In this document: positions 1-64,000 of the stretch, one piece after another
How the letters are laid out: the number at the start of each line of letters is the position of its first letter
Numbering within the stretch: position 1 is the stretch's first letter
NCBI RefSeq assembly: GCF_003075435.1
Contig: NZ_QCZJ01000018.1
Location: forward strand, 1-64,000
Length of the DNA: 64,000 nucleotides
DNA from: Terrimonas sp.
Lineage (GTDB): Bacteria; Bacteroidota; Bacteroidia; Chitinophagales; Chitinophagaceae
Reading direction: 5' to 3'
Notes under the pieces: model-generated
Told to the model about the DNA's origin: nothing
Databases searched by the model: none
Seen by the model: the letters and a program-made list of their open reading frames with translations, nothing else
Program-made: the position numbers and the translations under genes

Positions 1-6
1 TTTGAA

Positions 7-51
7 AAAATATGCTTCGCATTTTTTCAATTTCGCCTTCCGGCGAAACCA
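7..51. repeat. Two adjacent hairpins at the left edge
   Basis: Two short inverted repeats are visible. One has A/T-rich arms GAAAAAAT and ATTTTTTC around a TGC/GCA core (about 4-28). The other has arms TTTCGCC and GGCGAAA with a 4-nt loop (about 30-50). The first resembles a transcription terminator. The gene it would serve lies outside the window. Confidence 0.4.
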
Positions 52-204
52 TACAAAAAGAGGCGGCTAACCCGGTTACTGGTAAAAACCTAAAAAAATA
101 ATACCGGGAGTTAAACAGCAAGCCCTACATAAATACCTGAGCTGCATTTTAAAGGAACAACAAATCGAAAAAAAAGCCTGTCAGCTGAAAGCCGGAGGGA
201 AAAA

Positions 205-238
205 AATCCCTGTAAATCAATGAAGACTTACAGGGATT
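205..238. repeat. Perfect 11-bp inverted repeat just outside attL
   Basis: The arms AATCCCTGTAA (205-215) and TTACAGGGATT (228-238) are perfect complements around a 12-nt loop, 22 nt before the candidate attL core. It could be a terminator of the original sequence downstream of the tRNA or a protein-binding palindrome. No gene is visible in 1-439. The rest of that stretch holds the att core and the integrase promoter. Confidence 0.45.
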
Positions 239-260
239 GGTATAATTTGACATCGAAAAA

Positions 261-282
261 GTCGGGATGACTGCCCTCGAAC
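261..282. other. Candidate attL: copy of tRNA-Pro 3' end
   Basis: The 13 bases GTCGGGATGACTG at 261-273 are identical to 16348-16360, the acceptor/T-arm end of tRNA-Pro. After three mismatches, TCGAAC follows in both places (277-282 and 16364-16369). Tyrosine integrases often use tRNA 3' ends, and the integrase gene begins 167 nt to the right. I infer that this is the left attachment site of the 261-16360 element. The left copy cannot form a complete tRNA. Confidence 0.6.
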
Positions 283-389
283 ATAAATTAATTGAGTTGA
301 TTTAAAAATAGTTTTACTCTTATGAAAGCCTTTACAGTATTGACTTTAAACAATAGGACTAAACCGGACTAAATATAACTAACCAAAAA

Positions 390-431
390 TTTGATACCCA
401 ATTTGATACCTATTACCTTTAGGGTATCAAA
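390..431 (+). promoter_or_regulatory. Integrase promoter inside GATACC repeats
   Basis: TTTGATACCC (390-399), TTTGATACC (402-410) and the inverted GGGTATCAAA (422-431) surround a promoter-like pair: TTTG at 390-393, 20 nt, then TACCTTTA at 414-421, close to the Bacteroidota consensus TTTG/TAnnTTTG. The integrase ATG follows at 440. A protein bound to the repeats would cover both promoter elements, so autoregulation by integrase or control by an element-encoded HTH protein is a reasonable inference. Confidence 0.5.
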
Positions 432-439
432 TCTGCAAC

Positions 440-1873
440 ATGGCAAAAGACAAATCAACGATTCGTATCTGGCTGAGAACAGACAAGCCAAACAAGGACA
501 ATACATTGCCCCTTACACTTGTTTACCAAATACAGGGGCAGAAAAAATATTACTGGATTTCTGACACCAAACTTCCAGGTGTTATAGGTCCTGATGGAAA
601 ACTCTTTGCGATATTTTGGGATAAAGAGAAACAGCGGGCAGCTTATTTTGATAAGAAGGAGGCAAAACGAATTGCTGCAGGATCTCCATTTGATTTATTG
701 ACCAGTACTGAAGTGGATGAGATCAATGACAATATTGAGAAGACCATTAAAGGCATCAGAAAAATTGAAAAAAGATTTGAGCTGGACGGCATACCGTATT
801 CCATTTCTATGGTATTGGATAAAATGAAAGAGGAGCAATCCGGAACAACAAAAAAAGAACAGCCTGAATTCTACATTTCGGATTTTATTGAAAAATTCTG
901 CAAGGAAAGCCAGGATCACAAAGAAGGTACCATAAAGGAATATACCACTGTAATGAACCATATGCTTGCTTATGAAAAGCTAAATAAGGTGAGATTTATT
1001 TTTGAGGGAGATGCTGACATTTTAAAAGACTTCTCTAAATACCTATCCGGGCTTACATATTTCAATAAAAAAACTCAGCAGACAGAACGCAAGATCAATA
1101 ATATTACAAAGGCAAAGCTCTTCAGTACGTTTAAAACGCTTTTACGCTACGCAAAAAAAGCACCCTACAAATACAAGGTAAATCCGGATTATCTTGATTA
1201 TACAGATAAAAGCCTTATCAGAAAGGATTCTGAGTTTGAAGTAATTGCCCTCACCCAGGAGGAACTTGTCGCAGTATACAATATTGATTTTACGAAAAAT
1301 AAAAGCCTGGATCGTGCCCGTGATATTTTCTGCTTTTCATGTTTCACCGGCTTGAGGTATGGCGACCTGGTGCAGTTGGAACGCAAGCATATCCGAAAAG
1401 ATAATACAATTGTTATTCCTGCTTCTGATAAAAACAGCAAAAGGATAGAGGTGCCGTTGAATACATATTCACACGACATTTTAAAGAAGTACCAGGAATT
1501 GCGCTCTCCCCTACCCTTATCATCAAAAACTCAGCAATTGATTACTGATCAAAAGCTGAATGAGCTTATAAAAAAGGTTGGGAAAGAAGCCGGCATTGAT
1601 ACTGAAATTGAAATAGTACGTCCTTATGGATTGGAAAATGTTTCCCTGGGGATGTTTAAAAAATATGACTTGCTTTCAATACATGTTGGCAGGAAGACTT
1701 TTACAACGCTATCACTTGAAAAAGGAATACCCATTCAGGACGTCATGGCGCTAACCACTCATTCCTCATTTAAAGCAGTCAAACGCTATATTAACGTCAC
1801 CAAGGAGCGTAAGAAAACGGTTATGGCTGAGGCCTGGGGAGAGGTGAAGGAGAATAATTTGAAGGTGGTATAA
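440..1873 (+). CDS. Tyrosine recombinase (phage-type integrase)
   Basis: This is a site-specific recombinase that would integrate and excise the surrounding element. It has 477 residues, typical of Bacteroidota integrases with an arm-binding N-terminus (about 1-120), a SAM-like core-binding domain (about 145-250) and a C-terminal catalytic domain. The catalytic set is visible: R306 in TGLRYGDL, H415 and R418 in HVGR, H441 in LTTHSS and the nucleophile Y450 in KRYINV. It lies 167 nt inside the candidate attL copied from tRNA-Pro. The ATG at 440 follows a promoter embedded in GATACC repeats. No catalytic residue is missing, so it appears functional. Confidence 0.93.
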   Translation: MAKDKSTIRIWLRTDKPNKDNTLPLTLVYQIQGQKKYYWISDTKLPGVIGPDGKLFAIFWDKEKQRAAYFDKKEAKRIAAGSPFDLLTSTEVDEINDNIEKTIKGIRKIEKRFELDGIPYSISMVLDKMKEEQSGTTKKEQPEFYISDFIEKFCKESQDHKEGTIKEYTTVMNHMLAYEKLNKVRFIFEGDADILKDFSKYLSGLTYFNKKTQQTERKINNITKAKLFSTFKTLLRYAKKAPYKYKVNPDYLDYTDKSLIRKDSEFEVIALTQEELVAVYNIDFTKNKSLDRARDIFCFSCFTGLRYGDLVQLERKHIRKDNTIVIPASDKNSKRIEVPLNTYSHDILKKYQELRSPLPLSSKTQQLITDQKLNELIKKVGKEAGIDTEIEIVRPYGLENVSLGMFKKYDLLSIHVGRKTFTTLSLEKGIPIQDVMALTTHSSFKAVKRYINVTKERKKTVMAEAWGEVKENNLKVV

Positions 1874-2018
1874 GAAAGCTATCTTTTCTTATATTATTGA
1901 AAATTCTATGTTATTTACTTTCGCCAAGCAAACCCTGCCATACTTTCGGGTACTCTTCCCTACACAAATCCTTATATCAAATTGATATACAATAATGAAT
2001 TTCTTAAATGATCTAATA

Positions 2019-2027
2019 GGTATCAAA
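2019..2027 (-). promoter_or_regulatory. Fourth GATACC repeat, downstream of int
   Basis: GGTATCAAA at 2019-2027 is the reverse complement of the TTTGATACC repeats in front of the integrase gene. Copies on both sides of int suggest arm-type integrase sites or operators rather than chance, but only the sequence match supports this. Confidence 0.3.
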
Positions 2028-2039
2028 ATTGGTAACAGA

Positions 2040-2099
2040 ATCCCTATAAATGGAACCGGCGAACATTTTCCTAAGAAACCGTTCGCCGAGTGGAGGGAT
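2040..2099. other. Two-stem structured intergenic element
   Basis: An outer stem ATCCCT (2040-2045) / AGGGAT (2094-2099) encloses an inner stem GGCGAAC (2058-2064) / GTTCGCC (2081-2087) with a 16-nt loop. It sits in the roughly 330-nt gap after the integrase gene, where I see no convincing protein gene. It may be an RNA structure or a protein-binding site. Its direction is undecided. Confidence 0.3.
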
Positions 2100-2201
2100 A
2101 TACCCCCCATAATTCCGATGTAAATATAATAATGTTAATTAAATATTGCAACCTATCCCACATGCGCGTAATGACCGACAAAAAACCTTCAATCATCAGC
2201 T

Positions 2202-2438
2202 TTGCATAACTTTGGAAACGTGATTAATGACATAAACACATATCTTCAAAAAACAGGCCAGACAATGGCTGATCTTTGCCAGGGTGCAAACCAGGTGGGG
2301 CTTGATCATATCCTGAACGAACTGGTACCAAAGGCTCTTGATGGCGGCAAGAAAATTGTTTGGGTTGTGGAGGATGAAGGCTTTGGGACCGGGCATTATG
2401 AATTGATCAACAATTATTTATTTTCTGAGGTTTTATGA
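2202..2438 (+). CDS. Small hypothetical protein
   Basis: This is a 78-codon frame with no recognised family. Its composition is protein-like (a hydrophobic ILNELVPKAL segment, then KIVWVVEDEGFGTGHYELI). The first possible start is TTG 2202; GTG 2220 or the ATG of residue 22 are alternatives, and none has a clear ribosome site. It is the only rightward gene besides int at this end and converges on the leftward gene ending at 2451. An open frame on the other strand overlaps it, so it may not be real. Confidence 0.35.
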   Translation: MHNFGNVINDINTYLQKTGQTMADLCQGANQVGLDHILNELVPKALDGGKKIVWVVEDEGFGTGHYELINNYLFSEVL

Positions 2439-2450
2439 GGTAGGACGAAA

Positions 2451-2693
2451 CTAAAGAGCCTTACTGAAATCAATTTCAACACATTCGATTCCAAACCTTT
2501 TAGCTTCTGCAATCTCATGTTTCAATTCTTCTGCAGTTAATACTTTCCGATTTCCTACAGCTGTGACTTTGTCAAACGATAAAATATAGCATGCTGTTTC
2601 CGGATCCTCTGCATGATGCAGCAGATAAGCCGCCTTGTCTTTCTGACCGGCAAGTGCCGCCTGTAATATTTCAATGCTTTTTTTTCTGGTCAT
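2451..2693 (-). CDS. Small element protein, paralog of its neighbour
   Basis: This 80-residue acidic protein of unknown function is the last gene of the long leftward module. Its first half (LQAALAGQKDKAAYLLHHAED) matches the upstream gene at 2700-2954 (VKAALAGDKEKASYFIDRM), and the C-termini also align (RKVLTAEELKHEI against GKEMTWEEFEEMK). The pair therefore arose by tandem duplication. The gap between the two genes is 6 nt, so they are co-transcribed and probably coupled. No catalytic motif is visible. Confidence 0.7.
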   Translation of the reverse strand: MTRKKSIEILQAALAGQKDKAAYLLHHAEDPETACYILSFDKVTAVGNRKVLTAEELKHEIAEAKRFGIECVEIDFSKAL

Positions 2694-2699
2694 TTAATG

Positions 2700-2954
2700 T
2701 CATTTAATGTCAAGTGTGGTATGAATCCATTTAACTCCCATTCTTTCATCAAGTTTTTTCATTTCTTCAAATTCTTCCCAGGTCATTTCCTTTCCTCTGT
2801 AATTAACCGTATCAGGAGGATATTTACCGTGCAAAAACATTAAAGTTTGCTCTGGATCGGATTCATTCATACGGTCAATAAAATAACTGGCTTTTTCTTT
2901 ATCGCCGGCTAATGCTGCTTTTACAGCCTGTTCGGCATACCATCTGTTCTCCAT
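2700..2954 (-). CDS. Small element protein, paralog of its neighbour
   Basis: This is an 84-residue protein with no recognised family. It shares the AALAGxKxKAxY core (residues 12-26) and a WEEFEEMK-type helix near residues 58-65 with the next gene, 2451-2693. Its ATG lies one base after the stop of the gpG-like gene 2956-3504, so it belongs to the same transcription unit. The position next to a virion-assembly gene hints at a small structural or accessory role, but the sequence does not show which. Confidence 0.7.
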   Translation of the reverse strand: MENRWYAEQAVKAALAGDKEKASYFIDRMNESDPEQTLMFLHGKYPPDTVNYRGKEMTWEEFEEMKKLDERMGVKWIHTTLDIK

Positions 2955-2955
2955 G

Positions 2956-3504
2956 TTAACTGTTTAAAATTTGCTGTACCTGAATGCGGATCCTTTTTAA
3001 TAAAATTTCCCTTTCCTCAGAAGTTGGTAAACCGATAATTTTCTTTTTCCTGGCTTCAACCCACTTTAGTTTTTGGAAATTATCTGGAAAGTGAAAGCCT
3101 ATGCCCCAACCATTTTTGACCGGAAATGTGTGCCAGTCATTTTCAAGCCCCCGGGTGAGTGATACCACTATCTTAGGATCTGCTGATCTTTTATATTGAG
3201 GTCTTGGAGTACCTTTATTTTTTCCTCTCGAATAAACACCGGCATCTTTTGTCCTGCCTGCCTTTGCGCCTCTTTTATACCTGGTACTGTTTCCATAATT
3301 TCCGGTTCTTACCTTCATGTAAGCCGGTGAATAGGTTCCTATTTGTGAACCATCAGAGGCAATGCCTTTTTTGTGAATTCTCTCAGTCATCATGACTAAA
3401 AGATTCTGCACATCTTCCCTCAATATCGCTGAATTCCTGAGCGCTTGCAACTTATCGTTTATCCTGGTTATTGCACTTGATATATTAATCTGGTAGCTGA
3501 TCAT
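2956..3504 (-). CDS. Phage virion morphogenesis (gpG-like) protein
   Basis: A 182-residue protein resembling phage virion morphogenesis / tail-completion proteins (Mu gpG-like). The signature is the segment around residues 44-66, where a lysine/glycine stretch leads into SDGSQIGTYSPAYMKVR, followed by a basic G/R/K-rich loop. In tailed phages such proteins act at the head-tail junction or in tail assembly. The start overlaps the stop of 3501-3806 by 4 nt, suggesting translational coupling. It lies after the tape measure gene in this element, whereas phages usually place it before. Confidence 0.65.
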   Translation of the reverse strand: MISYQINISSAITRINDKLQALRNSAILREDVQNLLVMMTERIHKKGIASDGSQIGTYSPAYMKVRTGNYGNSTRYKRGAKAGRTKDAGVYSRGKNKGTPRPQYKRSADPKIVVSLTRGLENDWHTFPVKNGWGIGFHFPDNFQKLKWVEARKKKIIGLPTSEEREILLKRIRIQVQQILNS

Positions 3505-3806
3505 TTTAATGTTTGTTTGATTTGATTTATCAATACCCCCAGTTGATCATCATTAAGCTTGTCAACATTAATGTTTGCATCAATTGATTGAAGAGTTGGC
3601 AGCGAATATTTAGCTAACCTTTCAAAGATTTGTATGCGTTGATAAGGCGTAAGCTTTTTGAAGTCAGCAGATATTTTATGCTGATTTTCGGTTAGGAAAA
3701 TTGTTATAAAATCACGTAATGGCAATGTGACTTTATTCGGCGTTCCCTTCTTTCTTCCGCCGGTTTTTTTTGCTCCAGTCTTCCTGCCTCGTTTCCTTGG
3801 TGTCAT
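3501..3806 (-). CDS. Basic phage protein, TerS-like candidate
   Basis: This 101-residue protein has a very basic N-terminus (residues 1-27, ending GGRKKGTPNKVT) followed by helical segments with LTPYQRIQIFERLAKYSLP around residues 60-78. This layout (K/R-rich G-x-P-N-K motif, then L-x-P-x-x-R and a helix ending in a proline) is common in Bacteroidota prophage proteins found near terminases, so a small-terminase or DNA-binding role is possible. No large terminase is present here. It is coupled by a 4-nt overlap to the gpG-like gene. Confidence 0.55.
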   Translation of the reverse strand: MTPRKRGRKTGAKKTGGRKKGTPNKVTLPLRDFITIFLTENQHKISADFKKLTPYQRIQIFERLAKYSLPTLQSIDANINVDKLNDDQLGVLINQIKQTLK

Positions 3807-3870
3807 TTTCTACTTTTTTCTAATTTAGAAAAAGACTGCCACCGCATCAAAGCTGCAGCAGTCTCATTGC

Positions 3871-4425
3871 TCAGTTCGGCTTTTGAATGCTATCCCACAA
3901 TTCAACCACTTCCCTTAATGTCTTCGGCTGGTAGATATTCATATTTGTTTTCTGAAGGTGTTTGAGTAAAGGATTATTTTCATCCACGGCTATAACATTT
4001 TCCAGTTGAATATGAATAGCGCTTTCAGCCTGATCTTTCGTTAACCCTATGCCTGAGTACCTTTCAACCAACTCAGAAAAATTTGCCGGTTCAGGCTGGG
4101 TGAAAAATATTAATCCATGGCTGACATTTAATTCATAGACATTTTTCAGTCTCGAAACGTTGAGCACTTTAGTAAAAAAAGTGTTGTCATTGTGCGTTAT
4201 GCCGTTTTCCTTCATCCAGTCGAAAAACAAATTGATATTGCCATACGCTTCACTGGCTTTATCATGAAACTCTTTTAATTTTTGATTGTAGTCTTTTTCA
4301 TTGATGCTAGCATTATCAAGAGCGTCACTCAAAAGCGAATATTCAAGCGCATATTCTTTAATTCCGGGAAGCTCGTACACCTCACCATTACGTGAGATCA
4401 TCTCCGAAAGTCTCTCCATTTTCAT
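3871..4425 (-). CDS. Hypothetical element protein
   Basis: A 184-residue, mostly acidic and helical protein with no family I recognise. It has no signal peptide or membrane segment. It overlaps the upstream gene (4388-4660) by 38 nt. Internal ATGs at codons 3 and 9 could be the true start, which would only shorten the overlap. It sits between the large tail gene and the TerS-like/gpG-like pair, in a leftward operon. Confidence 0.6.
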   Translation of the reverse strand: MKMERLSEMISRNGEVYELPGIKEYALEYSLLSDALDNASINEKDYNQKLKEFHDKASEAYGNINLFFDWMKENGITHNDNTFFTKVLNVSRLKNVYELNVSHGLIFFTQPEPANFSELVERYSGIGLTKDQAESAIHIQLENVIAVDENNPLLKHLQKTNMNIYQPKTLREVVELWDSIQKPN

Positions 4426-4660
4426 CTTCGGTATTTTTTAGTGAGTCATTGTAGCTATCAATAAGAAAATCAGCCTGCTCGCTGATGGTGTTATTGGGTC
4501 CCCACGAACCTGGATATAATTTTTCCAGCTTCTTGTAAGCTTCTGATTTCTTCGCAGGATCTGTTTCCTTGACGTAGTTAAAGGTTAATTCATTTAGTTT
4601 TTGGTCGCCGAAAGGACCTTGCGCATGTTGCGCTTCTGCTATTGATTTATACATGTTCAA
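4388..4660 (-). CDS. Hypothetical element protein with YPG-GPN motif
   Basis: A 90-residue protein of unknown function. Its C-terminal half contains KLYPGSWGPNNTISEQADFL, which matches RKEYPGNAGPNEDISIEASI in the next upstream gene (4684-5028). The two share a short module Y-P-G-x-x-G-P-N-x-x-I-S-x-x-A. The rest of the proteins is unrelated to the eye. The gap between them is about 23 nt, so they are probably co-expressed. Confidence 0.6.
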   Translation of the reverse strand: MNMYKSIAEAQHAQGPFGDQKLNELTFNYVKETDPAKKSEAYKKLEKLYPGSWGPNNTISEQADFLIDSYNDSLKNTEDENGETFGDDLT

Positions 4661-4683
4661 ATTTTTGAGTTACTGAATATTTT

Positions 4684-5028
4684 TTATTTCTGATAATCCG
4701 CCAATATGATGCTGGCCTCAATCGAAATATCTTCATTTGGTCCGGCATTTCCCGGATACTCTTTTCTGATCGTTCTTTCTGCCATTTTCCGGCGCTCCTC
4801 CAACTCATCGGTTGCGGATATCTGGCAAAGGCGTCGTAGCCTTGCATCGCCGGTGAGCGGGGTATAGGGCAGGACAGCTTCCCCACCGGAAGAAGGATTT
4901 GCACGCCCGAATCCCTGACCCGCTACGAGCATAGCAGCTGCATTAAAATTTGCATGCTGGTTGTTTTTGTGTGACATTTGTTGTTGATTTTGATTTAAAA
5001 AAAATGATGTGTTTTTCACAAGCGGCAT
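4684..5028 (-). CDS. Hypothetical element protein with YPG-GPN motif
   Basis: 114 residues from the first ATG. The ATG at 4977 (MSHKNNQ) gives a 97-residue product and may be the real start, because the first 17 residues are low-complexity N/Q. The middle is rich in G, A and P. The C-terminus carries YPGNAGPNEDIS, shared with 4388-4660. No known family and no export signal. It is part of the leftward module between the tail gene and the gpG-like gene. Confidence 0.55.
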   Translation of the reverse strand: MPLVKNTSFFLNQNQQQMSHKNNQHANFNAAAMLVAGQGFGRANPSSGGEAVLPYTPLTGDARLRRLCQISATDELEERRKMAERTIRKEYPGNAGPNEDISIEASIILADYQK

Positions 5029-5091
5029 TTTTAAAAGTGAATTTTAATTTTTGTGTTATAGGTTAGTAACCCTGAAGTAGTTAAAATATTT

Positions 5092-5397
5092 TTACTTGTA
5101 CGCTTCGTCAAAAAATTTTAGTTTTTCTTCCAGATCGGAAATTTTTGTGAATGGGATAATAGCTCCTGTTCTTCCATCCATCCCGCTATATTTTAGTCCG
5201 TTTCGACGCAATGTATTTCCCTTGTGCGAAATCATAAAACCATTAAGCTTCGGGTAAAGCTTTAATAGCTTATCCGGATGTTTGGGGCTTAGAAAGAATT
5301 TAACCTCTTTGCCGTTAAGTGTTGTGGTATGTCCGGCATGTTCCCAATCATAATTTCTCAATATTATTTCCGGGCTCTTTTCTGTTGTTGTGTTCAT
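5092..5397 (-). CDS. Hypothetical element protein
   Basis: A 101-residue basic protein without a recognisable family. It is rich in K, G and N, with NGKEVKFFLSPKHPDKLLKL near residues 28-47 and a C-terminal helix. It lies 17 nt downstream of 5415-5657 in the same direction, so both follow the large tail protein in one transcript. A minor structural role would fit the position but is not shown by sequence. Confidence 0.6.
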   Translation of the reverse strand: MNTTTEKSPEIILRNYDWEHAGHTTTLNGKEVKFFLSPKHPDKLLKLYPKLNGFMISHKGNTLRRNGLKYSGMDGRTGAIIPFTKISDLEEKLKFFDEAYK

Positions 5398-5414
5398 TTT
5401 TCAGATTTTTACTT

Positions 5415-5657
5415 TTATAAATATTCGAGGCAAACCACCCCGCCTTTTCCGCCTTCATTATTTTCAATGAATTCAGTTATTTCTTCATAGGTAGCCTCTC
5501 TCATTACAATCAGCCCGGCATCGTATATCAATTTCCAATCAATGCCCGGAAGTATGATTTGTTCTTGCTTTACCAGATATTTTCCTGGCGGTAAACCAAG
5601 CGGCACCTTTAATTCAAGGAAAACAATTTTTGTTGGTTCTTTTTTAACCGGGTTCAT
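5415..5657 (-). CDS. Hypothetical element protein
   Basis: An 80-residue protein starting 3 nt after the stop of the 910-residue tail protein, so translation is probably coupled. The sequence (PLGLPPGKYLVKQEQIILPG near residues 19-38, then an acidic helix) suggests a small beta-rich fold. It has no signal peptide and no known family. Confidence 0.6.
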   Translation of the reverse strand: MNPVKKEPTKIVFLELKVPLGLPPGKYLVKQEQIILPGIDWKLIYDAGLIVMREATYEEITEFIENNEGGKGGVVCLEYL

Positions 5658-5660
5658 TTT

Positions 5661-8393
5661 TTACTGCATAGTTGTTATAAATTCAGTTGCAAATATTCCT
5701 TGTGGAACAATGAATGCATCATTGTTATAGGCTGGTATTAATTTAAAATTTGCCATTCCTTCCTCAGGCGTATAATTTATTTCATCAATCCAACAGGCCA
5801 GCTCTTCGCATGAATCAACAATTTTGATGACTCCATATGGATTTTCCTGTATTGTTTTGAAATCAGCTACCGACATGGGATAATCAAAACTGATACGCTC
5901 CGGACGTAATGGCGGAATAGCAAATGAAGCTTCGGCAAACTTTGTAATATCTATGGTTTCGTTTTCTGCAATGGCCTGCAGTTCAATAACACAACTTCCG
6001 CTCATATAGCCTGAAGCAAAATAGTTCCCTTTTCCTTCCATAAATATTGCCTGGCTTCCTGAATTGATGGACCTGTAACCGCTGAAAATCTTATCCGTCC
6101 ACCTCATCGCATTCCTGATGGGTGATATCCGGAAATTGTAAATAGTATCAGGATCAATTATACTTCCAGGGTTTGTTATGTTGCCCATTTCAATGGTCAA
6201 TGCATCACTATCATAAACAGGAGTAACCGTTACAGGCTGAACGGTGCTGTCATTAACCGGGTATGACGAAACACTTATGTAAAAATCACCGCCTGAAACA
6301 TATGCATTATTGATGGTGAATGTTTTATTATTACCACTTGTCTGAGCTCCTGAAATGGTGATCTTCTGACCAATAATTGCCCATGCGGGAGCTTCAGTAA
6401 TTCCGGCAAATCTTATGCTTGTATGGTAGAACCTTACATTATACTGCTCGGCCGGAAGCGCCGGCAACCCTCTTTTTAAGCATATAATGAAAGTATCATT
6501 GTCAAACCTCCAGTCCTTACTATCTTTATTTCCCTTACGTCTAGTGATCTCAATAGCATATCCGGATGCGATCATTTTACTTAACCTGTTGAGCTCATTT
6601 TTAACTTCACTGAGCGTTGTGCGGTAAAAACGTTGCGTAAGGAATTCATCAAGCCCGTTATATTCCTCCGCCTCATATTTTTCATAGCCAAAAGTGAAAG
6701 TGCTGTAATGCTCAGATTCCTGCACCTTTCTTGTAATAGAATTTACCCCATCCAGCGTTAAAATAATATCCTGGGAATAAAAATACTTCCATGGTTCCAC
6801 GCGAAGCCATTTATAACCTGACCTACGCAAATCCCTTTCAATGCCAACACCTATATGATGAATAGGATCAAGCCCATCCCACAAATCTTTGAGCGATTGA
6901 GAGAATATAACATTGCTATCCTCCTTTTTCTCAATTCCCCGGATGAAAAGGCCATTGGTAATCGCTTCCAGGCTACCGCAACCATCACTTTCTACACTAT
7001 ACGGTTGGCTGTCTTTTCTACCGAAATACTCACTATACGCTTTTATTTTCCCATCTGTAACAGCCTCGGCAATGCGGCTCCATGCTTCGTTTACAAGGAA
7101 TAGCTTCGCAGCTGTGGGCTGAGAGAAGCTTAGTGTATCAATATTTATTGATCCGGAATTTACTGTTATTTTGAACGCTTCTCCGGTTTCGAGTTCTCCT
7201 GACCAAAAGCGGATTAACCCCGCAACACAGAAAAATAAATATTCCCCTTTTTCAAGTGTTACATTAACCAGCTCCTTTGAATAATTAACCGTATGATCTG
7301 TATCAATTTCCCAGCCGTTAAAATTTAAGGTTGATTGATTCACTTGTATGTTGTTATCAATAACCTCAATTTCTCCATCAGCTTTCCTTTTCAGGATAGC
7401 ATTGTGCCAGGCTTTTACTAATGCATCTTTTACATTTACCGTATAATTAACAGAAACCTCAAGGTTAAATGACCTTACGAAATCCAGATTATTTGGGTTA
7501 TCCGGATTGAAATACATTGTGTACGGAGTAGGCGCCCAATCAAAATAAACTGTTGTTACATTTTCATTTGGAAGGCCCTGATCGTCTCCCTTTGTAATGT
7601 ATTTGGCATCGGTGGCGCCATTGGGCAAAACATTGGCATTATAAGTTCCATGCCCGATAAACGTATTCATTATATCGGTTGATGGATTAAAATTTCCGAA
7701 CTCAGATAAGTCTGTATTATTAAAAGGAAGCACCATATTAAACCACGCATACCGGTTGTCTGGTGCATTTGGAGGAAATAAAAAACCAATATCACTAAGC
7801 TTAACCAGCAACTCCTTGTTTTCATTCAGGGTTGCCTTATTCTGCATGTAAACACCTTTGCTTTTCAGTTCAATCTTTTTACCAAGAAATGCATAGGGTT
7901 CAAGGTTTGTAACCTGGTCAAATGATAATAAGGATTCAAGATTTACCTTTTGGTCCCAGCGGTTATTGAGCGTAATTACATCAGACGTTGTTTCAATTGG
8001 TATCCGGCAGAAACATTCATCGCCACAGGTATCTTCATACTCACGAAACGCTAGCGTACCGCGGTACAGCTCCACAAAATCATTGCTGCACTTCTGTTCT
8101 ATAATCAACACGAGATTCCCTTGTACACCATAGTTGTCATATTCATCCTTAATAATTCCGAATGCACCTCCTGGCTTATCTGCCGAAAATGGTTCGTCAT
8201 ATGGTACGTCAAAGGTTCCGCTTTCACCTTTTCTTTTATCATAAAACTTAAAATCATTGCCTTGATAATCGAAGAAAAGCCCATGCAGCTCTTTATCTCT
8301 GTTAATAACAATTTTGGTGGCATCCCATCCTACAGGCTCGTCAATAACCGTCCTTTTGCCGGCACGATCAAGCAAAGAAAATCGCCAGTTCAT
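5661..8393 (-). CDS. Large phage tail / baseplate-type protein
   Basis: This 910-residue protein immediately follows the tape measure gene with a 4-nt ATGA overlap, the position of distal tail, hub or receptor-contact proteins in siphophage-like elements. The N-terminus (NWRFSLLDRAGKR, residues 2-14) and the long mixed-beta sequence with many N, D, Y and T residues are typical of Bacteroidota prophage tail proteins that have no named domain. The segment CGDECFCRIP near residue 121 is Cys-rich. No transmembrane helix or signal peptide is seen. The role is assigned from position and length and is less secure than the phage origin. Confidence 0.65.
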   Translation of the reverse strand: MNWRFSLLDRAGKRTVIDEPVGWDATKIVINRDKELHGLFFDYQGNDFKFYDKRKGESGTFDVPYDEPFSADKPGGAFGIIKDEYDNYGVQGNLVLIIEQKCSNDFVELYRGTLAFREYEDTCGDECFCRIPIETTSDVITLNNRWDQKVNLESLLSFDQVTNLEPYAFLGKKIELKSKGVYMQNKATLNENKELLVKLSDIGFLFPPNAPDNRYAWFNMVLPFNNTDLSEFGNFNPSTDIMNTFIGHGTYNANVLPNGATDAKYITKGDDQGLPNENVTTVYFDWAPTPYTMYFNPDNPNNLDFVRSFNLEVSVNYTVNVKDALVKAWHNAILKRKADGEIEVIDNNIQVNQSTLNFNGWEIDTDHTVNYSKELVNVTLEKGEYLFFCVAGLIRFWSGELETGEAFKITVNSGSINIDTLSFSQPTAAKLFLVNEAWSRIAEAVTDGKIKAYSEYFGRKDSQPYSVESDGCGSLEAITNGLFIRGIEKKEDSNVIFSQSLKDLWDGLDPIHHIGVGIERDLRRSGYKWLRVEPWKYFYSQDIILTLDGVNSITRKVQESEHYSTFTFGYEKYEAEEYNGLDEFLTQRFYRTTLSEVKNELNRLSKMIASGYAIEITRRKGNKDSKDWRFDNDTFIICLKRGLPALPAEQYNVRFYHTSIRFAGITEAPAWAIIGQKITISGAQTSGNNKTFTINNAYVSGGDFYISVSSYPVNDSTVQPVTVTPVYDSDALTIEMGNITNPGSIIDPDTIYNFRISPIRNAMRWTDKIFSGYRSINSGSQAIFMEGKGNYFASGYMSGSCVIELQAIAENETIDITKFAEASFAIPPLRPERISFDYPMSVADFKTIQENPYGVIKIVDSCEELACWIDEINYTPEEGMANFKLIPAYNNDAFIVPQGIFATEFITTMQ

Positions 8394-9608
8394 TTTTTAT
8401 AGTATTTATTCAAAATTTTTGTTCTGTTCCCTTTTTTCTGTACGAATAGTGCAAGTCCATCCTCATCAATTACGTTGTGAACTTGTACAGCTTCGGGAAT
8501 TTTTAATTTTTTGGCAACTGAATCCCCTATTGATTCTGCCATCAGTTCATAATCAATATTCATCATACCAAACTTATTGGTTGAAGTGGCATGTATTAAC
8601 TCATTATCAGCTTTTGGAGAATATCCGGCAAGGATCTGATCAGGAGTGAGTGTTGATCCGCCCTTCCATGCCTCCTGTATTTTTTCTGATTGCTTGTAAG
8701 ACCAGATACGTTCACCGCCATTTAACCTAACAAGCTCAGGACCTTCCTCACCTACAAGCGCATATCCTTCGGGCGCCTTACGGGTACCTTTTTTAAATTG
8801 TGGGATTGGTTCTGATTTTATTTTAGATACTTGCACCGCCGTTGTCGCAGCAGCTACTGCAGCGAGAGCAACTCCTGCGATAATTGTTGGAGCCGTTGCC
8901 AGCGCGTTAGTAACCGCAAGAAGGCCATTGATAACCGCCTGACTGATCTTTGCCTGGCGTTCCTTCAAGTAAGCAGCCTTTTTTAGTTGGATCTCCTTTT
9001 GGCGATACCTTTCTTCAATAGCTGACTTCTGCTCTTCAGTTAGGCTCTTATTGGCGAGTTCTGCATCACGCTGGGTTGAAAGCATATCCAGCTGGCGCTG
9101 CAATTCTTCCTGGCGTTTAGCAGCAGCGACCTCATATAATCCATTGATTGCCTGCTGACCGATAGCAATGGCACCGGTGATAGTATCTATCTGAGCTTTT
9201 TGTTTTACTTTTTCAAGTTCTTTGGCAGAAATTAAATCCTGATTATACTTCTCCTGTGCGATTGCAACCGTATCAATATTTTCCTTTATCTTGACATAAA
9301 GGCTTGCGATGCCGGTCAATACTTTTTGGGCATCAGTGTCCGGAACTGTTGCATCGATTGAATTTACAAGAAGATTGATTGTTTCAAATTGAGATTTTTG
9401 CGCGAGTTCCAATTTGTGAATGAAATCATCCAGGTTTTCCTCAGCATGCTTGATTGAATCATCGCTTGCTTTTTTCTCCTTGTTCAAATCTATTTGCCTT
9501 AATTGATCTTTGGCGGCATACAGATCCTTTTGCAGGTCGGTAGCATCCTGGTTATATTTTTTTCTGTTTGCTATTTCCTCTTCCAGGCGCTTAATTTCAT
9601 TGAGCGTA
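8390..9608 (-). CDS. Tape measure protein, C-terminal part (-1 frame)
   Basis: This continues the tape measure coiled coil in the -1 frame after the A8 run at 9609-9616. It has no credible start of its own: the first in-frame start-like codon is a TTG at 9487, while the coiled-coil reading runs back unbroken to the A-run (NEIKRLEEEIANRKKYNQ). It contains a hydrophobic Ala-rich segment (IIAGVALAAVAAATTAV) and the classic tape-measure end motif KGTRKAPEGYALVGEEGPELV, split here only for description. Joined by a -1 shift, the product would be about 1074 residues. Confidence 0.75.
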
Positions 9609-11613
9609 TTTTTTTTGCATATGCTTCCTGAACTTCGGCTCTCTTTTCTTCATACTCTTTCAAAGTAATAAGCTGCATTTTAAACACGGTCTCAAGGCCG
9701 GCCAGTTCGTTATCGAGGTCATGCGAAAACTCATTTGTGATGCCGTCAAACGTTTTTTTAATTTTTTCCTCCAGTTCCTCCCATTTCTTCGCGATGATGC
9801 CCGTGCGTTTGGTATTAAATTCATCAAGCAAACTCAGGCGCTGTATGTAATACTTATCCTCAATATTTTTCTTTTCCGATTCTGTGAGCTCTTTTTTTCT
9901 CAACTCATTTTTTTCCTGCGCATCAATCAAAGACTGGCTTTTATCGAAGAAATCCTGCAGGGCCAGCAAGCGGATATCGCTTGAATTATTGCCGTCGTCA
10001 GATATTTTTTGCGCGAGCTCTGCTTCGCGTTTCAGGTGGCGCTCTGTAATCTGAAAGGCTGCTTCCGCATTGCGCTCAGCAAGCTCCAACGCTTTTTTAG
10101 CAGCGTCTTCATTGATCTTTTTTCTTTTTTCAGCGCTCTCTTTGGTAGCTTTAATTTTTTCAGCTTCCAGATCGGTTTCAATATCTTTCTGTTTTTCTGC
10201 TTCCTCTTCAACCACCTCTGTATAGTCGTACAGCGTTGCAGCTCTTACCTTGGATGATTGTAATTCTACATCAGCCCTTTTCTGCTTCAGCGCCATTATT
10301 TTTTCTTCAGCATTACCTTGTGCTTCCAGCAGTTTAATTTCCCGGTCAATGGCTTTAATTGAAGACTGACGCGCCTTTTCAGTCTTGTTTTCATTGAAGG
10401 CCTTATCAAGTTTCTGCTTGTAATCCTCCAGCTTTTGGTTCAGTTCTTCCTGAGCTTCAGTCTGGCTTTTAGTGCTTTCCGTCCACTCCATGATTTTATT
10501 TACGGCATAGCCGATGCCAACAACGAGCGCCCCAATACCGGTTGCTATAATGGCGCCGCGCAAAACTTTAAACGCGGTTGAGGTTGCAGTTACGGATACC
10601 CCTAAAGCTGCATAGGTTGAAGCTGTGAGCCTATTGGCAACAGCAAGCACTTTATTGCCGGCAACGGTTGCGCCGAGTGATAAAGCTTCCTGCTTATCAA
10701 GGGCGATCTTAATTTGCTGCAAAGATTGGGTGATGGCCATGATGGCATTCAGCTTCACCAATGTCTTCTGCAGATCTTCATTTTCGCTGCCAAACAATGC
10801 CTGCGCACCCATCAATCCTTGTACACCGGCAGATAAAGCGGTAACTCCCTGAAGGGTGGCAGCAAAAGTTAACTCTGTTGAATCCTGGGAAAGGACCTGC
10901 ACTGCTTTCCTTGCATCATCCAAATTTTCCTTCGCAGCGCCGGCACTTTGTGCCATATCGTAAATTTGAGACGCTGATAATTCACCAGCTGCCAGCATTC
11001 TGGCAAGTTCTTCAGTTGTTTGCCGGATCTCTGTTTTCAGGGATGCTGTTTTTCCGGAAGCTTGTTCGGATTTATTTCCAAAACCATCAACGGATTTCAT
11101 AACGTTTTCCATTGAAGTGGCAAGCTTACTTGCTTCCCGCTGGCTCTCTGACAATTGTTTTTCCAATTTCACGTAAGCTTCACTGCCGGCTAACCCTCTT
11201 CTGCGAAGTGATTCCATTCGGGCGGCAGTTTCATAGAGCTTTTTATTTGTTTCGTTGATGGCGTTTTTTAGGTTATCAAAAGCTGATGTCTTACCGAGTA
11301 GGCCCATTTCTTTTTTCAGGTTCACCAGGTAAATGCCCGCATCTTCAAAACTTCTTTTCAGCGTTTTAACGAAAACTTCTTCAAGATTTTTTCCGAGCGT
11401 AAGGATATTTTTTTGAAGATCATTTAAAGTCTTAGCGGTGCCCTTCGCACCGGCATCAGCTGAGGCGAAAGCTGTAGTAGCTTTTTCGCCCATTTTCTGA
11501 ATGAATGCTGCATCATCTTTTGAAATTTTCCCGATTTTTTCCAGGGCGGGTATGGTGCCCTCAATTTGGGAGGTATCGGTAACAAATTCGATGACTATAT
11601 TTTCTGTAGCCAT
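9571..11613 (-). CDS. Phage tail tape measure protein, N-terminal part
   Basis: A 680-residue coiled-coil protein that sets tail length in siphophage-like tails and probably helps DNA passage. It shows long heptad-rich helices (about 60-200 and 400-680), an Ala-rich stretch and one hydrophobic segment (GAIIATGIGALVVGIGYAV, near 350-370), all usual for the family. The zero frame stops at 9571, 12 codons after a run of eight A. The coiled coil continues in the -1 frame as 8390-9608. The junction is either a programmed frameshift or a broken gene. Confidence 0.8.
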   Translation of the reverse strand: MATENIVIEFVTDTSQIEGTIPALEKIGKISKDDAAFIQKMGEKATTAFASADAGAKGTAKTLNDLQKNILTLGKNLEEVFVKTLKRSFEDAGIYLVNLKKEMGLLGKTSAFDNLKNAINETNKKLYETAARMESLRRRGLAGSEAYVKLEKQLSESQREASKLATSMENVMKSVDGFGNKSEQASGKTASLKTEIRQTTEELARMLAAGELSASQIYDMAQSAGAAKENLDDARKAVQVLSQDSTELTFAATLQGVTALSAGVQGLMGAQALFGSENEDLQKTLVKLNAIMAITQSLQQIKIALDKQEALSLGATVAGNKVLAVANRLTASTYAALGVSVTATSTAFKVLRGAIIATGIGALVVGIGYAVNKIMEWTESTKSQTEAQEELNQKLEDYKQKLDKAFNENKTEKARQSSIKAIDREIKLLEAQGNAEEKIMALKQKRADVELQSSKVRAATLYDYTEVVEEEAEKQKDIETDLEAEKIKATKESAEKRKKINEDAAKKALELAERNAEAAFQITERHLKREAELAQKISDDGNNSSDIRLLALQDFFDKSQSLIDAQEKNELRKKELTESEKKNIEDKYYIQRLSLLDEFNTKRTGIIAKKWEELEEKIKKTFDGITNEFSHDLDNELAGLETVFKMQLITLKEYEEKRAEVQEAYAKKIRSMKLSAWKRK
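9610..9629 (-). other. Slippery A_AAA_AAA heptamer with SD-like AGGAAG
   Basis: On the minus strand the codons GCA AAA AAA ATA present an in-frame A AAA AAA heptamer (9616-9610), a classical -1 slippery sequence. AGGAAG (9629-9624) lies 7 nt upstream. A weak 4-bp stem (CGCT/AGCG) follows. A -1 slip here joins the two tape measure frames exactly. A one-base deletion in the homopolymer would give the same picture. Confidence 0.5.
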
Positions 11614-11756
11614 GATTAAAACTCATTTTCATTGTTTGTTTTTTTGTTGGCTTTCGCCCTGGTATCGGGAGATAAACCCTACTTGTTGTTTTTGTTTTTC
11701 AATTAGTTGTGTTAACAAAACTTAGTTAGGTAGTGAATTCGGTAGCGAAATTTTCA

Positions 11757-12962
11757 TTAAGGATCATCGAAATTCATGATCTTTCCTATCAAACTTTTCG
11801 CGCTTACATTGGCGCCAGTTGGTTGCTGTTCTTTTTTTTCTTGTGGCCGGTAAAACCCTTTCCAGCCTCTATGCATTGCAGTTAGAATAATTTCCACGGC
11901 TTTATTTTCATCGCCGCCCGAATAATCAGAAACTAAGTTTAGTGCCGCCTGTTCCTCCTGTACAGATTTGTAAGTCTTTTCTTTTGTGTTCAGATAATTT
12001 TTCCACTGTTGCCATAGGTTTAAAAAATTTCCCCCAAATGGATACACGATTTTCGCTGCTGGTGGAATTTCTGATACCATTTTTTCATCGGGCTCGTTTT
12101 TTTTCAATAATTTTTTTTGTTCCCAGGCTTGGTCACACACCGCCATAGCCTTTTTTACCTCCTGATTTTTTTCATTTGCGATGTATTTTTTAAAAGCGTG
12201 CAGGGCAGATTTGTTTTTGCTTACCAGCTTCGGATCATTTTCCATGGCCTGCAGAATGAAATCGATTACGTGACGATCTGAATAGCGATTCGTCAACCAA
12301 TTGAAATCTTCCTCCGTGAATGGTTTTTCAAGTTCGGCAACGGAAGGGTACTTATTCGCTATTCGCTCAGCGAATGCCTCAAACTCCGTTTTTTTCCTAA
12401 AAGAATTTTCAAAAAAAGAACTTGTGTGTGCGTGTGCATTTTTATTCTCACACTCACTTCTTATCTCTTCTTCTCTTATCTCTTCTTCTCTTATCTTATA
12501 GCTGGCTTTTTTTTCGCTTGTGCCGACGCTTAAGCGGCTTTTTTGGTCGCTTGTGCCGGGCTGCTCATTCGCTTGTGCCGCTTTTTTTGCATTTGTTGCC
12601 ACTGCGCCTCTTCTTCCTCGTTCGGATAAAGCCATTTTTTTAGTGTCCCACTCTGACATTCTTCTGAGCAGCGAATCGGACCAAATAGATTCACCATCCG
12701 ATTTGAGAAGTTCAAATTCATTTACAAGATCATTGATAAAATTCTTACAGTCGTCTGTTTTTAATTTAAGTGCGTCAGCCAGGGAAGCGTAAGCAAATTT
12801 TTGCGCGATATTATAGCGATAGTTCTCTTGCTCTCTCAATATCTCTATCAGTGTCCAGTACATGCCTTTCCCGGCCATGCCATATTGTGCAACTAGTGCG
12901 ACCATCTTCGGATCCGCGGAGGCGTTAGAATCGTGTTTGAACCAAAATGCGTCTTTAGCCAT
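11757..12962 (-). CDS. DUF4373 (Lin1244/Lin1753-like) replication-type protein
   Basis: A 401-residue phage protein whose first 100 residues (KDAFWFKHDSNASADPKMVA, then GMAGKGMYWTLIEILRE) are the Lin1244/Lin1753 N-terminal domain, usually linked to replisome organisers or DnaD-like proteins. A basic, low-complexity linker follows, with a repeated IREEE unit encoded by a duplicated 15-nt purine stretch (about 12455-12490). The C-terminal half is helical. It probably acts in replication initiation of the element. It overlaps the upstream gene (12955-13239) by 8 nt and is followed by a 143-nt gap before the tape measure gene. Confidence 0.75.
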   Translation of the reverse strand: MAKDAFWFKHDSNASADPKMVALVAQYGMAGKGMYWTLIEILREQENYRYNIAQKFAYASLADALKLKTDDCKNFINDLVNEFELLKSDGESIWSDSLLRRMSEWDTKKMALSERGRRGAVATNAKKAAQANEQPGTSDQKSRLSVGTSEKKASYKIREEEIREEEIRSECENKNAHAHTSSFFENSFRKKTEFEAFAERIANKYPSVAELEKPFTEEDFNWLTNRYSDRHVIDFILQAMENDPKLVSKNKSALHAFKKYIANEKNQEVKKAMAVCDQAWEQKKLLKKNEPDEKMVSEIPPAAKIVYPFGGNFLNLWQQWKNYLNTKEKTYKSVQEEQAALNLVSDYSGGDENKAVEIILTAMHRGWKGFYRPQEKKEQQPTGANVSAKSLIGKIMNFDDP

Positions 12963-13239
12963 TTCGCCTTTCTTTTAAGGATTTAGCAATTGCCGGATTC
13001 GTCGTTAAATACCAGGCGCTATAGCCGGTCCGCTTACATGGAGCCTTAAACAACTCCCACAGTTTATTATCCTTCTGTAGTCGGCGCTTATAGCGACAAA
13101 TGCAGCAATGCCTTATTCTAGTAGCCTGCTCTACCATTGCTGCAGTAGCGGGGCGCAACCGAAGAAAATCAAGTATGATTTCTGTCGGCAAAGAATTATC
13201 TTTGTGCTGCTTCTTTATTTTTTTGTTGGGGGTGGTCAT
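12955..13239 (-). CDS. Small winged-helix-like element protein
   Basis: A 94-residue basic protein. After a K-rich N-terminus, LPTEIILDFLRLRPATAAMV begins a helix-turn-helix-like region, followed by two CxxC-type cysteines (HCCICRYKRRL, residues 44-54) and a possible wing ending WYLTTNP. It overlaps both neighbours by a few bases in the early leftward operon. A DNA-binding role is likely from the fold impression and context; the exact family is not recognised. Confidence 0.6.
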   Translation of the reverse strand: MTTPNKKIKKQHKDNSLPTEIILDFLRLRPATAAMVEQATRIRHCCICRYKRRLQKDNKLWELFKAPCKRTGYSAWYLTTNPAIAKSLKERRNG

Positions 13240-13514
13240 GATGGCTTACCTCCTTTTTTTTCAAGCGCATTAAGCACTTTGAACCAGCTGTATCTAACGG
13301 CACTACCTACACGAAGTGAAGGTATTTTACCTTTTTTCTCCCATTTAATTATAGTTGGCTCTACCAAGTTAAGGCGCTTGCAAAGCTCAGCCCGGTCAAT
13401 AATTTCATCTTTTTCTGCCGCAGATGGATACTTGGCGGACAGCTCCTTGAAGACTTCAATCATCATGGCTTTTAATTCATCAGAGGAGATAGTGAGCAAT
13501 ATAGAGCTATTCAT
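13236..13514 (-). CDS. Excisionase/MerR-like HTH protein
   Basis: 92 residues. After an N-terminal helix, residues 38-82 form a HTH_17-type domain: DRAELCKRLNLVEPTIIKWE, then KKGKIPSLRVGSAVRYSW, the usual turn-helix-wing pattern of excisionase-like proteins. It overlaps the genes on both sides by 4-8 nt. It probably binds element DNA to promote excision or control transcription. A second protein of the same kind (13507-13722) lies upstream, so which one acts as Xis is open. Confidence 0.75.
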   Translation of the reverse strand: MNSSILLTISSDELKAMMIEVFKELSAKYPSAAEKDEIIDRAELCKRLNLVEPTIIKWEKKGKIPSLRVGSAVRYSWFKVLNALEKKGGKPS

Positions 13515-13722
13515 ATTGTGCCGCCTCCGCCCGGGCTATCTTATCCAACGCTGGCACTATGTCGCCACGCCTGTATAGCACCCTTCTGCCTATCTTATAG
13601 GCCGGAAGTAGTCCATTACGCGTATGCTTATTGAGGGTAACCAGGCTAATATGTAGCATATTAGCTACGGCACGCCTAGTCAACAGATCTGATGCGTCTG
13701 ATGCATCAACAACGTTTGTCAT
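13507..13722 (-). CDS. Excisionase/MerR-like HTH protein
   Basis: 71 residues, nearly all one HTH_17-type domain: LLTRRAVANMLHISLVTLNK, then HTRNGLLPAYKIGRRVLYRR, the typical recognition helix and wing with the G-R-R-V-x-Y-R turn. It is the first gene of the leftward early/tail module, so its promoter should lie in 13723-13990. The role is directionality factor or small transcription regulator. Confidence 0.78.
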   Translation of the reverse strand: MTNVVDASDASDLLTRRAVANMLHISLVTLNKHTRNGLLPAYKIGRRVLYRRGDIVPALDKIARAEAAQYE

Positions 13723-14124
13723 TATTTGTTTGATTGTCCCGTATTGGGAAGTTGATCATCCTGATGGATGCTATTGATTCAGCTCGCATTGCTGACTAAG
13801 GAGTGCTATTTTTTTTATTTTACAAAAAATAAGCGAGTGAGGTGCGTTGATGACTGTACGTCAGGCAGTCCTTTTTCCGACTGCATCAAAGTTAATTAAG
13901 ATTAATCCAGAATAAATAATGATTGACTTTGTATATTTTTCCACACCCTGTGCATAACCCATTTAACCATGATACCCCTTTAGATACCTACTCACTGTAC
14001 GCCACTCTGATGCCGTTGTAAAACAGATACTTATTTTAAAAATTACTCGGGAATATCACCCGAGAACTAACGAAAATGCTTAATTTGCTTATGGTGTTTT
14101 TCATAGGGTCTATCGGCATAGCGG

Positions 14125-14145
14125 TCCCGAGATTAAATCTCGGGA
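14125..14145. terminator. Terminator-like hairpin
   Basis: TCCCGAGAT and ATCTCGGGA form a 9-bp stem with a 3-nt loop, followed on the plus strand by a T-rich stretch. It resembles an intrinsic terminator or an operator. It lies downstream of the leftward small-gene cluster 14315-15578. Confidence 0.5.
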
Positions 14146-14171
14146 TTTTATTTAATTTAGATCTCCCATAA

Positions 14172-14201
14172 AAAAGCCCGGAATTTCTTCCAGGCTTTGA
14201 A
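14172..14201 (-). terminator. Terminator of the 14315-15578 gene cluster
   Basis: AAAGCC and GGAA pair with TTCC and GGCTTT around a 4-nt loop with one mismatch. On the minus strand a U-rich tail (TTTTTTATGG) follows. It is placed about 115 nt after the stop of 14315-14650, so it suits leftward transcription of that cluster. Confidence 0.55.
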
Positions 14202-14314
14202 TTATCTCGAACATATCCAGGATATCACTTGAAGAGTTTTTTCAAGTTTCTTCTGGCGCTTTATTTTCTTCTTCTTCTTCTTCTTCATAAAAGTATCTTG
14301 ATTTTAATTGGTTA

Positions 14315-14650
14315 TTAATTTTCCATTACCTCAGCTTCATGGTAAGCTCTTCTAATCGGTTTCAACCTCTCGAACAACGCGGCATGAAACTCTTTCAACT
14401 GTCTCAGTAAAAAATAATGTTGACCGATGTCGCTATGTAACTTCTCTGTATCGTTTAAGAGATTTTGCGCAATTTCTTCCAATGCTTCGGCTGCATCAGC
14501 CGGGCAGAAAGAAAAAAGAATACGTGAAATCACCTCTGCTTCTTCTTCGGTGAATGTAACGGTCCGTTCTTTTTCAAATAATTTGTTTTGAGCTTGCATT
14601 TCAGTTGATTTTTCTTGGTTCGTAGATTGTTTTATACGTTTTGAGGTCAT
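14315..14650 (-). CDS. Small acidic element protein
   Basis: 111 residues from the first ATG, which overlaps the upstream gene by 50 nt. An ATG at 14599 lies 1 nt after the upstream stop and would give 94 residues, and this may be the true start. The protein is helical and acidic (FTEEEAEVISRILFSF), ending YFLLRQLKEFHAALFERL, a pattern also seen in the two neighbouring small proteins. No known family. Confidence 0.55.
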   Translation of the reverse strand: MTSKRIKQSTNQEKSTEMQAQNKLFEKERTVTFTEEEAEVISRILFSFCPADAAEALEEIAQNLLNDTEKLHSDIGQHYFLLRQLKEFHAALFERLKPIRRAYHEAEVMEN

Positions 14651-14888
14651 TCAGAAGCTCCTTGACACTGCGCAAAAAGAAATAAATTTCTTCACTATTT
14701 CCGCTGCCTTTAATATCTACCCCGCACAAAGAACATAGAATTATATTATCTATCCCTTCACTCATATCCTCATCATTGAAAGTAGAATAGAACTCATCTA
14801 CCTTTTCTTGCAACTCCTCCGGTAATGATGCCTTGTTTTTTGAAGTCATTTTTTGATATGTATCTGTATCACTTAATATTTTGTTCAT
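14601..14888 (-). CDS. Small acidic element protein
   Basis: A 95-residue protein of unknown function. Its second half (EFYSTFNDED, then DIKGSGNSEEIYFFLRSVKE, then LLNDL) can be aligned by eye with 15222-15578 (FFMNMPASN, then DDSGGNTAGITFKLMTGIKE, then LLVTL), suggesting distant tandem paralogs. It sits in the leftward cluster near attR. It has no signal peptide and no membrane segment. Confidence 0.55.
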   Translation of the reverse strand: MNKILSDTDTYQKMTSKNKASLPEELQEKVDEFYSTFNDEDMSEGIDNIILCSLCGVDIKGSGNSEEIYFFLRSVKELLNDLKTYKTIYEPRKIN

Positions 14889-14932
14889 TGTAGTTGAATT
14901 TAAGATGAAGTAAAAAGGGGATTAAAGAGGGC

Positions 14933-15172
14933 TTATAAAATATGTGTTTGATTCTGCTCTATTATTCTGAGTATTCGACGAACTCCATCATACACCCTGA
15001 GCGATTCCCGCTTTAATTCATGAGGTAGTTTACAGAATGCATCCGATGAGATATATTCTGAATACCATGCAGCTATACCGAATGTTTTAGCTACCGCAGC
15101 ATGAACGCTGTCATGATTTGCATCTATTTCCGTTAAGATTTCATCAATGTTTTTTGTTTTGAAATCAGACAT
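14933..15172 (-). CDS. Small element protein
   Basis: A 79-residue helical protein of no recognised family (NIDEILTEIDANHDSVHAAV, then a helix LRVYDGVRRILRIIEQ). It lies 44 nt before the next gene (14601-14888) and 49 nt after 15222-15578 in the same direction. It is probably one of a cluster of accessory or regulatory proteins. Confidence 0.5.
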   Translation of the reverse strand: MSDFKTKNIDEILTEIDANHDSVHAAVAKTFGIAAWYSEYISSDAFCKLPHELKRESLRVYDGVRRILRIIEQNQTHIL

Positions 15173-15221
15173 GAGTTTTGATTTTAAAAGTGAAGTAATT
15201 AGGTAGGATTAAAAACGGGCC

Positions 15222-15578
15222 TTATTTGTTTTCTGCATATGGATCTAGCGTCACCAATAATTCTTTTATGCCGGTCATTAATTTAAATGTGATTCCAGCA
15301 GTATTTCCTCCGCTATCGTCAATACTATATAGAGCATCCTGGGTAACATCATCAATCATTTCACATAATCGCTTTATGTTACTAGCGGGCATATTCATAA
15401 AAAAATTGTCTACAGCTTTTTGCAACTTCTGAGTCTCTTTCATGCACCCTGGCAGTTGTGAAAGCTCATTGAGTTGTTTCTTGTATGAAGGTGCCCGATC
15501 TTGCTTTAAATGAGATCTACCAGTTTCAAACCGAAAGAGTTTTGGAATAGAATGTCTTTTCTTACTTTTGTTTTGCAT
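15222..15578 (-). CDS. Small element protein, first gene of the right cluster
   Basis: 118 residues. The basic N-terminus (QNKSKKRHSIPKLFRFETGR) is followed by a helical acidic C-terminus resembling 14601-14888. There is no known family. It is divergent from the small DNA-binding-like gene at 15799, with two identical-spacing palindromes between them, so its expression may be under that protein's control. A 220-nt leader lies between its ATG and the far side of the palindromes, including a hairpin at 15606-15624. Confidence 0.5.
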   Translation of the reverse strand: MQNKSKKRHSIPKLFRFETGRSHLKQDRAPSYKKQLNELSQLPGCMKETQKLQKAVDNFFMNMPASNIKRLCEMIDDVTQDALYSIDDSGGNTAGITFKLMTGIKELLVTLDPYAENK

Positions 15579-15605
15579 AAATGAGAGTTTATGTGATTAA
15601 TAAAT

Positions 15606-15624
15606 CCGCTGTTCCTAGCAGCGG
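15606..15624. terminator. GC-rich hairpin upstream of 15578
   Basis: CCGCTG and CAGCGG form a 6-bp stem with a 7-nt loop, followed on the plus strand by GTTTTTGTTTTT. It looks like a plus-strand terminator although no plus-strand gene precedes it. On the minus strand it would lie in the 5' leader of 15222-15578. Confidence 0.35.
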
Positions 15625-15713
15625 GTTTTTGTTTTTACCAGATTTATCACCCCCAGAGGGAGCCGGGACCTGGCGAAAGTCTTTATTGATGAATTTTAAT
15701 TGTTGCATGCGAT

Positions 15714-15774
15714 GGAAACATAATGTTTCCGTCAAAAGTAGTATATTATTTGATATTTGAAACAAAAAGTTTCC
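15714..15774. promoter_or_regulatory. Two palindromic operators, GGAAAC-N5-GTTTCC
   Basis: GGAAAC-N5-GTTTCC at 15714-15730 is a perfect palindrome. TGAAAC-N5-GTTTCC at 15758-15774 repeats it with one mismatch, and the centres are 44 bp apart (about four helical turns). They sit between the divergent genes 15222-15578 and 15799-16005. This is a typical layout for a phage-type repressor operator; the bound protein is inferred, not shown. Confidence 0.55.
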
Positions 15775-15798
15775 AAATATTTTTTTTACTTTCGCTCC

Positions 15799-16005
15799 AT
15801 GACTATTTTTGAAGCATTTGAAGAACTCATTCAGTCGAAGGAATTTAAGGTTATAGCAAAAAAAAGGGATTCGATTGGAGGGAAATATAGATTGTATCAA
15901 TCCAGGTATAACCGTAATGAACTGAAGCCGGGAGCAATAGTAGAGATCCTGATTGCGAACGGCTATGAAGTGACGGCAAACAAAGCGGTAAAAAAGAAGT
16001 CCTAA
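15799..16005 (+). CDS. Small putative DNA-binding regulator
   Basis: 68 residues from the ATG at 15799; an earlier in-frame ATG at 15757 lies within the operator region and is less likely. TACTTTCG just before the start resembles a -7 element. The sequence (FEELIQSKEFKVIAKKRDSI, then GGKYRLYQSRYNRNELKPGA, then IVEILIANGYEV) looks like a small HTH protein with a final helix typical of Bacteroidota phage regulators. Together with the two palindromes directly upstream, it is the best candidate for the element's own repressor. Confidence 0.55.
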   Translation: MTIFEAFEELIQSKEFKVIAKKRDSIGGKYRLYQSRYNRNELKPGAIVEILIANGYEVTANKAVKKKS

Positions 16006-16007
16006 AG

Positions 16008-16259
16008 TTATCCTTTACCTTTATTTTGCCTTTTTCGCTTCGCCCAAGCTGCGTCAAAATCAGCTAGGTATTTATTAAATCTTTCTGCTTTTTCTTTTTT
16101 CTTCGCTAAAGCCTTTTCCTTTTTTTCATCCATTTCATCCATCTCTAAATATTTCCGAAAATTATCTGCGGCCTCCTGCGCCAACTTCAGATGTCTGTTG
16201 GCAAGATCCAGATTGGCTGTAAGGTGCTCATAATATTGAATGAGTTTCTTCTTGTCCAT
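16008..16259 (-). CDS. Small lysine-rich coiled-coil protein
   Basis: 83 residues, highly charged and probably one long helix pair: YYEHLTANLDLANRHLKLAQ, then a stretch of mixed D/E/K. It ends 2 nt from the convergent stop of 15799-16005. It is the last gene before the tRNA, 88 nt from the candidate attR. No family is recognised. It has no export signal, so a cytoplasmic role is assumed. Confidence 0.5.
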   Translation of the reverse strand: MDKKKLIQYYEHLTANLDLANRHLKLAQEAADNFRKYLEMDEMDEKKEKALAKKKEKAERFNKYLADFDAAWAKRKRQNKGKG

Positions 16260-16345
16260 ACTCGAAACTTTTAGTTACCTAATTTGCTACCTTCCAAAAA
16301 TAAAAATCCGCAAACACAGTGTGGATGCGGTTTTCAGATTTTTTA

Positions 16346-16422
16346 TGGTCGGGATGACTGGATTCGAACCAGCGGCCTCTTCGTCCCGAACGAAGCGCGC
16401 TACCGGGCTGCGCTACATCCCG
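16346..16422 (-). tRNA. tRNA-Pro (anticodon CGG)
   Basis: The minus strand gives a full cloverleaf. The 7-bp acceptor CGGGATG/CATCCCG is followed by discriminator A and an encoded CCA (16348-16346). The anticodon stem CTTCG/CGAAG holds the loop TTCGGGA (anticodon CGG). The T loop is TTCGAAT. Its 3' end contains the 13-bp sequence duplicated at 261-273, so the gene is the integration target and stays intact after insertion. Confidence 0.95.
16348..16369. other. Candidate attR within tRNA-Pro 3' end
   Basis: The right copy of the 13-bp core (16348-16360) lies inside the tRNA acceptor and T arm, with TCGAAC following at 16364-16369 as in attL. The distance between cores, 16,087 bp, would be the size of the excised circle. 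Confidence 0.6.
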
Positions 16423-16488
16423 AAAATTTTTGGAGAACAAAAATATCCGGATTCAGATAGATGAACAAATGATTTTATGATTTGAGGG

Positions 16489-18924
16489 CTAATTACCACC
16501 GCTTTTTACCCTGTTTTGCTCTTCGCTTGCACCACCTCTCCTGCGCGCCGGGGCAATATTATTTTTACCAAACTTATATGTAAATGAAACCAGGAACTGC
16601 CTGTTATCTTTCCTCCTGTCGTTATGTACACTCAAATCCACGTCAGCATATCGCGAATAGCCATTAAAATTCTGCGTTCGGAAAATATCTCTTACCCCAA
16701 TCTTTATAGTTCCGTTCTTTTTAAGCACCTGCTTTGCAAGCGCTATATTCAGCGCTCCCATATTTCCTCCTATCAGCAAGCCTTCTGATATCCTGTTGGT
16801 ATACCAACCGCTCAGCTCTGCCGTCCATGTTTCTGCAAAAGTAAAACTGCTGGTCATGTTCGACATTAGTCCTGTTGCTTTCACCTGTACAGGAAAATTT
16901 TCATTGCCGTTATTATAAAGCCCTTTATACCTGTTATCAAAAAAATTAAAATAAACATTCATATTCCACCACTTTACTATTTGCTTATTGGCTGTAATAG
17001 TCAGCCCCCATTGCTTCATTGTACTGAAATTTTCTTTGGTCTGAAAAGTTGTTCCTTTTTCTGTATTCTGTTTTAAAATATCAGTAATGATGTCATCAGT
17101 TTGCGTATAGTTGACGGTAGCAGTTAAAAACCTGTTGAAGGTATAGCTCAACTCAATATTATTGGAAAATTCCGGCTGCAGGTATGGGTTGCCCTGCCCG
17201 TATGTAAGTGAATCAAGAAAAAATATGAACGGGTTCAGCGCATCATAATCCGGGCGCCTGATCCTTCTGCTATAGCTGAGACCTGCCTGGTTTTTATCAT
17301 TCACATTATACATTACCGCCGCATTCGGAAAAAGATTGGTGTAGTTCCTGGTAAAACCTGAATCACTTTTAACCTGTGTGCCTTTGGCATTGGTATTTTC
17401 AACGCGCAATCCTGCACTTAATTCCCATTTCTTAATACTCTTGCTGAATATCGCATAAACAGCATTTACATTTTCTTTATACAAAAAATGATTGCTTCTT
17501 GTTTCATCAGGAAACCAGCCGGTGCTTGTATCCCTGCGGTATAGCACATTATTATCTATATCAACATAGCTGCTTTTCATACCTACTTCCAGTTTTTCAT
17601 TTTTATTAAACGGATGTACATAGTCAATTTTACCTGTATATATTTTTATAACAGAAGGAAACAAACCATCGAGTAAAATAGTATTACCACGTTTGCTGTT
17701 GTCGGGGTTATATATTTCTGTTGACAGCAGGTTTTTCCCGTTACTTTCATAGTAACCATAATCGAGATCGGTTGAAATTTCCCTGCCTGTTGAATCAAAT
17801 GTATGCTTGTAATTAATATTGGTAGTTATATTGCTGGATTTGTTGGCATTGTACGCATCCGACACAAAAGAAGAATGCACAACATGGTCAACATCTTTTA
17901 TTTCCGAAATACTTTTCTGCCAGTTTTTCCAGGGATTGATATTCCCGTTTATTGCAACTCCTATCACATCTTTTGGTGTAAAATAATAGTCGGCACCTAA
18001 TTTCATATTATGCCAGCTGCTTTTGTTATGGCGGTTGGTGATTTGATCAGATGAACCGGACAGCGCTTCTTCCCTGTAAAAATTCCTGTTGATGGTTAAT
18101 ATACTTAAGCCCTCCCACACGCCGCCATTATATCCGCCGAAAATATTGATTTTGTTATTGCGGTAATTAAAATTAGCCCCGCCATTATATTTTGGATAAA
18201 AGCCCTGGGCATAATTAAAATTCATATTGCCGTTGATACCTTTTATTGTTCCTTTTTTTGTTTTGATATTTATTATACCTGCTCCTCCGGCTGCATCATA
18301 TTTTGCAGGCGGGTTTGTCATTATCTCAATCTGGTCGAGCGAATTTGCCTGGATGCTCTTTAAAAAAGCAGCAAGGCCCTGCCCGCTGAGATAGGTTTGT
18401 TTACCATCAATCAGTATCAGCACTCCACCCTTTCCTTTGAGGCTTACATTACCATCATTGTCAACAGATACGCCGGGAGATTTTTCCAGCACTTCCAGCA
18501 CATTCAAACCGGTATTGGTTGGTGATGCATCAACATTGATCACCGTTTTACCTGCTTTAACTTCTACCGGAGGCCTTTTAGATGTAATAACAACATTAGA
18601 CAAAACCGTGCTGGTTTTACTTAGTACAAGTGCCGGAACATTTTGATCAGTGCCGTTAAAATCAAAAGTGGTTGAATAATGTGCATTATATCCCACGGCA
18701 GTGGCAATTACTATGTAAGTGCTATGCTTTATGTCTGTAAAACGAAAGTTTCCAAGTTCATCAGTTGTGGCAGACTTTTGTACAGAAGAATCTTTTGCCA
18801 GTAATAAAGAAACCGTGGCTTTGGTTAACGGCTTGCCTTCTTCATTATGTATTGTACCGGAAATATGCTGGGCACAGATATGCTGGGTGACAAATAAAAA
18901 CATCACAATAAACAATGCCTTCAT
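16489..18924 (-). CDS. Outer-membrane beta-barrel receptor-like protein
   Basis: 811 residues from the ATG at 18924 (MKALFIVMFLFVTQHICAQ), chosen because it opens a clear signal peptide; the frame is open 21 codons upstream but without one. Order: signal peptide, carboxypeptidase-regulatory-like beta-sandwich (HISGTIHNEEGKPLTKATVS onward), TonB-type plug (about 120-210, with GVLILIDGKQTYLSG), and an OMP_b-brl_3 type barrel to the end. Such proteins sit in the outer membrane. The substrate is unknown and no SusD partner is adjacent. The C-terminus ends in a basic tail after YKFGKNN. A TATGTTTG box (18953-18960, minus strand) could be its -7 promoter element. Confidence 0.85.
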   Translation of the reverse strand: MKALFIVMFLFVTQHICAQHISGTIHNEEGKPLTKATVSLLLAKDSSVQKSATTDELGNFRFTDIKHSTYIVIATAVGYNAHYSTTFDFNGTDQNVPALVLSKTSTVLSNVVITSKRPPVEVKAGKTVINVDASPTNTGLNVLEVLEKSPGVSVDNDGNVSLKGKGGVLILIDGKQTYLSGQGLAAFLKSIQANSLDQIEIMTNPPAKYDAAGGAGIINIKTKKGTIKGINGNMNFNYAQGFYPKYNGGANFNYRNNKINIFGGYNGGVWEGLSILTINRNFYREEALSGSSDQITNRHNKSSWHNMKLGADYYFTPKDVIGVAINGNINPWKNWQKSISEIKDVDHVVHSSFVSDAYNANKSSNITTNINYKHTFDSTGREISTDLDYGYYESNGKNLLSTEIYNPDNSKRGNTILLDGLFPSVIKIYTGKIDYVHPFNKNEKLEVGMKSSYVDIDNNVLYRRDTSTGWFPDETRSNHFLYKENVNAVYAIFSKSIKKWELSAGLRVENTNAKGTQVKSDSGFTRNYTNLFPNAAVMYNVNDKNQAGLSYSRRIRRPDYDALNPFIFFLDSLTYGQGNPYLQPEFSNNIELSYTFNRFLTATVNYTQTDDIITDILKQNTEKGTTFQTKENFSTMKQWGLTITANKQIVKWWNMNVYFNFFDNRYKGLYNNGNENFPVQVKATGLMSNMTSSFTFAETWTAELSGWYTNRISEGLLIGGNMGALNIALAKQVLKKNGTIKIGVRDIFRTQNFNGYSRYADVDLSVHNDRRKDNRQFLVSFTYKFGKNNIAPARRRGGASEEQNRVKSGGN

Positions 18925-19136
18925 AAAATAATTGGTGTGTTTTAATACTGAGCAAACATATTTTTGAAACAGATAATAAAAAAGCAATTAACTGTAAATG
19001 GTAAAATCAGGCTGTAAGCGATACAAAACAACAATCAAATGGTTTTATACGCCCGCAAAAAATTCAGCTTTGCTATTTTACGTATGGAGTATTGAAATTG
19101 TTACATGAACCGTTGTGATTTTCCCAGGCAAAAATA

Positions 19137-19176
19137 AAAAGCCTTTATTAAATCGAATGATTCAATAAAGGCTTTT
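19137..19176 (-). terminator. Terminator of the hisB transcript
   Basis: AAAAGCCTTTATT (19137-19149) and AATAAAGGCTTTT (19164-19176) form a perfect 13-bp stem. On the minus strand a T-rich tail follows. It lies 85 nt after the hisB stop, in the 337-nt gap before the barrel gene; the rest of that gap shows nothing else apart from the possible -7 box noted for that gene. Confidence 0.75.
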
Positions 19177-19261
19177 CAATTCAGTTCAGTATTACCCGGT
19201 AAAGTTATCTTGTTAAAGTTATCAAGATCAGAGCGGCAGATAAACTTTCAGCAACGTGATC

Positions 19262-20404
19262 TTAGAGTACTCCTTTGGTGCTCGGCAAATAATTACTCAT
19301 CGGATCGCGTCGCACTGCCATACGTATAGCTTTGGCAAATGCTTTAAAAATGGCTTCAATTTTATGATGCTCATTTTCACCATGACATTCAATATTCAAA
19401 TTACATTTTGCTGCGTCGGAAAATGATTTAAAGAAATGAAAAAACATTTCCGTAGGCACCTCTCCTATTTTTTCTCTTTTAAATTCAACATTCCATACAA
19501 TCCAGTTCCTTCCTCCAAAATCAATCAGCACTTTTGCATCAGCTTCATCCATCGGCAACGCAAAACCATATCTTTCCATACCGGTTTTATCAGCAAGCGC
19601 TTTGGCAAATGCTTCTCCCAGGGCAATACCGGTATCTTCTATAGTATGATGTTCATCAATATGAAGGTCTCCTTTTGTATGTACTTTCAAATCTATTTTT
19701 CCGTGGCGTGCGATCTGCTCCAGCATATGATCAAAAAAACCTAAACCTGTTGCAATATCGGTCTTACCGCTGCCATCCATATTTACTTCAATACTGATCC
19801 TTGTTTCGTTGGTGTTACGCTCATGATTTACCTTTCTTAAACCAAGTTTTAAAAACTCATATATCTCCTTCCAGTTGGTTGTTTCAAGCGCTATGGTATC
19901 TTTTAGTTCAGAAACCTTATCAGAAATTTCCGCGGCGCCAAGCCCCGCGTCATTATTTATCCATATGCCTTTGCTACCAAGATTTTTTGCCAGTTGTATA
20001 TCTGTTATCCTGTCGCCTATTACATACGAATTAGGAATATCATAAGCGCCATTATTAAGATAGCCGGTAAGCATGCCAATACCCGGCTTGCGGGTTGGTG
20101 CATTCTCGTGCGGATAAGTTCTGTCAATATGCACGGCACTAAAATGTATTTGCTCCCCTTCCAGGCTTTTCATCACCAGGTTATGCAATGGCCAAAATGT
20201 ATGTTCAGGAAACTTATCTGTGCCAAGCCCGTCCTGGTTGGTAACCATTACCAGTTCATAATCCAGCTCAGTAGCAATTTTCGTCATGTACTCAAACATG
20301 TGCGGATAAAAAGTCAGCTTATCATACGAATCCAGTTGATAATCTGGTGGGGCTTCATTAATAAGTGTACCATCACGATCAATAAATAAAATGCGCTTAG
20401 CCAT
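19262..20404 (-). CDS. hisB: Bifunctional histidinol-phosphatase / imidazoleglycerol-phosphate dehydratase
   Basis: This enzyme does steps 6 and 8 of histidine synthesis. It has 380 residues from the ATG at 20404; 7 further codons are open upstream but [15 protein letters not shown] is the usual start. The N-terminal HAD phosphatase shows DRDGT (residues 9-13). The C-terminal dehydratase (from about 190) shows the metal-binding [16 protein letters not shown] and [14 protein letters not shown] motifs. Fused HisB is normal for Bacteroidota. It is separated from hisC by a cytochrome gene and a 346-nt gap, so it may have its own promoter. Confidence 0.96.
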
Positions 20405-20542
20405 TGTAAAAAGTTGAGGGCGCAAGATAAGAAAACATTAGGCATGCAGGTAGGGAGCAGGGATTTCGTTTTTAGAAAAATTTTTAAATCTCAAAAGAGA
20501 AATATCTATTGGTTAGCCAACAGAAAGGTTTATAAAAAATCA

Positions 20543-20605
20543 AGATTGCTTAGCCCGCACATCACCCTGATATTTATAAATGGTTGAGGCGGGCTCGCAA
20601 TGACG
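20543..20605. repeat. REP-like intergenic element, copy 1
   Basis: Read on the minus strand it begins with CCGTCATTGCGAG and ends with AAGCAATCTTG, with GCGGGCT/AGCCCGC arms in between. The same words CGTCATTGCGA and GAAGCAATCC appear at 61754-61792. This pattern is widespread in bacterial intergenic repeats of the REP type. It lies in the 346-nt gap between hisB and the cytochrome gene. The remainder of the gap shows no gene. Confidence 0.5.
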
Positions 20606-20750
20606 GCGAGGAGTTGAATAATTATACATTTTGATTCAGTGCTGGTAGCAAAATACAAACACGCTTGTCCGTCATTTCGATCCCGCCTGCAAGGTTAATG
20701 ATTCGATAACTTTATACGCAATCTTAAACAAATCAAAAACAGATGTAAAT

Positions 20751-21170
20751 TCAATTTTTCGCTTCTCTTACTTTTCTTACATCAGCAGGCGTTACCGGCT
20801 TTGCAGTATTGCCAAAACTATTGCGTATATAGGTGAGTATATCAGACAATTGGCGGTCGCTTAACTGCACATATGCCGGTATATCTTTATGAAACCGGGT
20901 TCCTTTGACTGTGACAGCAGAATCATTCACCAGAAATTTTATCAATGGCATCTTGGGACCCATTACCCATTTTGCTTTTACCAGTGATACCGGAATATTA
21001 TCTTTTTCAATACCACGCTCTCCATGACAACCGGAACATTGCTGCAAATACAAGTCATTACCCCTTTCCATAACCGTTGCAGGGGGCGTATGCCTGTCTG
21101 GCTCAAAACTCAGCAGCACAAACAGCAATGAAGCAATTACAACATTTACAGGTATTAACCTTCTTCGCAT
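20751..21170 (-). CDS. Cytochrome c (single heme), exported
   Basis: A 139-residue c-type cytochrome with an N-terminal membrane/signal segment (IPVNVVIASLLFVLLSF). The heme site is CSGCH (C45, C48, H49). The C-terminal helix LSDILTYIRNSFGN is typical of periplasmic cytochrome c domains. In the family the sixth ligand is a Met in an MP pair before this helix. Here the aligned residue is I97 (KDIPAY), so the usual Met ligand seems absent. H94 or a Met elsewhere (M70, M74) might replace it. It lies 99 nt after hisC in the same direction, inside what is otherwise a his cluster. Confidence 0.85.
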   Translation of the reverse strand: MRRRLIPVNVVIASLLFVLLSFEPDRHTPPATVMERGNDLYLQQCSGCHGERGIEKDNIPVSLVKAKWVMGPKMPLIKFLVNDSAVTVKGTRFHKDIPAYVQLSDRQLSDILTYIRNSFGNTAKPVTPADVRKVREAKN

Positions 21171-21269
21171 AAAACAAGTATGGAAAACCAGTTATTGATC
21201 TCAATACAAAAGTACGCAAACTATTCAGATAGGATATTTAAACTATACAGGCGGTAATATAATACAACA

Positions 21270-22325
21270 TTACGCCACGGTAAAATCGCGGAGCGCATCT
21301 GCCAGTATCCTGTTCTCATCCGGCGTACCAACCGTTATACGCAAACAATCTTCACACAATTGTACATTACTTCTGTCTCTTACAACAATGCCTTTGCTAA
21401 GCAAATAATGATAGGCCTCTTTTGCTTTCACAACCTTAACGAGTAAAAAATTGGCATCAGACGGATAAATATGCTGCACCTGCGGAAGCGCAGACAGTTT
21501 TTCTTCCAGCAATTTCCGCTCAGCAACAATTACCCTTATCATTTCATTCACTTCTTCCACATTATCCAAAGCCTGTAAAACAATATCCTGGGTCGATTGT
21601 GCTATATTATAAGGTGGCTTAATTTTATTGTAAACATCTATTATCGCTTCACCCGCAAATGCCATACCGAGCCTTAAACCGGCAAGCCCCCATGCTTTTG
21701 ACAATGTTTGCAGCACCACAAGATTAGGATATTCTGCCAGTTCCTGTATAAATGAACGGTGACGGGAAAAATTGATATACGCTTCATCAATCACCACTAT
21801 TCCGGGGAAATTATTCAGCACCATCTCTATATCTTCCCGGTTTAATGAATTTGCTGTAGGGTTATTAGGAGAACATAACCAGATGATCTTTGTAAAATCA
21901 TCCACCAGTGTTTCCATGTGCACAAGATCGAGCTGGTAATTTTCAAGCAATGGCGCCTTCCGTATCTCAACATCATTTATTTCAGCGCTTACCTGGTACA
22001 TACCGTAAGTTGGCGGGCAAATAATTACATTATCCTTTCCCGGGTTACAAAATGCGCGATACAGCAGATCAATACATTCATCGCTGCCATTACCAATAAA
22101 AATATTTTTTGCAGCAATGCCTTTGATCTTTGAAAGCTTTTCTTTTATTTTTTGCTGATGCGGGTCGGGATAGCGGTTATACCATTTGGTTAATGGCGAA
22201 CCCAGGCTGTTTTCATTGGCATCCAAAAAAACATTTGCCTCACCACTGAACTCATCGCGGGCAGAAGAATACGGAACAAGCTTTTTTACATTCTCTCTAA
22301 CAAGATCATCTATATTAAAATTCAT
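21270..22325 (-). CDS. hisC: Histidinol-phosphate aminotransferase
   Basis: A PLP enzyme that transaminates imidazole-acetol phosphate, step 7 of histidine synthesis. 351 residues. Key features are GNGSDECIDLL (cofactor phosphate region), CSPNNPTANS, DEAYINFS and the PLP lysine in LQTLSKAWGLAGLRLG. It is 18 nt downstream of hisD in the hisG-hisD-hisC unit that is driven by the attenuated promoter upstream of hisG. Confidence 0.96.
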   Translation of the reverse strand: MNFNIDDLVRENVKKLVPYSSARDEFSGEANVFLDANENSLGSPLTKWYNRYPDPHQQKIKEKLSKIKGIAAKNIFIGNGSDECIDLLYRAFCNPGKDNVIICPPTYGMYQVSAEINDVEIRKAPLLENYQLDLVHMETLVDDFTKIIWLCSPNNPTANSLNREDIEMVLNNFPGIVVIDEAYINFSRHRSFIQELAEYPNLVVLQTLSKAWGLAGLRLGMAFAGEAIIDVYNKIKPPYNIAQSTQDIVLQALDNVEEVNEMIRVIVAERKLLEEKLSALPQVQHIYPSDANFLLVKVVKAKEAYHYLLSKGIVVRDRSNVQLCEDCLRITVGTPDENRILADALRDFTVA

Positions 22326-22343
22326 TGCATTACTTTTTAAACA

Positions 22344-23621
22344 TCATTTTTGAAGCCTGATTTTTACCGCGTTTGCATGCGCCTGCAAACCTTCTGCCTC
22401 AGCCATTGTAATAACAGTATCGCCTATGCGCTCCAGTCCTTGCTGAGATAATTTCTGAAAAGTGATCTTTTTCACAAAACTATCTACACTTACTCCACTG
22501 TATGCTTTGGCAAAAGCATTGGTTGGCAATGTATGATTGGTACCGCTGGCATAATCGCCAACACTTTCAGGAGAATAATTACCGAGAAAAACAGAACCGG
22601 CATTTATAATTTGCTCACTTATACTTTCATCGTTTTTACAACTGATGATCAAATGCTCCGGTGCATATTCATTGATCAGGGATATTGCCTCTTCCATATG
22701 CTTTACAATAATTGCCTTGCTGTTATACAGAGCTGCAACCGCTATATCTTTTCTCGGCAATAACTCCAGTTGCTTTTCTATTTCAAGATTCACTTTTTCT
22801 GCAAGACTTTCAGATGTTGAGACAAGTAATACCTGGCTGTCGGGGCCATGTTCAGCCTGCGATAATAAGTCAGCAGCAATAAAGCCGGCATCGGCGGTCT
22901 CATCAGCCAGTACGCAAACCTCGCTTGGTCCTGCCGGCATGTCTATAGCAATTCCTTCACGCTCTATCATTTGTTTGGCGCAGGTTACATACTGATTGCC
23001 TGGTCCAAAAATTTTATATACAGATGGTATAGTGGCTGTACCATAAGCTAGAGCAGCTATTGCCTGCGCGCCTCCTACTTTAAATATCTTTGTTATACCT
23101 GCAACTTGAGCAGCAAATAAAATGGCCGGATTGATTGTACCATTTTTACCGGGCGGAGTGCAAAGTATAATTTCTTTACAACCGGCAATTGATGCCGGTA
23201 TGCCCAGCATTAATACCGTAGAAAATAATGGCGCAGATCCTCCGGGAATATACAGACCTACTTTTTCTATCCCCACTGATTTTCTCCAACAGGTAATGCC
23301 CGGCATTGTCTCAATTTTTTCTGCTGAAGCTTTTTGTGCAATGTGAAAGCGGAATATATTTTCCTTAGCCTGCAGCACCGCGTTTTTTATTTCTGCACTC
23401 AAAGATGCGCCTGCTTCTGTTATTTCATTTTCAGATACCCGGAAGTCTTCGATCTCAGCCCCGTCAAACTTTTTTGTAAACGCTTTCAAAGCTTCATCGC
23501 CTTTCTGCCTTACGGCATTCAGTACTTCCATTACTGAATTTTCAAGCGATGAAGTATCCAATGAAGGCCGTTTTACCAGTGCGTTCCAATCTTTTCTTTC
23601 AGGATTAATAATAACTTTCAT
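22344..23621 (-). CDS. hisD: Histidinol dehydrogenase
   Basis: A zinc- and NAD-dependent enzyme that oxidises histidinol to histidine in two steps. 425 residues, normal length. Typical segments are visible: GLYIPGGSAPLFSTVLMLGI, VGGAQAIAALAYGT, DMPAGPSEVCVLADE and YAPEHLIISC. It is 16 nt downstream of hisG and part of the same operon. Confidence 0.97.
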   Translation of the reverse strand: MKVIINPERKDWNALVKRPSLDTSSLENSVMEVLNAVRQKGDEALKAFTKKFDGAEIEDFRVSENEITEAGASLSAEIKNAVLQAKENIFRFHIAQKASAEKIETMPGITCWRKSVGIEKVGLYIPGGSAPLFSTVLMLGIPASIAGCKEIILCTPPGKNGTINPAILFAAQVAGITKIFKVGGAQAIAALAYGTATIPSVYKIFGPGNQYVTCAKQMIEREGIAIDMPAGPSEVCVLADETADAGFIAADLLSQAEHGPDSQVLLVSTSESLAEKVNLEIEKQLELLPRKDIAVAALYNSKAIIVKHMEEAISLINEYAPEHLIISCKNDESISEQIINAGSVFLGNYSPESVGDYASGTNHTLPTNAFAKAYSGVSVDSFVKKITFQKLSQQGLERIGDTVITMAEAEGLQAHANAVKIRLQK

Positions 23622-23637
23622 TGATCGTTGATTATAA

Positions 23638-24489
23638 TTACATCACCATTTTCTCAATAGGAATTACAAGTATACCCTGTGCTCCTGCGGCTTTAAGCCT
23701 TTCAATCTTGTCCCAAAACTCATCTTCACTCAATACGCTGTGAACGGAGCTCCAGCCCTTATCTGCAAGCGGAAGCACCGTCGGGCTTTTCATGCCAGGT
23801 AACAGGGAGATTATTTCATTCAGCTTTTCATTGGGTGCATTGAGCAGTATATATTTATTGTTCTTTGCTTTTTTTACCGCATGTATCCTGAATAAAAGTT
23901 TATCAAGCAACTGCTGCTGCGAAGCATTGAATTTTTTATGACGGACCAGCACTGCTTCTGAATTCAAAATAGTTTCTGTTTCCTTCAGCCCGTTGGTAAG
24001 TAAGGTAGAGCCGCTGCTCACCAGATCGCATATAGCATCTGCAAGACCTATGCCCGGCGCTATTTCAACGGACCCGCTTATTTCATGTATTTCAGCATTC
24101 ACTTTATTCTTTGCAAGAAACTGTTGCGTAAGAAAAGGATAGCTGGTAGCAATCCGCTTCCCTTCCAGGGATTGCACTGAAGTATAGTTCTCCCCTCTTG
24201 CCACGGCAATGCTGAGGCGGCAGGCGCCAAAGCCCAGCTTTTCTACTATTTCAACCGGCTTGTTTTTTTCGTATACTACATTTTCACCCACAATACCAAT
24301 ATCAGCCACAGCATCCTCCACGTATTGCGGTATATCATCATCACGCAGAAAAAACACCTGCAAGGGAAAATTGCTTGCTTCTGTTTTTAATTTATTGGCA
24401 CCGTTTGAAATACCAATACCACATTCTTTCAAAAGCCGCATGGAATCATCGTGTAGTCTGCCGGATTTTTGCACTGCCAGTTTAAGCAT
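23638..24489 (-). CDS. hisG: ATP phosphoribosyltransferase (long form)
   Basis: The first enzyme of histidine synthesis. At 283 residues it is the long HisG with a C-terminal ACT-like regulatory domain (about 210-283, ending ILVIPIEKMVM), so feedback inhibition by histidine without HisZ is expected. Catalytic-domain signs are AVQKSGRL at the start, and the PRPP-site region ISGSVEIAPGIGLADAICDL. It is the first structural gene behind the His-codon leader and attenuator. Confidence 0.96.
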   Translation of the reverse strand: MLKLAVQKSGRLHDDSMRLLKECGIGISNGANKLKTEASNFPLQVFFLRDDDIPQYVEDAVADIGIVGENVVYEKNKPVEIVEKLGFGACRLSIAVARGENYTSVQSLEGKRIATSYPFLTQQFLAKNKVNAEIHEISGSVEIAPGIGLADAICDLVSSGSTLLTNGLKETETILNSEAVLVRHKKFNASQQQLLDKLLFRIHAVKKAKNNKYILLNAPNEKLNEIISLLPGMKSPTVLPLADKGWSSVHSVLSEDEFWDKIERLKAAGAQGILVIPIEKMVM

Positions 24490-24503
24490 CGTATAAAGTT
24501 TTA

Positions 24504-24533
24504 TAAATAAAAAGGGCTTACATCAGTAAGCCC
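24504..24533 (-). terminator. his operon attenuator terminator
   Basis: On the minus strand GGGCTTAC (24533-24526) and GTAAGCCC (24521-24514) form an 8-bp stem with a 4-nt loop, followed by TTTTTATTT just before hisG. The 5' arm can instead pair with GGTAAGCC at 24575-24568, overlapping the leader stop codon, to form an antiterminator. Segment GGTAAGCC also pairs with CTTACC (24586-24581) when the leader is fully translated. Confidence 0.85.
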
Positions 24534-24570
24534 TATAATGTTGTATTTAAAATGTACATACAGCACCGGC

Positions 24571-24618
24571 TTACCCCTGTGGTAAGAAATGATGGTGATG
24601 ATGTACTGTATGAATCAT
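24571..24618 (-). CDS. hisL: his leader peptide (six His codons)
   Basis: A 15-codon frame with start ATG 24618 and stop TAA 24573-24571: M-I-H-T-V-H-H-H-H-H-F-L-P-Q-G. Five consecutive His codons plus one more match the control logic of enteric his attenuators: ribosome stalling at the His codons frees the downstream antiterminator. It starts about 15 nt after the predicted transcription start and ends 38 nt before the terminator. The role is inferred from this arrangement, which is too specific to be chance. Confidence 0.85.
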   Translation of the reverse strand: MIHTVHHHHHFLPQG

Positions 24619-24636
24619 GTTTTTAATTTTCCGCCG

Positions 24637-24667
24637 CAAAGGTAAGGTACAGTTTTTAACCGGCAAA
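24637..24667 (-). promoter_or_regulatory. his operon promoter (Bacteroidota type)
   Basis: On the minus strand, TTTG (24667-24664), a 19-nt spacer and TACCTTTG (24644-24637) match the TTTG/TAnnTTTG consensus exactly. The predicted start of transcription is near 24633, 15 nt before the leader-peptide ATG. Confidence 0.8.
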
Positions 24668-24739
24668 ATTTTAAATGGATGATTTGCTTTAACAACCTAA
24701 TTTCAATTGCCCGTCCGTCTATGTATATGTACTCCATAT

Positions 24740-24771
24740 ATTTGTATAAATTGTAACCATTTTATACAAAT
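24740..24771. promoter_or_regulatory. Palindromic operator candidate upstream of DUF1080 gene
   Basis: ATTTGTATAAA (24740-24750) and TTTATACAAAT (24761-24771) are perfect inverted 11-bp arms with a 10-nt spacer. Centre spacing is about two helical turns. It lies 16 nt before the ATG at 24787, where it would overlap the promoter. A regulator binding site is the simplest reading. Confidence 0.5.
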
Positions 24772-24786
24772 TAATATTTCGTGATT

Positions 24787-25548
24787 ATGATCATCCGATT
24801 ATCAAAATTTGCCATGAGTGCTTGCCTGGCGTTAGGAAGTTTATATGCTTTTGCTCAAAAAGCGCCCAGGCAGGGCGACCCCAAGTTAACCGAATACTGG
24901 GAACCTGAAGTAAGACTAGTTACCCCGGGCAAAACCAATGCTGATCCTCCCTCTGATGCCATTGTATTATTTGATGGAAAAGATGCCTCCAAATGGAAAG
25001 CTCAAAAAGATGGCGGCGCTGTTAAATGGAAAATTGAAGACGGTGCGCTGGTTGTTGCCGGCGGCACAGGCGGCATTGAAACCAAAGAAGCTTTTGGCGA
25101 TTGCCAGCTGCATATTGAATGGCGCACCCCTGCGGAAGTTAAAGGCGAAAGCCAGGGACGCGGCAACAGTGGCATATTTCTGATGAACAGGTATGAATTA
25201 CAGGTATTGGATTCATATAAAAACCGTACCTACTCAAACGGGCAGGCAGGAAGCATGTATAAGCAATTCCCCCCGCTGGTAAACGCGTCACGCGGTCCCG
25301 GCGAATGGCAGACCTATGATATTATTTTTACCGCACCGGTATTTTATGAAGATGGCGCGCTAAAATCACCTGCCCGTATAACCGTTTTTCACAACGGCGT
25401 TTTGATACAGAACAATACAACGATCTGGGGAGCTACACAATATATCGGCACTCCTAATTACGAAAAACATAATGCTAAAGAACCGATTTCTCTCCAGGAT
25501 CACGGTAATCCTACAGCGTTTAGAAATATATGGATCAGGCCTATTTAG
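24787..25548 (+). CDS. Secreted DUF1080 (3-keto-disaccharide hydrolase-type) protein
   Basis: 253 residues with signal peptide ending in LYAFAQ. I chose the ATG at 24787 over GTG 24781. The DUF1080 fold (concanavalin-like beta-sandwich) is shown by VLFDGKDASKWKA at the start of the domain, the middle GNSGIFLMNRYELQVLDS and the end NPTAFRNIWIRPI. Members act on 3-keto-glycosides or bind sugars in the periplasm. The gene stands alone, divergent from the his leader, with a palindrome in its promoter region. Confidence 0.88.
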   Translation: MIIRLSKFAMSACLALGSLYAFAQKAPRQGDPKLTEYWEPEVRLVTPGKTNADPPSDAIVLFDGKDASKWKAQKDGGAVKWKIEDGALVVAGGTGGIETKEAFGDCQLHIEWRTPAEVKGESQGRGNSGIFLMNRYELQVLDSYKNRTYSNGQAGSMYKQFPPLVNASRGPGEWQTYDIIFTAPVFYEDGALKSPARITVFHNGVLIQNNTTIWGATQYIGTPNYEKHNAKEPISLQDHGNPTAFRNIWIRPI

Positions 25549-25572
25549 CAACTATTCTTAACTATTATTATG

Positions 25573-25620
25573 TCAAGCGTGAAATGTGAGACGTGAAAGT
25601 TTATCTTACGTCTCACGTTT
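25573..25620. repeat. Heptamer-period intergenic repeat, locus 1
   Basis: Units of seven bases (CGTGAAA, TGTGAGA, CGTGAAA) are followed by an inverted arm TTACGTCTCACGTTT, so the whole can fold back. It lies between the convergent genes ending at 25548 and 25747. See the heptamer finding. Confidence 0.6.
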
Positions 25621-25658
25621 ATCGGCAATGTACCGGCATACTTTAGCTGACATAACAT

Positions 25659-25702
25659 TATAATATAAAAGCCACTTCATTGAAAGTGGCTTTTATATTA
25701 TA
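25659..25702. terminator. Bidirectional terminator between convergent genes
   Basis: A 19-bp perfect stem with arms 25659-25677 and 25684-25702 (TAATATAAAAGCCACTT core) and a 6-nt loop. AAAA/TTTT within the arms gives a U-tract in both directions. It serves the DUF1080 gene from the left and the permease gene from the right. Confidence 0.85.
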
Positions 25703-25746
25703 GTAATTGATATGAAAACTTATATCCTGTTCATACAACACTTTGC

Positions 25747-27390
25747 TTATTTCTTTCTTATCCTCGATATATACAACAGTGCATGTACTGCTGCAAATAT
25801 CAATGAAAAGTAAAACAAGCCTGTATCTTCTCCTTTGGTTTGATCATGATGTATAAAGGCAATTACAGCAAGTGATAATGCCAATATTAAACCTGTAATT
25901 CCAACCACTTTATTTCCCTGCGGAACAGTTTTGGGCGAACCAGAAGAAAGGTGACTATGTTTTACACCATACCATAAGTAAATATCAAATCCTATGATCA
26001 TCCATACGATCAAACGGATCCATGTATCCAATGGTAGAAACGCCATCATAAAAAAGCAGGTTGCCACGCCTAATATAGGTACAATGGGAACGAGCGGTGT
26101 TTTAAATGCCCTGGGCGCATCAGGCATTTTTACCCTCATCACCCACACGCCAATACACACCAGTATAAACGCAAATAGTGTTCCTATACTCGTCATCTCT
26201 CCTACCACACGGGCAGGCACAAACGCGGCAAACAAACTTACAAACAGCATAAACATAAGGTTACTGCGTGCCGGCGTTTGAAATTTAGGATGAACATTTG
26301 AAAACACTTTTGGCAGCAAACCATCTTTACTCATACTGAAAAATACACGGCTTTGTCCCAGCAGCATCACCAATATTACAGAAGCGTAACCTGCAAGAAT
26401 GGCAACAATAATTGCCCTGTTAAGCCAGGGATAATCCGGGTGAATAACACCGGAAGCGTCGGCTGTGCCCATATGTTCAATTGCCACGGCAACCGGCGCT
26501 ATACCATCCTGCCCTTTAAAAGAAGTATAGTTGGTAACACCTGTCATTACGTGAGCAAAAAGCAAATAGAGCACAGTACAAATTACAAGTGAGCCTAAAA
26601 TGCCGATCGGCATATCACGCTTAGGATTTTTGGCTTCCTGCGCAGCGGTACTCACCGCATCAAAGCCTATATAGGCAAAAAATACTATGGCGGCTGCCCG
26701 TATTATTCCACTGAAACCATATTCCCCAAAAGTGCCGGTATTCTTAGGTATATAAGGCACATAGTTATCATTGTTGATATACTTCCATCCTAAAAAAATA
26801 AATATTAAAACAACCGCAACTTTCAACGCTACAATAACCGCATTAACGGTTGCACTTTCCTGCGTTCCTTTAATCAATAGCAAACTCATTAACACAACTA
26901 TAAAAACAGCAGGTAAATTTATAATACCGCCGTCCCATGGTCCAACGGTAAAAGCAGGTGAAAGGTGTACATCAAAACCTTCTAAAAATTTAATGAGATA
27001 GCGGCTCCAGCTTATACTTACCGTTGCTGCGCCCACAGCATACTCCAGCACAAGGTCCCAACCAATGATCCATGCAATAAATTCGCCCATTGTAGCATAG
27101 CTGTATGTATAAGCACTGCCTGCAACAGGTATCATTGATGCAAATTCTGCATAGCACAATCCTGCAAAAGCACAACCTAATGCAGCAACAACAAATGAAA
27201 TGGTAATAGCCGGGCCGGCCTGGTTAGCAGCAGCCCCGCCGGTAATAGAAAATAATCCCGCGCCAATAATTGCTCCAATACCAAGTGCAACAAGCGACCA
27301 GGGACCAAGGGTACGTTTTAAACTATGCGAACCGGTTTCTTCTGCTTCCGCAATTAGTCCGGCAAGGGGTTTCTTTGCAAATAAACTCAT
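25747..27390 (-). CDS. APC-family amino acid permease
   Basis: 547 residues with 12 or more membrane helices. Helix 1 has the APC substrate-site motif GIGAIIGAGLFSITGG, followed by AGPAITISFVVAALGCAFAG and YAEFASMIPVAGSAYTY. This matches the cationic amino acid transporter branch (YfnA/CAT-like). The C-terminal extension holds extra helices. It acts in the inner membrane by proton- or gradient-driven uptake; the substrate cannot be told from sequence. It is divergent from the symporter gene at 27553. Confidence 0.92.
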   Translation of the reverse strand: MSLFAKKPLAGLIAEAEETGSHSLKRTLGPWSLVALGIGAIIGAGLFSITGGAAANQAGPAITISFVVAALGCAFAGLCYAEFASMIPVAGSAYTYSYATMGEFIAWIIGWDLVLEYAVGAATVSISWSRYLIKFLEGFDVHLSPAFTVGPWDGGIINLPAVFIVVLMSLLLIKGTQESATVNAVIVALKVAVVLIFIFLGWKYINNDNYVPYIPKNTGTFGEYGFSGIIRAAAIVFFAYIGFDAVSTAAQEAKNPKRDMPIGILGSLVICTVLYLLFAHVMTGVTNYTSFKGQDGIAPVAVAIEHMGTADASGVIHPDYPWLNRAIIVAILAGYASVILVMLLGQSRVFFSMSKDGLLPKVFSNVHPKFQTPARSNLMFMLFVSLFAAFVPARVVGEMTSIGTLFAFILVCIGVWVMRVKMPDAPRAFKTPLVPIVPILGVATCFFMMAFLPLDTWIRLIVWMIIGFDIYLWYGVKHSHLSSGSPKTVPQGNKVVGITGLILALSLAVIAFIHHDQTKGEDTGLFYFSLIFAAVHALLYISRIRKK

Positions 27391-27552
27391 ACGCCAGTTA
27401 TATTTTTTATGAATGAAATTGAAAAGTAAACATTTCTCCCCAAAACCAATAAAAAGATGGTGATTTTGTGACTATGATCAGCAAAAAAAAACAATTATTG
27501 TTCATTTGCAATAACTTTCTGTTAGTTTTGAAACTTTACCAGCTTTTATTAT

Positions 27553-29025
27553 ATGAATAGACGTACTGTTGGTTTTCTATCGCTGGCAATATTCACCGTT
27601 GTCGCTATACTTCATTTTATTCATTTTGAAAATTGGATAACCCTACCTGAACAATTGCTGTTTATAAGCAGGTGGATAGTAATTGTAAGTCTTGTTGTAT
27701 TTGCGCTGTATAAAAAATCGCTTACTACCTGGATACTTGTTGCTATGGCTGTGGGTGTGGAGCTTGGACTTGATTTTCCTGCGTTCACACTTAACCTGCA
27801 GTTCTTAAGTAAAATTTTCCTGAGGCTGGTAAAAACGATTGTGGCTCCCTTGTTGTTTTCCACGCTGGTGGTTGGCATAGCCAGTCATTCTAATTTAAAA
27901 CAGGTAGGCCGCATGGGCTGGAAATCAATTTTGTATTTTGAGGTGGTTACTACTTTCGCGCTTGTTATAGGCATTATTTTTATCAATATCACCAAAGCCG
28001 GCGAAGGTATTACGGTTCCTGAAAAACTGCTGAAAGAACTGCCGCATTCATCAGAAAAGCAGATGCAGGAAAAAATGATAGCGGTATTAGACAGCGCTCA
28101 TATTGCACACCCGCCGGACCTGCTTCAGCGGCTGCCTGATGCAGCCCCTAAAACATGGCAGGATCATATATTGGATATATTTCCTGAAAACATCATTAAA
28201 TCCATATACGAAGGAAATGTTTTGCCTATAGTATTTTTCAGTCTGGTATTTGGTATCTCGCTTGCCATGCTGAGCGAACAGAAAAAAAGGCCTTTGCTTG
28301 AATTTACGGAAAGCCTGTCGGAAACGATGTTTAAATTTACCAACATCATTATGTACTTCGCGCCCTTTGGTGTGGGCGCGGCTATTGCGGTTACTGTTGG
28401 TCATTTAGGTATTGATATATTAAAAAATCTCTTTCTTTTATTACTTACATTATACCTGGCGCTGTTTGCATTTTTGCTGCTGGTTTTACTGCCCATTGCT
28501 TTATTCATAGCAAAAATTCCTGTTAAAAAATTTATACAGGCAGTTAAAGAACCTGCTTCCATCGCTTTTGCAACAACCAGTTCGGATTCAGCCCTGCCTA
28601 TTGCTTTGGAAAACATGGAAAAGTTTGGCGTTCCAAGAAAAATAGTTTCGTTCGTAATTCCTACCGGTTATACGTTCAACCTGGATGGTACTACATTATA
28701 TCTCTCACTTGCTTCCATATTTGTAGCGCAGGCTGCCGGCATACAGCTCACTTTTGGCGAGCAATTCATGATCGGGCTTTCGCTGATGCTTACCAGCAAA
28801 GGCGTAGCCGCCGTGCCAAGAGCATCGCTGGTAATATTAATTGCAACTGCAGCAACCTTTAAATTTCCGCTTTGGCCAATAATGGCTATTTATGGTATTG
28901 ATGAGCTGATGGATATGGCAAGAACTTCTGTAAATGTTATCGGTAACACATTAGCCAGTTGTGTAATTGCCCGTTCAGAAGGAGAATTTGACGACCAGAA
29001 AGCCCTTGCTTTTGAAGCGGAATAA
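27553..29025 (+). CDS. DAACS-family dicarboxylate/amino acid symporter
   Basis: 490 residues, eight membrane helices plus two re-entrant hairpins. The serine-rich hairpin AFATTSSDSALP, the FNLDGTTLY helix-7 motif and helix 8 MDMARTSVNVIGN are present. The substrate-binding Asp, Arg, Thr and Asn of helix 8 are kept. The Asp that ends this motif in GltPh (NVTGD) is Asn here, and NMDGT is NLDGT, both at cation sites, so coupling may differ. A long N-terminal two-helix extension (1-70) and a loop at about 145-205 are additions. Confidence 0.9.
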   Translation: MNRRTVGFLSLAIFTVVAILHFIHFENWITLPEQLLFISRWIVIVSLVVFALYKKSLTTWILVAMAVGVELGLDFPAFTLNLQFLSKIFLRLVKTIVAPLLFSTLVVGIASHSNLKQVGRMGWKSILYFEVVTTFALVIGIIFINITKAGEGITVPEKLLKELPHSSEKQMQEKMIAVLDSAHIAHPPDLLQRLPDAAPKTWQDHILDIFPENIIKSIYEGNVLPIVFFSLVFGISLAMLSEQKKRPLLEFTESLSETMFKFTNIIMYFAPFGVGAAIAVTVGHLGIDILKNLFLLLLTLYLALFAFLLLVLLPIALFIAKIPVKKFIQAVKEPASIAFATTSSDSALPIALENMEKFGVPRKIVSFVIPTGYTFNLDGTTLYLSLASIFVAQAAGIQLTFGEQFMIGLSLMLTSKGVAAVPRASLVILIATAATFKFPLWPIMAIYGIDELMDMARTSVNVIGNTLASCVIARSEGEFDDQKALAFEAE

Positions 29026-29135
29026 TAATAAAGTGTTAACAAACAATAATTATTATTAAAAGAAACTCAGCAAAAGAGCGGCAAATTACCATAGAAATTG
29101 CATTTTTGCGGCCGATAGTATATCAATAATAATTT

Positions 29136-30104
29136 ATGATTAAAAGAATTTGTAGTCTGGCGATATTTATGCTCATGGGATGCATGGTAATAGCGCAGGA
29201 AGAAATTAACGTTCAGTTTATTAATCAATATGGAGAGGGATTAACAACCGTTGTGGTTTCCCAGGGTGGAAAAGAAACAACGTACACTCCGGATAAAGCA
29301 GGATTTACCGGCATTACCATTAATAATACTGACTCCATAATGGTAAGCGCTGATGGCTTTGAAACAGTTTCAACCAATGTTGCTGCATTACAGGCAAAAC
29401 CTGTGGTAAATCTTCATAAAAAATTTACATGGAAGGATCTGCTCAATCCAAAGTTTTATATTATAAATGGAGGCTTTTGGTTGCTGCTTTTTATTGTTTT
29501 TGCGGAAACAGGATTGTTTGTCGGTTTCTTTCTGCCAGGCGATAGTCTCCTGTTTGTTGCAGGTATTTATAGCAGCGATCTGATGCATGAGTTTTATGAG
29601 GCTATAGGCATTGAAAGATTTCAGAATGAATGGGTAGATCTTTTTTTGCTGGTCGGGCTTATATCATTGATGGGTATTATCGGTAATATGCTGGGGTATT
29701 GGTTCGGAAGAAAGATCGGGCCATCCATGTTTCACTGGAAAGACCGTTTTCTTTTTAAGAAAAAATATTTGCATGATGCGCACGACTTTTTTGAAAAACA
29801 TGGTGGCGGCGCAATAGTGTTTGCACGTTTCTTACCCATCATACGCACTTTCGCTCCTATTGTGGCAGGTATAGTAAATATGGACAGGAAAAAATTCATG
29901 TTCTATAATATTATAGGTTGTATAGCATGGGTGATAAGCATGATATTTGCCGGGCACTTTTTGCAAATATGGGTAAGAAAACAATTTGGATTTGAATTGC
30001 AGGATCACCTTGAAGCTATAGTAATTGTAATTGTGCTGGTAACAACATTACCGGTGTTCTGGAAATTATTTTTTGGAAAGAAAAAAGAAAAAACCGCCCA
30101 ATAA
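29136..30104 (+). CDS. DedA-family membrane protein with exported N-terminal domain
   Basis: 322 residues. A signal peptide (ending GCMVIAQ) precedes a small beta-sandwich-like domain (about 20-88, INVQFINQYGEGLTTVVVSQ), then the DedA/VTT part: ETGLFVGFFLPGDSLLFVAG, then GNMLGYWFGRKIG, then FARFLPIIRTFAPIVAG, the hallmark Arg and Pro residues of the family. DedA proteins move or flip lipids such as undecaprenyl phosphate. The extra exported domain is not part of ordinary DedA proteins of about 200 residues. It is 12 nt upstream of the MFS gene, probably co-transcribed. Confidence 0.9.
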   Translation: MIKRICSLAIFMLMGCMVIAQEEINVQFINQYGEGLTTVVVSQGGKETTYTPDKAGFTGITINNTDSIMVSADGFETVSTNVAALQAKPVVNLHKKFTWKDLLNPKFYIINGGFWLLLFIVFAETGLFVGFFLPGDSLLFVAGIYSSDLMHEFYEAIGIERFQNEWVDLFLLVGLISLMGIIGNMLGYWFGRKIGPSMFHWKDRFLFKKKYLHDAHDFFEKHGGGAIVFARFLPIIRTFAPIVAGIVNMDRKKFMFYNIIGCIAWVISMIFAGHFLQIWVRKQFGFELQDHLEAIVIVIVLVTTLPVFWKLFFGKKKEKTAQ

Positions 30105-30116
30105 AAACTCCATTTC

Positions 30117-31349
30117 ATGTCTCAGCCAAAAACGAATGCTTCCATTTTTAATGTAGCCGTACTTGTAGCCGCATTAGGATATTTTGTAGATATATATGAT
30201 CTGCTGCTGTTTGGTATTATACGTGTGCCCAGCTTAAACGATATGGGACTATCCAGTGAGCAAATTTTAACTGATGGGGAAGGTATTCTTACCTGGCAGA
30301 TGTGGGGCTTGCTGATTGGCGGTATTATATGGGGTGTAATGGGCGATAAAAAAGGGAGGTTGAGTGTATTGTTTGGTTCTATTATATTATACTCGCTTGC
30401 CAATATTGCCAATGGTTTTGTGCAAACAGTAGACCAGTATAAACTCATACGTTTTGTTGCAGGCATAGGTCTAGCAGGAGAGCTGGGCGCAGGTATAACA
30501 CTTGTTTCTGAATTAACAGCCAAAGAAAAAAGAGGCATTGCTACTTCACTTGTTGCAGGCATAGGACTTACCGGTGCTGTGGTGGCATTTATAATGAAAG
30601 AAAATTTTCACTGGCGTACCTGCTATTTTATTGGCGGAGGACTGGGATTATTACTGCTTTTATTACGCATATCTGTTTTTGAATCCGGCATGTTTCATAA
30701 GGCAAAAGAAATGGATGTACAGCGTGGAAATCTCCTGATGTTCTTTACAAACCGCGACAGGTTCAGGCGATACATAACCGGCATACTCATCGGTTTACCA
30801 ACATGGTTTGTTATTGGTGTGCTTGTAACATTTTCAAGTGAGTTTGGAAAACAAATGGGCATTACGGAAAAAATTGATCCGGGTAAGTCTATAATGTATG
30901 CATATGCGGCTATCTCGCTTGGAGACATTGCTATAGGTTTTGTAAGTCAATGGATGAGAAGCAGAAAACAGGCGTTGTTTTTGTTCTACGCTATCACGGC
31001 AGTATTCATGGTACTGTATTTCACAACGCAATGGGGTGGCTCTGCCAGCAGAATGTACTGGATATGCGCCGGGCTTGGTTTCGGCACAGGCTTCTGGGCT
31101 ATATTTGTTACAATGGGTGCCGAACAATTTGGCACCAATATAAGAGCCACGGCTGCTACCACTATTCCCAATATGGTGCGTGGTATGCTCGCAATATTTA
31201 TTCTTCCCTTATTTCAATGGCTACGGGGCATTACCGATAGCTACTATACCGGTGGATGGATAACAGCGATTATTATTATGGCAATCGGTACCCTCGCGAT
31301 AATACTTACTAAAGAAACCTTTGGAAAGGACCTGAATTATGTGGAGTAG
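30117..31349 (+). CDS. MFS transporter
   Basis: 410 residues with 12 predicted membrane helices. The MFS loop 2-3 motif appears as GVMGDKKGRLSVLFGS (about residues 79-94), and the second half carries GFWAIFVTMGAEQFGTNIRA, which resembles sugar/organic-acid porters. It sits in the inner membrane. The substrate is unknown. Its start is 12 nt after dedA, so the two are likely one operon; a heptamer repeat hairpin follows it. Confidence 0.88.
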   Translation: MSQPKTNASIFNVAVLVAALGYFVDIYDLLLFGIIRVPSLNDMGLSSEQILTDGEGILTWQMWGLLIGGIIWGVMGDKKGRLSVLFGSIILYSLANIANGFVQTVDQYKLIRFVAGIGLAGELGAGITLVSELTAKEKRGIATSLVAGIGLTGAVVAFIMKENFHWRTCYFIGGGLGLLLLLLRISVFESGMFHKAKEMDVQRGNLLMFFTNRDRFRRYITGILIGLPTWFVIGVLVTFSSEFGKQMGITEKIDPGKSIMYAYAAISLGDIAIGFVSQWMRSRKQALFLFYAITAVFMVLYFTTQWGGSASRMYWICAGLGFGTGFWAIFVTMGAEQFGTNIRATAATTIPNMVRGMLAIFILPLFQWLRGITDSYYTGGWITAIIIMAIGTLAIILTKETFGKDLNYVE

Positions 31350-31355
31350 TTTAGT

Positions 31356-31452
31356 TACAGGCTTTTAGTTTGTAGTTTATAGTTTGGTTTGGGTTATAAA
31401 CCACAAACCATAAACTAAAAACCCCACTCAAATTTCAAATCTCCAATCTCCC
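31356..31452. repeat. Heptamer-period intergenic repeat, locus 2
   Basis: Units such as TTTGTAG, TTTATAG and TTTGGTT in the left arm are mirrored by ACAAACC, ATAAACT in the right arm, giving an imperfect 28-bp hairpin (about 31361-31421). A second class follows, which on the minus strand reads GAGATTG, GAGATTT, GAAATTT. It lies between the MFS gene and the GT9 gene. Confidence 0.65.
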
Positions 31453-31471
31453 GTTTTACCTTCGCTGAACC

Positions 31472-32530
31472 ATGCCTGTAACGCCTGAACAAATTATTGC
31501 TAAAGGATCTGCATTTAAGGGAAGAGAAAAGATCAAAATTCTAGTCATCCGCCTTTCTTCCATAGGCGATATTGTTTTAACAACACCAGCCATACGCTGC
31601 CTGAAACAACAAATGCCAGGAATAGAACTGCATTTTCTTACCAAACAAAAGTTCAGGGCTGTTACCATTGCCAATCCGTATATTGACAAGTTCCATTATT
31701 TTGGCAAAGATTTTTCCCAAACCATCAAAGCGATAAGGGAAGAACAATTTGACTATATTATTGACCTGCATAAAAACCTGAGGACGTTAAGGCTATATCT
31801 TGAAACAGATACAAAAACAAAATGGTATAGCTACCGGAAGCTTAGTCTTCAAAAATTTTTGCTTACAAAGTTTGGCATCAATGCCATGCCGGGTATTCAC
31901 ATCAGTCAACGAAGCCTGAACACTTTGAAACCACTGGGCATAAAAGACGACGGCAAAGGATTAGATTATTTTATTCCTGCAGAGGAATATATTAAAAAAG
32001 ACGACCTGCCCATGTCGCACCGTATGGGATATATTGCTGTTGTTATCGGCGCATCTTACTATACCAAAAAACTACCTGTTGAAAAACTAAAACAACTGTG
32101 CGGTAATATTCAGCATCCGATTATACTGGTAGGCGGCAAAGAAGATATTCCTGAAGGAGATGCGATAGCCACCGTTGACCCGGTTAAAGTATATAATGCC
32201 TGTGGTAAATTTTCGCTTAATGAATCTGCTGATATTGTAAGACAGGCAAAGCTTATCGTATCTCACGACACAGGTTTCCAGTATATCGCCTGCGCTTTTC
32301 AGAAAAAAGTATTGGCAGTATGGGGCGGAACATCACCTAAATTAGATGTAGAGCCATATTACGGAAGCGCAATGCAACCCAGGTATACCAATTATATTGT
32401 TCCGGGCTTAAAATGCCAGCCCTGTTCAAACTACGGCACAAAAACCTGCCCCAAAAAGCATTTTAAATGTATGCAGTTGCAGGATATGGACGCGATGACC
32501 AGGGAAGTAATGAAAGATTGCGGACTTTGA
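31472..32530 (+). CDS. Glycosyltransferase family 9 (heptosyltransferase-like)
   Basis: 352 residues, GT-B fold. The N-terminal ILVIRLSSIGDIVLTTPAIR motif and the C-terminal VSHDTGFQYIACAFQKKVLA, then VWGGTSP motif are those of LPS heptosyltransferases. Such enzymes add a sugar to the lipopolysaccharide core at the cytoplasmic face. The C-terminus has a Cys cluster (CQPCSNYGTKTCPKKHFKC), common in this subfamily. A TACCTTCG box (31457-31464) eight nt before the ATG is a likely -7 element, so the leader would be very short. Confidence 0.9.
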   Translation: MPVTPEQIIAKGSAFKGREKIKILVIRLSSIGDIVLTTPAIRCLKQQMPGIELHFLTKQKFRAVTIANPYIDKFHYFGKDFSQTIKAIREEQFDYIIDLHKNLRTLRLYLETDTKTKWYSYRKLSLQKFLLTKFGINAMPGIHISQRSLNTLKPLGIKDDGKGLDYFIPAEEYIKKDDLPMSHRMGYIAVVIGASYYTKKLPVEKLKQLCGNIQHPIILVGGKEDIPEGDAIATVDPVKVYNACGKFSLNESADIVRQAKLIVSHDTGFQYIACAFQKKVLAVWGGTSPKLDVEPYYGSAMQPRYTNYIVPGLKCQPCSNYGTKTCPKKHFKCMQLQDMDAMTREVMKDCGL

Positions 32531-32689
32531 TGAACAACCTTTTCCCTAAAGGATGAAAAACCTGTTGAGATTTGCAACAATATTATTTACTGAATGACAG
32601 CCATGTAAATGCATCAATAATAACCGGTTTTACAGGTTCACGGCTTTATCCATTTGATCAAAATTATATTACCTTCCATAGATATATTT

Positions 32690-33166
32690 ATGAACATCAG
32701 GGCTATAAAAATCACCGACAATACACTTCTCGCCAATATGATCAGGGCTGTATTTGAAGAATATAATGCGCCGAAATGTGGATCCGTATATTCAGATGAA
32801 ACAACAGATCATTTGTTTGAGTTATTCCAAAAAGAAAAATCCATTTTATGGGTAGCTGAAACGGAAGGAGAAATTGTCGGCTGTTGTGGCGTTTATCCTA
32901 CAGAAGGTTTACCTGATGACTGTGTTGAATTGGTAAAGTTCTATCTTTCTGCACACGCAAGAGGCAAAGGCATAGGTAAAGCATTAATGCAAAAAAGCAT
33001 TGAATCCGCTAAACAATTTGGTTATTCAACAGTATATCTTGAAAGTTTTCCTGCTTTTTCCGATGCGTTGGGTATATATGAAAAGCAGGGGTTTATAAAA
33101 TTGGATAAATCTTTAGGCAAGTCGGGGCATACGTCCTGCAATATCTGGATGATCAAAAAAATATAA
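32690..33166 (+). CDS. GNAT-family N-acetyltransferase
   Basis: 158 residues from the ATG at 32690; the open frame begins 12 codons earlier, but MNIRAIKITDN is the common GNAT start. The acetyl-CoA loop is seen as LSAHARGKGIGKALMQKSIE (R/Q-x-x-G-x-G/A), preceded by the beta-bulge strand DDCVELVKFYL. The C-terminus GYSTVYLESFPAFSDALGIYEKQGF fits small-molecule or amino-acid acetyltransferases. The substrate is unknown. Confidence 0.87.
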   Translation: MNIRAIKITDNTLLANMIRAVFEEYNAPKCGSVYSDETTDHLFELFQKEKSILWVAETEGEIVGCCGVYPTEGLPDDCVELVKFYLSAHARGKGIGKALMQKSIESAKQFGYSTVYLESFPAFSDALGIYEKQGFIKLDKSLGKSGHTSCNIWMIKKI

Positions 33167-33233
33167 TATCTATACAAACGTATCAAAAAAATTGTGCGTA
33201 TGTAGTAAGCAACCGCTATAAAAAATGTCCTAT

Positions 33234-33761
33234 ATGAAAAGGATTTCTCTGTTGCTGTTATCCTCTTTTATTTTTGCAAAATCTTTTAGTCAAATACAAC
33301 ACAATACCTCTCTCCATTTATCAGGTCAGTTCAATAAAACTATTTATGATGAAACTATAGGAAATAATCCCTGGGGCATTGGCCTGGGATTACAATGTTT
33401 CTTCAATAATAAAGCGAAGTTTAAACCAATCACAGACTTTACAGCAGATGCATACCTTGAAGATGATAAAATATACAGAATAAATGAGGATGGGTCTGAA
33501 AAAGCAGATATTGAAGGGGCGATAAATTTATTTGGCGGAGCATCTTATAATCTAAACAAAATAATATATGTATCCCTGGTAGCCGGGCCAAGTTTGATTG
33601 GAGGAAAAACATTTGCAGGCATTAAACCTTCATTCGGATTTTATTTTTCCGGGAGTCAACGGCTCACCGGGAGAATTTCTTATATCAATGTATTTAACCG
33701 AACTGCAACAAAAAAAGATTTTGGCACAATCTGCCTATCCCTGGGCGTAAGATTATTCTGA
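33234..33761 (+). CDS. Exported small beta-barrel-like protein
   Basis: 175 residues from ATG 33234, which opens a signal peptide (KRISLLLLSSFIFAKSFSQ). The rest alternates aromatic and polar residues with many G and N, ending in an F after SLGVRLF, typical of small outer-membrane barrels in Bacteroidota. No family is recognised. Its stop is only 9 nt from the convergent rhamnosidase stop. Confidence 0.65.
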   Translation: MKRISLLLLSSFIFAKSFSQIQHNTSLHLSGQFNKTIYDETIGNNPWGIGLGLQCFFNNKAKFKPITDFTADAYLEDDKIYRINEDGSEKADIEGAINLFGGASYNLNKIIYVSLVAGPSLIGGKTFAGIKPSFGFYFSGSQRLTGRISYINVFNRTATKKDFGTICLSLGVRLF

Positions 33762-33770
33762 TAAACAACG

Positions 33771-36425
33771 CTATTTCGTTTTTACATCTGCTTCTTTAAC
33801 AATAAACTTATAATCTCCGCCGCCAATTTCCTGCTCTTCCTGCCCCGGCAATATAATTGTTGCCCGGCTTGTTACAGGAATGGTAACCTTTACAGAAATT
33901 GTTGTTCCATTACGTACCCAGCTGCTTTTAATTAAACCATATTGAGACATATAACTGGCATCAACAAAATCAAGGCCACTGACAAATGCAGGTTTAATTA
34001 TTATTTTTTTGAAAGCCGGTGCATCGTCATCTGTATTTATTCCTGCCAGTGTTTTGTACATCCAGGCTGATATGGCGCCCATTGAAGGATGATTGCGCGA
34101 AGCATCGCCAATATTGCGGTTCACATCCCAGGTTTCGAATAAGCTGGTAGCATTGAAATTTTTTATCCAGTAGCCCCAGGAAGGCAGGGTTTCTTTTGTA
34201 ACCATTTTATATACCGATTCGGCATAACCGAAATCTGATAATACTTCAGGCACGATCATACTGCCGATAAATCCGAAATCAAGACTGTAATTATTTGCCG
34301 CCAGCGTATTGTTAAGATTTTTCGCCAGTTGCTTACGGTATTGTTCAGGTGCAATATTCATATACAACGGCAGTGCATAGGATAACTGTGTTTTATTGCC
34401 GTATGATACCTGCACCGGATCAAAAAAATATTTATTGATGGAGTCTTTGATCTTCACTGCTTTTTCTTCATATCGCTTCGCCTCACTTTCCTTACCGAGT
34501 ATATTTGCCATTTTTGCCATCAGTATATTATCATTATAATAATAGCAGGACACCATAAAATCAACAGGTGTAATAGCTTTATAATATAACCAGTCTCCAA
34601 GCCCCTTGGTCAATAATCCCTTTTCATTTTCTGTAGTTGTAGCAAATTCAAGATACTTTTTAGCAGTAGTATAAATATTTTTCATGCTCTCTTCATCACC
34701 CGAATATTTGTACAGCAATGAGGGAACGATAAAAATAGCCGCGTCCCATATTGGCCCGGCCCACTCTGAATCCCATTTCCATGATGTAGGCACAATGCCC
34801 GGCACATCACCGTCTGCCGATTGTGCATCAACCATATCTTTTACCCATTTGGCATATATATTCCTCGAATCATAGTTGATCATACCTGCTTCCTGCACCA
34901 TAAAACCGTCTGCCATCCAGCCATTTTTTTCGCGGGTAGGGCAATCCGTTGGTAGTCCGAATAAATTGCTCAAGTAAGAATTTTTGCAGATAGCATAAAT
35001 ATCATTCAGTAATGAGTTAGAGCAATTAAACCAGGCTTGTTCCTTTACATCACTATGCATTTTTAAAGCCTGCAATTTTACATCTGCAATCGATATTGGC
35101 TTACCAGAAGTAAGCTCTATATACTGGAAACCATGGTAAGTAAAGGGGGGAATAAAAGTTTCAGTCCCCTCCCCCTTCAAAATATAAATATCGGATTGAA
35201 TTACTTCTCTTGCATTACGCGGACGAAGATGCATGCTGATATTACGCTGATCAATATTTCCATCCTCATACTGCATTTCAGCATGTCTCAATTTCACCTG
35301 TGTACCTTTTGCTCCTTTTATCTGCAAAAAAGGAACACCTGCAAAATTCTGTCCCATATCAAAAACATAGCAGGTATCATTTATCTTTTTAACATTAACA
35401 GCACTAATAGTATCCGTGGTTGTTGCCGAAGGCATAATATGCGCTTCAATAATGGGGGCGGTTGCTTTTGTTACGGTTGCACGTTTCCATGAGGCATCAT
35501 TGAAGTTAATCGTATTCCATCCTTTTTGCTCAAGGCGTGCGTCATACGTAGCACCTATATGTATATTATCAAACAGCAACGGACCTGTAGATGTTTTCCA
35601 GGTTTCATCCGATTGTATAATATCCTTAGTCCCGTCTTTATATATAATATGCATCTCACAAATCATTTGCGGGCGTTTGCGCCAGGGTGCCTGGTGAAAG
35701 TTCCATACGGTAGGCGTTTGTTCGTTAAACCATCCGTTTCCTAATTGCACACCTATGCAATTTTTCCCGGTCTTCAATATAGAAGATATATCATAGGTCA
35801 TGTATAAAACGCGCTTGTTATAATCAGTGAAGCCCGGATCAAGACTATTTTTCGTTAATGATTTTCCGTTAAAAGAAAGTGTAGCATATCCTAATCCGCT
35901 TATATAACATTTTGCTGAGGCAATAGGCTTATTTACATCAAAAACTTTACGAAACATCGGCGATGGAGCATAGGCAGTGTCATATTCATCTGTTATCCAT
36001 GAAGCCGTCCAGTCAGACGGCGACATTTTTCCCGTTTCAAACCAGCTTTCTTTTGTAACACTCCCTCCGTTATTCAACCATACCTCCAGCTTCCACCAGT
36101 ATTTTGTATGAGGCATCAATGTATTACCGCTATAATACACCAATTGGTCACCGGAATTTTTTATTCCGGTATGCCATATGTCTGCTGTCTCCGGCTGTAA
36201 TTTATCTTTTGATGAAGCCACTACAATATTATAAGCAACCTGCCTGGCAGCGTTAAATGGAGAGGTTATCTGCCACATCAGTCGTGGGTTTTGCAATTCG
36301 ATGCTCAATGGCGTTTCAACATATTCACATTTCATTGATAAAATGCTTTTTTGAGAAAACGTGTACTGCACGCAAAATAGCAGTATTAAAGCGGTAAGCA
36401 TAATTTTGGGAAACCGGTTACACAT
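33771..36425 (-). CDS. Alpha-L-rhamnosidase (GH78)
   Basis: 884 residues from the ATG at 36425, which gives a signal peptide ending TFSQ; upstream codons lack one. Domains in order are a beta-sandwich (about 40-170), a carbohydrate-binding rhamnosid_N domain (with SAKCYISGLGYATLSFNGK), a concanavalin-like domain, the (alpha/alpha)6 catalytic domain and a C-terminal beta domain. The catalytic-acid region is GLPTDCPTREKNGWMADGF and a later acidic motif SLFETWDVN. It removes terminal rhamnose from plant or bacterial glycans, in the periplasm or at the surface. No sugar transporter pair is adjacent. Confidence 0.9.
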   Translation of the reverse strand: MCNRFPKIMLTALILLFCVQYTFSQKSILSMKCEYVETPLSIELQNPRLMWQITSPFNAARQVAYNIVVASSKDKLQPETADIWHTGIKNSGDQLVYYSGNTLMPHTKYWWKLEVWLNNGGSVTKESWFETGKMSPSDWTASWITDEYDTAYAPSPMFRKVFDVNKPIASAKCYISGLGYATLSFNGKSLTKNSLDPGFTDYNKRVLYMTYDISSILKTGKNCIGVQLGNGWFNEQTPTVWNFHQAPWRKRPQMICEMHIIYKDGTKDIIQSDETWKTSTGPLLFDNIHIGATYDARLEQKGWNTINFNDASWKRATVTKATAPIIEAHIMPSATTTDTISAVNVKKINDTCYVFDMGQNFAGVPFLQIKGAKGTQVKLRHAEMQYEDGNIDQRNISMHLRPRNAREVIQSDIYILKGEGTETFIPPFTYHGFQYIELTSGKPISIADVKLQALKMHSDVKEQAWFNCSNSLLNDIYAICKNSYLSNLFGLPTDCPTREKNGWMADGFMVQEAGMINYDSRNIYAKWVKDMVDAQSADGDVPGIVPTSWKWDSEWAGPIWDAAIFIVPSLLYKYSGDEESMKNIYTTAKKYLEFATTTENEKGLLTKGLGDWLYYKAITPVDFMVSCYYYNDNILMAKMANILGKESEAKRYEEKAVKIKDSINKYFFDPVQVSYGNKTQLSYALPLYMNIAPEQYRKQLAKNLNNTLAANNYSLDFGFIGSMIVPEVLSDFGYAESVYKMVTKETLPSWGYWIKNFNATSLFETWDVNRNIGDASRNHPSMGAISAWMYKTLAGINTDDDAPAFKKIIIKPAFVSGLDFVDASYMSQYGLIKSSWVRNGTTISVKVTIPVTSRATIILPGQEEQEIGGGDYKFIVKEADVKTK

Positions 36426-36532
36426 GGCTCTAAATATCTTTAATAAAAAATCATATAGCGGCAAATTAACTGATAAAGCATTTAATCTGAAATAATTCTG
36501 AATTCGCAATGACAGGAAGTAACAACAAAAAG

Positions 36533-36564
36533 AAAGGTTTACAACTTGAAAATTGTAAACCTTT
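36533..36564 (-). terminator. Terminator after the DUF1624 gene
   Basis: AAAGGTTTACAA (36533-36544) and TTGTAAACCTTT (36553-36564) form a 12-bp stem with T-rich sequence on both sides. It lies in the 333-nt gap between the start of the rhamnosidase gene and the end of the DUF1624 gene; nothing else is visible in this gap. Confidence 0.7.
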
Positions 36565-36758
36565 TTTGCTAACTAAAGAGGAACAAACCTGACCATTTGC
36601 TCCATACATTCTGGCACTCATCTCCAAAACCCCATGCTTCAACTGCTGCTGCAAATTGGCGACGAAATTTTATCCGGTATAGCACAAAAGTGTTTTTTTC
36701 CCTTTGTATCGTGAATAAATTGTTTTTATAATGCAGTGTTACAGGTACGATCATAAAC

Positions 36759-37949
36759 TTATAAATAGCTCAGCCACCATTTCTCTTTATGTTTATTCTT
36801 ATAATGATCATACCATTTGCATAATGGGTATAAAATAATTACCACCAATATCCAGGTTATATATACTCCGGGCAATGAAAAACCTTCACCTGGCTTAATG
36901 AACTTAAAGGGCAATTCCGGCACACCTGCCATACCTTCTGCAAGCGAATGACCTCTTAATAAATATGCTATAAAAGATAAAGCATGCAGCAAATAAAAGT
37001 GAATAATGTAGTAAAAAAAAGGGACCCTTCCGAAAACAATTATGATCCTGCTCAACCAGCCATTTGTTTTTGCAAGAGCCAGAAAAATAAATGCTGCTCC
37101 GATAGTAAGACATAAATAAAGCAGCGATGGCGGATATTTCTGCACATTCACAAATGAAAGTAATGTAAAGAGATTATTGCTTTGCACAGTCCACGGCACA
37201 GGGTCTCCATATACATTGATGAAGCGTAATGCAATAAAAAAAACCAGGATACCAATACCAGCTCCAAGCAAAACAGTATTGCGTTTTTTCAAATCAAAAG
37301 CAGCAAAGATTTTACCTGAGCAATAACCAAGCATCATTAATCCTATCCATGGAAGAAGCGGATAAAAAACTCCAAGCAAATGATTATTCCATAAAGGCAC
37401 AACTGTTTGTTTATGCAGCAAATACCACCAAAAGGGTAAATCGGTTCCTGCATTTTTTTCGGCAAAATCAAGCAGGTTATGCCCGCATACAATTACAATT
37501 CCTAACGCAAGCAACAAATTATACGGCAACCAGATAGCAAGCCCCAATATAATCATGCTTACTCCAATTGCCCATATCACCTGCAATACAATAAACCCAT
37601 AATGAATATCGCCGGTGATACCGAATGTAACAACAAATACCTCTATTAAAATTAGCCAGGCGCCACGGCTGATTAAAAAGCGGCACAGTTCACCTTTCGG
37701 CTTACGCATACCTAATAACCATGCCGACATGCCCGAAAGAAATACGAAAACCGGCGCGCAAAAATGAGTGATCCACCGCGTGAAAAATAAAAACGCTGAC
37801 GTATTAGCCAGGTCAAGCGGGTCACCTGTAAAAGCCTCTTTATGAAAAAAATCTCTTGTATGATCAAGTGCCATAATAATCATTACAAGCCCCCTGAGCA
37901 GATCTATAGATGTTATTCTTTTTCTTTCTGCGGTTAATGTTGGTTGCAT
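36759..37949 (-). CDS. DUF1624 / heparan-alpha-glucosaminide N-acetyltransferase-type membrane protein
   Basis: 396 residues with about ten membrane helices. The first carries RITSIDLLRGLVMIIMALDH, the hallmark of this acyltransferase family, with DHTRDFF supplying the candidate active-site His. ITHFCAPVFVFLSGMSAWLL follows. Related eukaryotic HGSNAT uses acetyl-CoA on one side of a membrane to acetylate a sugar on the other. The bacterial substrate is unknown; a cell-envelope glycan is a reasonable inference. Confidence 0.85.
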   Translation of the reverse strand: MQPTLTAERKRITSIDLLRGLVMIIMALDHTRDFFHKEAFTGDPLDLANTSAFLFFTRWITHFCAPVFVFLSGMSAWLLGMRKPKGELCRFLISRGAWLILIEVFVVTFGITGDIHYGFIVLQVIWAIGVSMIILGLAIWLPYNLLLALGIVIVCGHNLLDFAEKNAGTDLPFWWYLLHKQTVVPLWNNHLLGVFYPLLPWIGLMMLGYCSGKIFAAFDLKKRNTVLLGAGIGILVFFIALRFINVYGDPVPWTVQSNNLFTLLSFVNVQKYPPSLLYLCLTIGAAFIFLALAKTNGWLSRIIIVFGRVPFFYYIIHFYLLHALSFIAYLLRGHSLAEGMAGVPELPFKFIKPGEGFSLPGVYITWILVVIILYPLCKWYDHYKNKHKEKWWLSYL

Positions 37950-38092
37950 ATTGCATGTATGCCGTATATGGCATTATCCAAAAGTACTCATCTTTTAAAA
38001 AAATATCATATAATATGCAAAAGAAATTACAGCAATATGGGGTATACTGTATGCAGTAAAAAGTTGCAATAAGGCAGGATTAGCAATTTTGA

Positions 38093-38368
38093 TCAGGCTA
38101 TGCCAATGATCCCTAAATAATCCATAACAAGAATTGAAAAGAAAAATACAATGAATAAAACCAGCAGCATTTCAAATATTCTTTTCAGGTTATTTTTCAT
38201 TACCGAACGAATAAGTATAGCCGCAGTAATATGAATTAAAATACCCAGGGAAAAAACAGATAAGCCGAGAAACAAAAACTGGCCAAATGTAAACGCTGCA
38301 ATAAAAAAACCTGCCAGCATAAGCAGGCTGCCTGTTATTTTTAAGGGGGAATTAAGATACTTAACCAT
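38093..38368 (-). CDS. Small membrane protein
   Basis: 91 residues with three hydrophobic segments (about 10-35, 37-52 and 64-88) separated by a basic loop MKNNLKRI. No family is recognised. The ATG at 38368 starts VKYLNSPLKI, a typical cytoplasmic N-terminus. It stands alone between the DUF1624 gene and the NP-repeat protein, all leftward. Confidence 0.6.
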   Translation of the reverse strand: MVKYLNSPLKITGSLLMLAGFFIAAFTFGQFLFLGLSVFSLGILIHITAAILIRSVMKNNLKRIFEMLLVLFIVFFFSILVMDYLGIIGIA

Positions 38369-38496
38369 AGGATACTACTGTATGATTTAAACGATACCTG
38401 CTATTCAAAATTATTAAACAACAGGTGTCATGTGTTAAAACCACACACTGTATTCACAGTAATTTACCTAAGGCTAAAATGCAGTAAAGAGATGAA

Positions 38497-39066
38497 TTAT
38501 TTACCAAATTCCCCTGTCCATACAGCTTCTTTATTAAACAGGTTGATACCACTATCCGAATCGGTGCAGGCAAACATGCCGGTCCATTCATCATTAAGGT
38601 CAAAACAGTTATATGTTTTGCCATCAGCAGAAACCATATACCCCGTCCACTTACCTTTTACATCAAAGTTTAAAATAACCATCTGGTCTGCCCAAACAGC
38701 ATAACCGGTGAGCCTGTCATTTTTATCATACATATAAAACCCTACCCAGGTACCGCTCATAACAGGATTTAAGCTAAGCGTACGCAAAGGGTTGATCACT
38801 TCATTATAGTGAGGGTTCACTTTTGTATTCAGCTTGGGATTGATGAGCGCGTTACTGCCGGGGTTAATAGCGGCATTTGAATAAGGATTCAGGTTCCAGT
38901 TAAACTGGGGATTTATTTTCAGATTCTTTTCAGGACTTATTCTTTCATTTGAGCTCGGACTGAGCGTTTTGTTTAAAGCAGGATTACGGTTAGCAGGAAT
39001 CTGTTGGGCATAACCAACATTCAGTAATAAACAAATAACTAATACTACGGGTAAAATAAGTTTCAT
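38497..39066 (-). CDS. Exported protein with NP octapeptide and WTG repeats
   Basis: 189 residues from the ATG at 39066 (KLILPVVLVICLLLNVGYAQ, a signal peptide). After it come about ten units of eight residues with the pattern [I/L/V]-N-P-x-x-N-x-x (for example INPGSNAL, INPKLNTK, VNPHYNEV). The C-terminal half has about three units starting W-T/V-G and spaced about 22-33 residues, with D/N-rich turns (KWTGYMVSADGK, EWTGMFACTDSD, VWTGEF). No known family comes to mind. Periplasmic or surface location follows from the signal peptide. Confidence 0.75.
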   Translation of the reverse strand: MKLILPVVLVICLLLNVGYAQQIPANRNPALNKTLSPSSNERISPEKNLKINPQFNWNLNPYSNAAINPGSNALINPKLNTKVNPHYNEVINPLRTLSLNPVMSGTWVGFYMYDKNDRLTGYAVWADQMVILNFDVKGKWTGYMVSADGKTYNCFDLNDEWTGMFACTDSDSGINLFNKEAVWTGEFGK

Positions 39067-39182
39067 GCGCACAATTTTAAATTGGGTACTGTTACCACAT
39101 AGGATATTAAATGAAGGCTAAAAGGTTGCAACAGGTATTGAATTATTATTAAAACAGCAGCGTAAATTCTGAAAAAAGAAAT

Positions 39183-39213
39183 TAAAAAAATGCCGCAGCC
39201 AAAAACTGCGGCA
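39183..39213 (-). terminator. Terminator of mdh
   Basis: TGCCGCAG (39191-39198) and CTGCGGCA (39206-39213) form an 8-bp GC-rich stem. The minus strand continues into TTTTTTTAAT. It lies 38 nt after the mdh stop. Confidence 0.88.
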
Positions 39214-39250
39214 ATATACATTAATCAGTATAATTAATAGTGTAAAAAAC

Positions 39251-40180
39251 TTATAAAGTTTTGAGCACGCTGTTCATATTTCTCACAGCATCGGCAGATT
39301 TAGCGAACAGTGCCTTTTCGTCATCGTTCAAATTAAAGTCTACGATTTTTTCCCAGCCGTTTTTACCTATAATTACAGGCACGCCAAGGCAAATATCTTT
39401 CTGGCCATATTCTCCATCAAGATAAACACAGCAGGGCATTAATCTTTTTTCGTCTCTTACTATGCTCTTTACAAGGTCGGCACCTGATGCACCTGGCGCA
39501 TACCATGCTGAAGTGCCAATCAACCCTGTTAACGTTGCGCCGCCTACCATTGTATCAGCCGCAACTTTTTTTAGCGCCGCTTCACTTAAATATGAGCTAA
39601 CCGGTGTACCCTGGTATGTTGCAAGCCTTGTAAGCGGTATCATTGTTGTATCGCCATGCCCGCCTATAACAACGCCTTTAAGATCGTTTGGAGAAGCAGG
39701 AATAGCCTGGCTGAGATAATATTTAAACCTTGAGCTGTCCAGCACACCACCCATACCAATTACCCTGTTTTTGGGCAATCCACTTGATGTAAGTGCCAGG
39801 TATGTCATTGTATCCATAGGATTACTGATGATGATGATAATAGCATCAGGAGAATACTGCAATATGTTTTGGGTAACATTTTTTACTATACCGGCGTTGA
39901 TACCGATCAGCTCTTCACGGGTCATTCCAGGTTTGCGGGGAATACCGGAAGTTATTAAAACTACGCTACTGCCTTTTGTTTTGGAATAATCATTGGTTAC
40001 ACCGGTAATTTTTGTGTCAAACCCGAGTAAAGTTGCGGTTTGCATCATGTCAATAGACTTTCCTTCAGCTAAACCTTCTTTAATATCCAGTAAAACCAAT
40101 TCTTCGCAAAGTGCTGCCCTGGCAATATTATCTGCACATGTTGCGCCAACGGCACCTGCGCCTACAACCGTTACTTTCAT
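39251..40180 (-). CDS. mdh: Malate dehydrogenase (NAD)
   Basis: 309 residues of the LDH-like MDH type. NAD-binding GAGAVGATCA lies at residues 7-16. The substrate-specificity loop is SGIPRKPGMTREEL, whose arginines mark malate rather than lactate. SNPMDTMTYLA and the catalytic His in IGGHGDTTMIPL are present. It acts in the TCA cycle in the cytoplasm. It stands as a single gene with a strong terminator. Confidence 0.96.
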   Translation of the reverse strand: MKVTVVGAGAVGATCADNIARAALCEELVLLDIKEGLAEGKSIDMMQTATLLGFDTKITGVTNDYSKTKGSSVVLITSGIPRKPGMTREELIGINAGIVKNVTQNILQYSPDAIIIIISNPMDTMTYLALTSSGLPKNRVIGMGGVLDSSRFKYYLSQAIPASPNDLKGVVIGGHGDTTMIPLTRLATYQGTPVSSYLSEAALKKVAADTMVGGATLTGLIGTSAWYAPGASGADLVKSIVRDEKRLMPCCVYLDGEYGQKDICLGVPVIIGKNGWEKIVDFNLNDDEKALFAKSADAVRNMNSVLKTL

Positions 40181-40226
40181 TGTTGCTATATGTTTTAAGT
40201 ATTATAAAAATTTAAGGCAAAATAAA

Positions 40227-40721
40227 CTATTTAACATACTCCAGCAAATCATCCATTTTAGCGGTTCCTTCAAATGTTTTGATAAGCTCATATTTTTTAT
40301 CGTATATGGCAATAAAAGGAAACATCTTCAGCTTAAAATAACCGGTAAAAAAGAATTTTGGATCATAACCCACGGTAATATTCTTATAATCTTTCAGGTT
40401 GTATTTATCATAAAACTTCCTGGTTTTATCGAAAGCTATGGGTGTTACCATCAAAATTTGTGTACGTTTGAACTTATCGATATTGGCCTTGATCATTTCA
40501 GTTTCGTGCTGGCAATGCTCACAATCCGGGCTAAAAACCAGAACAAGGGTTTTCTTATTTTTAGGCAGGTCTTTTTTAGTATACCAGGTGGCGCTATCCG
40601 GTAAAAGCACAGAAAACTGGGGCAAAGGAAAATATGTATAAGCTGGAGCTGCGCTGTCTTTTTGGGCAAAGGAATAGCCTGATACCATGAGTAATGTTAC
40701 AAACACAAGCAAGTGCTTCAT
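40227..40721 (-). CDS. Exported thioredoxin-like protein
   Basis: 164 residues from the ATG at 40721, giving a signal peptide (KHLLVFVTLLMVSGYSFAQ). The thioredoxin fold is shown by LVLVFSPDCEHCQHETEMIK with a CEHC redox motif, and by the cis-Pro region KMFPFIAIYDK. It resembles TlpA/ResA-like periplasmic oxidoreductases of Bacteroidota. A role in thiol redox or heme-protein maturation is possible. It lies 46 nt upstream of mdh in the same direction. Confidence 0.82.
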   Translation of the reverse strand: MKHLLVFVTLLMVSGYSFAQKDSAAPAYTYFPLPQFSVLLPDSATWYTKKDLPKNKKTLVLVFSPDCEHCQHETEMIKANIDKFKRTQILMVTPIAFDKTRKFYDKYNLKDYKNITVGYDPKFFFTGYFKLKMFPFIAIYDKKYELIKTFEGTAKMDDLLEYVK

Positions 40722-40890
40722 TAGCTGGATTTTTTTGTTTGAAGATAAGATGTAATATGAAACCGGCAAGTTAACTGCATGTTGTTAAAAATATGCTGAT
40801 ATAAATATGATTTTAACATAGTTACGCAACAATATGTAGATTTGTATCGTCGTTTTTTATCATGAATGCCTCTATACGGTTAAAAATTGT

Positions 40891-41349
40891 ATGATGAAAA
40901 AAGTTTGCTTATTCACGTTTTCAGTTTTACTGATGCTTGCTGCTTCAGCACAAAAATCAGCTAAAACTGCTCCTGTTGATAATAACAGGGAAATATTGCT
41001 TCTGAAAGAAACCAAATACGACTTTGGAAAAATTCCACAGGGAAAGCCGGTTAAACACATTTTTGAGGTAGTAAACACAACAAAAGAACCCTTACAGATT
41101 GAAAACGTGCAGGCTTCATGTGGTTGCACTACTCCTGAATGGGATCACACACCTATAGCACCTGGTGCAACAAAGCAGATAACCGTAGGCTATAATGCCG
41201 CAATGGGTGGACCGTTCGAAAAAACAATTACCGTTTTTTATGATTCAGGCAAAACAAAACAGTTTATAATAAAAGGTGAAGTTTGGCAAACGCCTTCCGA
41301 AGCTGCACCCGCTAATGCAAGTGTTCAATTATTAAAAAATATAAATTAA
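40891..41349 (+). CDS. DUF1573 exported protein, copy 1
   Basis: 152 residues with a signal peptide (to ASAQ). The DUF1573 domain (about 36-130) has an Ig-like fold; landmarks are YDFGKIPQGKPVKHIFEVVN and VQASCGCTTPEWDHTPIAPG with the conserved CGC. The function of the family is unknown; it is very common in Bacteroidota. An adjacent paralog at 41360 starts 10 nt after its stop, so both form one operon. A TAGATTTG box lies upstream near 40833. Confidence 0.85.
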   Translation: MMKKVCLFTFSVLLMLAASAQKSAKTAPVDNNREILLLKETKYDFGKIPQGKPVKHIFEVVNTTKEPLQIENVQASCGCTTPEWDHTPIAPGATKQITVGYNAAMGGPFEKTITVFYDSGKTKQFIIKGEVWQTPSEAAPANASVQLLKNIN

Positions 41350-41359
41350 TACTATAACA

Positions 41360-41809
41360 ATGAAAAAACTACTTTTTACATTAGTAGCAGTTGCAGTTAC
41401 ATCATGGGCTGTAGCTCAAAACACAGACGCAAAGGTTAAGGCAGAAGATTTGATCAGCTTTAAAGAAAAGAAACACGACTTTGGCAAGATCAAACAAGGA
41501 ACCCCGGTTACTTATGATTTTGCATTTAATAATATCAGTGATAAACCTGTTATTATAGAAAATGCGTGGGCATCATGCGGTTGCACAACACCAACAAAGC
41601 CTGAGCAACCTATTGCCAAAGGAAAAAGCAATGTGATCAAAGCCGGTTTTAATGCAGCGGCTGCCGGTACTTTCGATAAAACAGTATATGTAAAGATCCA
41701 GGGTATTGATATTCCGCTGGAGCTCAAAATAACCGGTGAAGTATTGAATGCAGAAGCATACGCAAAATATGTTGCTGAAAAGAAAGATAATAAAGGGGGA
41801 AGTAAATAG
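41360..41809 (+). CDS. DUF1573 exported protein, copy 2
   Basis: 149 residues with a signal peptide (to WAVAQ). The DUF1573 domain repeats the landmarks of copy 1: HDFGKIKQGTPVTYDFAFNN and WASCGCTTPTKPEQPIAKGK. The tail ends in a charged K/D/N-rich segment. The pair arose by tandem duplication, as the CGCTTP core and the spacing are the same. A terminator follows within 50 nt. Confidence 0.87.
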   Translation: MKKLLFTLVAVAVTSWAVAQNTDAKVKAEDLISFKEKKHDFGKIKQGTPVTYDFAFNNISDKPVIIENAWASCGCTTPTKPEQPIAKGKSNVIKAGFNAAAAGTFDKTVYVKIQGIDIPLELKITGEVLNAEAYAKYVAEKKDNKGGSK

Positions 41810-41828
41810 ACACCTGACTCTCTTAAAC

Positions 41829-41860
41829 AAAAAAACCTTTGCAAAAGCAAAGGTTTTTTT
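41829..41860. terminator. Bidirectional terminator between DUF1573 pair and leuB
   Basis: AAAAACCTTTGC and GCAAAGGTTTTT form a 12-bp stem with a 4-nt loop, with T-runs on both strands. It can end the DUF1573 transcript from the left and the leu operon from the right. Confidence 0.88.
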
Positions 41861-41883
41861 GTTTAGAATAATAATCTCAAAGA

Positions 41884-42954
41884 TTATAAGTTTTTCAACG
41901 CCTCTTCCCCCATCGCATCTGTACCTAAAACCTTATCAGCAGGCGTTTGCGCATCTGCTATGTCTCTGGTGCGGAAGCCGGCTTTCAATACTTTATCCAC
42001 CGCATTAATGATTGCCTCAGATTCTGCTTTCATCCCGAAAGATATATCCAGTAGTAAAGCAGCAGATAAAACTGATGCCAACGGATTAGCAAGCCCTTTA
42101 CCGGTAATATCATGCGCAGAACCGTGTATAGGTTCATATACGCCTGTGCCATCACCTATGGATGCCGAAGCCAGCATACCCATTGAGCCGGCGATTTGTG
42201 ATGCTTCATCAGTTAATATATCACCAAATAAATTAGCCGTTACCACCACATCAAAACGGCGGGGATCTTTGATCAGTATCATGGCAGCAGCGTCAACAAA
42301 CTGGTGCTCCACTTCAATATCAGGATAATCAAGCGCTGTCTTCTGTACTACTTCACGCCACAGGCGGGAAGTTTCCAATACATTGGCTTTATCAACAGAA
42401 CATAATTTTTTTCTTCTTGTCCTGGCAGCTTCAAATGCTTTACGGGCAATGCGCTCTACCTCGTAACGACTATATTCAGCTAAATCAAAAGCGGTGTCGC
42501 CATTGTTTTTTCTCCCTTTCTCACCAAAATATATATCGCCGGTAAGCTCCCTGAAAAATAATATATCAGCACCTTTTAGTACTTCAGGTTTTATGCTTGA
42601 AGCGCTCAGTAATTCATCAAATAATTTGATCGGGCGGAGATTGGCATATAATCCAAGCTCTTTACGCATTTTCAGCAAACCCTGTTCCGGCCTTACTTTC
42701 GCGGTAGGGTCATTATCATATTTCGGATGACCCACCGCGCCGAATAATATCGCATCCGACTTTTTCATTTTTGCCAGTGTTTCATCCGGCAAAGGATTTC
42801 CTGTTGCTTCAATAGCTACGTGCCCTATCAAGGCCTCATCATACGTAAATGTATGACCGAACTTTGCCGCTATTTTATCCAATACTTTTTTGCCAACTGC
42901 TGTTACTTCCTGTCCTATTCCATCGCCAGGAACAATGAGAATGTTTTTTGTCAT
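41884..42954 (-). CDS. leuB: 3-isopropylmalate dehydrogenase
   Basis: 356 residues. It oxidises and decarboxylates 3-isopropylmalate in leucine synthesis. Features: LIVPGDGIGQEV at the start, the substrate-binding RPEQGLLKMRKELGLYANLR region, the Mg-binding DAAAMILIKDPRRFDVVVTA, then NLFGDILTDEASQIAGSMGM, and EPIHGSAHDITGKG near the NAD site. It is the last gene of the leftward leuC-leuD-leuA-leuB cluster. Confidence 0.97.
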   Translation of the reverse strand: MTKNILIVPGDGIGQEVTAVGKKVLDKIAAKFGHTFTYDEALIGHVAIEATGNPLPDETLAKMKKSDAILFGAVGHPKYDNDPTAKVRPEQGLLKMRKELGLYANLRPIKLFDELLSASSIKPEVLKGADILFFRELTGDIYFGEKGRKNNGDTAFDLAEYSRYEVERIARKAFEAARTRRKKLCSVDKANVLETSRLWREVVQKTALDYPDIEVEHQFVDAAAMILIKDPRRFDVVVTANLFGDILTDEASQIAGSMGMLASASIGDGTGVYEPIHGSAHDITGKGLANPLASVLSAALLLDISFGMKAESEAIINAVDKVLKAGFRTRDIADAQTPADKVLGTDAMGEEALKNL

Positions 42955-42967
42955 TTTAGGTATGGTT

Positions 42968-43061
42968 ACAAGTTTGTGGTTTGTAGTTTATAGTTTGTAG
43001 TTTATGGTTTGTAGTCTTTCAACTATAAACAAAGAACCATAAACCATGAATTGCTTATCGC
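42968..43061. repeat. Heptamer-period intergenic repeat, locus 3
   Basis: Between leuA/cimA and leuB. The left arm consists of seven-base units TTTGTGG, TTTGTAG, TTTATAG, TTTGTAG, TTTATGG, TTTGTAG. The right arm reads ACTATAAAC and ACCATAAACC, complementary to the left units. It interrupts the leu operon without an obvious terminator tail. Confidence 0.7.
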
Positions 43062-43070
43062 TGATGGCTT

Positions 43071-44642
43071 TTACACCATATTCAGCATCTTCTGCGTTGC
43101 CTTTATCGCTGAAACCGTCTGGTCACTATCGAGCCCACGGGTTTTAAACTCTTTGTTATTATGCTTCCAGGTAATTACGGTTTCGCACAATGCGTCACTT
43201 TTACCGCCCGGAGGTATTCTCACCATATAATCTGTTAGCACCGGCAACTCCTGTTTTCTTTGCTTATATACCTTTTTCAATGCATTCATAAACGCATCAT
43301 ACTGCCCATCGCCCTGCGCATGCTCTTCGTATGAATCACCATGCACGGTAACCCTTACGGTTGCAGAAGGATGCATACTCTTTGAATGCGTGAGCACATA
43401 ATTATCAATACTTACTTTATCCTGGATAGCATTATCGAGTATATCAGATATGATATAAGGCAGGTCAGCCTGTGTTACTACCTCTTTCCTGTCACCCAGT
43501 TCAATAATACGCTGCGTTACTTTTTTAAGGTCCGCGTCAGAGAGCTGTATACCTAATTGCTGCAGGTTATTTTCAATATTTGCTTTTCCGCTTGTTTTAC
43601 CCAGGGCATATTTGCGCTGGCGGCCGAAGCGCTCCGGCATCAGGTCGGAGAAGTACAATTTGTTTTTCTTATCGCCGTCTGCATGTATGCCCGCGGTTTG
43701 TGTAAATACGTTTTCCCCAACAACGGGTTTATTGGCAGGGATACGAAAACCGGAAAAAGTTTCTACCAGTTTGCTTACAGTATACAATGACTTTTCAACT
43801 ACGGAAGTTTTAATATCCGGCATAAAATCATGCAATACTGCTATAGCGCTGGCAAGCGGTGCATTCCCCGCTCTCTCGCCCATACCGTTTACCGTAAGAT
43901 GCAAGCCATGCGCACCGGCTCTTATTGCTTCAAGTATATTAGCTGTGCCAAGATCATAATCGTTATGTCCGTGAAAATCAAAATGTATTTCAGGATAGCG
44001 TACTGTAATTTCAGATACAAATTCATATACTTCCGAAGGAATCAGTATACCCAGTGTATCAGGAAGCATAACTCTTTTAACGGGTTGTGTAGCGATAAAG
44101 TCTAAATATTGAAACACATAATCTTTTGAATGACGCATACCATTGCTCCAGTCTTCAAGATATACATTGGTTTCAATACCTTTCTTTTTAGCCAATGCAA
44201 TAACCGCGGCTATATCAGCAAAATGTTCTTCAGGCTTTTTCTTTAATTGATGTGTAAGATGATTGAGCGAGCCTTTCGTTAAGAGGTTCATCACTTTAGC
44301 ACCGGCTTTCTGCATCCATTCAATAGATGTATCGCCATCCACAAAAGTGAGCACTTCAATTTTATGTAAATAATTATTCGCTTTAGCCCAGCCAGTAATC
44401 TTTTTCACTGCGTCAAATTCACCTTCTGATACACGGGCTGAAGCAATTTCAATACGATCAACTTTTACTTCAGTAAGCAATAACTGGGCTATTGTTAGTT
44501 TTTCTGAGGCAGAAAAAGATACACCACTGGTTTGTTCACCATCACGCAGGGTTGTATCCATTATTTCAATGTATCTAACCTCTTTCCCAGTTCCTTTTCT
44601 AAGGAGAGGGGAACTGGTAACCGTTATGTCCTGGGATGTCAT
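43071..44642 (-). CDS. leuA: 2-isopropylmalate synthase / citramalate synthase-family enzyme
   Basis: 523 residues from the ATG at 44642; further upstream codons are open but overlap leuD. The HMGL-like TIM barrel shows MDTTLRDGEQTSGVSFS (catalytic Arg and Asp) and FDFHGHNDYDLGTANILEAI (metal-binding His pair). The C-terminal LeuA regulatory domain runs from about residue 390. It condenses acetyl-CoA with 2-ketoisovalerate (LeuA) or pyruvate (CimA); sequence alone does not decide, but the position between leuD and leuB favours leucine synthesis. Confidence 0.9.
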   Translation of the reverse strand: MTSQDITVTSSPLLRKGTGKEVRYIEIMDTTLRDGEQTSGVSFSASEKLTIAQLLLTEVKVDRIEIASARVSEGEFDAVKKITGWAKANNYLHKIEVLTFVDGDTSIEWMQKAGAKVMNLLTKGSLNHLTHQLKKKPEEHFADIAAVIALAKKKGIETNVYLEDWSNGMRHSKDYVFQYLDFIATQPVKRVMLPDTLGILIPSEVYEFVSEITVRYPEIHFDFHGHNDYDLGTANILEAIRAGAHGLHLTVNGMGERAGNAPLASAIAVLHDFMPDIKTSVVEKSLYTVSKLVETFSGFRIPANKPVVGENVFTQTAGIHADGDKKNKLYFSDLMPERFGRQRKYALGKTSGKANIENNLQQLGIQLSDADLKKVTQRIIELGDRKEVVTQADLPYIISDILDNAIQDKVSIDNYVLTHSKSMHPSATVRVTVHGDSYEEHAQGDGQYDAFMNALKKVYKQRKQELPVLTDYMVRIPPGGKSDALCETVITWKHNNKEFKTRGLDSDQTVSAIKATQKMLNMV

Positions 44643-44715
44643 TGTATAATTAAAGATATTTAATAAGTCCTTCCCTGGCTGCCAGCATGCAGGCTTTGAG
44701 AAGGGGAATGGGCTT

Positions 44716-45312
44716 TTAGTATAAACTTGCAGCCGCAAAAGATTCTATATCACCTTTCATTGCCTGCAGGTAATCAATATCATCATAACCATTCATCAGG
44801 TTATGTTTTTTATAACCGTTGATATCAAATTTTTCACTTTCACCTGTAGCAAGTAAAGTAATGGTTTGCTCAGGAAGGTTCACTTCTACAGCTGTTTTTG
44901 GATCAGCCTCAATAGCCTTGAATATTTTATCCAGGAACGCTTCACTAACCGTTACAGGCAGTATACCGATATTTAAGGAATTTCCCTTGAAAATGTCTGC
45001 AAAAAAGCTGGATACCACGCAACGAAATCCGTAATCATAAATAGCCCAGGCCGCATGTTCACGACTGCTGCCGCTGCCAAAATTTTTTCCACCTACCAGT
45101 ATTTTCCCTGAATAGATAGGATTGTTCAGTACAAAATCTTTTTTGGGGGTATCATCACTATTATAACGCCAGTCGCGGAAAAGATTATCACCAAAACCTT
45201 TTCTTTCTGTTGCTTTTAAAAATCTTGCCGGGATGATCTGGTCTGTATCTACATTTTCAATCGGCATTGGAACCGCTGTGCTTCTTAATACTGTGAATTT
45301 ATCGTAAGCCAT
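44716..45312 (-). CDS. leuD: 3-isopropylmalate dehydratase small subunit
   Basis: 198 residues from the ATG at 45312; 14 open codons upstream lack a clear start. Family motifs: [39 protein letters not shown] (the swivelling-domain substrate loop), [13 protein letters not shown]. It forms the LeuCD isomerase with the gene upstream. A heptamer repeat fills the 85-nt gap to leuC. Confidence 0.96.
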
Positions 45313-45320
45313 AAAAGATT

Positions 45321-45388
45321 GCTGATTTGAGATTCGAAATTTGAGATTTACCACTGAAAGCTGACCGCTGATGGCTGATAGCTAATTA
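45321..45388. repeat. Heptamer-period intergenic repeat, locus 4
   Basis: Two unit classes stand in a row between leuC and leuD: TTTGAGA, TTCGAAA, TTTGAGA, TTTACCA, and then GCTGACC, GCTGATG, GCTGATA, GCTAATT. It fills nearly the whole intergenic space inside an operon. Confidence 0.65.
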
Positions 45389-45397
45389 CCCTTAGCC

Positions 45398-46810
45398 CTA
45401 CGCCTCGCTTAACAACTCCCTTGGATCCGTTACTACACCTGTTACCGCAACCGCCGCTGCCACATAAGGGCTTGCAAGCAATGTACGTGCCCCGGGGCCC
45501 TGGCGGCCTTCAAAGTTTCTGTTGCTTGTACTTACCGCATATTTCCCAGCGGGGATCTTATCATCGTTCATAGCAAGACAGGCAGAACAACCAGGTTGCC
45601 TTAACTGAAAGCCTGCTTCATTCAAAATTTCTAAAATGCCTTCTTCTTTTATCTGCGCTTCCACAATATGCGAACCGGGTACTAACCATGCGGTAATATT
45701 ATCTGCTTTTTTCCTGCCTTTCACCACTTTGGCAAAGGCACGAAAATCTTCAATGCGTCCATTGGTACAACTTCCTAAGAACACATAATCTATTTTCTTG
45801 CCGATCAATGGCTGACCTTCTTGGAAATCCATATAAGCCAAAGATTTTTTGTAAGAAGCTTCACCATCCTTAACCTCTGTAGCTTTAGGAATGGAATGTG
45901 TAATGCCGGTTCCTAAGCCCGGGTTGGTACCATATGTTATTTGTGGTTCAATATCGGCAGCATCAAAAACCAGTTCTTTATCAAATGTAGCGCCGGCATC
46001 TGTTTTTAATGTTTTCCAGTAAGCCAGTGCCTTATCCCAAGCCTCACCTTTAGGTGCTTTATCTCTGCCCTTTACATAATTGAAAGTAGTTTCATCAGGC
46101 GCTATCATACCGCCACGGGCGCCCATTTCAATACTCATATTACAAACCGTCATGCGGCCTTCCATACTCATGTTTTCAAAAACCTCGCCGGCATATTCGC
46201 AGAAATAACCGGTAGCACCGCTTGCTGTAATCTGCGAGATTATATATAAAGCCACATCTTTGGGTAATACACCTTTACCAAGCCTGCCATTGATAACAAT
46301 GCGCATTTTCTTTGGCTTTGGTTGCATGATACACTGAGAAGCCAGCACCATTTCCACCTCGGAAGTACCAATACCAAACGCAATACAGCCAAAAGCGCCG
46401 TGTGTGGATGTATGCGAGTCTCCGCACACTATTGTCATACCCGGCAGTGTAATCCCGTTTTCAGGGCCAACCACGTGTACAATGCCATTTTTAGGGCTTC
46501 CTAATGCCCAGATGGAAATACCATATTTTTCAGCATTGCTGGAAAGCGCAGCCAACTGTTTTGCAGAAAGCGGGTCTTTAACCGGCTGATCCTGGTGAAT
46601 AGTGGGGGTATTATGATCTGCCGTAGCAAAAGTGCGCTGCGGATATAAAACCGAAATACCGCGATTTTCAATACCGAGAAAAGCCACGGGGCTGGTAACT
46701 TCGTGAATAAAATGACGGTCAATAAAAAACACATCAGGGCCATCGGGAATACTTCTTACAACATGGGCATCCCAAACTTTATCAAACAAGGTGGAAGGCT
46801 TGTTACTCAT
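45398..46810 (-). CDS. leuC: 3-isopropylmalate dehydratase large subunit
   Basis: 470 residues, aconitase superfamily. The [4Fe-4S] ligands are visible in [17 protein letters not shown] and [16 protein letters not shown]. The substrate motif [20 protein letters not shown] is also seen. It is the first gene of the leu operon, so the promoter should lie in 46811-47000; I did not find an exact TTTG/TAnnTTTG pair there. Confidence 0.97.
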
Positions 46811-47037
46811 AGCTGAATAATTTTTAAGAGAGGCGCAAATTTCCTAAATAATAACCGAATAATAATATTTTATTTGGGCTATTTAAGCTTTGCAGCGTTA
46901 AAATTCAGTGTAAAGCTAACAATTGTTTGTTTTAGGGGATCAAAAAAAGACAACAATATCAATGTGCTGTTCTTCGCTTTTGAGACCCTTTGGTTTTTGA
47001 ACTGAAAATCCTTACCTTAACCTGTAAACACCATTAC

Positions 47038-47865
47038 ATGAAAAGCGCTAACCTGCTTACTTGTTTTTGTTGTATTGCTATCTGCACGCAATCGCAAAAT
47101 GCCCGCTCACCGGTGGTTGCCTGGTATACTTCTTCCGGGGCTTACAGTAAAAATTTTTCAGATGTATTTTCAATCAATAATAATATTGCAGCGCTTGCGG
47201 CAGTAAAAAATTTTAGTGCAGCGGTATATGGTGAAAAAAGATTTTTACTTACGGAGCTGGGGCTTTATTCAGCCATTCTTGCCCAAACAACTGCTTCAGG
47301 AAATTTCTCCCTGTCTGCCAATTATTACGGCTACAAAGCATACAATGAATCAGAATTATCTGTTGGTTATGGCAGAAAGCTGAGTGATAAAGTTGATATT
47401 GGTATCAAATTCAATTACTTCAGCCTGCGTATTCCGTCATACGGCAAAGCTTCTGCCTTTAATTTTGACGCAGGCGCTATTTTCCATATTACGGAGCAAT
47501 TACACTCAGGCATTAATATTTACAACCCGCTCAGCAGCAAATTAGGCAGGCACACAGCAGAAAAATTGATGCCGGTATATAAAGCAGGGCTGGGATATGA
47601 TTTTTCAACTTCATTTTTTAGTGGTATAGAAGTAATAAAAGAACAGGGAAGCACAACCGGCATTCATGCTTCATTTCAATATAAGCCGGTTACACAGCTT
47701 TTTGCAAGGGCAGGCATTGTTACATCCAATCATTCCTGGTATGCAGGTATTGGTTGTTTGTTTAAAGAACTACGGGTAGATGTCACCGTGAGCATGCATC
47801 AGCAGCTAGGCATATCGCCTGGTATATTACTCCTGTATGGCATTAAAAAACAGGAAAAGGAATGA
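47038..47865 (+). CDS. Exported outer-membrane barrel-like protein
   Basis: 275 residues from ATG 47038 (KSANLLTCFCCIAICTQSQ signal peptide). A pattern of amphipathic strands (ELSVGYGRKLSDKVDIGIKF, AGLGYDFSTSFFSGIEVIKE) ending ISPGILLLYGIKK suggests a small barrel similar to PorV/PorQ-like proteins; exact family not recognised. It overlaps the next gene by 4 nt, so the two are translationally coupled. Confidence 0.7.
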   Translation: MKSANLLTCFCCIAICTQSQNARSPVVAWYTSSGAYSKNFSDVFSINNNIAALAAVKNFSAAVYGEKRFLLTELGLYSAILAQTTASGNFSLSANYYGYKAYNESELSVGYGRKLSDKVDIGIKFNYFSLRIPSYGKASAFNFDAGAIFHITEQLHSGINIYNPLSSKLGRHTAEKLMPVYKAGLGYDFSTSFFSGIEVIKEQGSTTGIHASFQYKPVTQLFARAGIVTSNHSWYAGIGCLFKELRVDVTVSMHQQLGISPGILLLYGIKKQEKE

Positions 47866-49907
47866 AATGCCCGCTTGCCATAATAGGTATGTTCTTATGT
47901 TTGGATGTGTATGCGCAAACACAGCCTGTTGCCGGTATGGAACAGCAAATGGAAAACATTACGGAGCAAAATGAAGATATGGAAGCAACCGATGATAGCT
48001 GGATGCAGCAAATGGAATACCTTAAAAAAAGCCCTTTGAACCTTAATACTGCCAATGTGGAAGACCTGGAATCATTACAAATTTTAAACCCGCTTCAGAT
48101 TGAAAATTTTATAAGCTATAGAAAATTACTGGGAAAGCTTATCAGCATATATGAGCTGCAGGCTGTGCCGGAATGGGATATCCCGACTATACAAAAATTA
48201 CTATCCTACATTACCATAACAAATGCAATTACCGTAATAGAAGATTTTAAGAACAGGCTGAAAAAAGGAACACACAGTATTGTAATGCGCTATTCAAGAA
48301 CGCTTGAACAAAGTGATGGTTACTCATCCAAAGACTCGGGGCAAAGCTTTTATGCAGGCGACCCGTCGCGGATGATGATGCGATACAAATATCAATACAA
48401 AAATTTGCTGCAATATGGAGTAACGGCAGCCAAAGACGCAGGTGAAACTTTTTTTAAAGGAAGTTCAAAGTATGGATTTGACTTCTATTCCTTTCATTTA
48501 TTTGCAAAAGGTACCGGACTCATCAAATCTGTTGCGCTGGGTGATTATACAGTAAATATGGGGCAAGGTTTGATCTATTGGCAGGGATTGTCCTTTGGTA
48601 AAGGCGGCGATGCGGCAAACATTAAACGACAATCTGCAGTATTAAAACCTTACAACGCTGCCGGTTCATATTATTTTAACAGGGGCGCGGCAGTGACTGT
48701 AGGCATCAATCACTGGCAGGCAACAGGATTTATTTCCATCCGGAAACTGGATGCTAATCTTACCAGCACAGACACACTTTCAGAAGATATCGCTTCATCT
48801 ATTCATATATCCGGCTATCACCGAACGCCGGCTGAGATTGAAGATAAAAGCAACTTGCAACTCACCAGCTATGGAGGCAATATTAAGTATGCAACTAATA
48901 AATGGCAGATAGGTATAAATGCGGTACGGTATCAATTCAGTAGTGTTATTCAAAAAAAGGAAGTGCCTTATAACCTGTATGCTTTTTCCGGTAAGAACTG
49001 GCTGAATTATAGTACTGACTACAGTTTCTCCTATCGCAACATTCATTTTTTTGGTGAAACGGCTGTTGATAAAAATAACAATATGGCTACGCTGAATGGT
49101 CTGCTGGTTAGTGCAGACCGCAAAGTTGATATTATGTTTCTCTACAGGAACATCTCTGCAAAATTTCAATCGCTTTCTGGCAATGCATTTACGGTTAACA
49201 CTTTACCAACAAATGAAAGAGGTTTATATGCCGGCATAAATATGCGCCCGGTATACAAGATAAGGATAGATGCATATACCGATTTATTTTCTTTCGCATG
49301 GCTGAAATACCGGGTTGACGCGCCATCGCGGGGGCAGGAATATTTCCTGCAATGCACTTATATGCCTTCAAAGCAGGCAGAAGTTTCTACACGATTTCGC
49401 TCAATAAATAAACCTCTTAACCATAAATCAACAGATAACGCATTAAATGAGGTCATTAACTTTACAAACCGTTCATGGCGTACGCAGATCAATTACCAGT
49501 TAAATCCGGCATGGAGCATCCGGCAAAGATTTGAATTGCTATGGTATTCCGGGGAAAATGATAATCAGGAGAAAGGCTTCCTCGGTTTTTTTGATGTTTT
49601 CTTTAAACCCAAAATAAATAGTTTCAGCATCAATGCAAGGTTGCAGTATTTTGAAAGCGATAGTTATAATTCCCGGTTATACGCTTATGAAAACGATGTA
49701 TTATACTATTATGCAGTACCGGTATTTTATGATAAAGGCGTAAGATATTATCTCAACCTGAAATACAGCATACTAAAATCAGTAAGCATCTGGATAAAAT
49801 GGGGGCAATCCATTTACAATAATAAAACCAGCATTGGCAGCGGCTTAGACGAAATTACAGGCAACACAAAATCTGAGATAAGAGTATTGTTATCTGCTAA
49901 TTTTTAA
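47862..49907 (+). CDS. Helix-hairpin-helix plus outer-membrane barrel protein
   Basis: 681 residues. A short signal peptide (LAIIGMFLCLDVYAQ) is followed by a ComEA-type helix-hairpin-helix region (about 55-125: SPLNLNTANVEDLESLQILN with FISYRKLLGKLISIYELQAV). A long barrel-like part with many strands and aromatic ends follows (150-681, final residue F). In Bacteroidota this combination is usual for a conserved outer-membrane family with uncertain role. DNA contact by the HhH part is possible but unproven. It is coupled to 47038-47865. Confidence 0.8.
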   Translation: MKCPLAIIGMFLCLDVYAQTQPVAGMEQQMENITEQNEDMEATDDSWMQQMEYLKKSPLNLNTANVEDLESLQILNPLQIENFISYRKLLGKLISIYELQAVPEWDIPTIQKLLSYITITNAITVIEDFKNRLKKGTHSIVMRYSRTLEQSDGYSSKDSGQSFYAGDPSRMMMRYKYQYKNLLQYGVTAAKDAGETFFKGSSKYGFDFYSFHLFAKGTGLIKSVALGDYTVNMGQGLIYWQGLSFGKGGDAANIKRQSAVLKPYNAAGSYYFNRGAAVTVGINHWQATGFISIRKLDANLTSTDTLSEDIASSIHISGYHRTPAEIEDKSNLQLTSYGGNIKYATNKWQIGINAVRYQFSSVIQKKEVPYNLYAFSGKNWLNYSTDYSFSYRNIHFFGETAVDKNNNMATLNGLLVSADRKVDIMFLYRNISAKFQSLSGNAFTVNTLPTNERGLYAGINMRPVYKIRIDAYTDLFSFAWLKYRVDAPSRGQEYFLQCTYMPSKQAEVSTRFRSINKPLNHKSTDNALNEVINFTNRSWRTQINYQLNPAWSIRQRFELLWYSGENDNQEKGFLGFFDVFFKPKINSFSINARLQYFESDSYNSRLYAYENDVLYYYAVPVFYDKGVRYYLNLKYSILKSVSIWIKWGQSIYNNKTSIGSGLDEITGNTKSEIRVLLSANF

Positions 49908-49958
49908 GTCGGCAACAGATTTTTATATAAGTTTTGATTACACTACATATCTGTTATA

Positions 49959-49966
49959 TACATTTG
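49959..49966 (+). promoter_or_regulatory. -7 promoter element of the DUF3467 gene
   Basis: TACATTTG at 49959-49966 matches TAnnTTTG and lies 14 nt before the ATG at 49981. TTTG at 49933-49936 is 22 nt upstream, slightly longer than the usual 19-21. Confidence 0.5.
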
Positions 49967-49980
49967 CACAAACTTCCATC

Positions 49981-50292
49981 ATGGCAGATCAACAACAACC
50001 GAACCAGTTAAATATAGAAATTTCAGAAGAAGTAGCAGAAGGCGTTTATGCCAACCTGGCCATTATAACACATAGTCATGCTGAATTTGTAGTGGATTTT
50101 GTAAATGTGATGCCCGGCACTCCCAAAAGCAAAGTAAAATCAAGAATAATACTCACACCTCAACATGCCAAGCGTTTTATGAAAGCGCTTATTGATAATG
50201 TAAAACGCTTTGAGGCAGCTAATGGCCCCATACAGGATATTGAAGAAGTGCAGATACCGATGAATTTTGGAGGACCAACGGCACAGGCGTAG
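49981..50292 (+). CDS. DUF3467 protein
   Basis: 103 residues. DUF3467 landmarks: EGVYANLAIITHSHAEFVVD, then FVNVMPGTPKSKVKSRIILT, then PQHAKRFMKAL. The fold and function are not established. There is no signal peptide, so it is cytoplasmic. A single gene with its own promoter and a very short leader. Confidence 0.9.
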   Translation: MADQQQPNQLNIEISEEVAEGVYANLAIITHSHAEFVVDFVNVMPGTPKSKVKSRIILTPQHAKRFMKALIDNVKRFEAANGPIQDIEEVQIPMNFGGPTAQA

Positions 50293-50323
50293 GAATACAC
50301 ATTATTTAATGCCTACGTATCTT

Positions 50324-51268
50324 CTATACACATTCATTCCTAACATTGATATTGTAGCCCTCTAATTTTTCTTTTAACGTTAACCACATAGCGTCGCTTA
50401 ACGTCGAAGCAGGATAAAGTTCATTCCTGAAATCCTTTGTTATTATTCGTAAACAATAGGGCATTTTTGATTGAGTTTCAAATGTCACTTCTTTTATATC
50501 TGAAATTTTATATACTTTTTTCTTCCAGAAGAAATTGTGATTACGAACTATAAAATAATTATCAGAAACTTTAAAATAATGCATTTGATAAGAGAACAGG
50601 ATAAACCAGAATACCGCAAATCCAGACACAATAAAAAATGAAGCAGAAGGGTTAGGACTTTTAACACTTATGAGAAGATACACAATAAAAACAATAAACC
50701 CCCATAACATAAGTCCTCGTATGGATGTCAATTGCTCACCTCTGAATATTACATAAGAATCTCCTTCCACAATATTACTATCAGGCAAAGGGACTATAGT
50801 TGGAAAAAACGCTGCTTTATCAATTACCTGATGTTTTAAAAATGATTTTATTTCTGCTGAATTAGCATACATTTCATCAAATATATACTTAGTCTTTCCT
50901 GAATTAAACGTTAATGTAGCTGCCTCCATTGGAAAATCAACAAGATATTTAAATGGGCGTTTACCTGTAAATACAACTGATTTGATATCACATAGTGCGA
51001 ACACTTCTTTGTTAAAGGCGATAAAATTTTTATTCAGCTCAATCTTCGGTACATTTTTTATATACCGGTAAAGAGTATATGCTGCAAAAAAATAGCATAC
51101 AATGCTAAATACAGGCATCAATATTCTGGAAGGCATTAATTGTTCTTTTCCGACAGACTTAATATAAATAAATAGTAAAAATGTCGCAAGAGTCACAAAA
51201 AATAATGTTCCAAAGATAATAGAGAGATAAAATTTGTAAAAATGCCGCCGGGCAATTATAGTTGTCAT
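50324..51268 (-). CDS. Membrane protein with two PH-like domains
   Basis: 314 residues in two similar halves: two membrane helices (about 12-35 and 45-68), then a PH-like segment (PKIELNKNFIAFNKEVFALC, then DIKSVVFTGKR); two more helices (about 180-225), then a second PH-like segment (FKVSDNYFIVRNHNFFWKKK, then ISDIKEVTFET). This resembles STM3941-type or bPH proteins. Function is unknown. Confidence 0.65.
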   Translation of the reverse strand: MTTIIARRHFYKFYLSIIFGTLFFVTLATFLLFIYIKSVGKEQLMPSRILMPVFSIVCYFFAAYTLYRYIKNVPKIELNKNFIAFNKEVFALCDIKSVVFTGKRPFKYLVDFPMEAATLTFNSGKTKYIFDEMYANSAEIKSFLKHQVIDKAAFFPTIVPLPDSNIVEGDSYVIFRGEQLTSIRGLMLWGFIVFIVYLLISVKSPNPSASFFIVSGFAVFWFILFSYQMHYFKVSDNYFIVRNHNFFWKKKVYKISDIKEVTFETQSKMPYCLRIITKDFRNELYPASTLSDAMWLTLKEKLEGYNINVRNECV

Positions 51269-51332
51269 AAAACCATGTCAGAATCAGGGTAAATATGAGA
51301 TGCTAAAGCATCGAATTTTCACCTTTATCATC

Positions 51333-52520
51333 TCACTTTTCATACTCCTCAAGCGCTTTCTCCAAGCAATCCATTGCATTGTTTATGGCATCCACATTCA
51401 GCACATAGGCAAAGCGTACTTCATTTTTTCCCAAACCGGGTGTGCTGTAAAAACCGGTTCCCGGCGCCATCATTACGGTCTGGTTATTGTATGAGAAGGA
51501 TTCGAGTATCCACTGGCAAAATTTATCACTATCATCAACCGGTAGCTTAGCCATCGCGTAAAAAGCACCGCCGGGATCCGGGCAAAAAACACCCGGTATA
51601 CCATTCAGCCTTTTTACAAGCGTATCTCTTCTTAATTTGTATTCCGCTTTTGTAGCGTCAAAATAATTATCAGGTAAATCAAGTGCAGCTTCCCCGGCAA
51701 TCTGACCAAAACCAGGCGGGCTTAACCTCGCCTGCGCAAACTTGAGCGCTGTTTCAATTACCTGCTTATTTTTTGTGATCATTGCTCCGATTCTTGCCCC
51801 GCAGGAACTATATCTTTTTGAAATGGTATCCAGCAGTATTACATTTTCTTCAATACCTTCTAAACGCATAGCGCTGAAATGCCCGCCTGCATAGCAAAAC
51901 TCGCGGTAAGCCTCATCTGAAAACAAAAACAGGTTATGCTTTTTTACTATTGTTTTAAGTATTTCCAATTCTTCGCGGCTGTATAAATACCCTGTAGGAT
52001 TATTGGGATTGCAGATTAAAATAGCCTTGGTGCGACTGGTGATCTTTTGCTCAAAATCCTCTATGGGAGGTAATGCAAAACCACTTTCAATAGAAGATGG
52101 AACAGGTATAACCTTTACCCCTGCTTCAATAGCAAAACCATTGTAATTAGCATAGAACGGCTCAGGTGTAATCACTTCATCACCGGCATCCATGCAGCTC
52201 ATCATGGCAAACAAGATAGCTTCAGAACCACCGGTGGTAATAATAATATCAGTATAATCAACAGTAATTTGTTGCTTTTGGTAATAACCTGTCAGCTTGC
52301 GGCGATAGCTTTCATTGCCTGCGCTATGGCTATATTCCAATATTTTAAAATTTGACCGCCGAACGGCATCCAATTCAAGCGCTGGTGTTTCTATATCAGG
52401 CTGGCCGATATTTAAATGATATACTTTAATTCCTTTCTGTTTTGCTTTTTCCGCATAAGGAACCAATTTTCTTATGGGAGAAGCGGGCATTACCCGCCCC
52501 CTGTTGCTGATGGATAACAT
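51333..52520 (-). CDS. Class I/II pyridoxal-phosphate aminotransferase
   Basis: 395 residues from the ATG at 52520; open codons before it run into the folD promoter. Fold-type I markers: HLNIGQPDIETP, TGGSEAILFAMMSC, AILICNPNNPTGYLYSREEL, LFSDEAYREFCY and the PLP lysine in DTISKRYSSCGARIG. It most resembles aspartate/alanine/aromatic aminotransferases; the substrate is not clear. A TATCTTTG box (52532-52525, minus) lies 4 nt before the start. Confidence 0.9.
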   Translation of the reverse strand: MLSISNRGRVMPASPIRKLVPYAEKAKQKGIKVYHLNIGQPDIETPALELDAVRRSNFKILEYSHSAGNESYRRKLTGYYQKQQITVDYTDIIITTGGSEAILFAMMSCMDAGDEVITPEPFYANYNGFAIEAGVKVIPVPSSIESGFALPPIEDFEQKITSRTKAILICNPNNPTGYLYSREELEILKTIVKKHNLFLFSDEAYREFCYAGGHFSAMRLEGIEENVILLDTISKRYSSCGARIGAMITKNKQVIETALKFAQARLSPPGFGQIAGEAALDLPDNYFDATKAEYKLRRDTLVKRLNGIPGVFCPDPGGAFYAMAKLPVDDSDKFCQWILESFSYNNQTVMMAPGTGFYSTPGLGKNEVRFAYVLNVDAINNAMDCLEKALEEYEK

Positions 52521-52542
52521 ATTACAAAGATATGATTTGCCT

Positions 52543-52573
52543 TTTGATCTTTGGGTTTTCAATTCTACCTTTG
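52543..52573 (+). promoter_or_regulatory. folD promoter
   Basis: TTTG (52543-52546), 19 nt, TACCTTTG (52566-52573): an exact match to the Bacteroidota consensus. The folD ATG begins 4 nt later, so the message would be leaderless or nearly so. It overlaps the first 60 nt upstream of the divergent aminotransferase gene. Confidence 0.8.
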
Positions 52574-52577
52574 CGCC

Positions 52578-53450
52578 ATGCAAATACTGGATGGTAAATT
52601 AGTTTCACAGGCTGTAAAGGATGACCTGAAAAAGAAAGTAGATACACTTAAGCAGGAAGGTAAAAAAACGCCACACCTCGTGGCTATATTAATTGGTACC
52701 AATGGCGCCAGCGAAACTTATGTGGCTTCAAAAGTAAAAACCTGCGGGGAAATAGGTTTTGAGTCTACATTGATCCGCTATGAAGATACCATAGATGAAG
52801 CCACTTTATTAAAAAAGATTGAGGAACTAAATGCGGACGCCGCTATTGACGGTATACTGGTTCAGCTACCGCTTCCCAAACAGATTTCGGAAGAAAAGGT
52901 AATCAATGCCATTGCCGCTGAAAAAGATGTAGACGGTTTTCATCCTTCCAATATAGGCAAAATGGTGCAGGGGCAACCTGCCTATATCCCTGCCACACCC
53001 TATGGCATTTTATTATTGCTAGAGCATTATAATATTGAAACCAAAGGCAAACACGCTGTGGTGATCGGCAGAAGTAATATTGTGGGCAGACCAATGAGTA
53101 TTCTGCTGAGCCAGAATACGGCAACTGGCAATTGCACGGTAACTTTATGCCACTCGCATACAAAAAACATGAAAGAAATTTGTTTGCAGGCCGATATTAT
53201 CGTTGCCGCTTTAGGTAAACCGGAGTTTCTGAAAGCGGATATGGTAAAAGAAGGCGCAGTGGTAATTGATGTAGGTATTACAAGAGTAGAAGACAAAACC
53301 AAAAAGAAAGGATACGCTATTAAAGGCGATGTGGATTTTGAAGCTGTAGCCCCTAAATGCAGTTATATAACCCCTGTACCTGGTGGTGTAGGTGCTATGA
53401 CCATTGCCGCACTGATGAAAAACACATTGCTTGCAGCGGAAGGAAAGTGA
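52578..53450 (+). CDS. folD: Bifunctional methylene-THF dehydrogenase / methenyl-THF cyclohydrolase
   Basis: 290 residues from ATG 52578, placed right after the promoter; an upstream in-frame TTG is rejected. Folate-site markers: [34 protein letters not shown], the Rossmann [17 protein letters not shown] and the C-terminal [19 protein letters not shown]. It interconverts one-carbon tetrahydrofolates in the cytoplasm. Confidence 0.96.
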
Positions 53451-53456
53451 AAAGAT

Positions 53457-53577
53457 TTGAAATTTGAGATTGGGGAAAGTTTGTGGTTTGCAGTTTATGG
53501 TTTAAAGTTGACGTAGTATATCGTTACCCTTAAACTGAAAACCTGAAACTTCAAACCCAAAACCTGTAACTTAAAAC
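53457..53577. repeat. Heptamer-period intergenic repeat, locus 5
   Basis: Between folD and queE. The left part has GATTTGA, AATTTGA, GATTGGG and then TTTGTGG, TTTGCAG, TTTATGG. The right part read on the minus strand has AGTTACA, GGTTTTG, GGTTTGA, AGTTTCA, GGTTTTC. Again the arms are roughly complementary and the unit is seven bases. Confidence 0.7.
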
Positions 53578-53582
53578 AAAAC

Positions 53583-54242
53583 GTGCGTTTGGAAACAGTA
53601 GTTGATATAGAAAAACAAACGCTTCCTGTAATGGAGGCATTTTACACATTGCAGGGCGAAGGTATGCACCAGGGTAAGGCTGCGTATTTTATACGGCTTG
53701 GCGGTTGCGATGTGGGCTGTGTTTGGTGTGATGTAAAAGAAAGCTGGAATGCAAATGCCCATCCGCAAAAAGAAACTTACACTATTATTACAGAAGCATT
53801 GAAGGAAATTCCCGGGCAATGCGCTTCTCCTCAAAACAATAATGTAATTGCTGTGGTTACCGGTGGCGAACCTTTAATGCATCATCTCGATGAATTAACT
53901 ACTTCATTAAAGCAAGCTGGATTCAGAACACATATTGAAACTTCGGGAAGCAGCCCTTTGTCCGGAACCTGGGACTGGATTTGCTTATCACCCAAAAAAT
54001 TTAAAGCACCATTGCCTGAAATACTTTCGCAAGCGGATGAATTGAAAGTAGTGGCATATAATAAATCTGATTTTAAATGGGCTGAGCAGTTTGAAAAACA
54101 GGTAAGCAGTAAATGCAAATTGTATCTTCAGCCGGAATGGAGCAAAGCACAGGTTATGACACCACTTATTATAGCATATATTAAGGAACATCCGCAATGG
54201 CAACTCAGCCTGCAGGTACATAAATATCTTAATATTCCTTAA
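53583..54242 (+). CDS. queE: 7-carboxy-7-deazaguanine synthase
   Basis: A radical SAM enzyme of queuosine/7-deazapurine synthesis. 219 residues from GTG 53583; ATG 53631 would remove a conserved N-terminal strand. FYTLQGEGMHQGKAAYFIRL and GGCDVGCVWCDVKESW supply the CxxxCxxC cluster ligands. VTGGEPLMHHLDEL is the GGE motif. No other que genes are in the window. Confidence 0.93.
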   Translation: MRLETVVDIEKQTLPVMEAFYTLQGEGMHQGKAAYFIRLGGCDVGCVWCDVKESWNANAHPQKETYTIITEALKEIPGQCASPQNNNVIAVVTGGEPLMHHLDELTTSLKQAGFRTHIETSGSSPLSGTWDWICLSPKKFKAPLPEILSQADELKVVAYNKSDFKWAEQFEKQVSSKCKLYLQPEWSKAQVMTPLIIAYIKEHPQWQLSLQVHKYLNIP

Positions 54243-54329
54243 TCATTTACCATTAGGTAATTGTAAAGATCATTTTCTGTTTCATTTTTCTTTACCAATC
54301 ACTCGAAAAATTCAACCGTTTGCTCAATG

Positions 54330-54445
54330 TTTTAAGAATCTTAAAACTTCGTCTATACATTTACGACAGATATCAAATTAAAAAAACGGGACGGTTAATA
54401 TATAACACCAGGGTACAACGGCGGCAGCAAATGCCGCCTTTTTTT
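54330..54445 (+). ncRNA. Possible small RNA with palindrome and terminator
   Basis: In the 438-nt gap after queE, TTTTAAGA-A-TCTTAAAA (54330-54346) is a near-perfect palindrome, followed by about 75 nt of unremarkable sequence and a strong terminator: GGCGGCA/TGCCGCC stem (54420-54438) with seven T. The stem is separated from queE by 178 nt, far for a simple gene end, so a short independent transcript is possible. No confirmed promoter. An open frame of 79 codons here (54320) looks like chance. Confidence 0.3.
54420..54445 (+). terminator. Intrinsic terminator
   Basis: A 7-bp GC-rich stem GGCGGCA/TGCCGCC with a 5-nt loop and seven consecutive T. It ends either the queE transcript or a separate small RNA. 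Confidence 0.85.
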
Positions 54446-54680
54446 GTAAAAGCTCTTTTGAAGAATTGCATCGAAAATGTACCCGGCAGCTTTTATCATC
54501 CGATAAAATACATATTCCGCAAAAAATATTATGCTCTTGTTATTTCGCCGGATAGTTAAAAATTCCGGTTAAGATGCGCTATACTTTCGATAAGCAAATA
54601 TCAGGGTTAAAGAAGAGGAAATCGCCATTACAATATGCAATATATACCCCCGTTTACTTGTCCAACATTTATTCTGATCC

Positions 54681-55178
54681 ATGAAAACATTTCTTTTTAT
54701 CACGTTGTTCTCGTTTACTTTCTTTTCATGCAAAAAAGAAAACAGTGCTACTGACACAGCATTACATCCGATAGAATACAACGAAAGCAGAAACATCATC
54801 GGCGAATACAGAGGTGCATTTTCCTGGTCAAAAACAAATAGCGAAACCATACAGCAAAAAGCTATAGAAAACCAGGAAGGAACATTTTCAATTAAGTATA
54901 TTGAAAAAAATCAACTGGAAATCATTTCCAATATTTCTTCTGATTTGAAATATAAAACTTATGAAATGAGGTTGTTTAAAGTCAGCCAGGCAAATGACCA
55001 TATTGAATATTATTTTACCGGGAAAGCAAAAGACTATTCCGAAAATATAAACAGCTATGCGGAAATGTCTTTACAAACCTATGAAGGGAAAAATATATTT
55101 TCCTTTTATGGCTGTAATTCATTTGATGGCATAAGCAATGAAGCTTTGCACATTTTTGATGCAACCTTAGTGAGATAG
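54681..55178 (+). CDS. Small lipoprotein
   Basis: 165 residues. The N-terminus KTFLFITLFSFTFFSCKKEN is a lipoprotein signal with the lipobox Cys at residue 17, so it would be anchored in an envelope membrane. The rest is a soluble beta-rich domain (GEYRGAFSW, then GTFSIKYIEKNQLEIIS) reminiscent of lipocalin-like Bacteroidota lipoproteins. Function is unknown. Confidence 0.75.
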   Translation: MKTFLFITLFSFTFFSCKKENSATDTALHPIEYNESRNIIGEYRGAFSWSKTNSETIQQKAIENQEGTFSIKYIEKNQLEIISNISSDLKYKTYEMRLFKVSQANDHIEYYFTGKAKDYSENINSYAEMSLQTYEGKNIFSFYGCNSFDGISNEALHIFDATLVR

Positions 55179-55225
55179 GTTACAAAAGTTGAAGAATCAC
55201 AAAACCCGTTATACTTTTTACAAAT

Positions 55226-56203
55226 TTATATTGCGGCTGCTCTCTGTTTACCTGCGATATCAGCTATAATAATATCCGCATGTTCCCTTGAGTTTTCAAT
55301 AAACCAGGTATGTGTATCCATGCCCCCGCAAACCACACCGGCCAGGTAGATATTTTTCATATTACTTTCCATAGTTAATGGATCATATGTCGGTTTTAAT
55401 ATGTCATCATCAGATAAAGTAATGCCTGCCTTTTTCAAAAAATCAAATTGCGGTTGATAACCTGTTGCAGCAATTACATAATCATTCGGAATGGTAACCA
55501 TACCGTCAGGTGTTTTTATATCAACCCTGTCTTCATAAATAGCTGATAAAGTTGAATTGAAAAAAGCTTTGATGCTTCCTTCGGCGATCCGGTTTTCTAT
55601 ATCAGGCTTCACCCAATATTTAACCCTTTTTCCTATTTCATTTTGTTTAATAACCATTGTTACATCTGCTCCCTTGCGATAGGTTTCCAACGCCGCGTCT
55701 ACCGCGGAATTATTAGCGCCCACCACCACTACTTTTTGCATAGCGTAAAAATGAGGCTCCTTGTAGTAATGGGTTACTTTAGGCAGCGTTTCTCCGGGTA
55801 TATTCATCAATACCGGCAAATCATAAAACCCGGTTGCAATAACGATGTATGTTGAAATATACTTTTCTCTTGTTGTAGTGATTTCATAACCTCCGTTTAC
55901 AGGCACAATAGATTGTACCTTTTCCTGCAGGCGTACATTCAGGTCATTAGCCAAAGTAACACGCCTGTAATATTCTAATGCTTCGTTGCGGGTAGGTTTT
56001 GAAGCGATGGAAACAAACGGCACTCCTCCTATCTCCAGCTTTTCAGATGTAGAGAAGAATGTCATGTTATAGGGATAATTGTAAAGCGAATTAACAAGAC
56101 AACCTTTTTCAAGTACACAATATTCCAGGCCGTGCTTCTTAGCTTGCAGTGCACAGGCCAGTCCTATAGGTCCTCCGCCAATAATGATAATATCAAGCTT
56201 CAT
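55226..56203 (-). CDS. ypdA: YpdA-family bacillithiol-disulfide reductase-like flavoprotein
   Basis: 325 residues. FAD site DIIIIGGGPIGLACALQAKK (residues 4-23), NADPH site VVVVGANNSAVDAALETYRK, and a C-terminal FAD motif MKNIYLAGVVCGGMDTHTWF. There is no redox CxxC, as in YpdA. It reduces bacillithiol disulfide in Firmicutes and is common in Bacteroidota. Its partners bshA-C are not in the window. Confidence 0.9.
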   Translation of the reverse strand: MKLDIIIIGGGPIGLACALQAKKHGLEYCVLEKGCLVNSLYNYPYNMTFFSTSEKLEIGGVPFVSIASKPTRNEALEYYRRVTLANDLNVRLQEKVQSIVPVNGGYEITTTREKYISTYIVIATGFYDLPVLMNIPGETLPKVTHYYKEPHFYAMQKVVVVGANNSAVDAALETYRKGADVTMVIKQNEIGKRVKYWVKPDIENRIAEGSIKAFFNSTLSAIYEDRVDIKTPDGMVTIPNDYVIAATGYQPQFDFLKKAGITLSDDDILKPTYDPLTMESNMKNIYLAGVVCGGMDTHTWFIENSREHADIIIADIAGKQRAAAI

Positions 56204-56333
56204 GTAATATCCTCTTTTAGATTAAAATAATTCCTGTAAACCTATGCAGGGAGCGCCTATAGGTTGCAATCAATATTGTTTGCAAAGGTATGATCAAAAA
56301 AAACGCTATTTTCAACTTATTAAAACCCCTTTT

Positions 56334-57257
56334 ATGAGCGAATTTTTTAACTATGCCTGGATACTGGTTATTATCATCATCATTTTTAGTGGTTTGGTTA
56401 CCGTTAACCAGGGCACTATTTCAGTTATTACCATGTTTGGAAAATACAGGCGTATACTTAAGCCCGGATTGAATTTTAAAATCCCTCTATTAGAACAGAT
56501 ATACCGTCGTGTTTCTATACAAAACCGTTCGGTTGAAATGGAATTTCAGGCCGTAACATCTGACCAGGCAAATGTGTACTTTAAAAGCATGCTGCTGTAT
56601 GCCGTACAAAACGCGGAAGAAGAAACCATAAAAAAAGTAGCCTTTAAATTTATCAGCGAGCGTGACCTTATGCAGGCGCTCACCAGAACCATTGAAGGAA
56701 CAATACGCTCCTTTGTTGCTACAAAAAAGCAGGCAGAAATATTAGGGCTACGCAAAGAAATTGTGGAATATGTAAAGGAGCAAATCGACCACCTGCTGGA
56801 AGACTGGGGCTATCATTTATTAGACCTCCAGATCAATGATATTACTTTTGATAAAATGATCCTGGATAGTATGAGTAAAGTGGTTGCCAGCAATAACCTG
56901 AAAGCTGCTGCTGAAAATGAAGGGCAGGCTTTGCTCATCACCAAAACAAAATCTGCGGAGGCAGAAGGTAATGCCATTAAAATAGCTGCAGAAGCAGAAA
57001 GACAGGCAGCACAGCTTCGTGGACAGGGTGTGGCGTTATTCCGCGAAGAAGTAGCAAAAGGTATGAGCCAGGCTGCGGAGCAAATGAAACAGGCAAACCT
57101 TGACACTAATGTAATTCTATTCAGCATGTGGACTGAAGCCATTAAAAACTTTGCTGAAGTTGGTAAAGGCAATACCATTTTCCTGGATGGCAGCAGCGAG
57201 GGTATGCAAAAAACAATGAAACAGATATTGAGTTTAATGAACCCGGATAAGCAGTAA
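56334..57257 (+). CDS. SPFH/band-7 (stomatin-like) membrane protein
   Basis: 307 residues from ATG 56334; 30 open codons upstream are not conserved-looking. One N-terminal membrane helix (YAWILVIIIIIFSGLVTV) precedes the SPFH domain (TISVITMFGKYRRILKPGLN to RDLMQALTRTIEGTIRSFVA) and a long Ala/Glu-rich coiled coil (about 200-270). It would oligomerise in the inner membrane as a scaffold. No NfeD partner is adjacent. Confidence 0.9.
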   Translation: MSEFFNYAWILVIIIIIFSGLVTVNQGTISVITMFGKYRRILKPGLNFKIPLLEQIYRRVSIQNRSVEMEFQAVTSDQANVYFKSMLLYAVQNAEEETIKKVAFKFISERDLMQALTRTIEGTIRSFVATKKQAEILGLRKEIVEYVKEQIDHLLEDWGYHLLDLQINDITFDKMILDSMSKVVASNNLKAAAENEGQALLITKTKSAEAEGNAIKIAAEAERQAAQLRGQGVALFREEVAKGMSQAAEQMKQANLDTNVILFSMWTEAIKNFAEVGKGNTIFLDGSSEGMQKTMKQILSLMNPDKQ

Positions 57258-57301
57258 GTTTCTCTTTCCGGGTGTGTGCATAACCTTAAATGAAAATAAT
57301 A

Positions 57302-57338
57302 AGAACCCTTTTACTGCCTGGTCCAGTAAAAGGGTTCT
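57302..57338 (-). terminator. Terminator overlapping the TIR gene end
   Basis: A perfect 15-bp stem, arms 57302-57316 and 57324-57338 (AGAACCCTTTTACTG type), loop 7 nt. The right arm encodes the last residues (EPFYW) of the TIR protein and the stop codon lies in the left arm. On the minus strand TATTATTTTC follows. It can also end the convergent SPFH transcript. Confidence 0.75.
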
Positions 57339-58342
57339 GTATATGAAGCCCCATTATTGGTGATTATAAATTTTCCGTTTAAAACATTATTATCCCCCGG
57401 AACGGCGGCTGAGCCGGATATAACGCCAACATTATAAAGTTGAACTTTAAAGTTAATGTTGTTGCCATCAATAGTCCCCACGCCTTCTCCTGTAGTAATA
57501 CCAGCCACACTTACACTTTTCAGTTCCAGCGTATTACCTGATTGAGTAATGTACATGGTATATTGATTAGCAGCATCATACCATGCACCACCCACGTTTG
57601 CGGGAATATCAGCAATTTTCTCTTCCTGCACCGGTTCAGGGTCTTTAACAACTATATTCGGATTGGATTTATTATTGTTTGACTTTGGCGAATCATAAGC
57701 CGGATTATCAGTAACTATCTTTTCCCGGGCTTTGGTACCGCGTGTTGTTTCAAACATTAGCACAGCTATTACTACCACAGCTAAACCAATCAATCCATAA
57801 ATAAGCCATTTACCAATACCACCATTTTGCGCTGGCAATGGTATATCCACCTTTTTAGGTTTAAATCCTATTTGCTTTAAAAAGTTTATTAACTGGTCTG
57901 TATCGTACTTCCAGCGCTTATTGCTGATCTCATAAGTTTGCCTGTTCAGCAAAGGATATAACGATTCAGGCAATTCTTCAGGCTGGGGAAGAGAAGCGTC
58001 ACGTACCAGGACAGGAATTACACGGATATCTCTTTTAAGCGCTGTTTCCAGTTCAATCCTCACCCAGTCTTCTGATTGCCTGATACGGGGATTACCATTT
58101 TTATCTGTGCCAATCCATCCGGGTCCGATAACCGCAAAAAGTACATCGCATGTTTCGAGAGATTTTGCAAGCGCTACCCTGAAATCAACGCCTGGTTCCA
58201 GCTTTTCAATATCCATGAATATCTGGTCTTCAGAAAAAACCTGTTTCAGCGAATCTACAAGCCGGCCGGTATCCGCTGCTGTATCCTGTACACGATAGCT
58301 TATGAATATCTTTTTCCGTTGGGAGGTTTGCGGTGAAGGCAT
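57311..58342 (-). CDS. TIR-domain protein with transmembrane helix and C-terminal beta domain
   Basis: 343 residues. The TIR domain (about 10-160) starts KKIFISYRVQDTAADTGRLV and contains DIEKLEPGVDF; W93 and E97 in EDWVRIELETAL match the position of the catalytic Glu of NAD-consuming TIR domains. A membrane helix follows (179-197), then a basic/Asn-rich linker and an exported-looking beta domain (about 250-343, NVGGAWYDAANQYTMYITQS). The TIR part would be cytoplasmic and the C-domain periplasmic, a receptor-like layout. Whether it is an NADase or a defence protein is open. Confidence 0.85.
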   Translation of the reverse strand: MPSPQTSQRKKIFISYRVQDTAADTGRLVDSLKQVFSEDQIFMDIEKLEPGVDFRVALAKSLETCDVLFAVIGPGWIGTDKNGNPRIRQSEDWVRIELETALKRDIRVIPVLVRDASLPQPEELPESLYPLLNRQTYEISNKRWKYDTDQLINFLKQIGFKPKKVDIPLPAQNGGIGKWLIYGLIGLAVVVIAVLMFETTRGTKAREKIVTDNPAYDSPKSNNNKSNPNIVVKDPEPVQEEKIADIPANVGGAWYDAANQYTMYITQSGNTLELKSVSVAGITTGEGVGTIDGNNINFKVQLYNVGVISGSAAVPGDNNVLNGKFIITNNGASYTEPFYWTRQ

Positions 58343-58851
58343 TAATGTTATTTAATTGGTTTAATAAGTTGAAAAAGCCGGAGTTTACACAGATATGCGT
58401 GGTTCATTTATAGGGAACGTAAATGAAAGCTAATTTACGCAGTCGTAATGGATATTCTATAATTTTTGTTGAAAGAGAAACCAGGCAGGAATATCAAAAA
58501 GAAAAAGCATCAAGTTTTGTATTGCTTCCGGCTTTCGCCTTTATCATACTTAACCCGATGCTTTCGTGAGAGGCTTCCATCTTCTGACGGATTTCCGCTT
58601 CTCTATGCTACTATTTCTGTTTCCAGATATCGTAGCGTTTGTTCATTAAAGATACTATTATGATCAGGCGTTTTCCAAATTTTTCCCCTGTTTAATATGC
58701 ACCCTGTACGCACATAGTTATGCACCGGAAATGCAATAAAATCAGTGGTTAAGAACAGGTTCAGCACATTTTAGCTGTCAGCTATCAGGTATCAGCTACG
58801 GCTCAAACCTGTAATTTGTAACCTGAAACCTGTAACCTGTAACCCAGCTTA
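58343..58851. other. 509-nt intergenic region
   Basis: No convincing gene. A 65-codon plus-strand frame (58466-58663) has an atypical Arg/Ser/Leu composition and no family. A heptamer repeat occupies the last part (58768-58850) and is listed separately. Nothing else is visible. Confidence 0.4.
58768..58850. repeat. Heptamer-period intergenic repeat, locus 6
   Basis: Two unit classes in a row: AGCTGTC, AGCTATC, AGGTATC, AGCTACG and then ATTTGTA, ACCTGAA, ACCTGTA, ACCTGTA. It lies just downstream of the yajQ stop. Confidence 0.7.
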
Positions 58852-59343
58852 TTAAGAACGCATATTCTCATATTGCAGTGGAATTTCCAGTCCCCAGCCT
58901 TTAGACGCCTGTATTAAAGCCTGCAGGTCATCTATTTTTTTACCGGTCACTCTTACCAGGTCATCATTAATAGAAGCCTGTACCTTAAGCCCTGAATCTT
59001 TGATGTGTTTTACAATTTTTTTTGCGTCTTCCTGCTTCAAACCATTCCTGACCAATACTTCTTTCTTCCATATCTTACCACTTTGAGCGCCTTCTTTTGA
59101 GAGATCGAAGGCTTCCGGGGCTATACCCTGTTTATGTGCACGGCTAACCAACACATCCAGCAACTGCCGCATCTGCATATCTCCGTCTGTTTCGAGATTC
59201 AGCTTATATTCTTTTTTATTGAGATCAATCACAACATGAGCATCCTTGAAATCAAAGCGGTTGGTAATTTCTTTCCTGGTAACATTCACTGCATTATCCA
59301 GCGCCTGTGCATCTACTTTACTTACAATATCAAATGAAGGCAT
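58852..59343 (-). CDS. yajQ: YajQ-family nucleotide-binding protein
   Basis: 163 residues, the full length of the family. Typical start PSFDIVSKVDAQALDNAVNV, then KEITNRFDFK, and the C-terminal DDLVRVTGKKIDDLQALIQ. Two ferredoxin-like halves bind nucleotides; some members bind cyclic di-GMP. Cytoplasmic. It is divergent from the MBL-fold gene at 59448. Confidence 0.95.
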   Translation of the reverse strand: MPSFDIVSKVDAQALDNAVNVTRKEITNRFDFKDAHVVIDLNKKEYKLNLETDGDMQMRQLLDVLVSRAHKQGIAPEAFDLSKEGAQSGKIWKKEVLVRNGLKQEDAKKIVKHIKDSGLKVQASINDDLVRVTGKKIDDLQALIQASKGWGLEIPLQYENMRS

Positions 59344-59407
59344 AACAAAAGTTTAAAAAACAAAAATAATGAAATGCGCTTATTTTGATACATCAAAAAT
59401 TCCATTG

Positions 59408-59432
59408 CGAACCGGTAACTTGCAACCTGCAT
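59408..59432. repeat. Short heptamer-period repeat, locus 7
   Basis: Seven-base units AACCGGT, AACTTGC, AACCTGC lie between yajQ and the MBL-fold gene. It is shorter and weaker than the other loci but of the same ACCTGTA class. Confidence 0.45.
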
Positions 59433-59447
59433 CATTAATAAATATTT

Positions 59448-60293
59448 ATGATACCAGCTATAATAAAAGACGAAGCACTACTAAAACAGGTAGAAGCATA
59501 CCAATCTGACAACAACCATTTTCATATATGGTGGTTGGGACAGAGTGGTTATCTTTTACTATGGCAGGGAAAAAAGATTTTGATTGATCCCTATCTCTCC
59601 GATTCACTCACAAAAAAATATGCAAACACCCATAAGCCACATATACGCATGAGTGAAAGGGTAGTAAAACCTGAATTACTGAATGATATACTGATCGTTT
59701 CTTCAAGTCATAATCATACAGATCATTTGGATGCGGAAACGCTGATACCGGTTTTCAACAATAATCCGGGCATTCATTTTATCATTCCTGAAGCCAACAG
59801 GAGCTTTGTTGCAGAACGGATAAAAATGCCTGCTGATTTTCCGGTAGGATTAAATGACGGGGAACAAATAACCATCGGTGATTTTACCTTTCACGCCATT
59901 CCTGCTGCACATAATACTATTGACCGCGATGAAAAAGGACTGTGCAGATATCTTGGGTATATAATCAAATTCGGCAAATGGACTATTTACCATAGTGGTG
60001 ATACATTGTGGTATGACGGACTGGACAATATATTATCCGCTTTCAAAATTGATCTTGCAATGCTTCCTATAAACGGTAACGATCCTGCACGGGGTGTTGC
60101 CGGAAATTTAAATACAGAAGAGGCGGCAGAATTGGGCAGGGCGGCCGGCATAAAACATATCATTCCCTGCCATTATGATATGTTTACTTTTAACACTACT
60201 GACCCCGAACTATTTGCTTTAAAAGCCGGAGCGCTGCAACAATCTTATACCATATTACCTATTGGCGGGCACTGGAACAGTGAGCAATTATAA
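59448..60293 (+). CDS. UlaG-like metallo-beta-lactamase-fold hydrolase
   Basis: 281 residues. The metal site is SSSHNHTDHLDAETL (H-x-H-x-D-H), with further ligands in IPAAHNTIDRD, IYHSGDTLW and IPCHYD. WWLGQSGYLLLWQGKKILID near the start is typical of the UlaG/L-ascorbate-6-phosphate lactonase-like branch. It is probably a cytoplasmic hydrolase; substrate unknown. Confidence 0.88.
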   Translation: MIPAIIKDEALLKQVEAYQSDNNHFHIWWLGQSGYLLLWQGKKILIDPYLSDSLTKKYANTHKPHIRMSERVVKPELLNDILIVSSSHNHTDHLDAETLIPVFNNNPGIHFIIPEANRSFVAERIKMPADFPVGLNDGEQITIGDFTFHAIPAAHNTIDRDEKGLCRYLGYIIKFGKWTIYHSGDTLWYDGLDNILSAFKIDLAMLPINGNDPARGVAGNLNTEEAAELGRAAGIKHIIPCHYDMFTFNTTDPELFALKAGALQQSYTILPIGGHWNSEQL

Positions 60294-60330
60294 ATATCCC
60301 ATGCGCAATTTTTTACAGAAAATAACTCAT

Positions 60331-61452
60331 TTAAAACGTAATACTATAGGTAATATGTTTTTTTGAGAATGCTGCCCCGGTAGCTTCATGAATAGCCAGC
60401 ATTTTAGTATTAAAATCGCCAACCCACGACAGCTCCAGCTCTTCATATTGATTTAGCGGAAGCACATATTCTTTCAGTTTAATAAACATGGCAGATTCCA
60501 ACCCGTGCTTTTGGAATTTTTGTTTGGTGCCCATTATAACCGCTCTCATTCTTTTATTCCTTTTGCCCATTTTATTAATAAGGAATTTTAATTTCCCTAT
60601 AATATTCAGCTTACCATCCAGGTTATAAATAAGTTCATTTACATCCGGAACAATAACGATCAAAGACGCGGGCTCCCCGTTTACATATGAAAACCATATC
60701 AGCCTTTCATCCATGATCACTTTCATTTTTTCAAAAGTCTCTCTTATGGTGATATCTGTTATTGGCGTAAAATGTTCAAAGTCTTTCCATGCATCATTGT
60801 ATATTTCTTTAAAATCCGCGGCAAATTTTTCAAACTTCGTTTTGTCGAGATGTTCAAAATGATACCCGTTTTTTTTCACCACCCATTCTGCAATCTTTGT
60901 AAATCTTTCCGGAAAAGGTTTATATACTTCTATCCTGTTTGATATCTGCTCATAGGCCGGAGTAAAACCATATCGTTCAAACAGCCTTTTATAGTAAGGC
61001 AAATGGTAGTTCATACCATAATAAGGCATACTGTAACCATCTACCAACAGTCCCCACCACATATCATTTTCACCAAAATTGATTGGCCCCAGCATTGCTT
61101 TCATACCATTAGCCGTTAACCAATTTTTGGCGGTATCAAATAAAAGGTCGGCCGCATCCTGGTTATCAATACACTCAAAAAAACCACAGCCGCCTGTAGG
61201 CTGTTCAAACTGGAAAGCTTTTTTTTCATTCACAAATGCAGCTATCCTGCCAATAATTGCTCCTTTTTCATTTTTTAATATCCAGCGGGTGCATTTACCA
61301 TGCTTATGAAAATTGTTTTTAGCGGGGTCAAATACCGATGTAATATCATTATCAAGCGGACATATCCAGTTTGGATCGTTTTTATATAATCTCCGCGGAA
61401 GGTCAAGAAATAGTTTTTTTGTTTGATTGTTGTTTACTTCTAAAATCTGCAT
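60331..61452 (-). CDS. GNAT-like acyltransferase family protein
   Basis: 373 residues of a conserved family annotated as GNAT-like. Signs: N-terminal RLYKNDPNWICPLDNDITSV, GRIAAFVNEKK, then GCGFFECIDNQDAADLLFDT, GPINFGENDMWWGLLVDGYS, and a C-terminal half with LELSWVGDFNTKMLAIHEAT. Two GNAT-like halves are plausible. Substrate unknown; no export signal. Confidence 0.75.
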   Translation of the reverse strand: MQILEVNNNQTKKLFLDLPRRLYKNDPNWICPLDNDITSVFDPAKNNFHKHGKCTRWILKNEKGAIIGRIAAFVNEKKAFQFEQPTGGCGFFECIDNQDAADLLFDTAKNWLTANGMKAMLGPINFGENDMWWGLLVDGYSMPYYGMNYHLPYYKRLFERYGFTPAYEQISNRIEVYKPFPERFTKIAEWVVKKNGYHFEHLDKTKFEKFAADFKEIYNDAWKDFEHFTPITDITIRETFEKMKVIMDERLIWFSYVNGEPASLIVIVPDVNELIYNLDGKLNIIGKLKFLINKMGKRNKRMRAVIMGTKQKFQKHGLESAMFIKLKEYVLPLNQYEELELSWVGDFNTKMLAIHEATGAAFSKKHITYSITF

Positions 61453-61753
61453 GCTTGTTTTAATACTGTGTTACACAAAATAACATAAAAAAAGGTATTG
61501 GCGGATGCATTTGAACTGTCACAATTCCACAGCTTCCGGAATTGAGGTTATTTCGTCGAGCAACAGGTTGAGTTGTTGGCATGCTCAGACCGCCAATGAC
61601 CTATTATTTAGTTACTAATGCTATGCTGAGGTTGCTTCTCCTACCACAGTAGTAAAGTCAATACAAGCTATGGCCAGGATCGCAGTCATGCTAAAATTGC
61701 TTTAGATTTACAATCAGCATCAAAGCAAAATATACATTAGCCCAACCGCTTGG

Positions 61754-61827
61754 CGTCATTGCGAATCTGTACAATTATGGGAGAAGCAATCCAAATTCCT
61801 GAAGCGGCATAAAATTACTTCTCCCAT
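61754..61827. repeat. REP-like intergenic element, copy 2
   Basis: CGTCATTGCGA (61754-61764) and GAAGCAATCC (61783-61792) match the words of copy 1 at 20543-20605. ATGGGAGAAG (61777-61786) and CTTCTCCCAT (61818-61827) form a perfect 10-bp inverted repeat here. Confidence 0.5.
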
Positions 61828-61878
61828 TTATACGAATCCACAATACTCGGAAGTGTTTATATTTAACCCCAACACTAA

Positions 61879-61915
61879 AGAGGCTGTCTCTTATTTCAGA
61901 AGACAGCCTCTTTTT
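61879..61915. terminator. Terminator downstream of the M1 peptidase gene
   Basis: AGAGGCTGTCT (61879-61889) and AGACAGCCTCT (61901-61911) form an 11-bp perfect stem, with TTTTT on the plus strand and a weaker TTTAG on the minus strand. It lies 104 nt after the peptidase stop. Confidence 0.75.
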
Positions 61916-62018
61916 ATCCGGGTGCACCTTATGAAGACAGGTAGTCGTTTAGACGGTTCTTAGAGCCTTCGTTTATTTTTGATACATTCTCTTTTTCATT
62001 TTATCCACTATTACTTTT

Positions 62019-63977
62019 TTATTGCTTACTCCATGTATTATTATCACTATTTGAATCAGGAAACGCATTGTCAGGATCAATCACAACCTTGGTAACTTCT
62101 TCGGTTGTGGGTAATTTGGTAACCCATGTGGCATTATTCTGCCATACTTCCACTGGCAATGTTTTTCTTGCAGTTTTGCCATTTGCAGTTGTATATTCAA
62201 TAACAACAGGCATAGCCATCTGTCCGTTATTTTCTAATGTCACTAATGCACCCTGTTTAAAATCACCATTCAGGTATTCCACTTTTGTTATTGCCTGGTC
62301 TAATGCATAGCTGTTTAAAAATGCACTTCTCCAAAACCATGAAAGGTCTTCGCCCGCGCTATTCTCCATGCTGCGGAAAAAATCCCATGGTGTTGGATGC
62401 TTGAATGCCCAGTCGCTGGTATATTTTCTGAAAGCATAATCAAACCTGTCAACCCCCAATACATAATCACGAAGCAATCCAAGAGCATACCCGGGCTTCA
62501 TGTACAGCAGGTTTCCTATATTTCTTTCTTTCATACCATCAGGCGTGTTGTATATAGATTCCATTTGCGGTCCGAACATATAAGAAGTCTGGTGCGCATT
62601 TCTTGCAGGGCGTTTGTATTCACCTTTATTAAAATCTCCGGCAGAAATATTATTGATAAATGTATTAAACCCTTCATCCATCCAACCATATCTTCTTTCA
62701 TTGCTGCCCACAATCATCGGGTACCAGGTGTGCCCAAACTCATGATCTGTAACTCCCCACAAGCCTGCATTTGTAGCTCTTGAGCCGCAAAATACTATGC
62801 CAGGATATTCCATACCGCCCACATTGCTTGCTACATTTACCGCTGCAGGATAAGGAAACTCATACCACCTTTTGGAGTAATTTTCAATAGAAGCTTTTGT
62901 ATACTCTGTTGATCTTCCCCAGGCATTTTTTCCGTCTGACTCAACCGGATACACCGACATTGCCAGTGCTTTTTTGCCACTGGGTAAATTTATTTTAGCG
63001 GCATCCCAAATAAATGCTTTTGATGCTGCCCATGCAAAATCTCTTGAATTGGTGATCTTAAATTTCCAGGTAAGTGATGGTTTTGAAGGGCGTGATTTAG
63101 CATCTGTTACTTCATTAGCTCCCCTGATGATAACTGTTTTATCACTTTCTTTTGCCTGGTTATAGCGTTGCAACTGCTGTGTGGTCATTACATCAGCAGG
63201 ATTAAGCAATTCACCTGAGCCAACAACGACCATTGAGGCCGGAGCTGTTATATTCACGTTGAAATCACCATATTCAAGATAAAATTCACTGGCGCCCAGG
63301 TAAGGGTCAGTGTTCCATCCACGCACATCATCAAACACGCACATACGCGGATACCACTGCGCTACGGCAAAGATGTCGCCATTCTTTGTATTAAGAATAC
63401 CTGTTCTGTCGGCACCATATTGCGGAATAGTATATGAAAATTCAATTTTCAATTTTAACTCTCCTCCTTTGGCTGCAACCGGTTTTGCAAGACGAACCTG
63501 CATACGTGTGTCAGTTACCAGGTAATCCGCATTGGTTTCAGATGAACCACTAACCAATTTTACGGAAGCAAGTTTAAATCCACCTTTGAAAGTACTATTG
63601 GCATCACCATAGCGGCTGCGGCCGATGGGCGGCATTTTAGCCTGTCCCCTTGAAGAGTCGTTAAATAAATTCTGATCGAGCTGAAGCCAGATATATGGCA
63701 GGTTTTGAGGACTATTATTCCTGTACGTTAATATTACCGTACCCTTTACTTCACTTTTAGCATCATCAAGGCTGGCATCAATGGTATAATCCGCTTTATT
63801 CTGCCAGTATGCCGGTCCGGGCTCTCCATTGGCTGCGCGGTATTCATTACCGTTATTGGTGTAAAATAACGGAGAAAATAAAGTATGATAATCATAGTTA
63901 GAGACTGGGGTTGAGGTTTGGGCTATTCCCATTTGCACAGATAGTAACAGTACAAGTCCTGTTATTGTTTTTCTCAT
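62019..63977 (-). CDS. M1-family zinc metallopeptidase, exported
   Basis: 652 residues with a signal peptide (to GIAQ). The zinc site is HEFGH (H412, E413, H416) with the third ligand E435 in WMDEGFNTF, exactly 18 residues after the second His. The N-terminal beta domain (about 40-270) and the ERAP-like end are in family order. The exopeptidase GGMEYPG motif (usual GAMEN) is present as [13 protein letters not shown]. It probably trims peptides in the periplasm. Confidence 0.93.
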
Positions 63978-64000
63978 GATATATTGATGTTTTTAATGGA

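Follow-up and report, generated by a model that had tools for sequence, protein, structure and literature searches.

Intergenic heptamer arrays of Terrimonas as probable hairpin arms of an element family resembling ribosomal intervening sequences

The degenerate seven-base repeats between the genes of a 64,000-nucleotide stretch of Terrimonas sp. DNA (the whole stretch analysed, hereafter the window) are, on balance, probably the hairpin arms of an IVS-like element family whose members lie for the most part in gaps between genes of the same direction. The simplest account posits a hairpin element that has both a full form, in which an S23 gene (Pfam PF05635) stands between two arms, and many short forms. 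The arrays are periodic and adjoin PF05635 genes, their arms are inverted, complementary and change together, and the same architecture occurs inside a 23S rRNA gene. Because arms of the same kind flank PF05635 genes, the repeats are tied to ribosomal intervening sequences; the partner gene had been missed from the window alone, since relatives were needed to see it.

Heptamer arrays in the window

The window lies on contig C18 of genome G000, which comprises 6.18 Mb in 82 contigs. Its LeuA is closest to those of Chitinophagaceae MAGs (93%) and is 87% identical to Lacibacter LeuA. Pfam domains are consistent with leuA, leuB, leuC, leuD and folD, and the YajQ-like gene has a DUF520 domain; the names queE, argC/argD, sdhA/sdhB, hisA/hisF, hemL and YajQ are presumptive assignments of our own. 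The features are as follows.

25578-25621, + strand: CGTGAAA-like hairpin with a 15-bp stem (25582-25596 / 25606-25620)
31363-31423, + strand: GTTTRTR array (31363-31385) and inverted arm (31398-31423), between two + strand genes
31427-31451, + strand: second class, TCAAATC-like, A/C-rich arm only, before the start at 31472
42972-43050, - strand: solo hairpin in the leuA-leuB gap, GTTTRTR / AAACYAY arms
45317-45386, - strand: leuC-leuD gap, CAGCTAT-class array and then AATCTCA-class array (operon sense)
53451-53577, + strand: folD-queE gap, ATTTGAA units, GTTTRTR arm and inverted AACCTGAAAC arm
58773-58844, - strand: CAGCTAT and AACCTGT arrays directly 3' of the stop of the DUF520 (YajQ) gene
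59408-59432, no strand assigned: three ACCTGTA-like units in a divergent gap, not above chance

Each site was scored at lag 7 against 1000 dinucleotide shuffles of its gap. The initial annotation had described a strict seven-nucleotide period at no fewer than seven sites, and six of the seven listed beat the shuffles (p 0.001-0.033); the exception was 59408, where p=0.11 leaves the periodicity unsupported. The value was p=0.001 at 31356, 42968, 45321 and 58768, with lag-7 scores of 25.8 at 42968, 16.8 at 45321 and 21.0 at 58768, and the placement of heptamers inside operons (leuA-leuB and leuC-leuD) held. Site 53457 gave p=0.015, with lags 14 and 21 scoring higher than lag 7 (lag-21 score 16.2), and site 25573, in a convergent gap 3' of a + strand gene ending at 25548, gave p=0.033. 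There are more unit classes than the few that had been listed.

The inverted second arms were borne out by folding, with long stems at 25573, 31356, 42968 and 53457 and hardly any at 45321. The 15-bp stem of site 25573 is present in the minimum-energy fold, whose z of -7.3 also includes an adjoining terminator-like hairpin; z was -2.7 at 31356, -2.5 at 42968, -3.3 at 53457 and -1.0 at 45321, where a strong hairpin is absent, and the fold computed at 58768 did not span this part of the gap. Rfam covariance models applied to the window and six S23 loci matched tRNA-Pro only, with no other described RNA and no rRNA, and a known Rfam RNA is rejected as the explanation. The heptamer elements of the window sit between protein genes and not inside an rRNA gene, where an IVS lies, and its gaps are too short for the S23/IVP ORF that large IVS forms carry in the loop.

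Periodicity across the genome

The lag-7 search of intergenic DNA that had been proposed was run on 864 kb of G000; this included 160 kb from outside contig C1 and the window, chosen mostly for holding or neighbouring GTTTRTR matches. It found 55 arrays in gaps against a mean of 0.8 in 20 shuffles, and a single array in called genes, the calls following a simple longest-ORF scheme. The enrichment is thus not confined to the window sites, a dispersed and degenerate heptamer family exists genome-wide as had been claimed, and a chance origin is rejected. The same gaps held 44 arrays at lag 14 and 20 at lag 21, which are harmonics, and 0-8 at each remaining lag from 4 to 22. In C1 and the window, arrays occupied 29 of the 266 gaps between co-directional genes, 3 of the 78 convergent ones and none of the 93 divergent ones; because they sit in co-directional more than in convergent gaps, intrinsic terminators are not favoured. 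The folding excess of array gaps was modest (mean z -2.6, n=35, versus -1.3, n=60; p=0.0098).

The GTTTRTR class, searched as GTTTRTRGTTTRTRGTTT, had 99 exact matches in G000 and none for the reversed control. Of 11 congeners, six had it in abundance (10-104 matches) and five had few matches or none (0-4), and beyond the genus it was found in two of 26 genomes (6 and 3 matches); the reversed control matched once or twice in each of four genomes of this survey. Solo arrays nearer a downstream start had C>G in 21 of 27 cases, and those nearer an upstream stop were mixed (G>C in 9 of 22).

The same gaps in relatives

Comparison of syntenic gaps revealed the unit and class changes between species that had been looked for. 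The heptamers of the leuC-leuD gap differ by genus (GATGTCG in Lacibacter, GGTATAA in Agriterribacter, CAATAGG in Terrimonas), and the same gap of a groundwater MAG holds GACAGAT; in 22 Chitinophaga loci its length ranges from 18 to 87 nt, not exceeding 42 nt in 19 of them, and no lag-7 score there is above 6.8. Eighty related leu loci were covered, the first 27 read base by base and the remainder scored, and a PF05635 gene lies in 9 of 76 measurable leuA-leuB gaps, 9/9 in operon sense. For argC-argD, the best-matching 23 of 30 ArgD loci retrieved were taken, of which two yielded no start; 8 of the 21 gaps read hold a PF05635 gene with arms, those of G008 and G009 have arms of different classes and no PF05635 gene, and those of G013, G022 and G030 are 2-21 nt long.

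PF05635 genes beside arrays

PF05635 is the four-helix bundle of S23, the 23S rRNA intervening-sequence protein, and an S23 query matched PDB entries 2gsc and 2rld (five chains each). Of the 38 genomes in the relatives set, 34 have a match to the family, as do 157 of the 198 Bacteroidota genomes. Lag-7 arrays lay within 200 nt of the gene in 18/20 loci of relatives and 13/30 across the phylum (each genome's best-scoring match rather than a random draw), in 16/20 further copies hand-picked from G000, G003, G004, G005, G008 and G009, and in 12/14 plasmid loci (14 of 21 records with a match; 13 cyanobacterial and one from Azospirillum). With lag 7 or 8 the counts for relatives, further copies, phylum and plasmids were 18/20, 18/20, 21/30 and 14/14; lag 8 alone gave 1, 2, 8 and 4, and lags 5, 6, 9, 10 and 11 gave 0-2 each per set. 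The cyanobacterial plasmid loci also agree with published accounts, as far as these were available, of Avd and of 23S_rRNA_IVP genes in cas loci.

Control genes behaved differently: arrays adjoined 0/8 GxxExxY genes at lag 7, and likewise 0/8 at lag 7 or 8, and lag-7 arrays adjoined 1/19 Y1_Tnp (Y1 transposase) genes (Fisher p=6e-8, after 5 of 24 loci had been excluded for insufficient length). GxxExxY, whose flanks are alike mainly in direct orientation, was rejected as a partner gene. Among 92 non-identical PF05635 ORFs, 70 share the direction of both neighbours, 11 oppose both, 9 are mixed and 2 have no called downstream neighbour.

At a threshold of 12, five PF05635-free genomes held 1 array in 700 kb and seven PF05635-positive genomes 84 in 1480 kb (individually 25/600 kb, 11/200, 8/200, 4/200, 33/200, 3/40 and 0/40; Mann-Whitney p=0.009, kinship ignored). 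In these twelve genomes, the near absence of arrays where S23 is missing is suggestive of an S23 protein acting in trans. Counting against the IVS-like reading are the window elements, none of which carries the gene; G000 itself, with six PF05635 matches and many more arrays; G139, with 13 PF05635 matches and 0 arrays in 40 kb; and G121, which is PF05635-negative with one heptamer-class match. Two single heptamer classes followed over the 198 genomes occurred in 7 genomes each, 12 distinct, of which 11 are PF05635-positive, a proportion that does not discriminate from 157/198 overall. The reversed control of this count is not neutral, because it is itself 7-periodic, with 13 matches in G139, 14 in G076 and few elsewhere.

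Arm complementarity, polarity and turnover

The arms at PF05635 loci are usually inverted and complementary. Over 50 loci, complementarity was 13.95 to the arm's own partner and 8.01 to other partners (permutation p at most 1e-4), the own partner being best in 19 of the 50; the 20 further loci gave 15.47 versus 8.58 and the 14 plasmid loci 18.64 versus 9.27. Ten hand-cut argC-argD arm pairs, from the eight gene-bearing loci with G008 and G009, omitting G000 and G004 (5' arms unclear) and gaps without arms, gave 15.1 versus 7.5 (p=1e-4). In minimum-energy folds, the arms formed at least 15 base pairs across the ORF in 67 of 91 own and 81 of 182 swapped combinations.

At shared sites the class of the arms changes, yet each arm still pairs with its own partner. 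With S23 identity dropping from above 85% to below 55%, the cross-locus stem declines through 16.1, 13.2, 11.3 and 8.2, near a background of 7.9, whereas own stems score 16.0, 16.4, 15.8 and 13.8; the 147 pairs compared share loci and hence are not independent. The nearest S23 relative occupies the same site in 54 of 63 cases, and the gene therefore persists at its site for long periods, during which its arms turn over. Stems of at least 12 were found in 62 of 84 S23-flanking loci, with G>C in the 5' arm in 58, fewer G than C in 1 and equality in 3. Since any inverted repeat whose 5' arm is rich in G reads G-first whichever strand is taken, this polarity cannot separate RNA from DNA.

Several observations weigh against the IVS-like reading. 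Control genes show an inverted excess too, although smaller (GxxExxY 10.75 versus 8.73, p=0.03; Y1_Tnp 10.39 versus 8.04), own stems reach 12 in only 59 of 92 PF05635 loci, the folds of several loci show no pairing between the arms, the arrays of locus L237 run in the same direction, the folding excess of array gaps is modest, and the site constancy of S23 is no demonstration of mobility.

Relation to ribosomal IVSs and other known repeats

One plasmid stretch from Azospirillum (L249), unannotated in the record used, matched LSU_rRNA_bacteria over its whole length (model positions 484-2053). It contains a PF05635 ORF on the same strand as the rRNA, flanked by arms that are both 7-periodic, with a modest inverted score of 10.0, and is the only locus among those examined that was placed inside LSU rRNA. 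ORF-less forms of IVS are also known. The available sections of one report (PMC4990558) describe in Coxiella burnetii an S23p ORF within a 28-bp inverted-repeat stem that is cleaved by RNase III, so that there, as here, a PF05635-type gene lies between inverted arms. The likeness extends to the 5' arm, which carries three tandem GACAGAT heptamers, or two in some strains (PMC4990558). Against the IVS-like reading, the authors of that report consider S23p not to be made in vivo (PMC4990558). Unlike the 23S rRNA IVS, the elements described here lie between protein genes, are mostly ORF-less, are numerous within one genome (C1 has 25 lag-7 arrays in 600 kb) and comprise many heptamer classes whose arms turn over between species. 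Excision by RNase III without religation is a property of the 23S rRNA IVS, and RNase III cleavage is here probable by analogy.

Heptamer repeats of Calothrix, named STRR, are a known example of heptamer units in intergenic DNA. The initial annotation knew of heptamers from cyanobacteria only; the available parts of PMC4679880 report TAACTGA direct repeats in Beggiatoaceae, cyanobacteria and five Bacteroidetes, but this class is absent from G000, with 0 exact TAACTGATAACTGA in 6.18 Mb. Five matches in the window, all with 2 mismatches (0.6 expected), include two within the 58773-58844 array, and membership of the TAACTGA family is rejected on the zero exact count. The accessible text of PMC4692102 describes GGGAATC heptamers in Xanthomonas, where inverted pairs were noted as here, and similar ones in Nostoc, and cites those of Calothrix; indels between two Cyanothece strains, a further likeness among known heptanucleotide repeats, are mostly of 7 nt. 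Unlike the arrays described here, none of these is linked to PF05635 or an IVS in the available parts of the two papers (PMC4679880, PMC4692102). Within the portions of the open-licence literature at hand, no link of four-helix-bundle, S23 or IVP genes to heptamer or intergenic repeats was found, bar the Coxiella IVS paper.

Alternative explanations

It is unlikely, although not markedly so, that the arrays are plain simple-sequence repeats, in which replication slippage favours 7-nt units outside coding DNA, template switching tidies palindromes, PF05635 genes merely tolerate the same gaps, and neither an element nor an RNA role is involved. Quasi-palindrome correction could alone keep two arms complementary, and the avoidance of genes (one array in called genes) and the variable unit number fit this reading, as does the over-representation of heptamers among bacterial simple repeats noted in the introductions of PMC4679880 and PMC4692102. 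It does not predict that arrays hug PF05635 genes and not GxxExxY or Y1_Tnp genes, that they are nearly absent from PF05635-free genomes, or that 58 of 62 stems are G-first.

A DNA-level mobile element, with the arms as terminal inverted repeats, PF05635 acting in transposition or retro-mobility and the short forms as MITEs, is improbable. It would account for the full and short forms and the shared operon sites, and some insertions are possibly independent, as at the leu site of L051, where the nearest relative of the S23 sits at another site; in addition, PF05635 resembles Avd, a related four-helix bundle of diversity-generating retroelements, in the available sections of PMC10053308. Nevertheless, S23 has long remained at the same site (54/63), which provides no demonstration of mobility, neither target duplication nor a clean empty/filled pair with exact borders has been established, one S23 query against 50,697 phage records gave no match, and the arm sequence is unconserved, unlike usual termini.

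That the arms are one protein's site is very improbable: the A/C-rich arms upstream of starts (C>G in 21 of 27) and the position inside operons would suit it, but class varies by gene, and by species at the same gene, and inverted complementarity is left unexplained. REP/REPIN elements are likewise dispersed intergenic hairpins with short and gene-bearing forms, the latter encoding RAYT transposases, and Y1_Tnp genes occur in 32 of 38 genomes, but an origin by RAYT (Y1_Tnp) spread is rejected as scarcely credible, since the arms here are tandem heptamers of changing class, adjoin 1/19 Y1_Tnp genes and show no conserved palindrome sequence.

Proposed mechanism and significance

Under the IVS-like reading, the full form consists of a G-rich 5' arm built from tandem units of 7 or 8 nt, a PF05635/S23 gene and an inverted 3' arm, and the commoner short form, which is that of the window, consists of arm, short spacer and arm, gene-less and sometimes reduced to a single arm. 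The arms would pair in the transcript into a long stem. By analogy with 23S rRNA IVSs, RNase III probably cleaves this stem, which would remove the insert and split the mRNA there. Because the units are tandem, an arm could gain or lose units by slippage and pair in another register, and class would change while the stem survives. The short forms may derive from, or depend on, full forms, and the S23 protein may have a role for the arrays.

A broader proposal is more tentative, and we consider it possible but doubtful: the intergenic heptamers of several phyla (Bacteroidota, cyanobacteria, perhaps Xanthomonas and Beggiatoaceae) and the rRNA IVSs would form one superfamily of RNA-removed hairpins, with a heptamer dictionary peculiar to each genome. 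An Avd-like S23 acting in trans would, on the same doubtful footing, serve the spread, maintenance or processing of the ORF-less hairpins, which would number hundreds in each genome.

If the IVS-like reading is true, the nature of the abundant heptamer repeats of bacteria and the origin of rRNA IVSs and S23 become one testable question, and the S23 family, a protein of unknown function, gains a candidate substrate. IVS-like cut sites would then be present in many ordinary operon mRNAs and would bear on mRNA processing and on stoichiometry in Bacteroidota and cyanobacteria.

Gaps between genes and their hairpins

The argC-argD gap of four congeneric genomes (the source genome at locus L211, G009 at L208, G008 at L210 and G004 at L216) contains a common conserved stretch ending in ACGACGATG, which is possibly a leader RNA or a small ORF; the arms in the gap differ in class among the four loci. 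A further hairpin lies in the window:

25650-25705, strong perfect hairpin AAAGCCACTTCATTGAAAGTGGCTTT, adjoining a heptamer hairpin in a convergent gap

This hairpin looks like an ordinary bidirectional terminator. Inserts of 707 nt and 604 nt were found in the leuC-leuD and leuA-leuB gaps of a relative (L049), and one of the two carries an ORF that was judged by eye to be GxxExxY-like; these gaps seem to be prone to insertion.

Gene flanks and heptamers in other genomes

The upstream and downstream flanks of the GxxExxY (PF13366) genes resembled one another in direct orientation (mean score 17.9, versus 8.3 for other pairs; n = 8 loci, L149-L156), as target duplication or repeat-bounded insertion would produce. 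On cyanobacterial plasmids (L237, L244 and L246), the gene of the S23 family PF05635 is flanked by cas6 and cas4 in two cases and by cas10 and a Cmr3-family gene in one, and lag-7 arrays are present in the first two. Among other Bacteroidota, the heptamer class GGTGTGR had 37 matches in G149, and the reversed control of another heptamer class, likewise 7-periodic, had 13 matches in G139; both would appear to be further genomes, each with a heptamer dictionary of its own.
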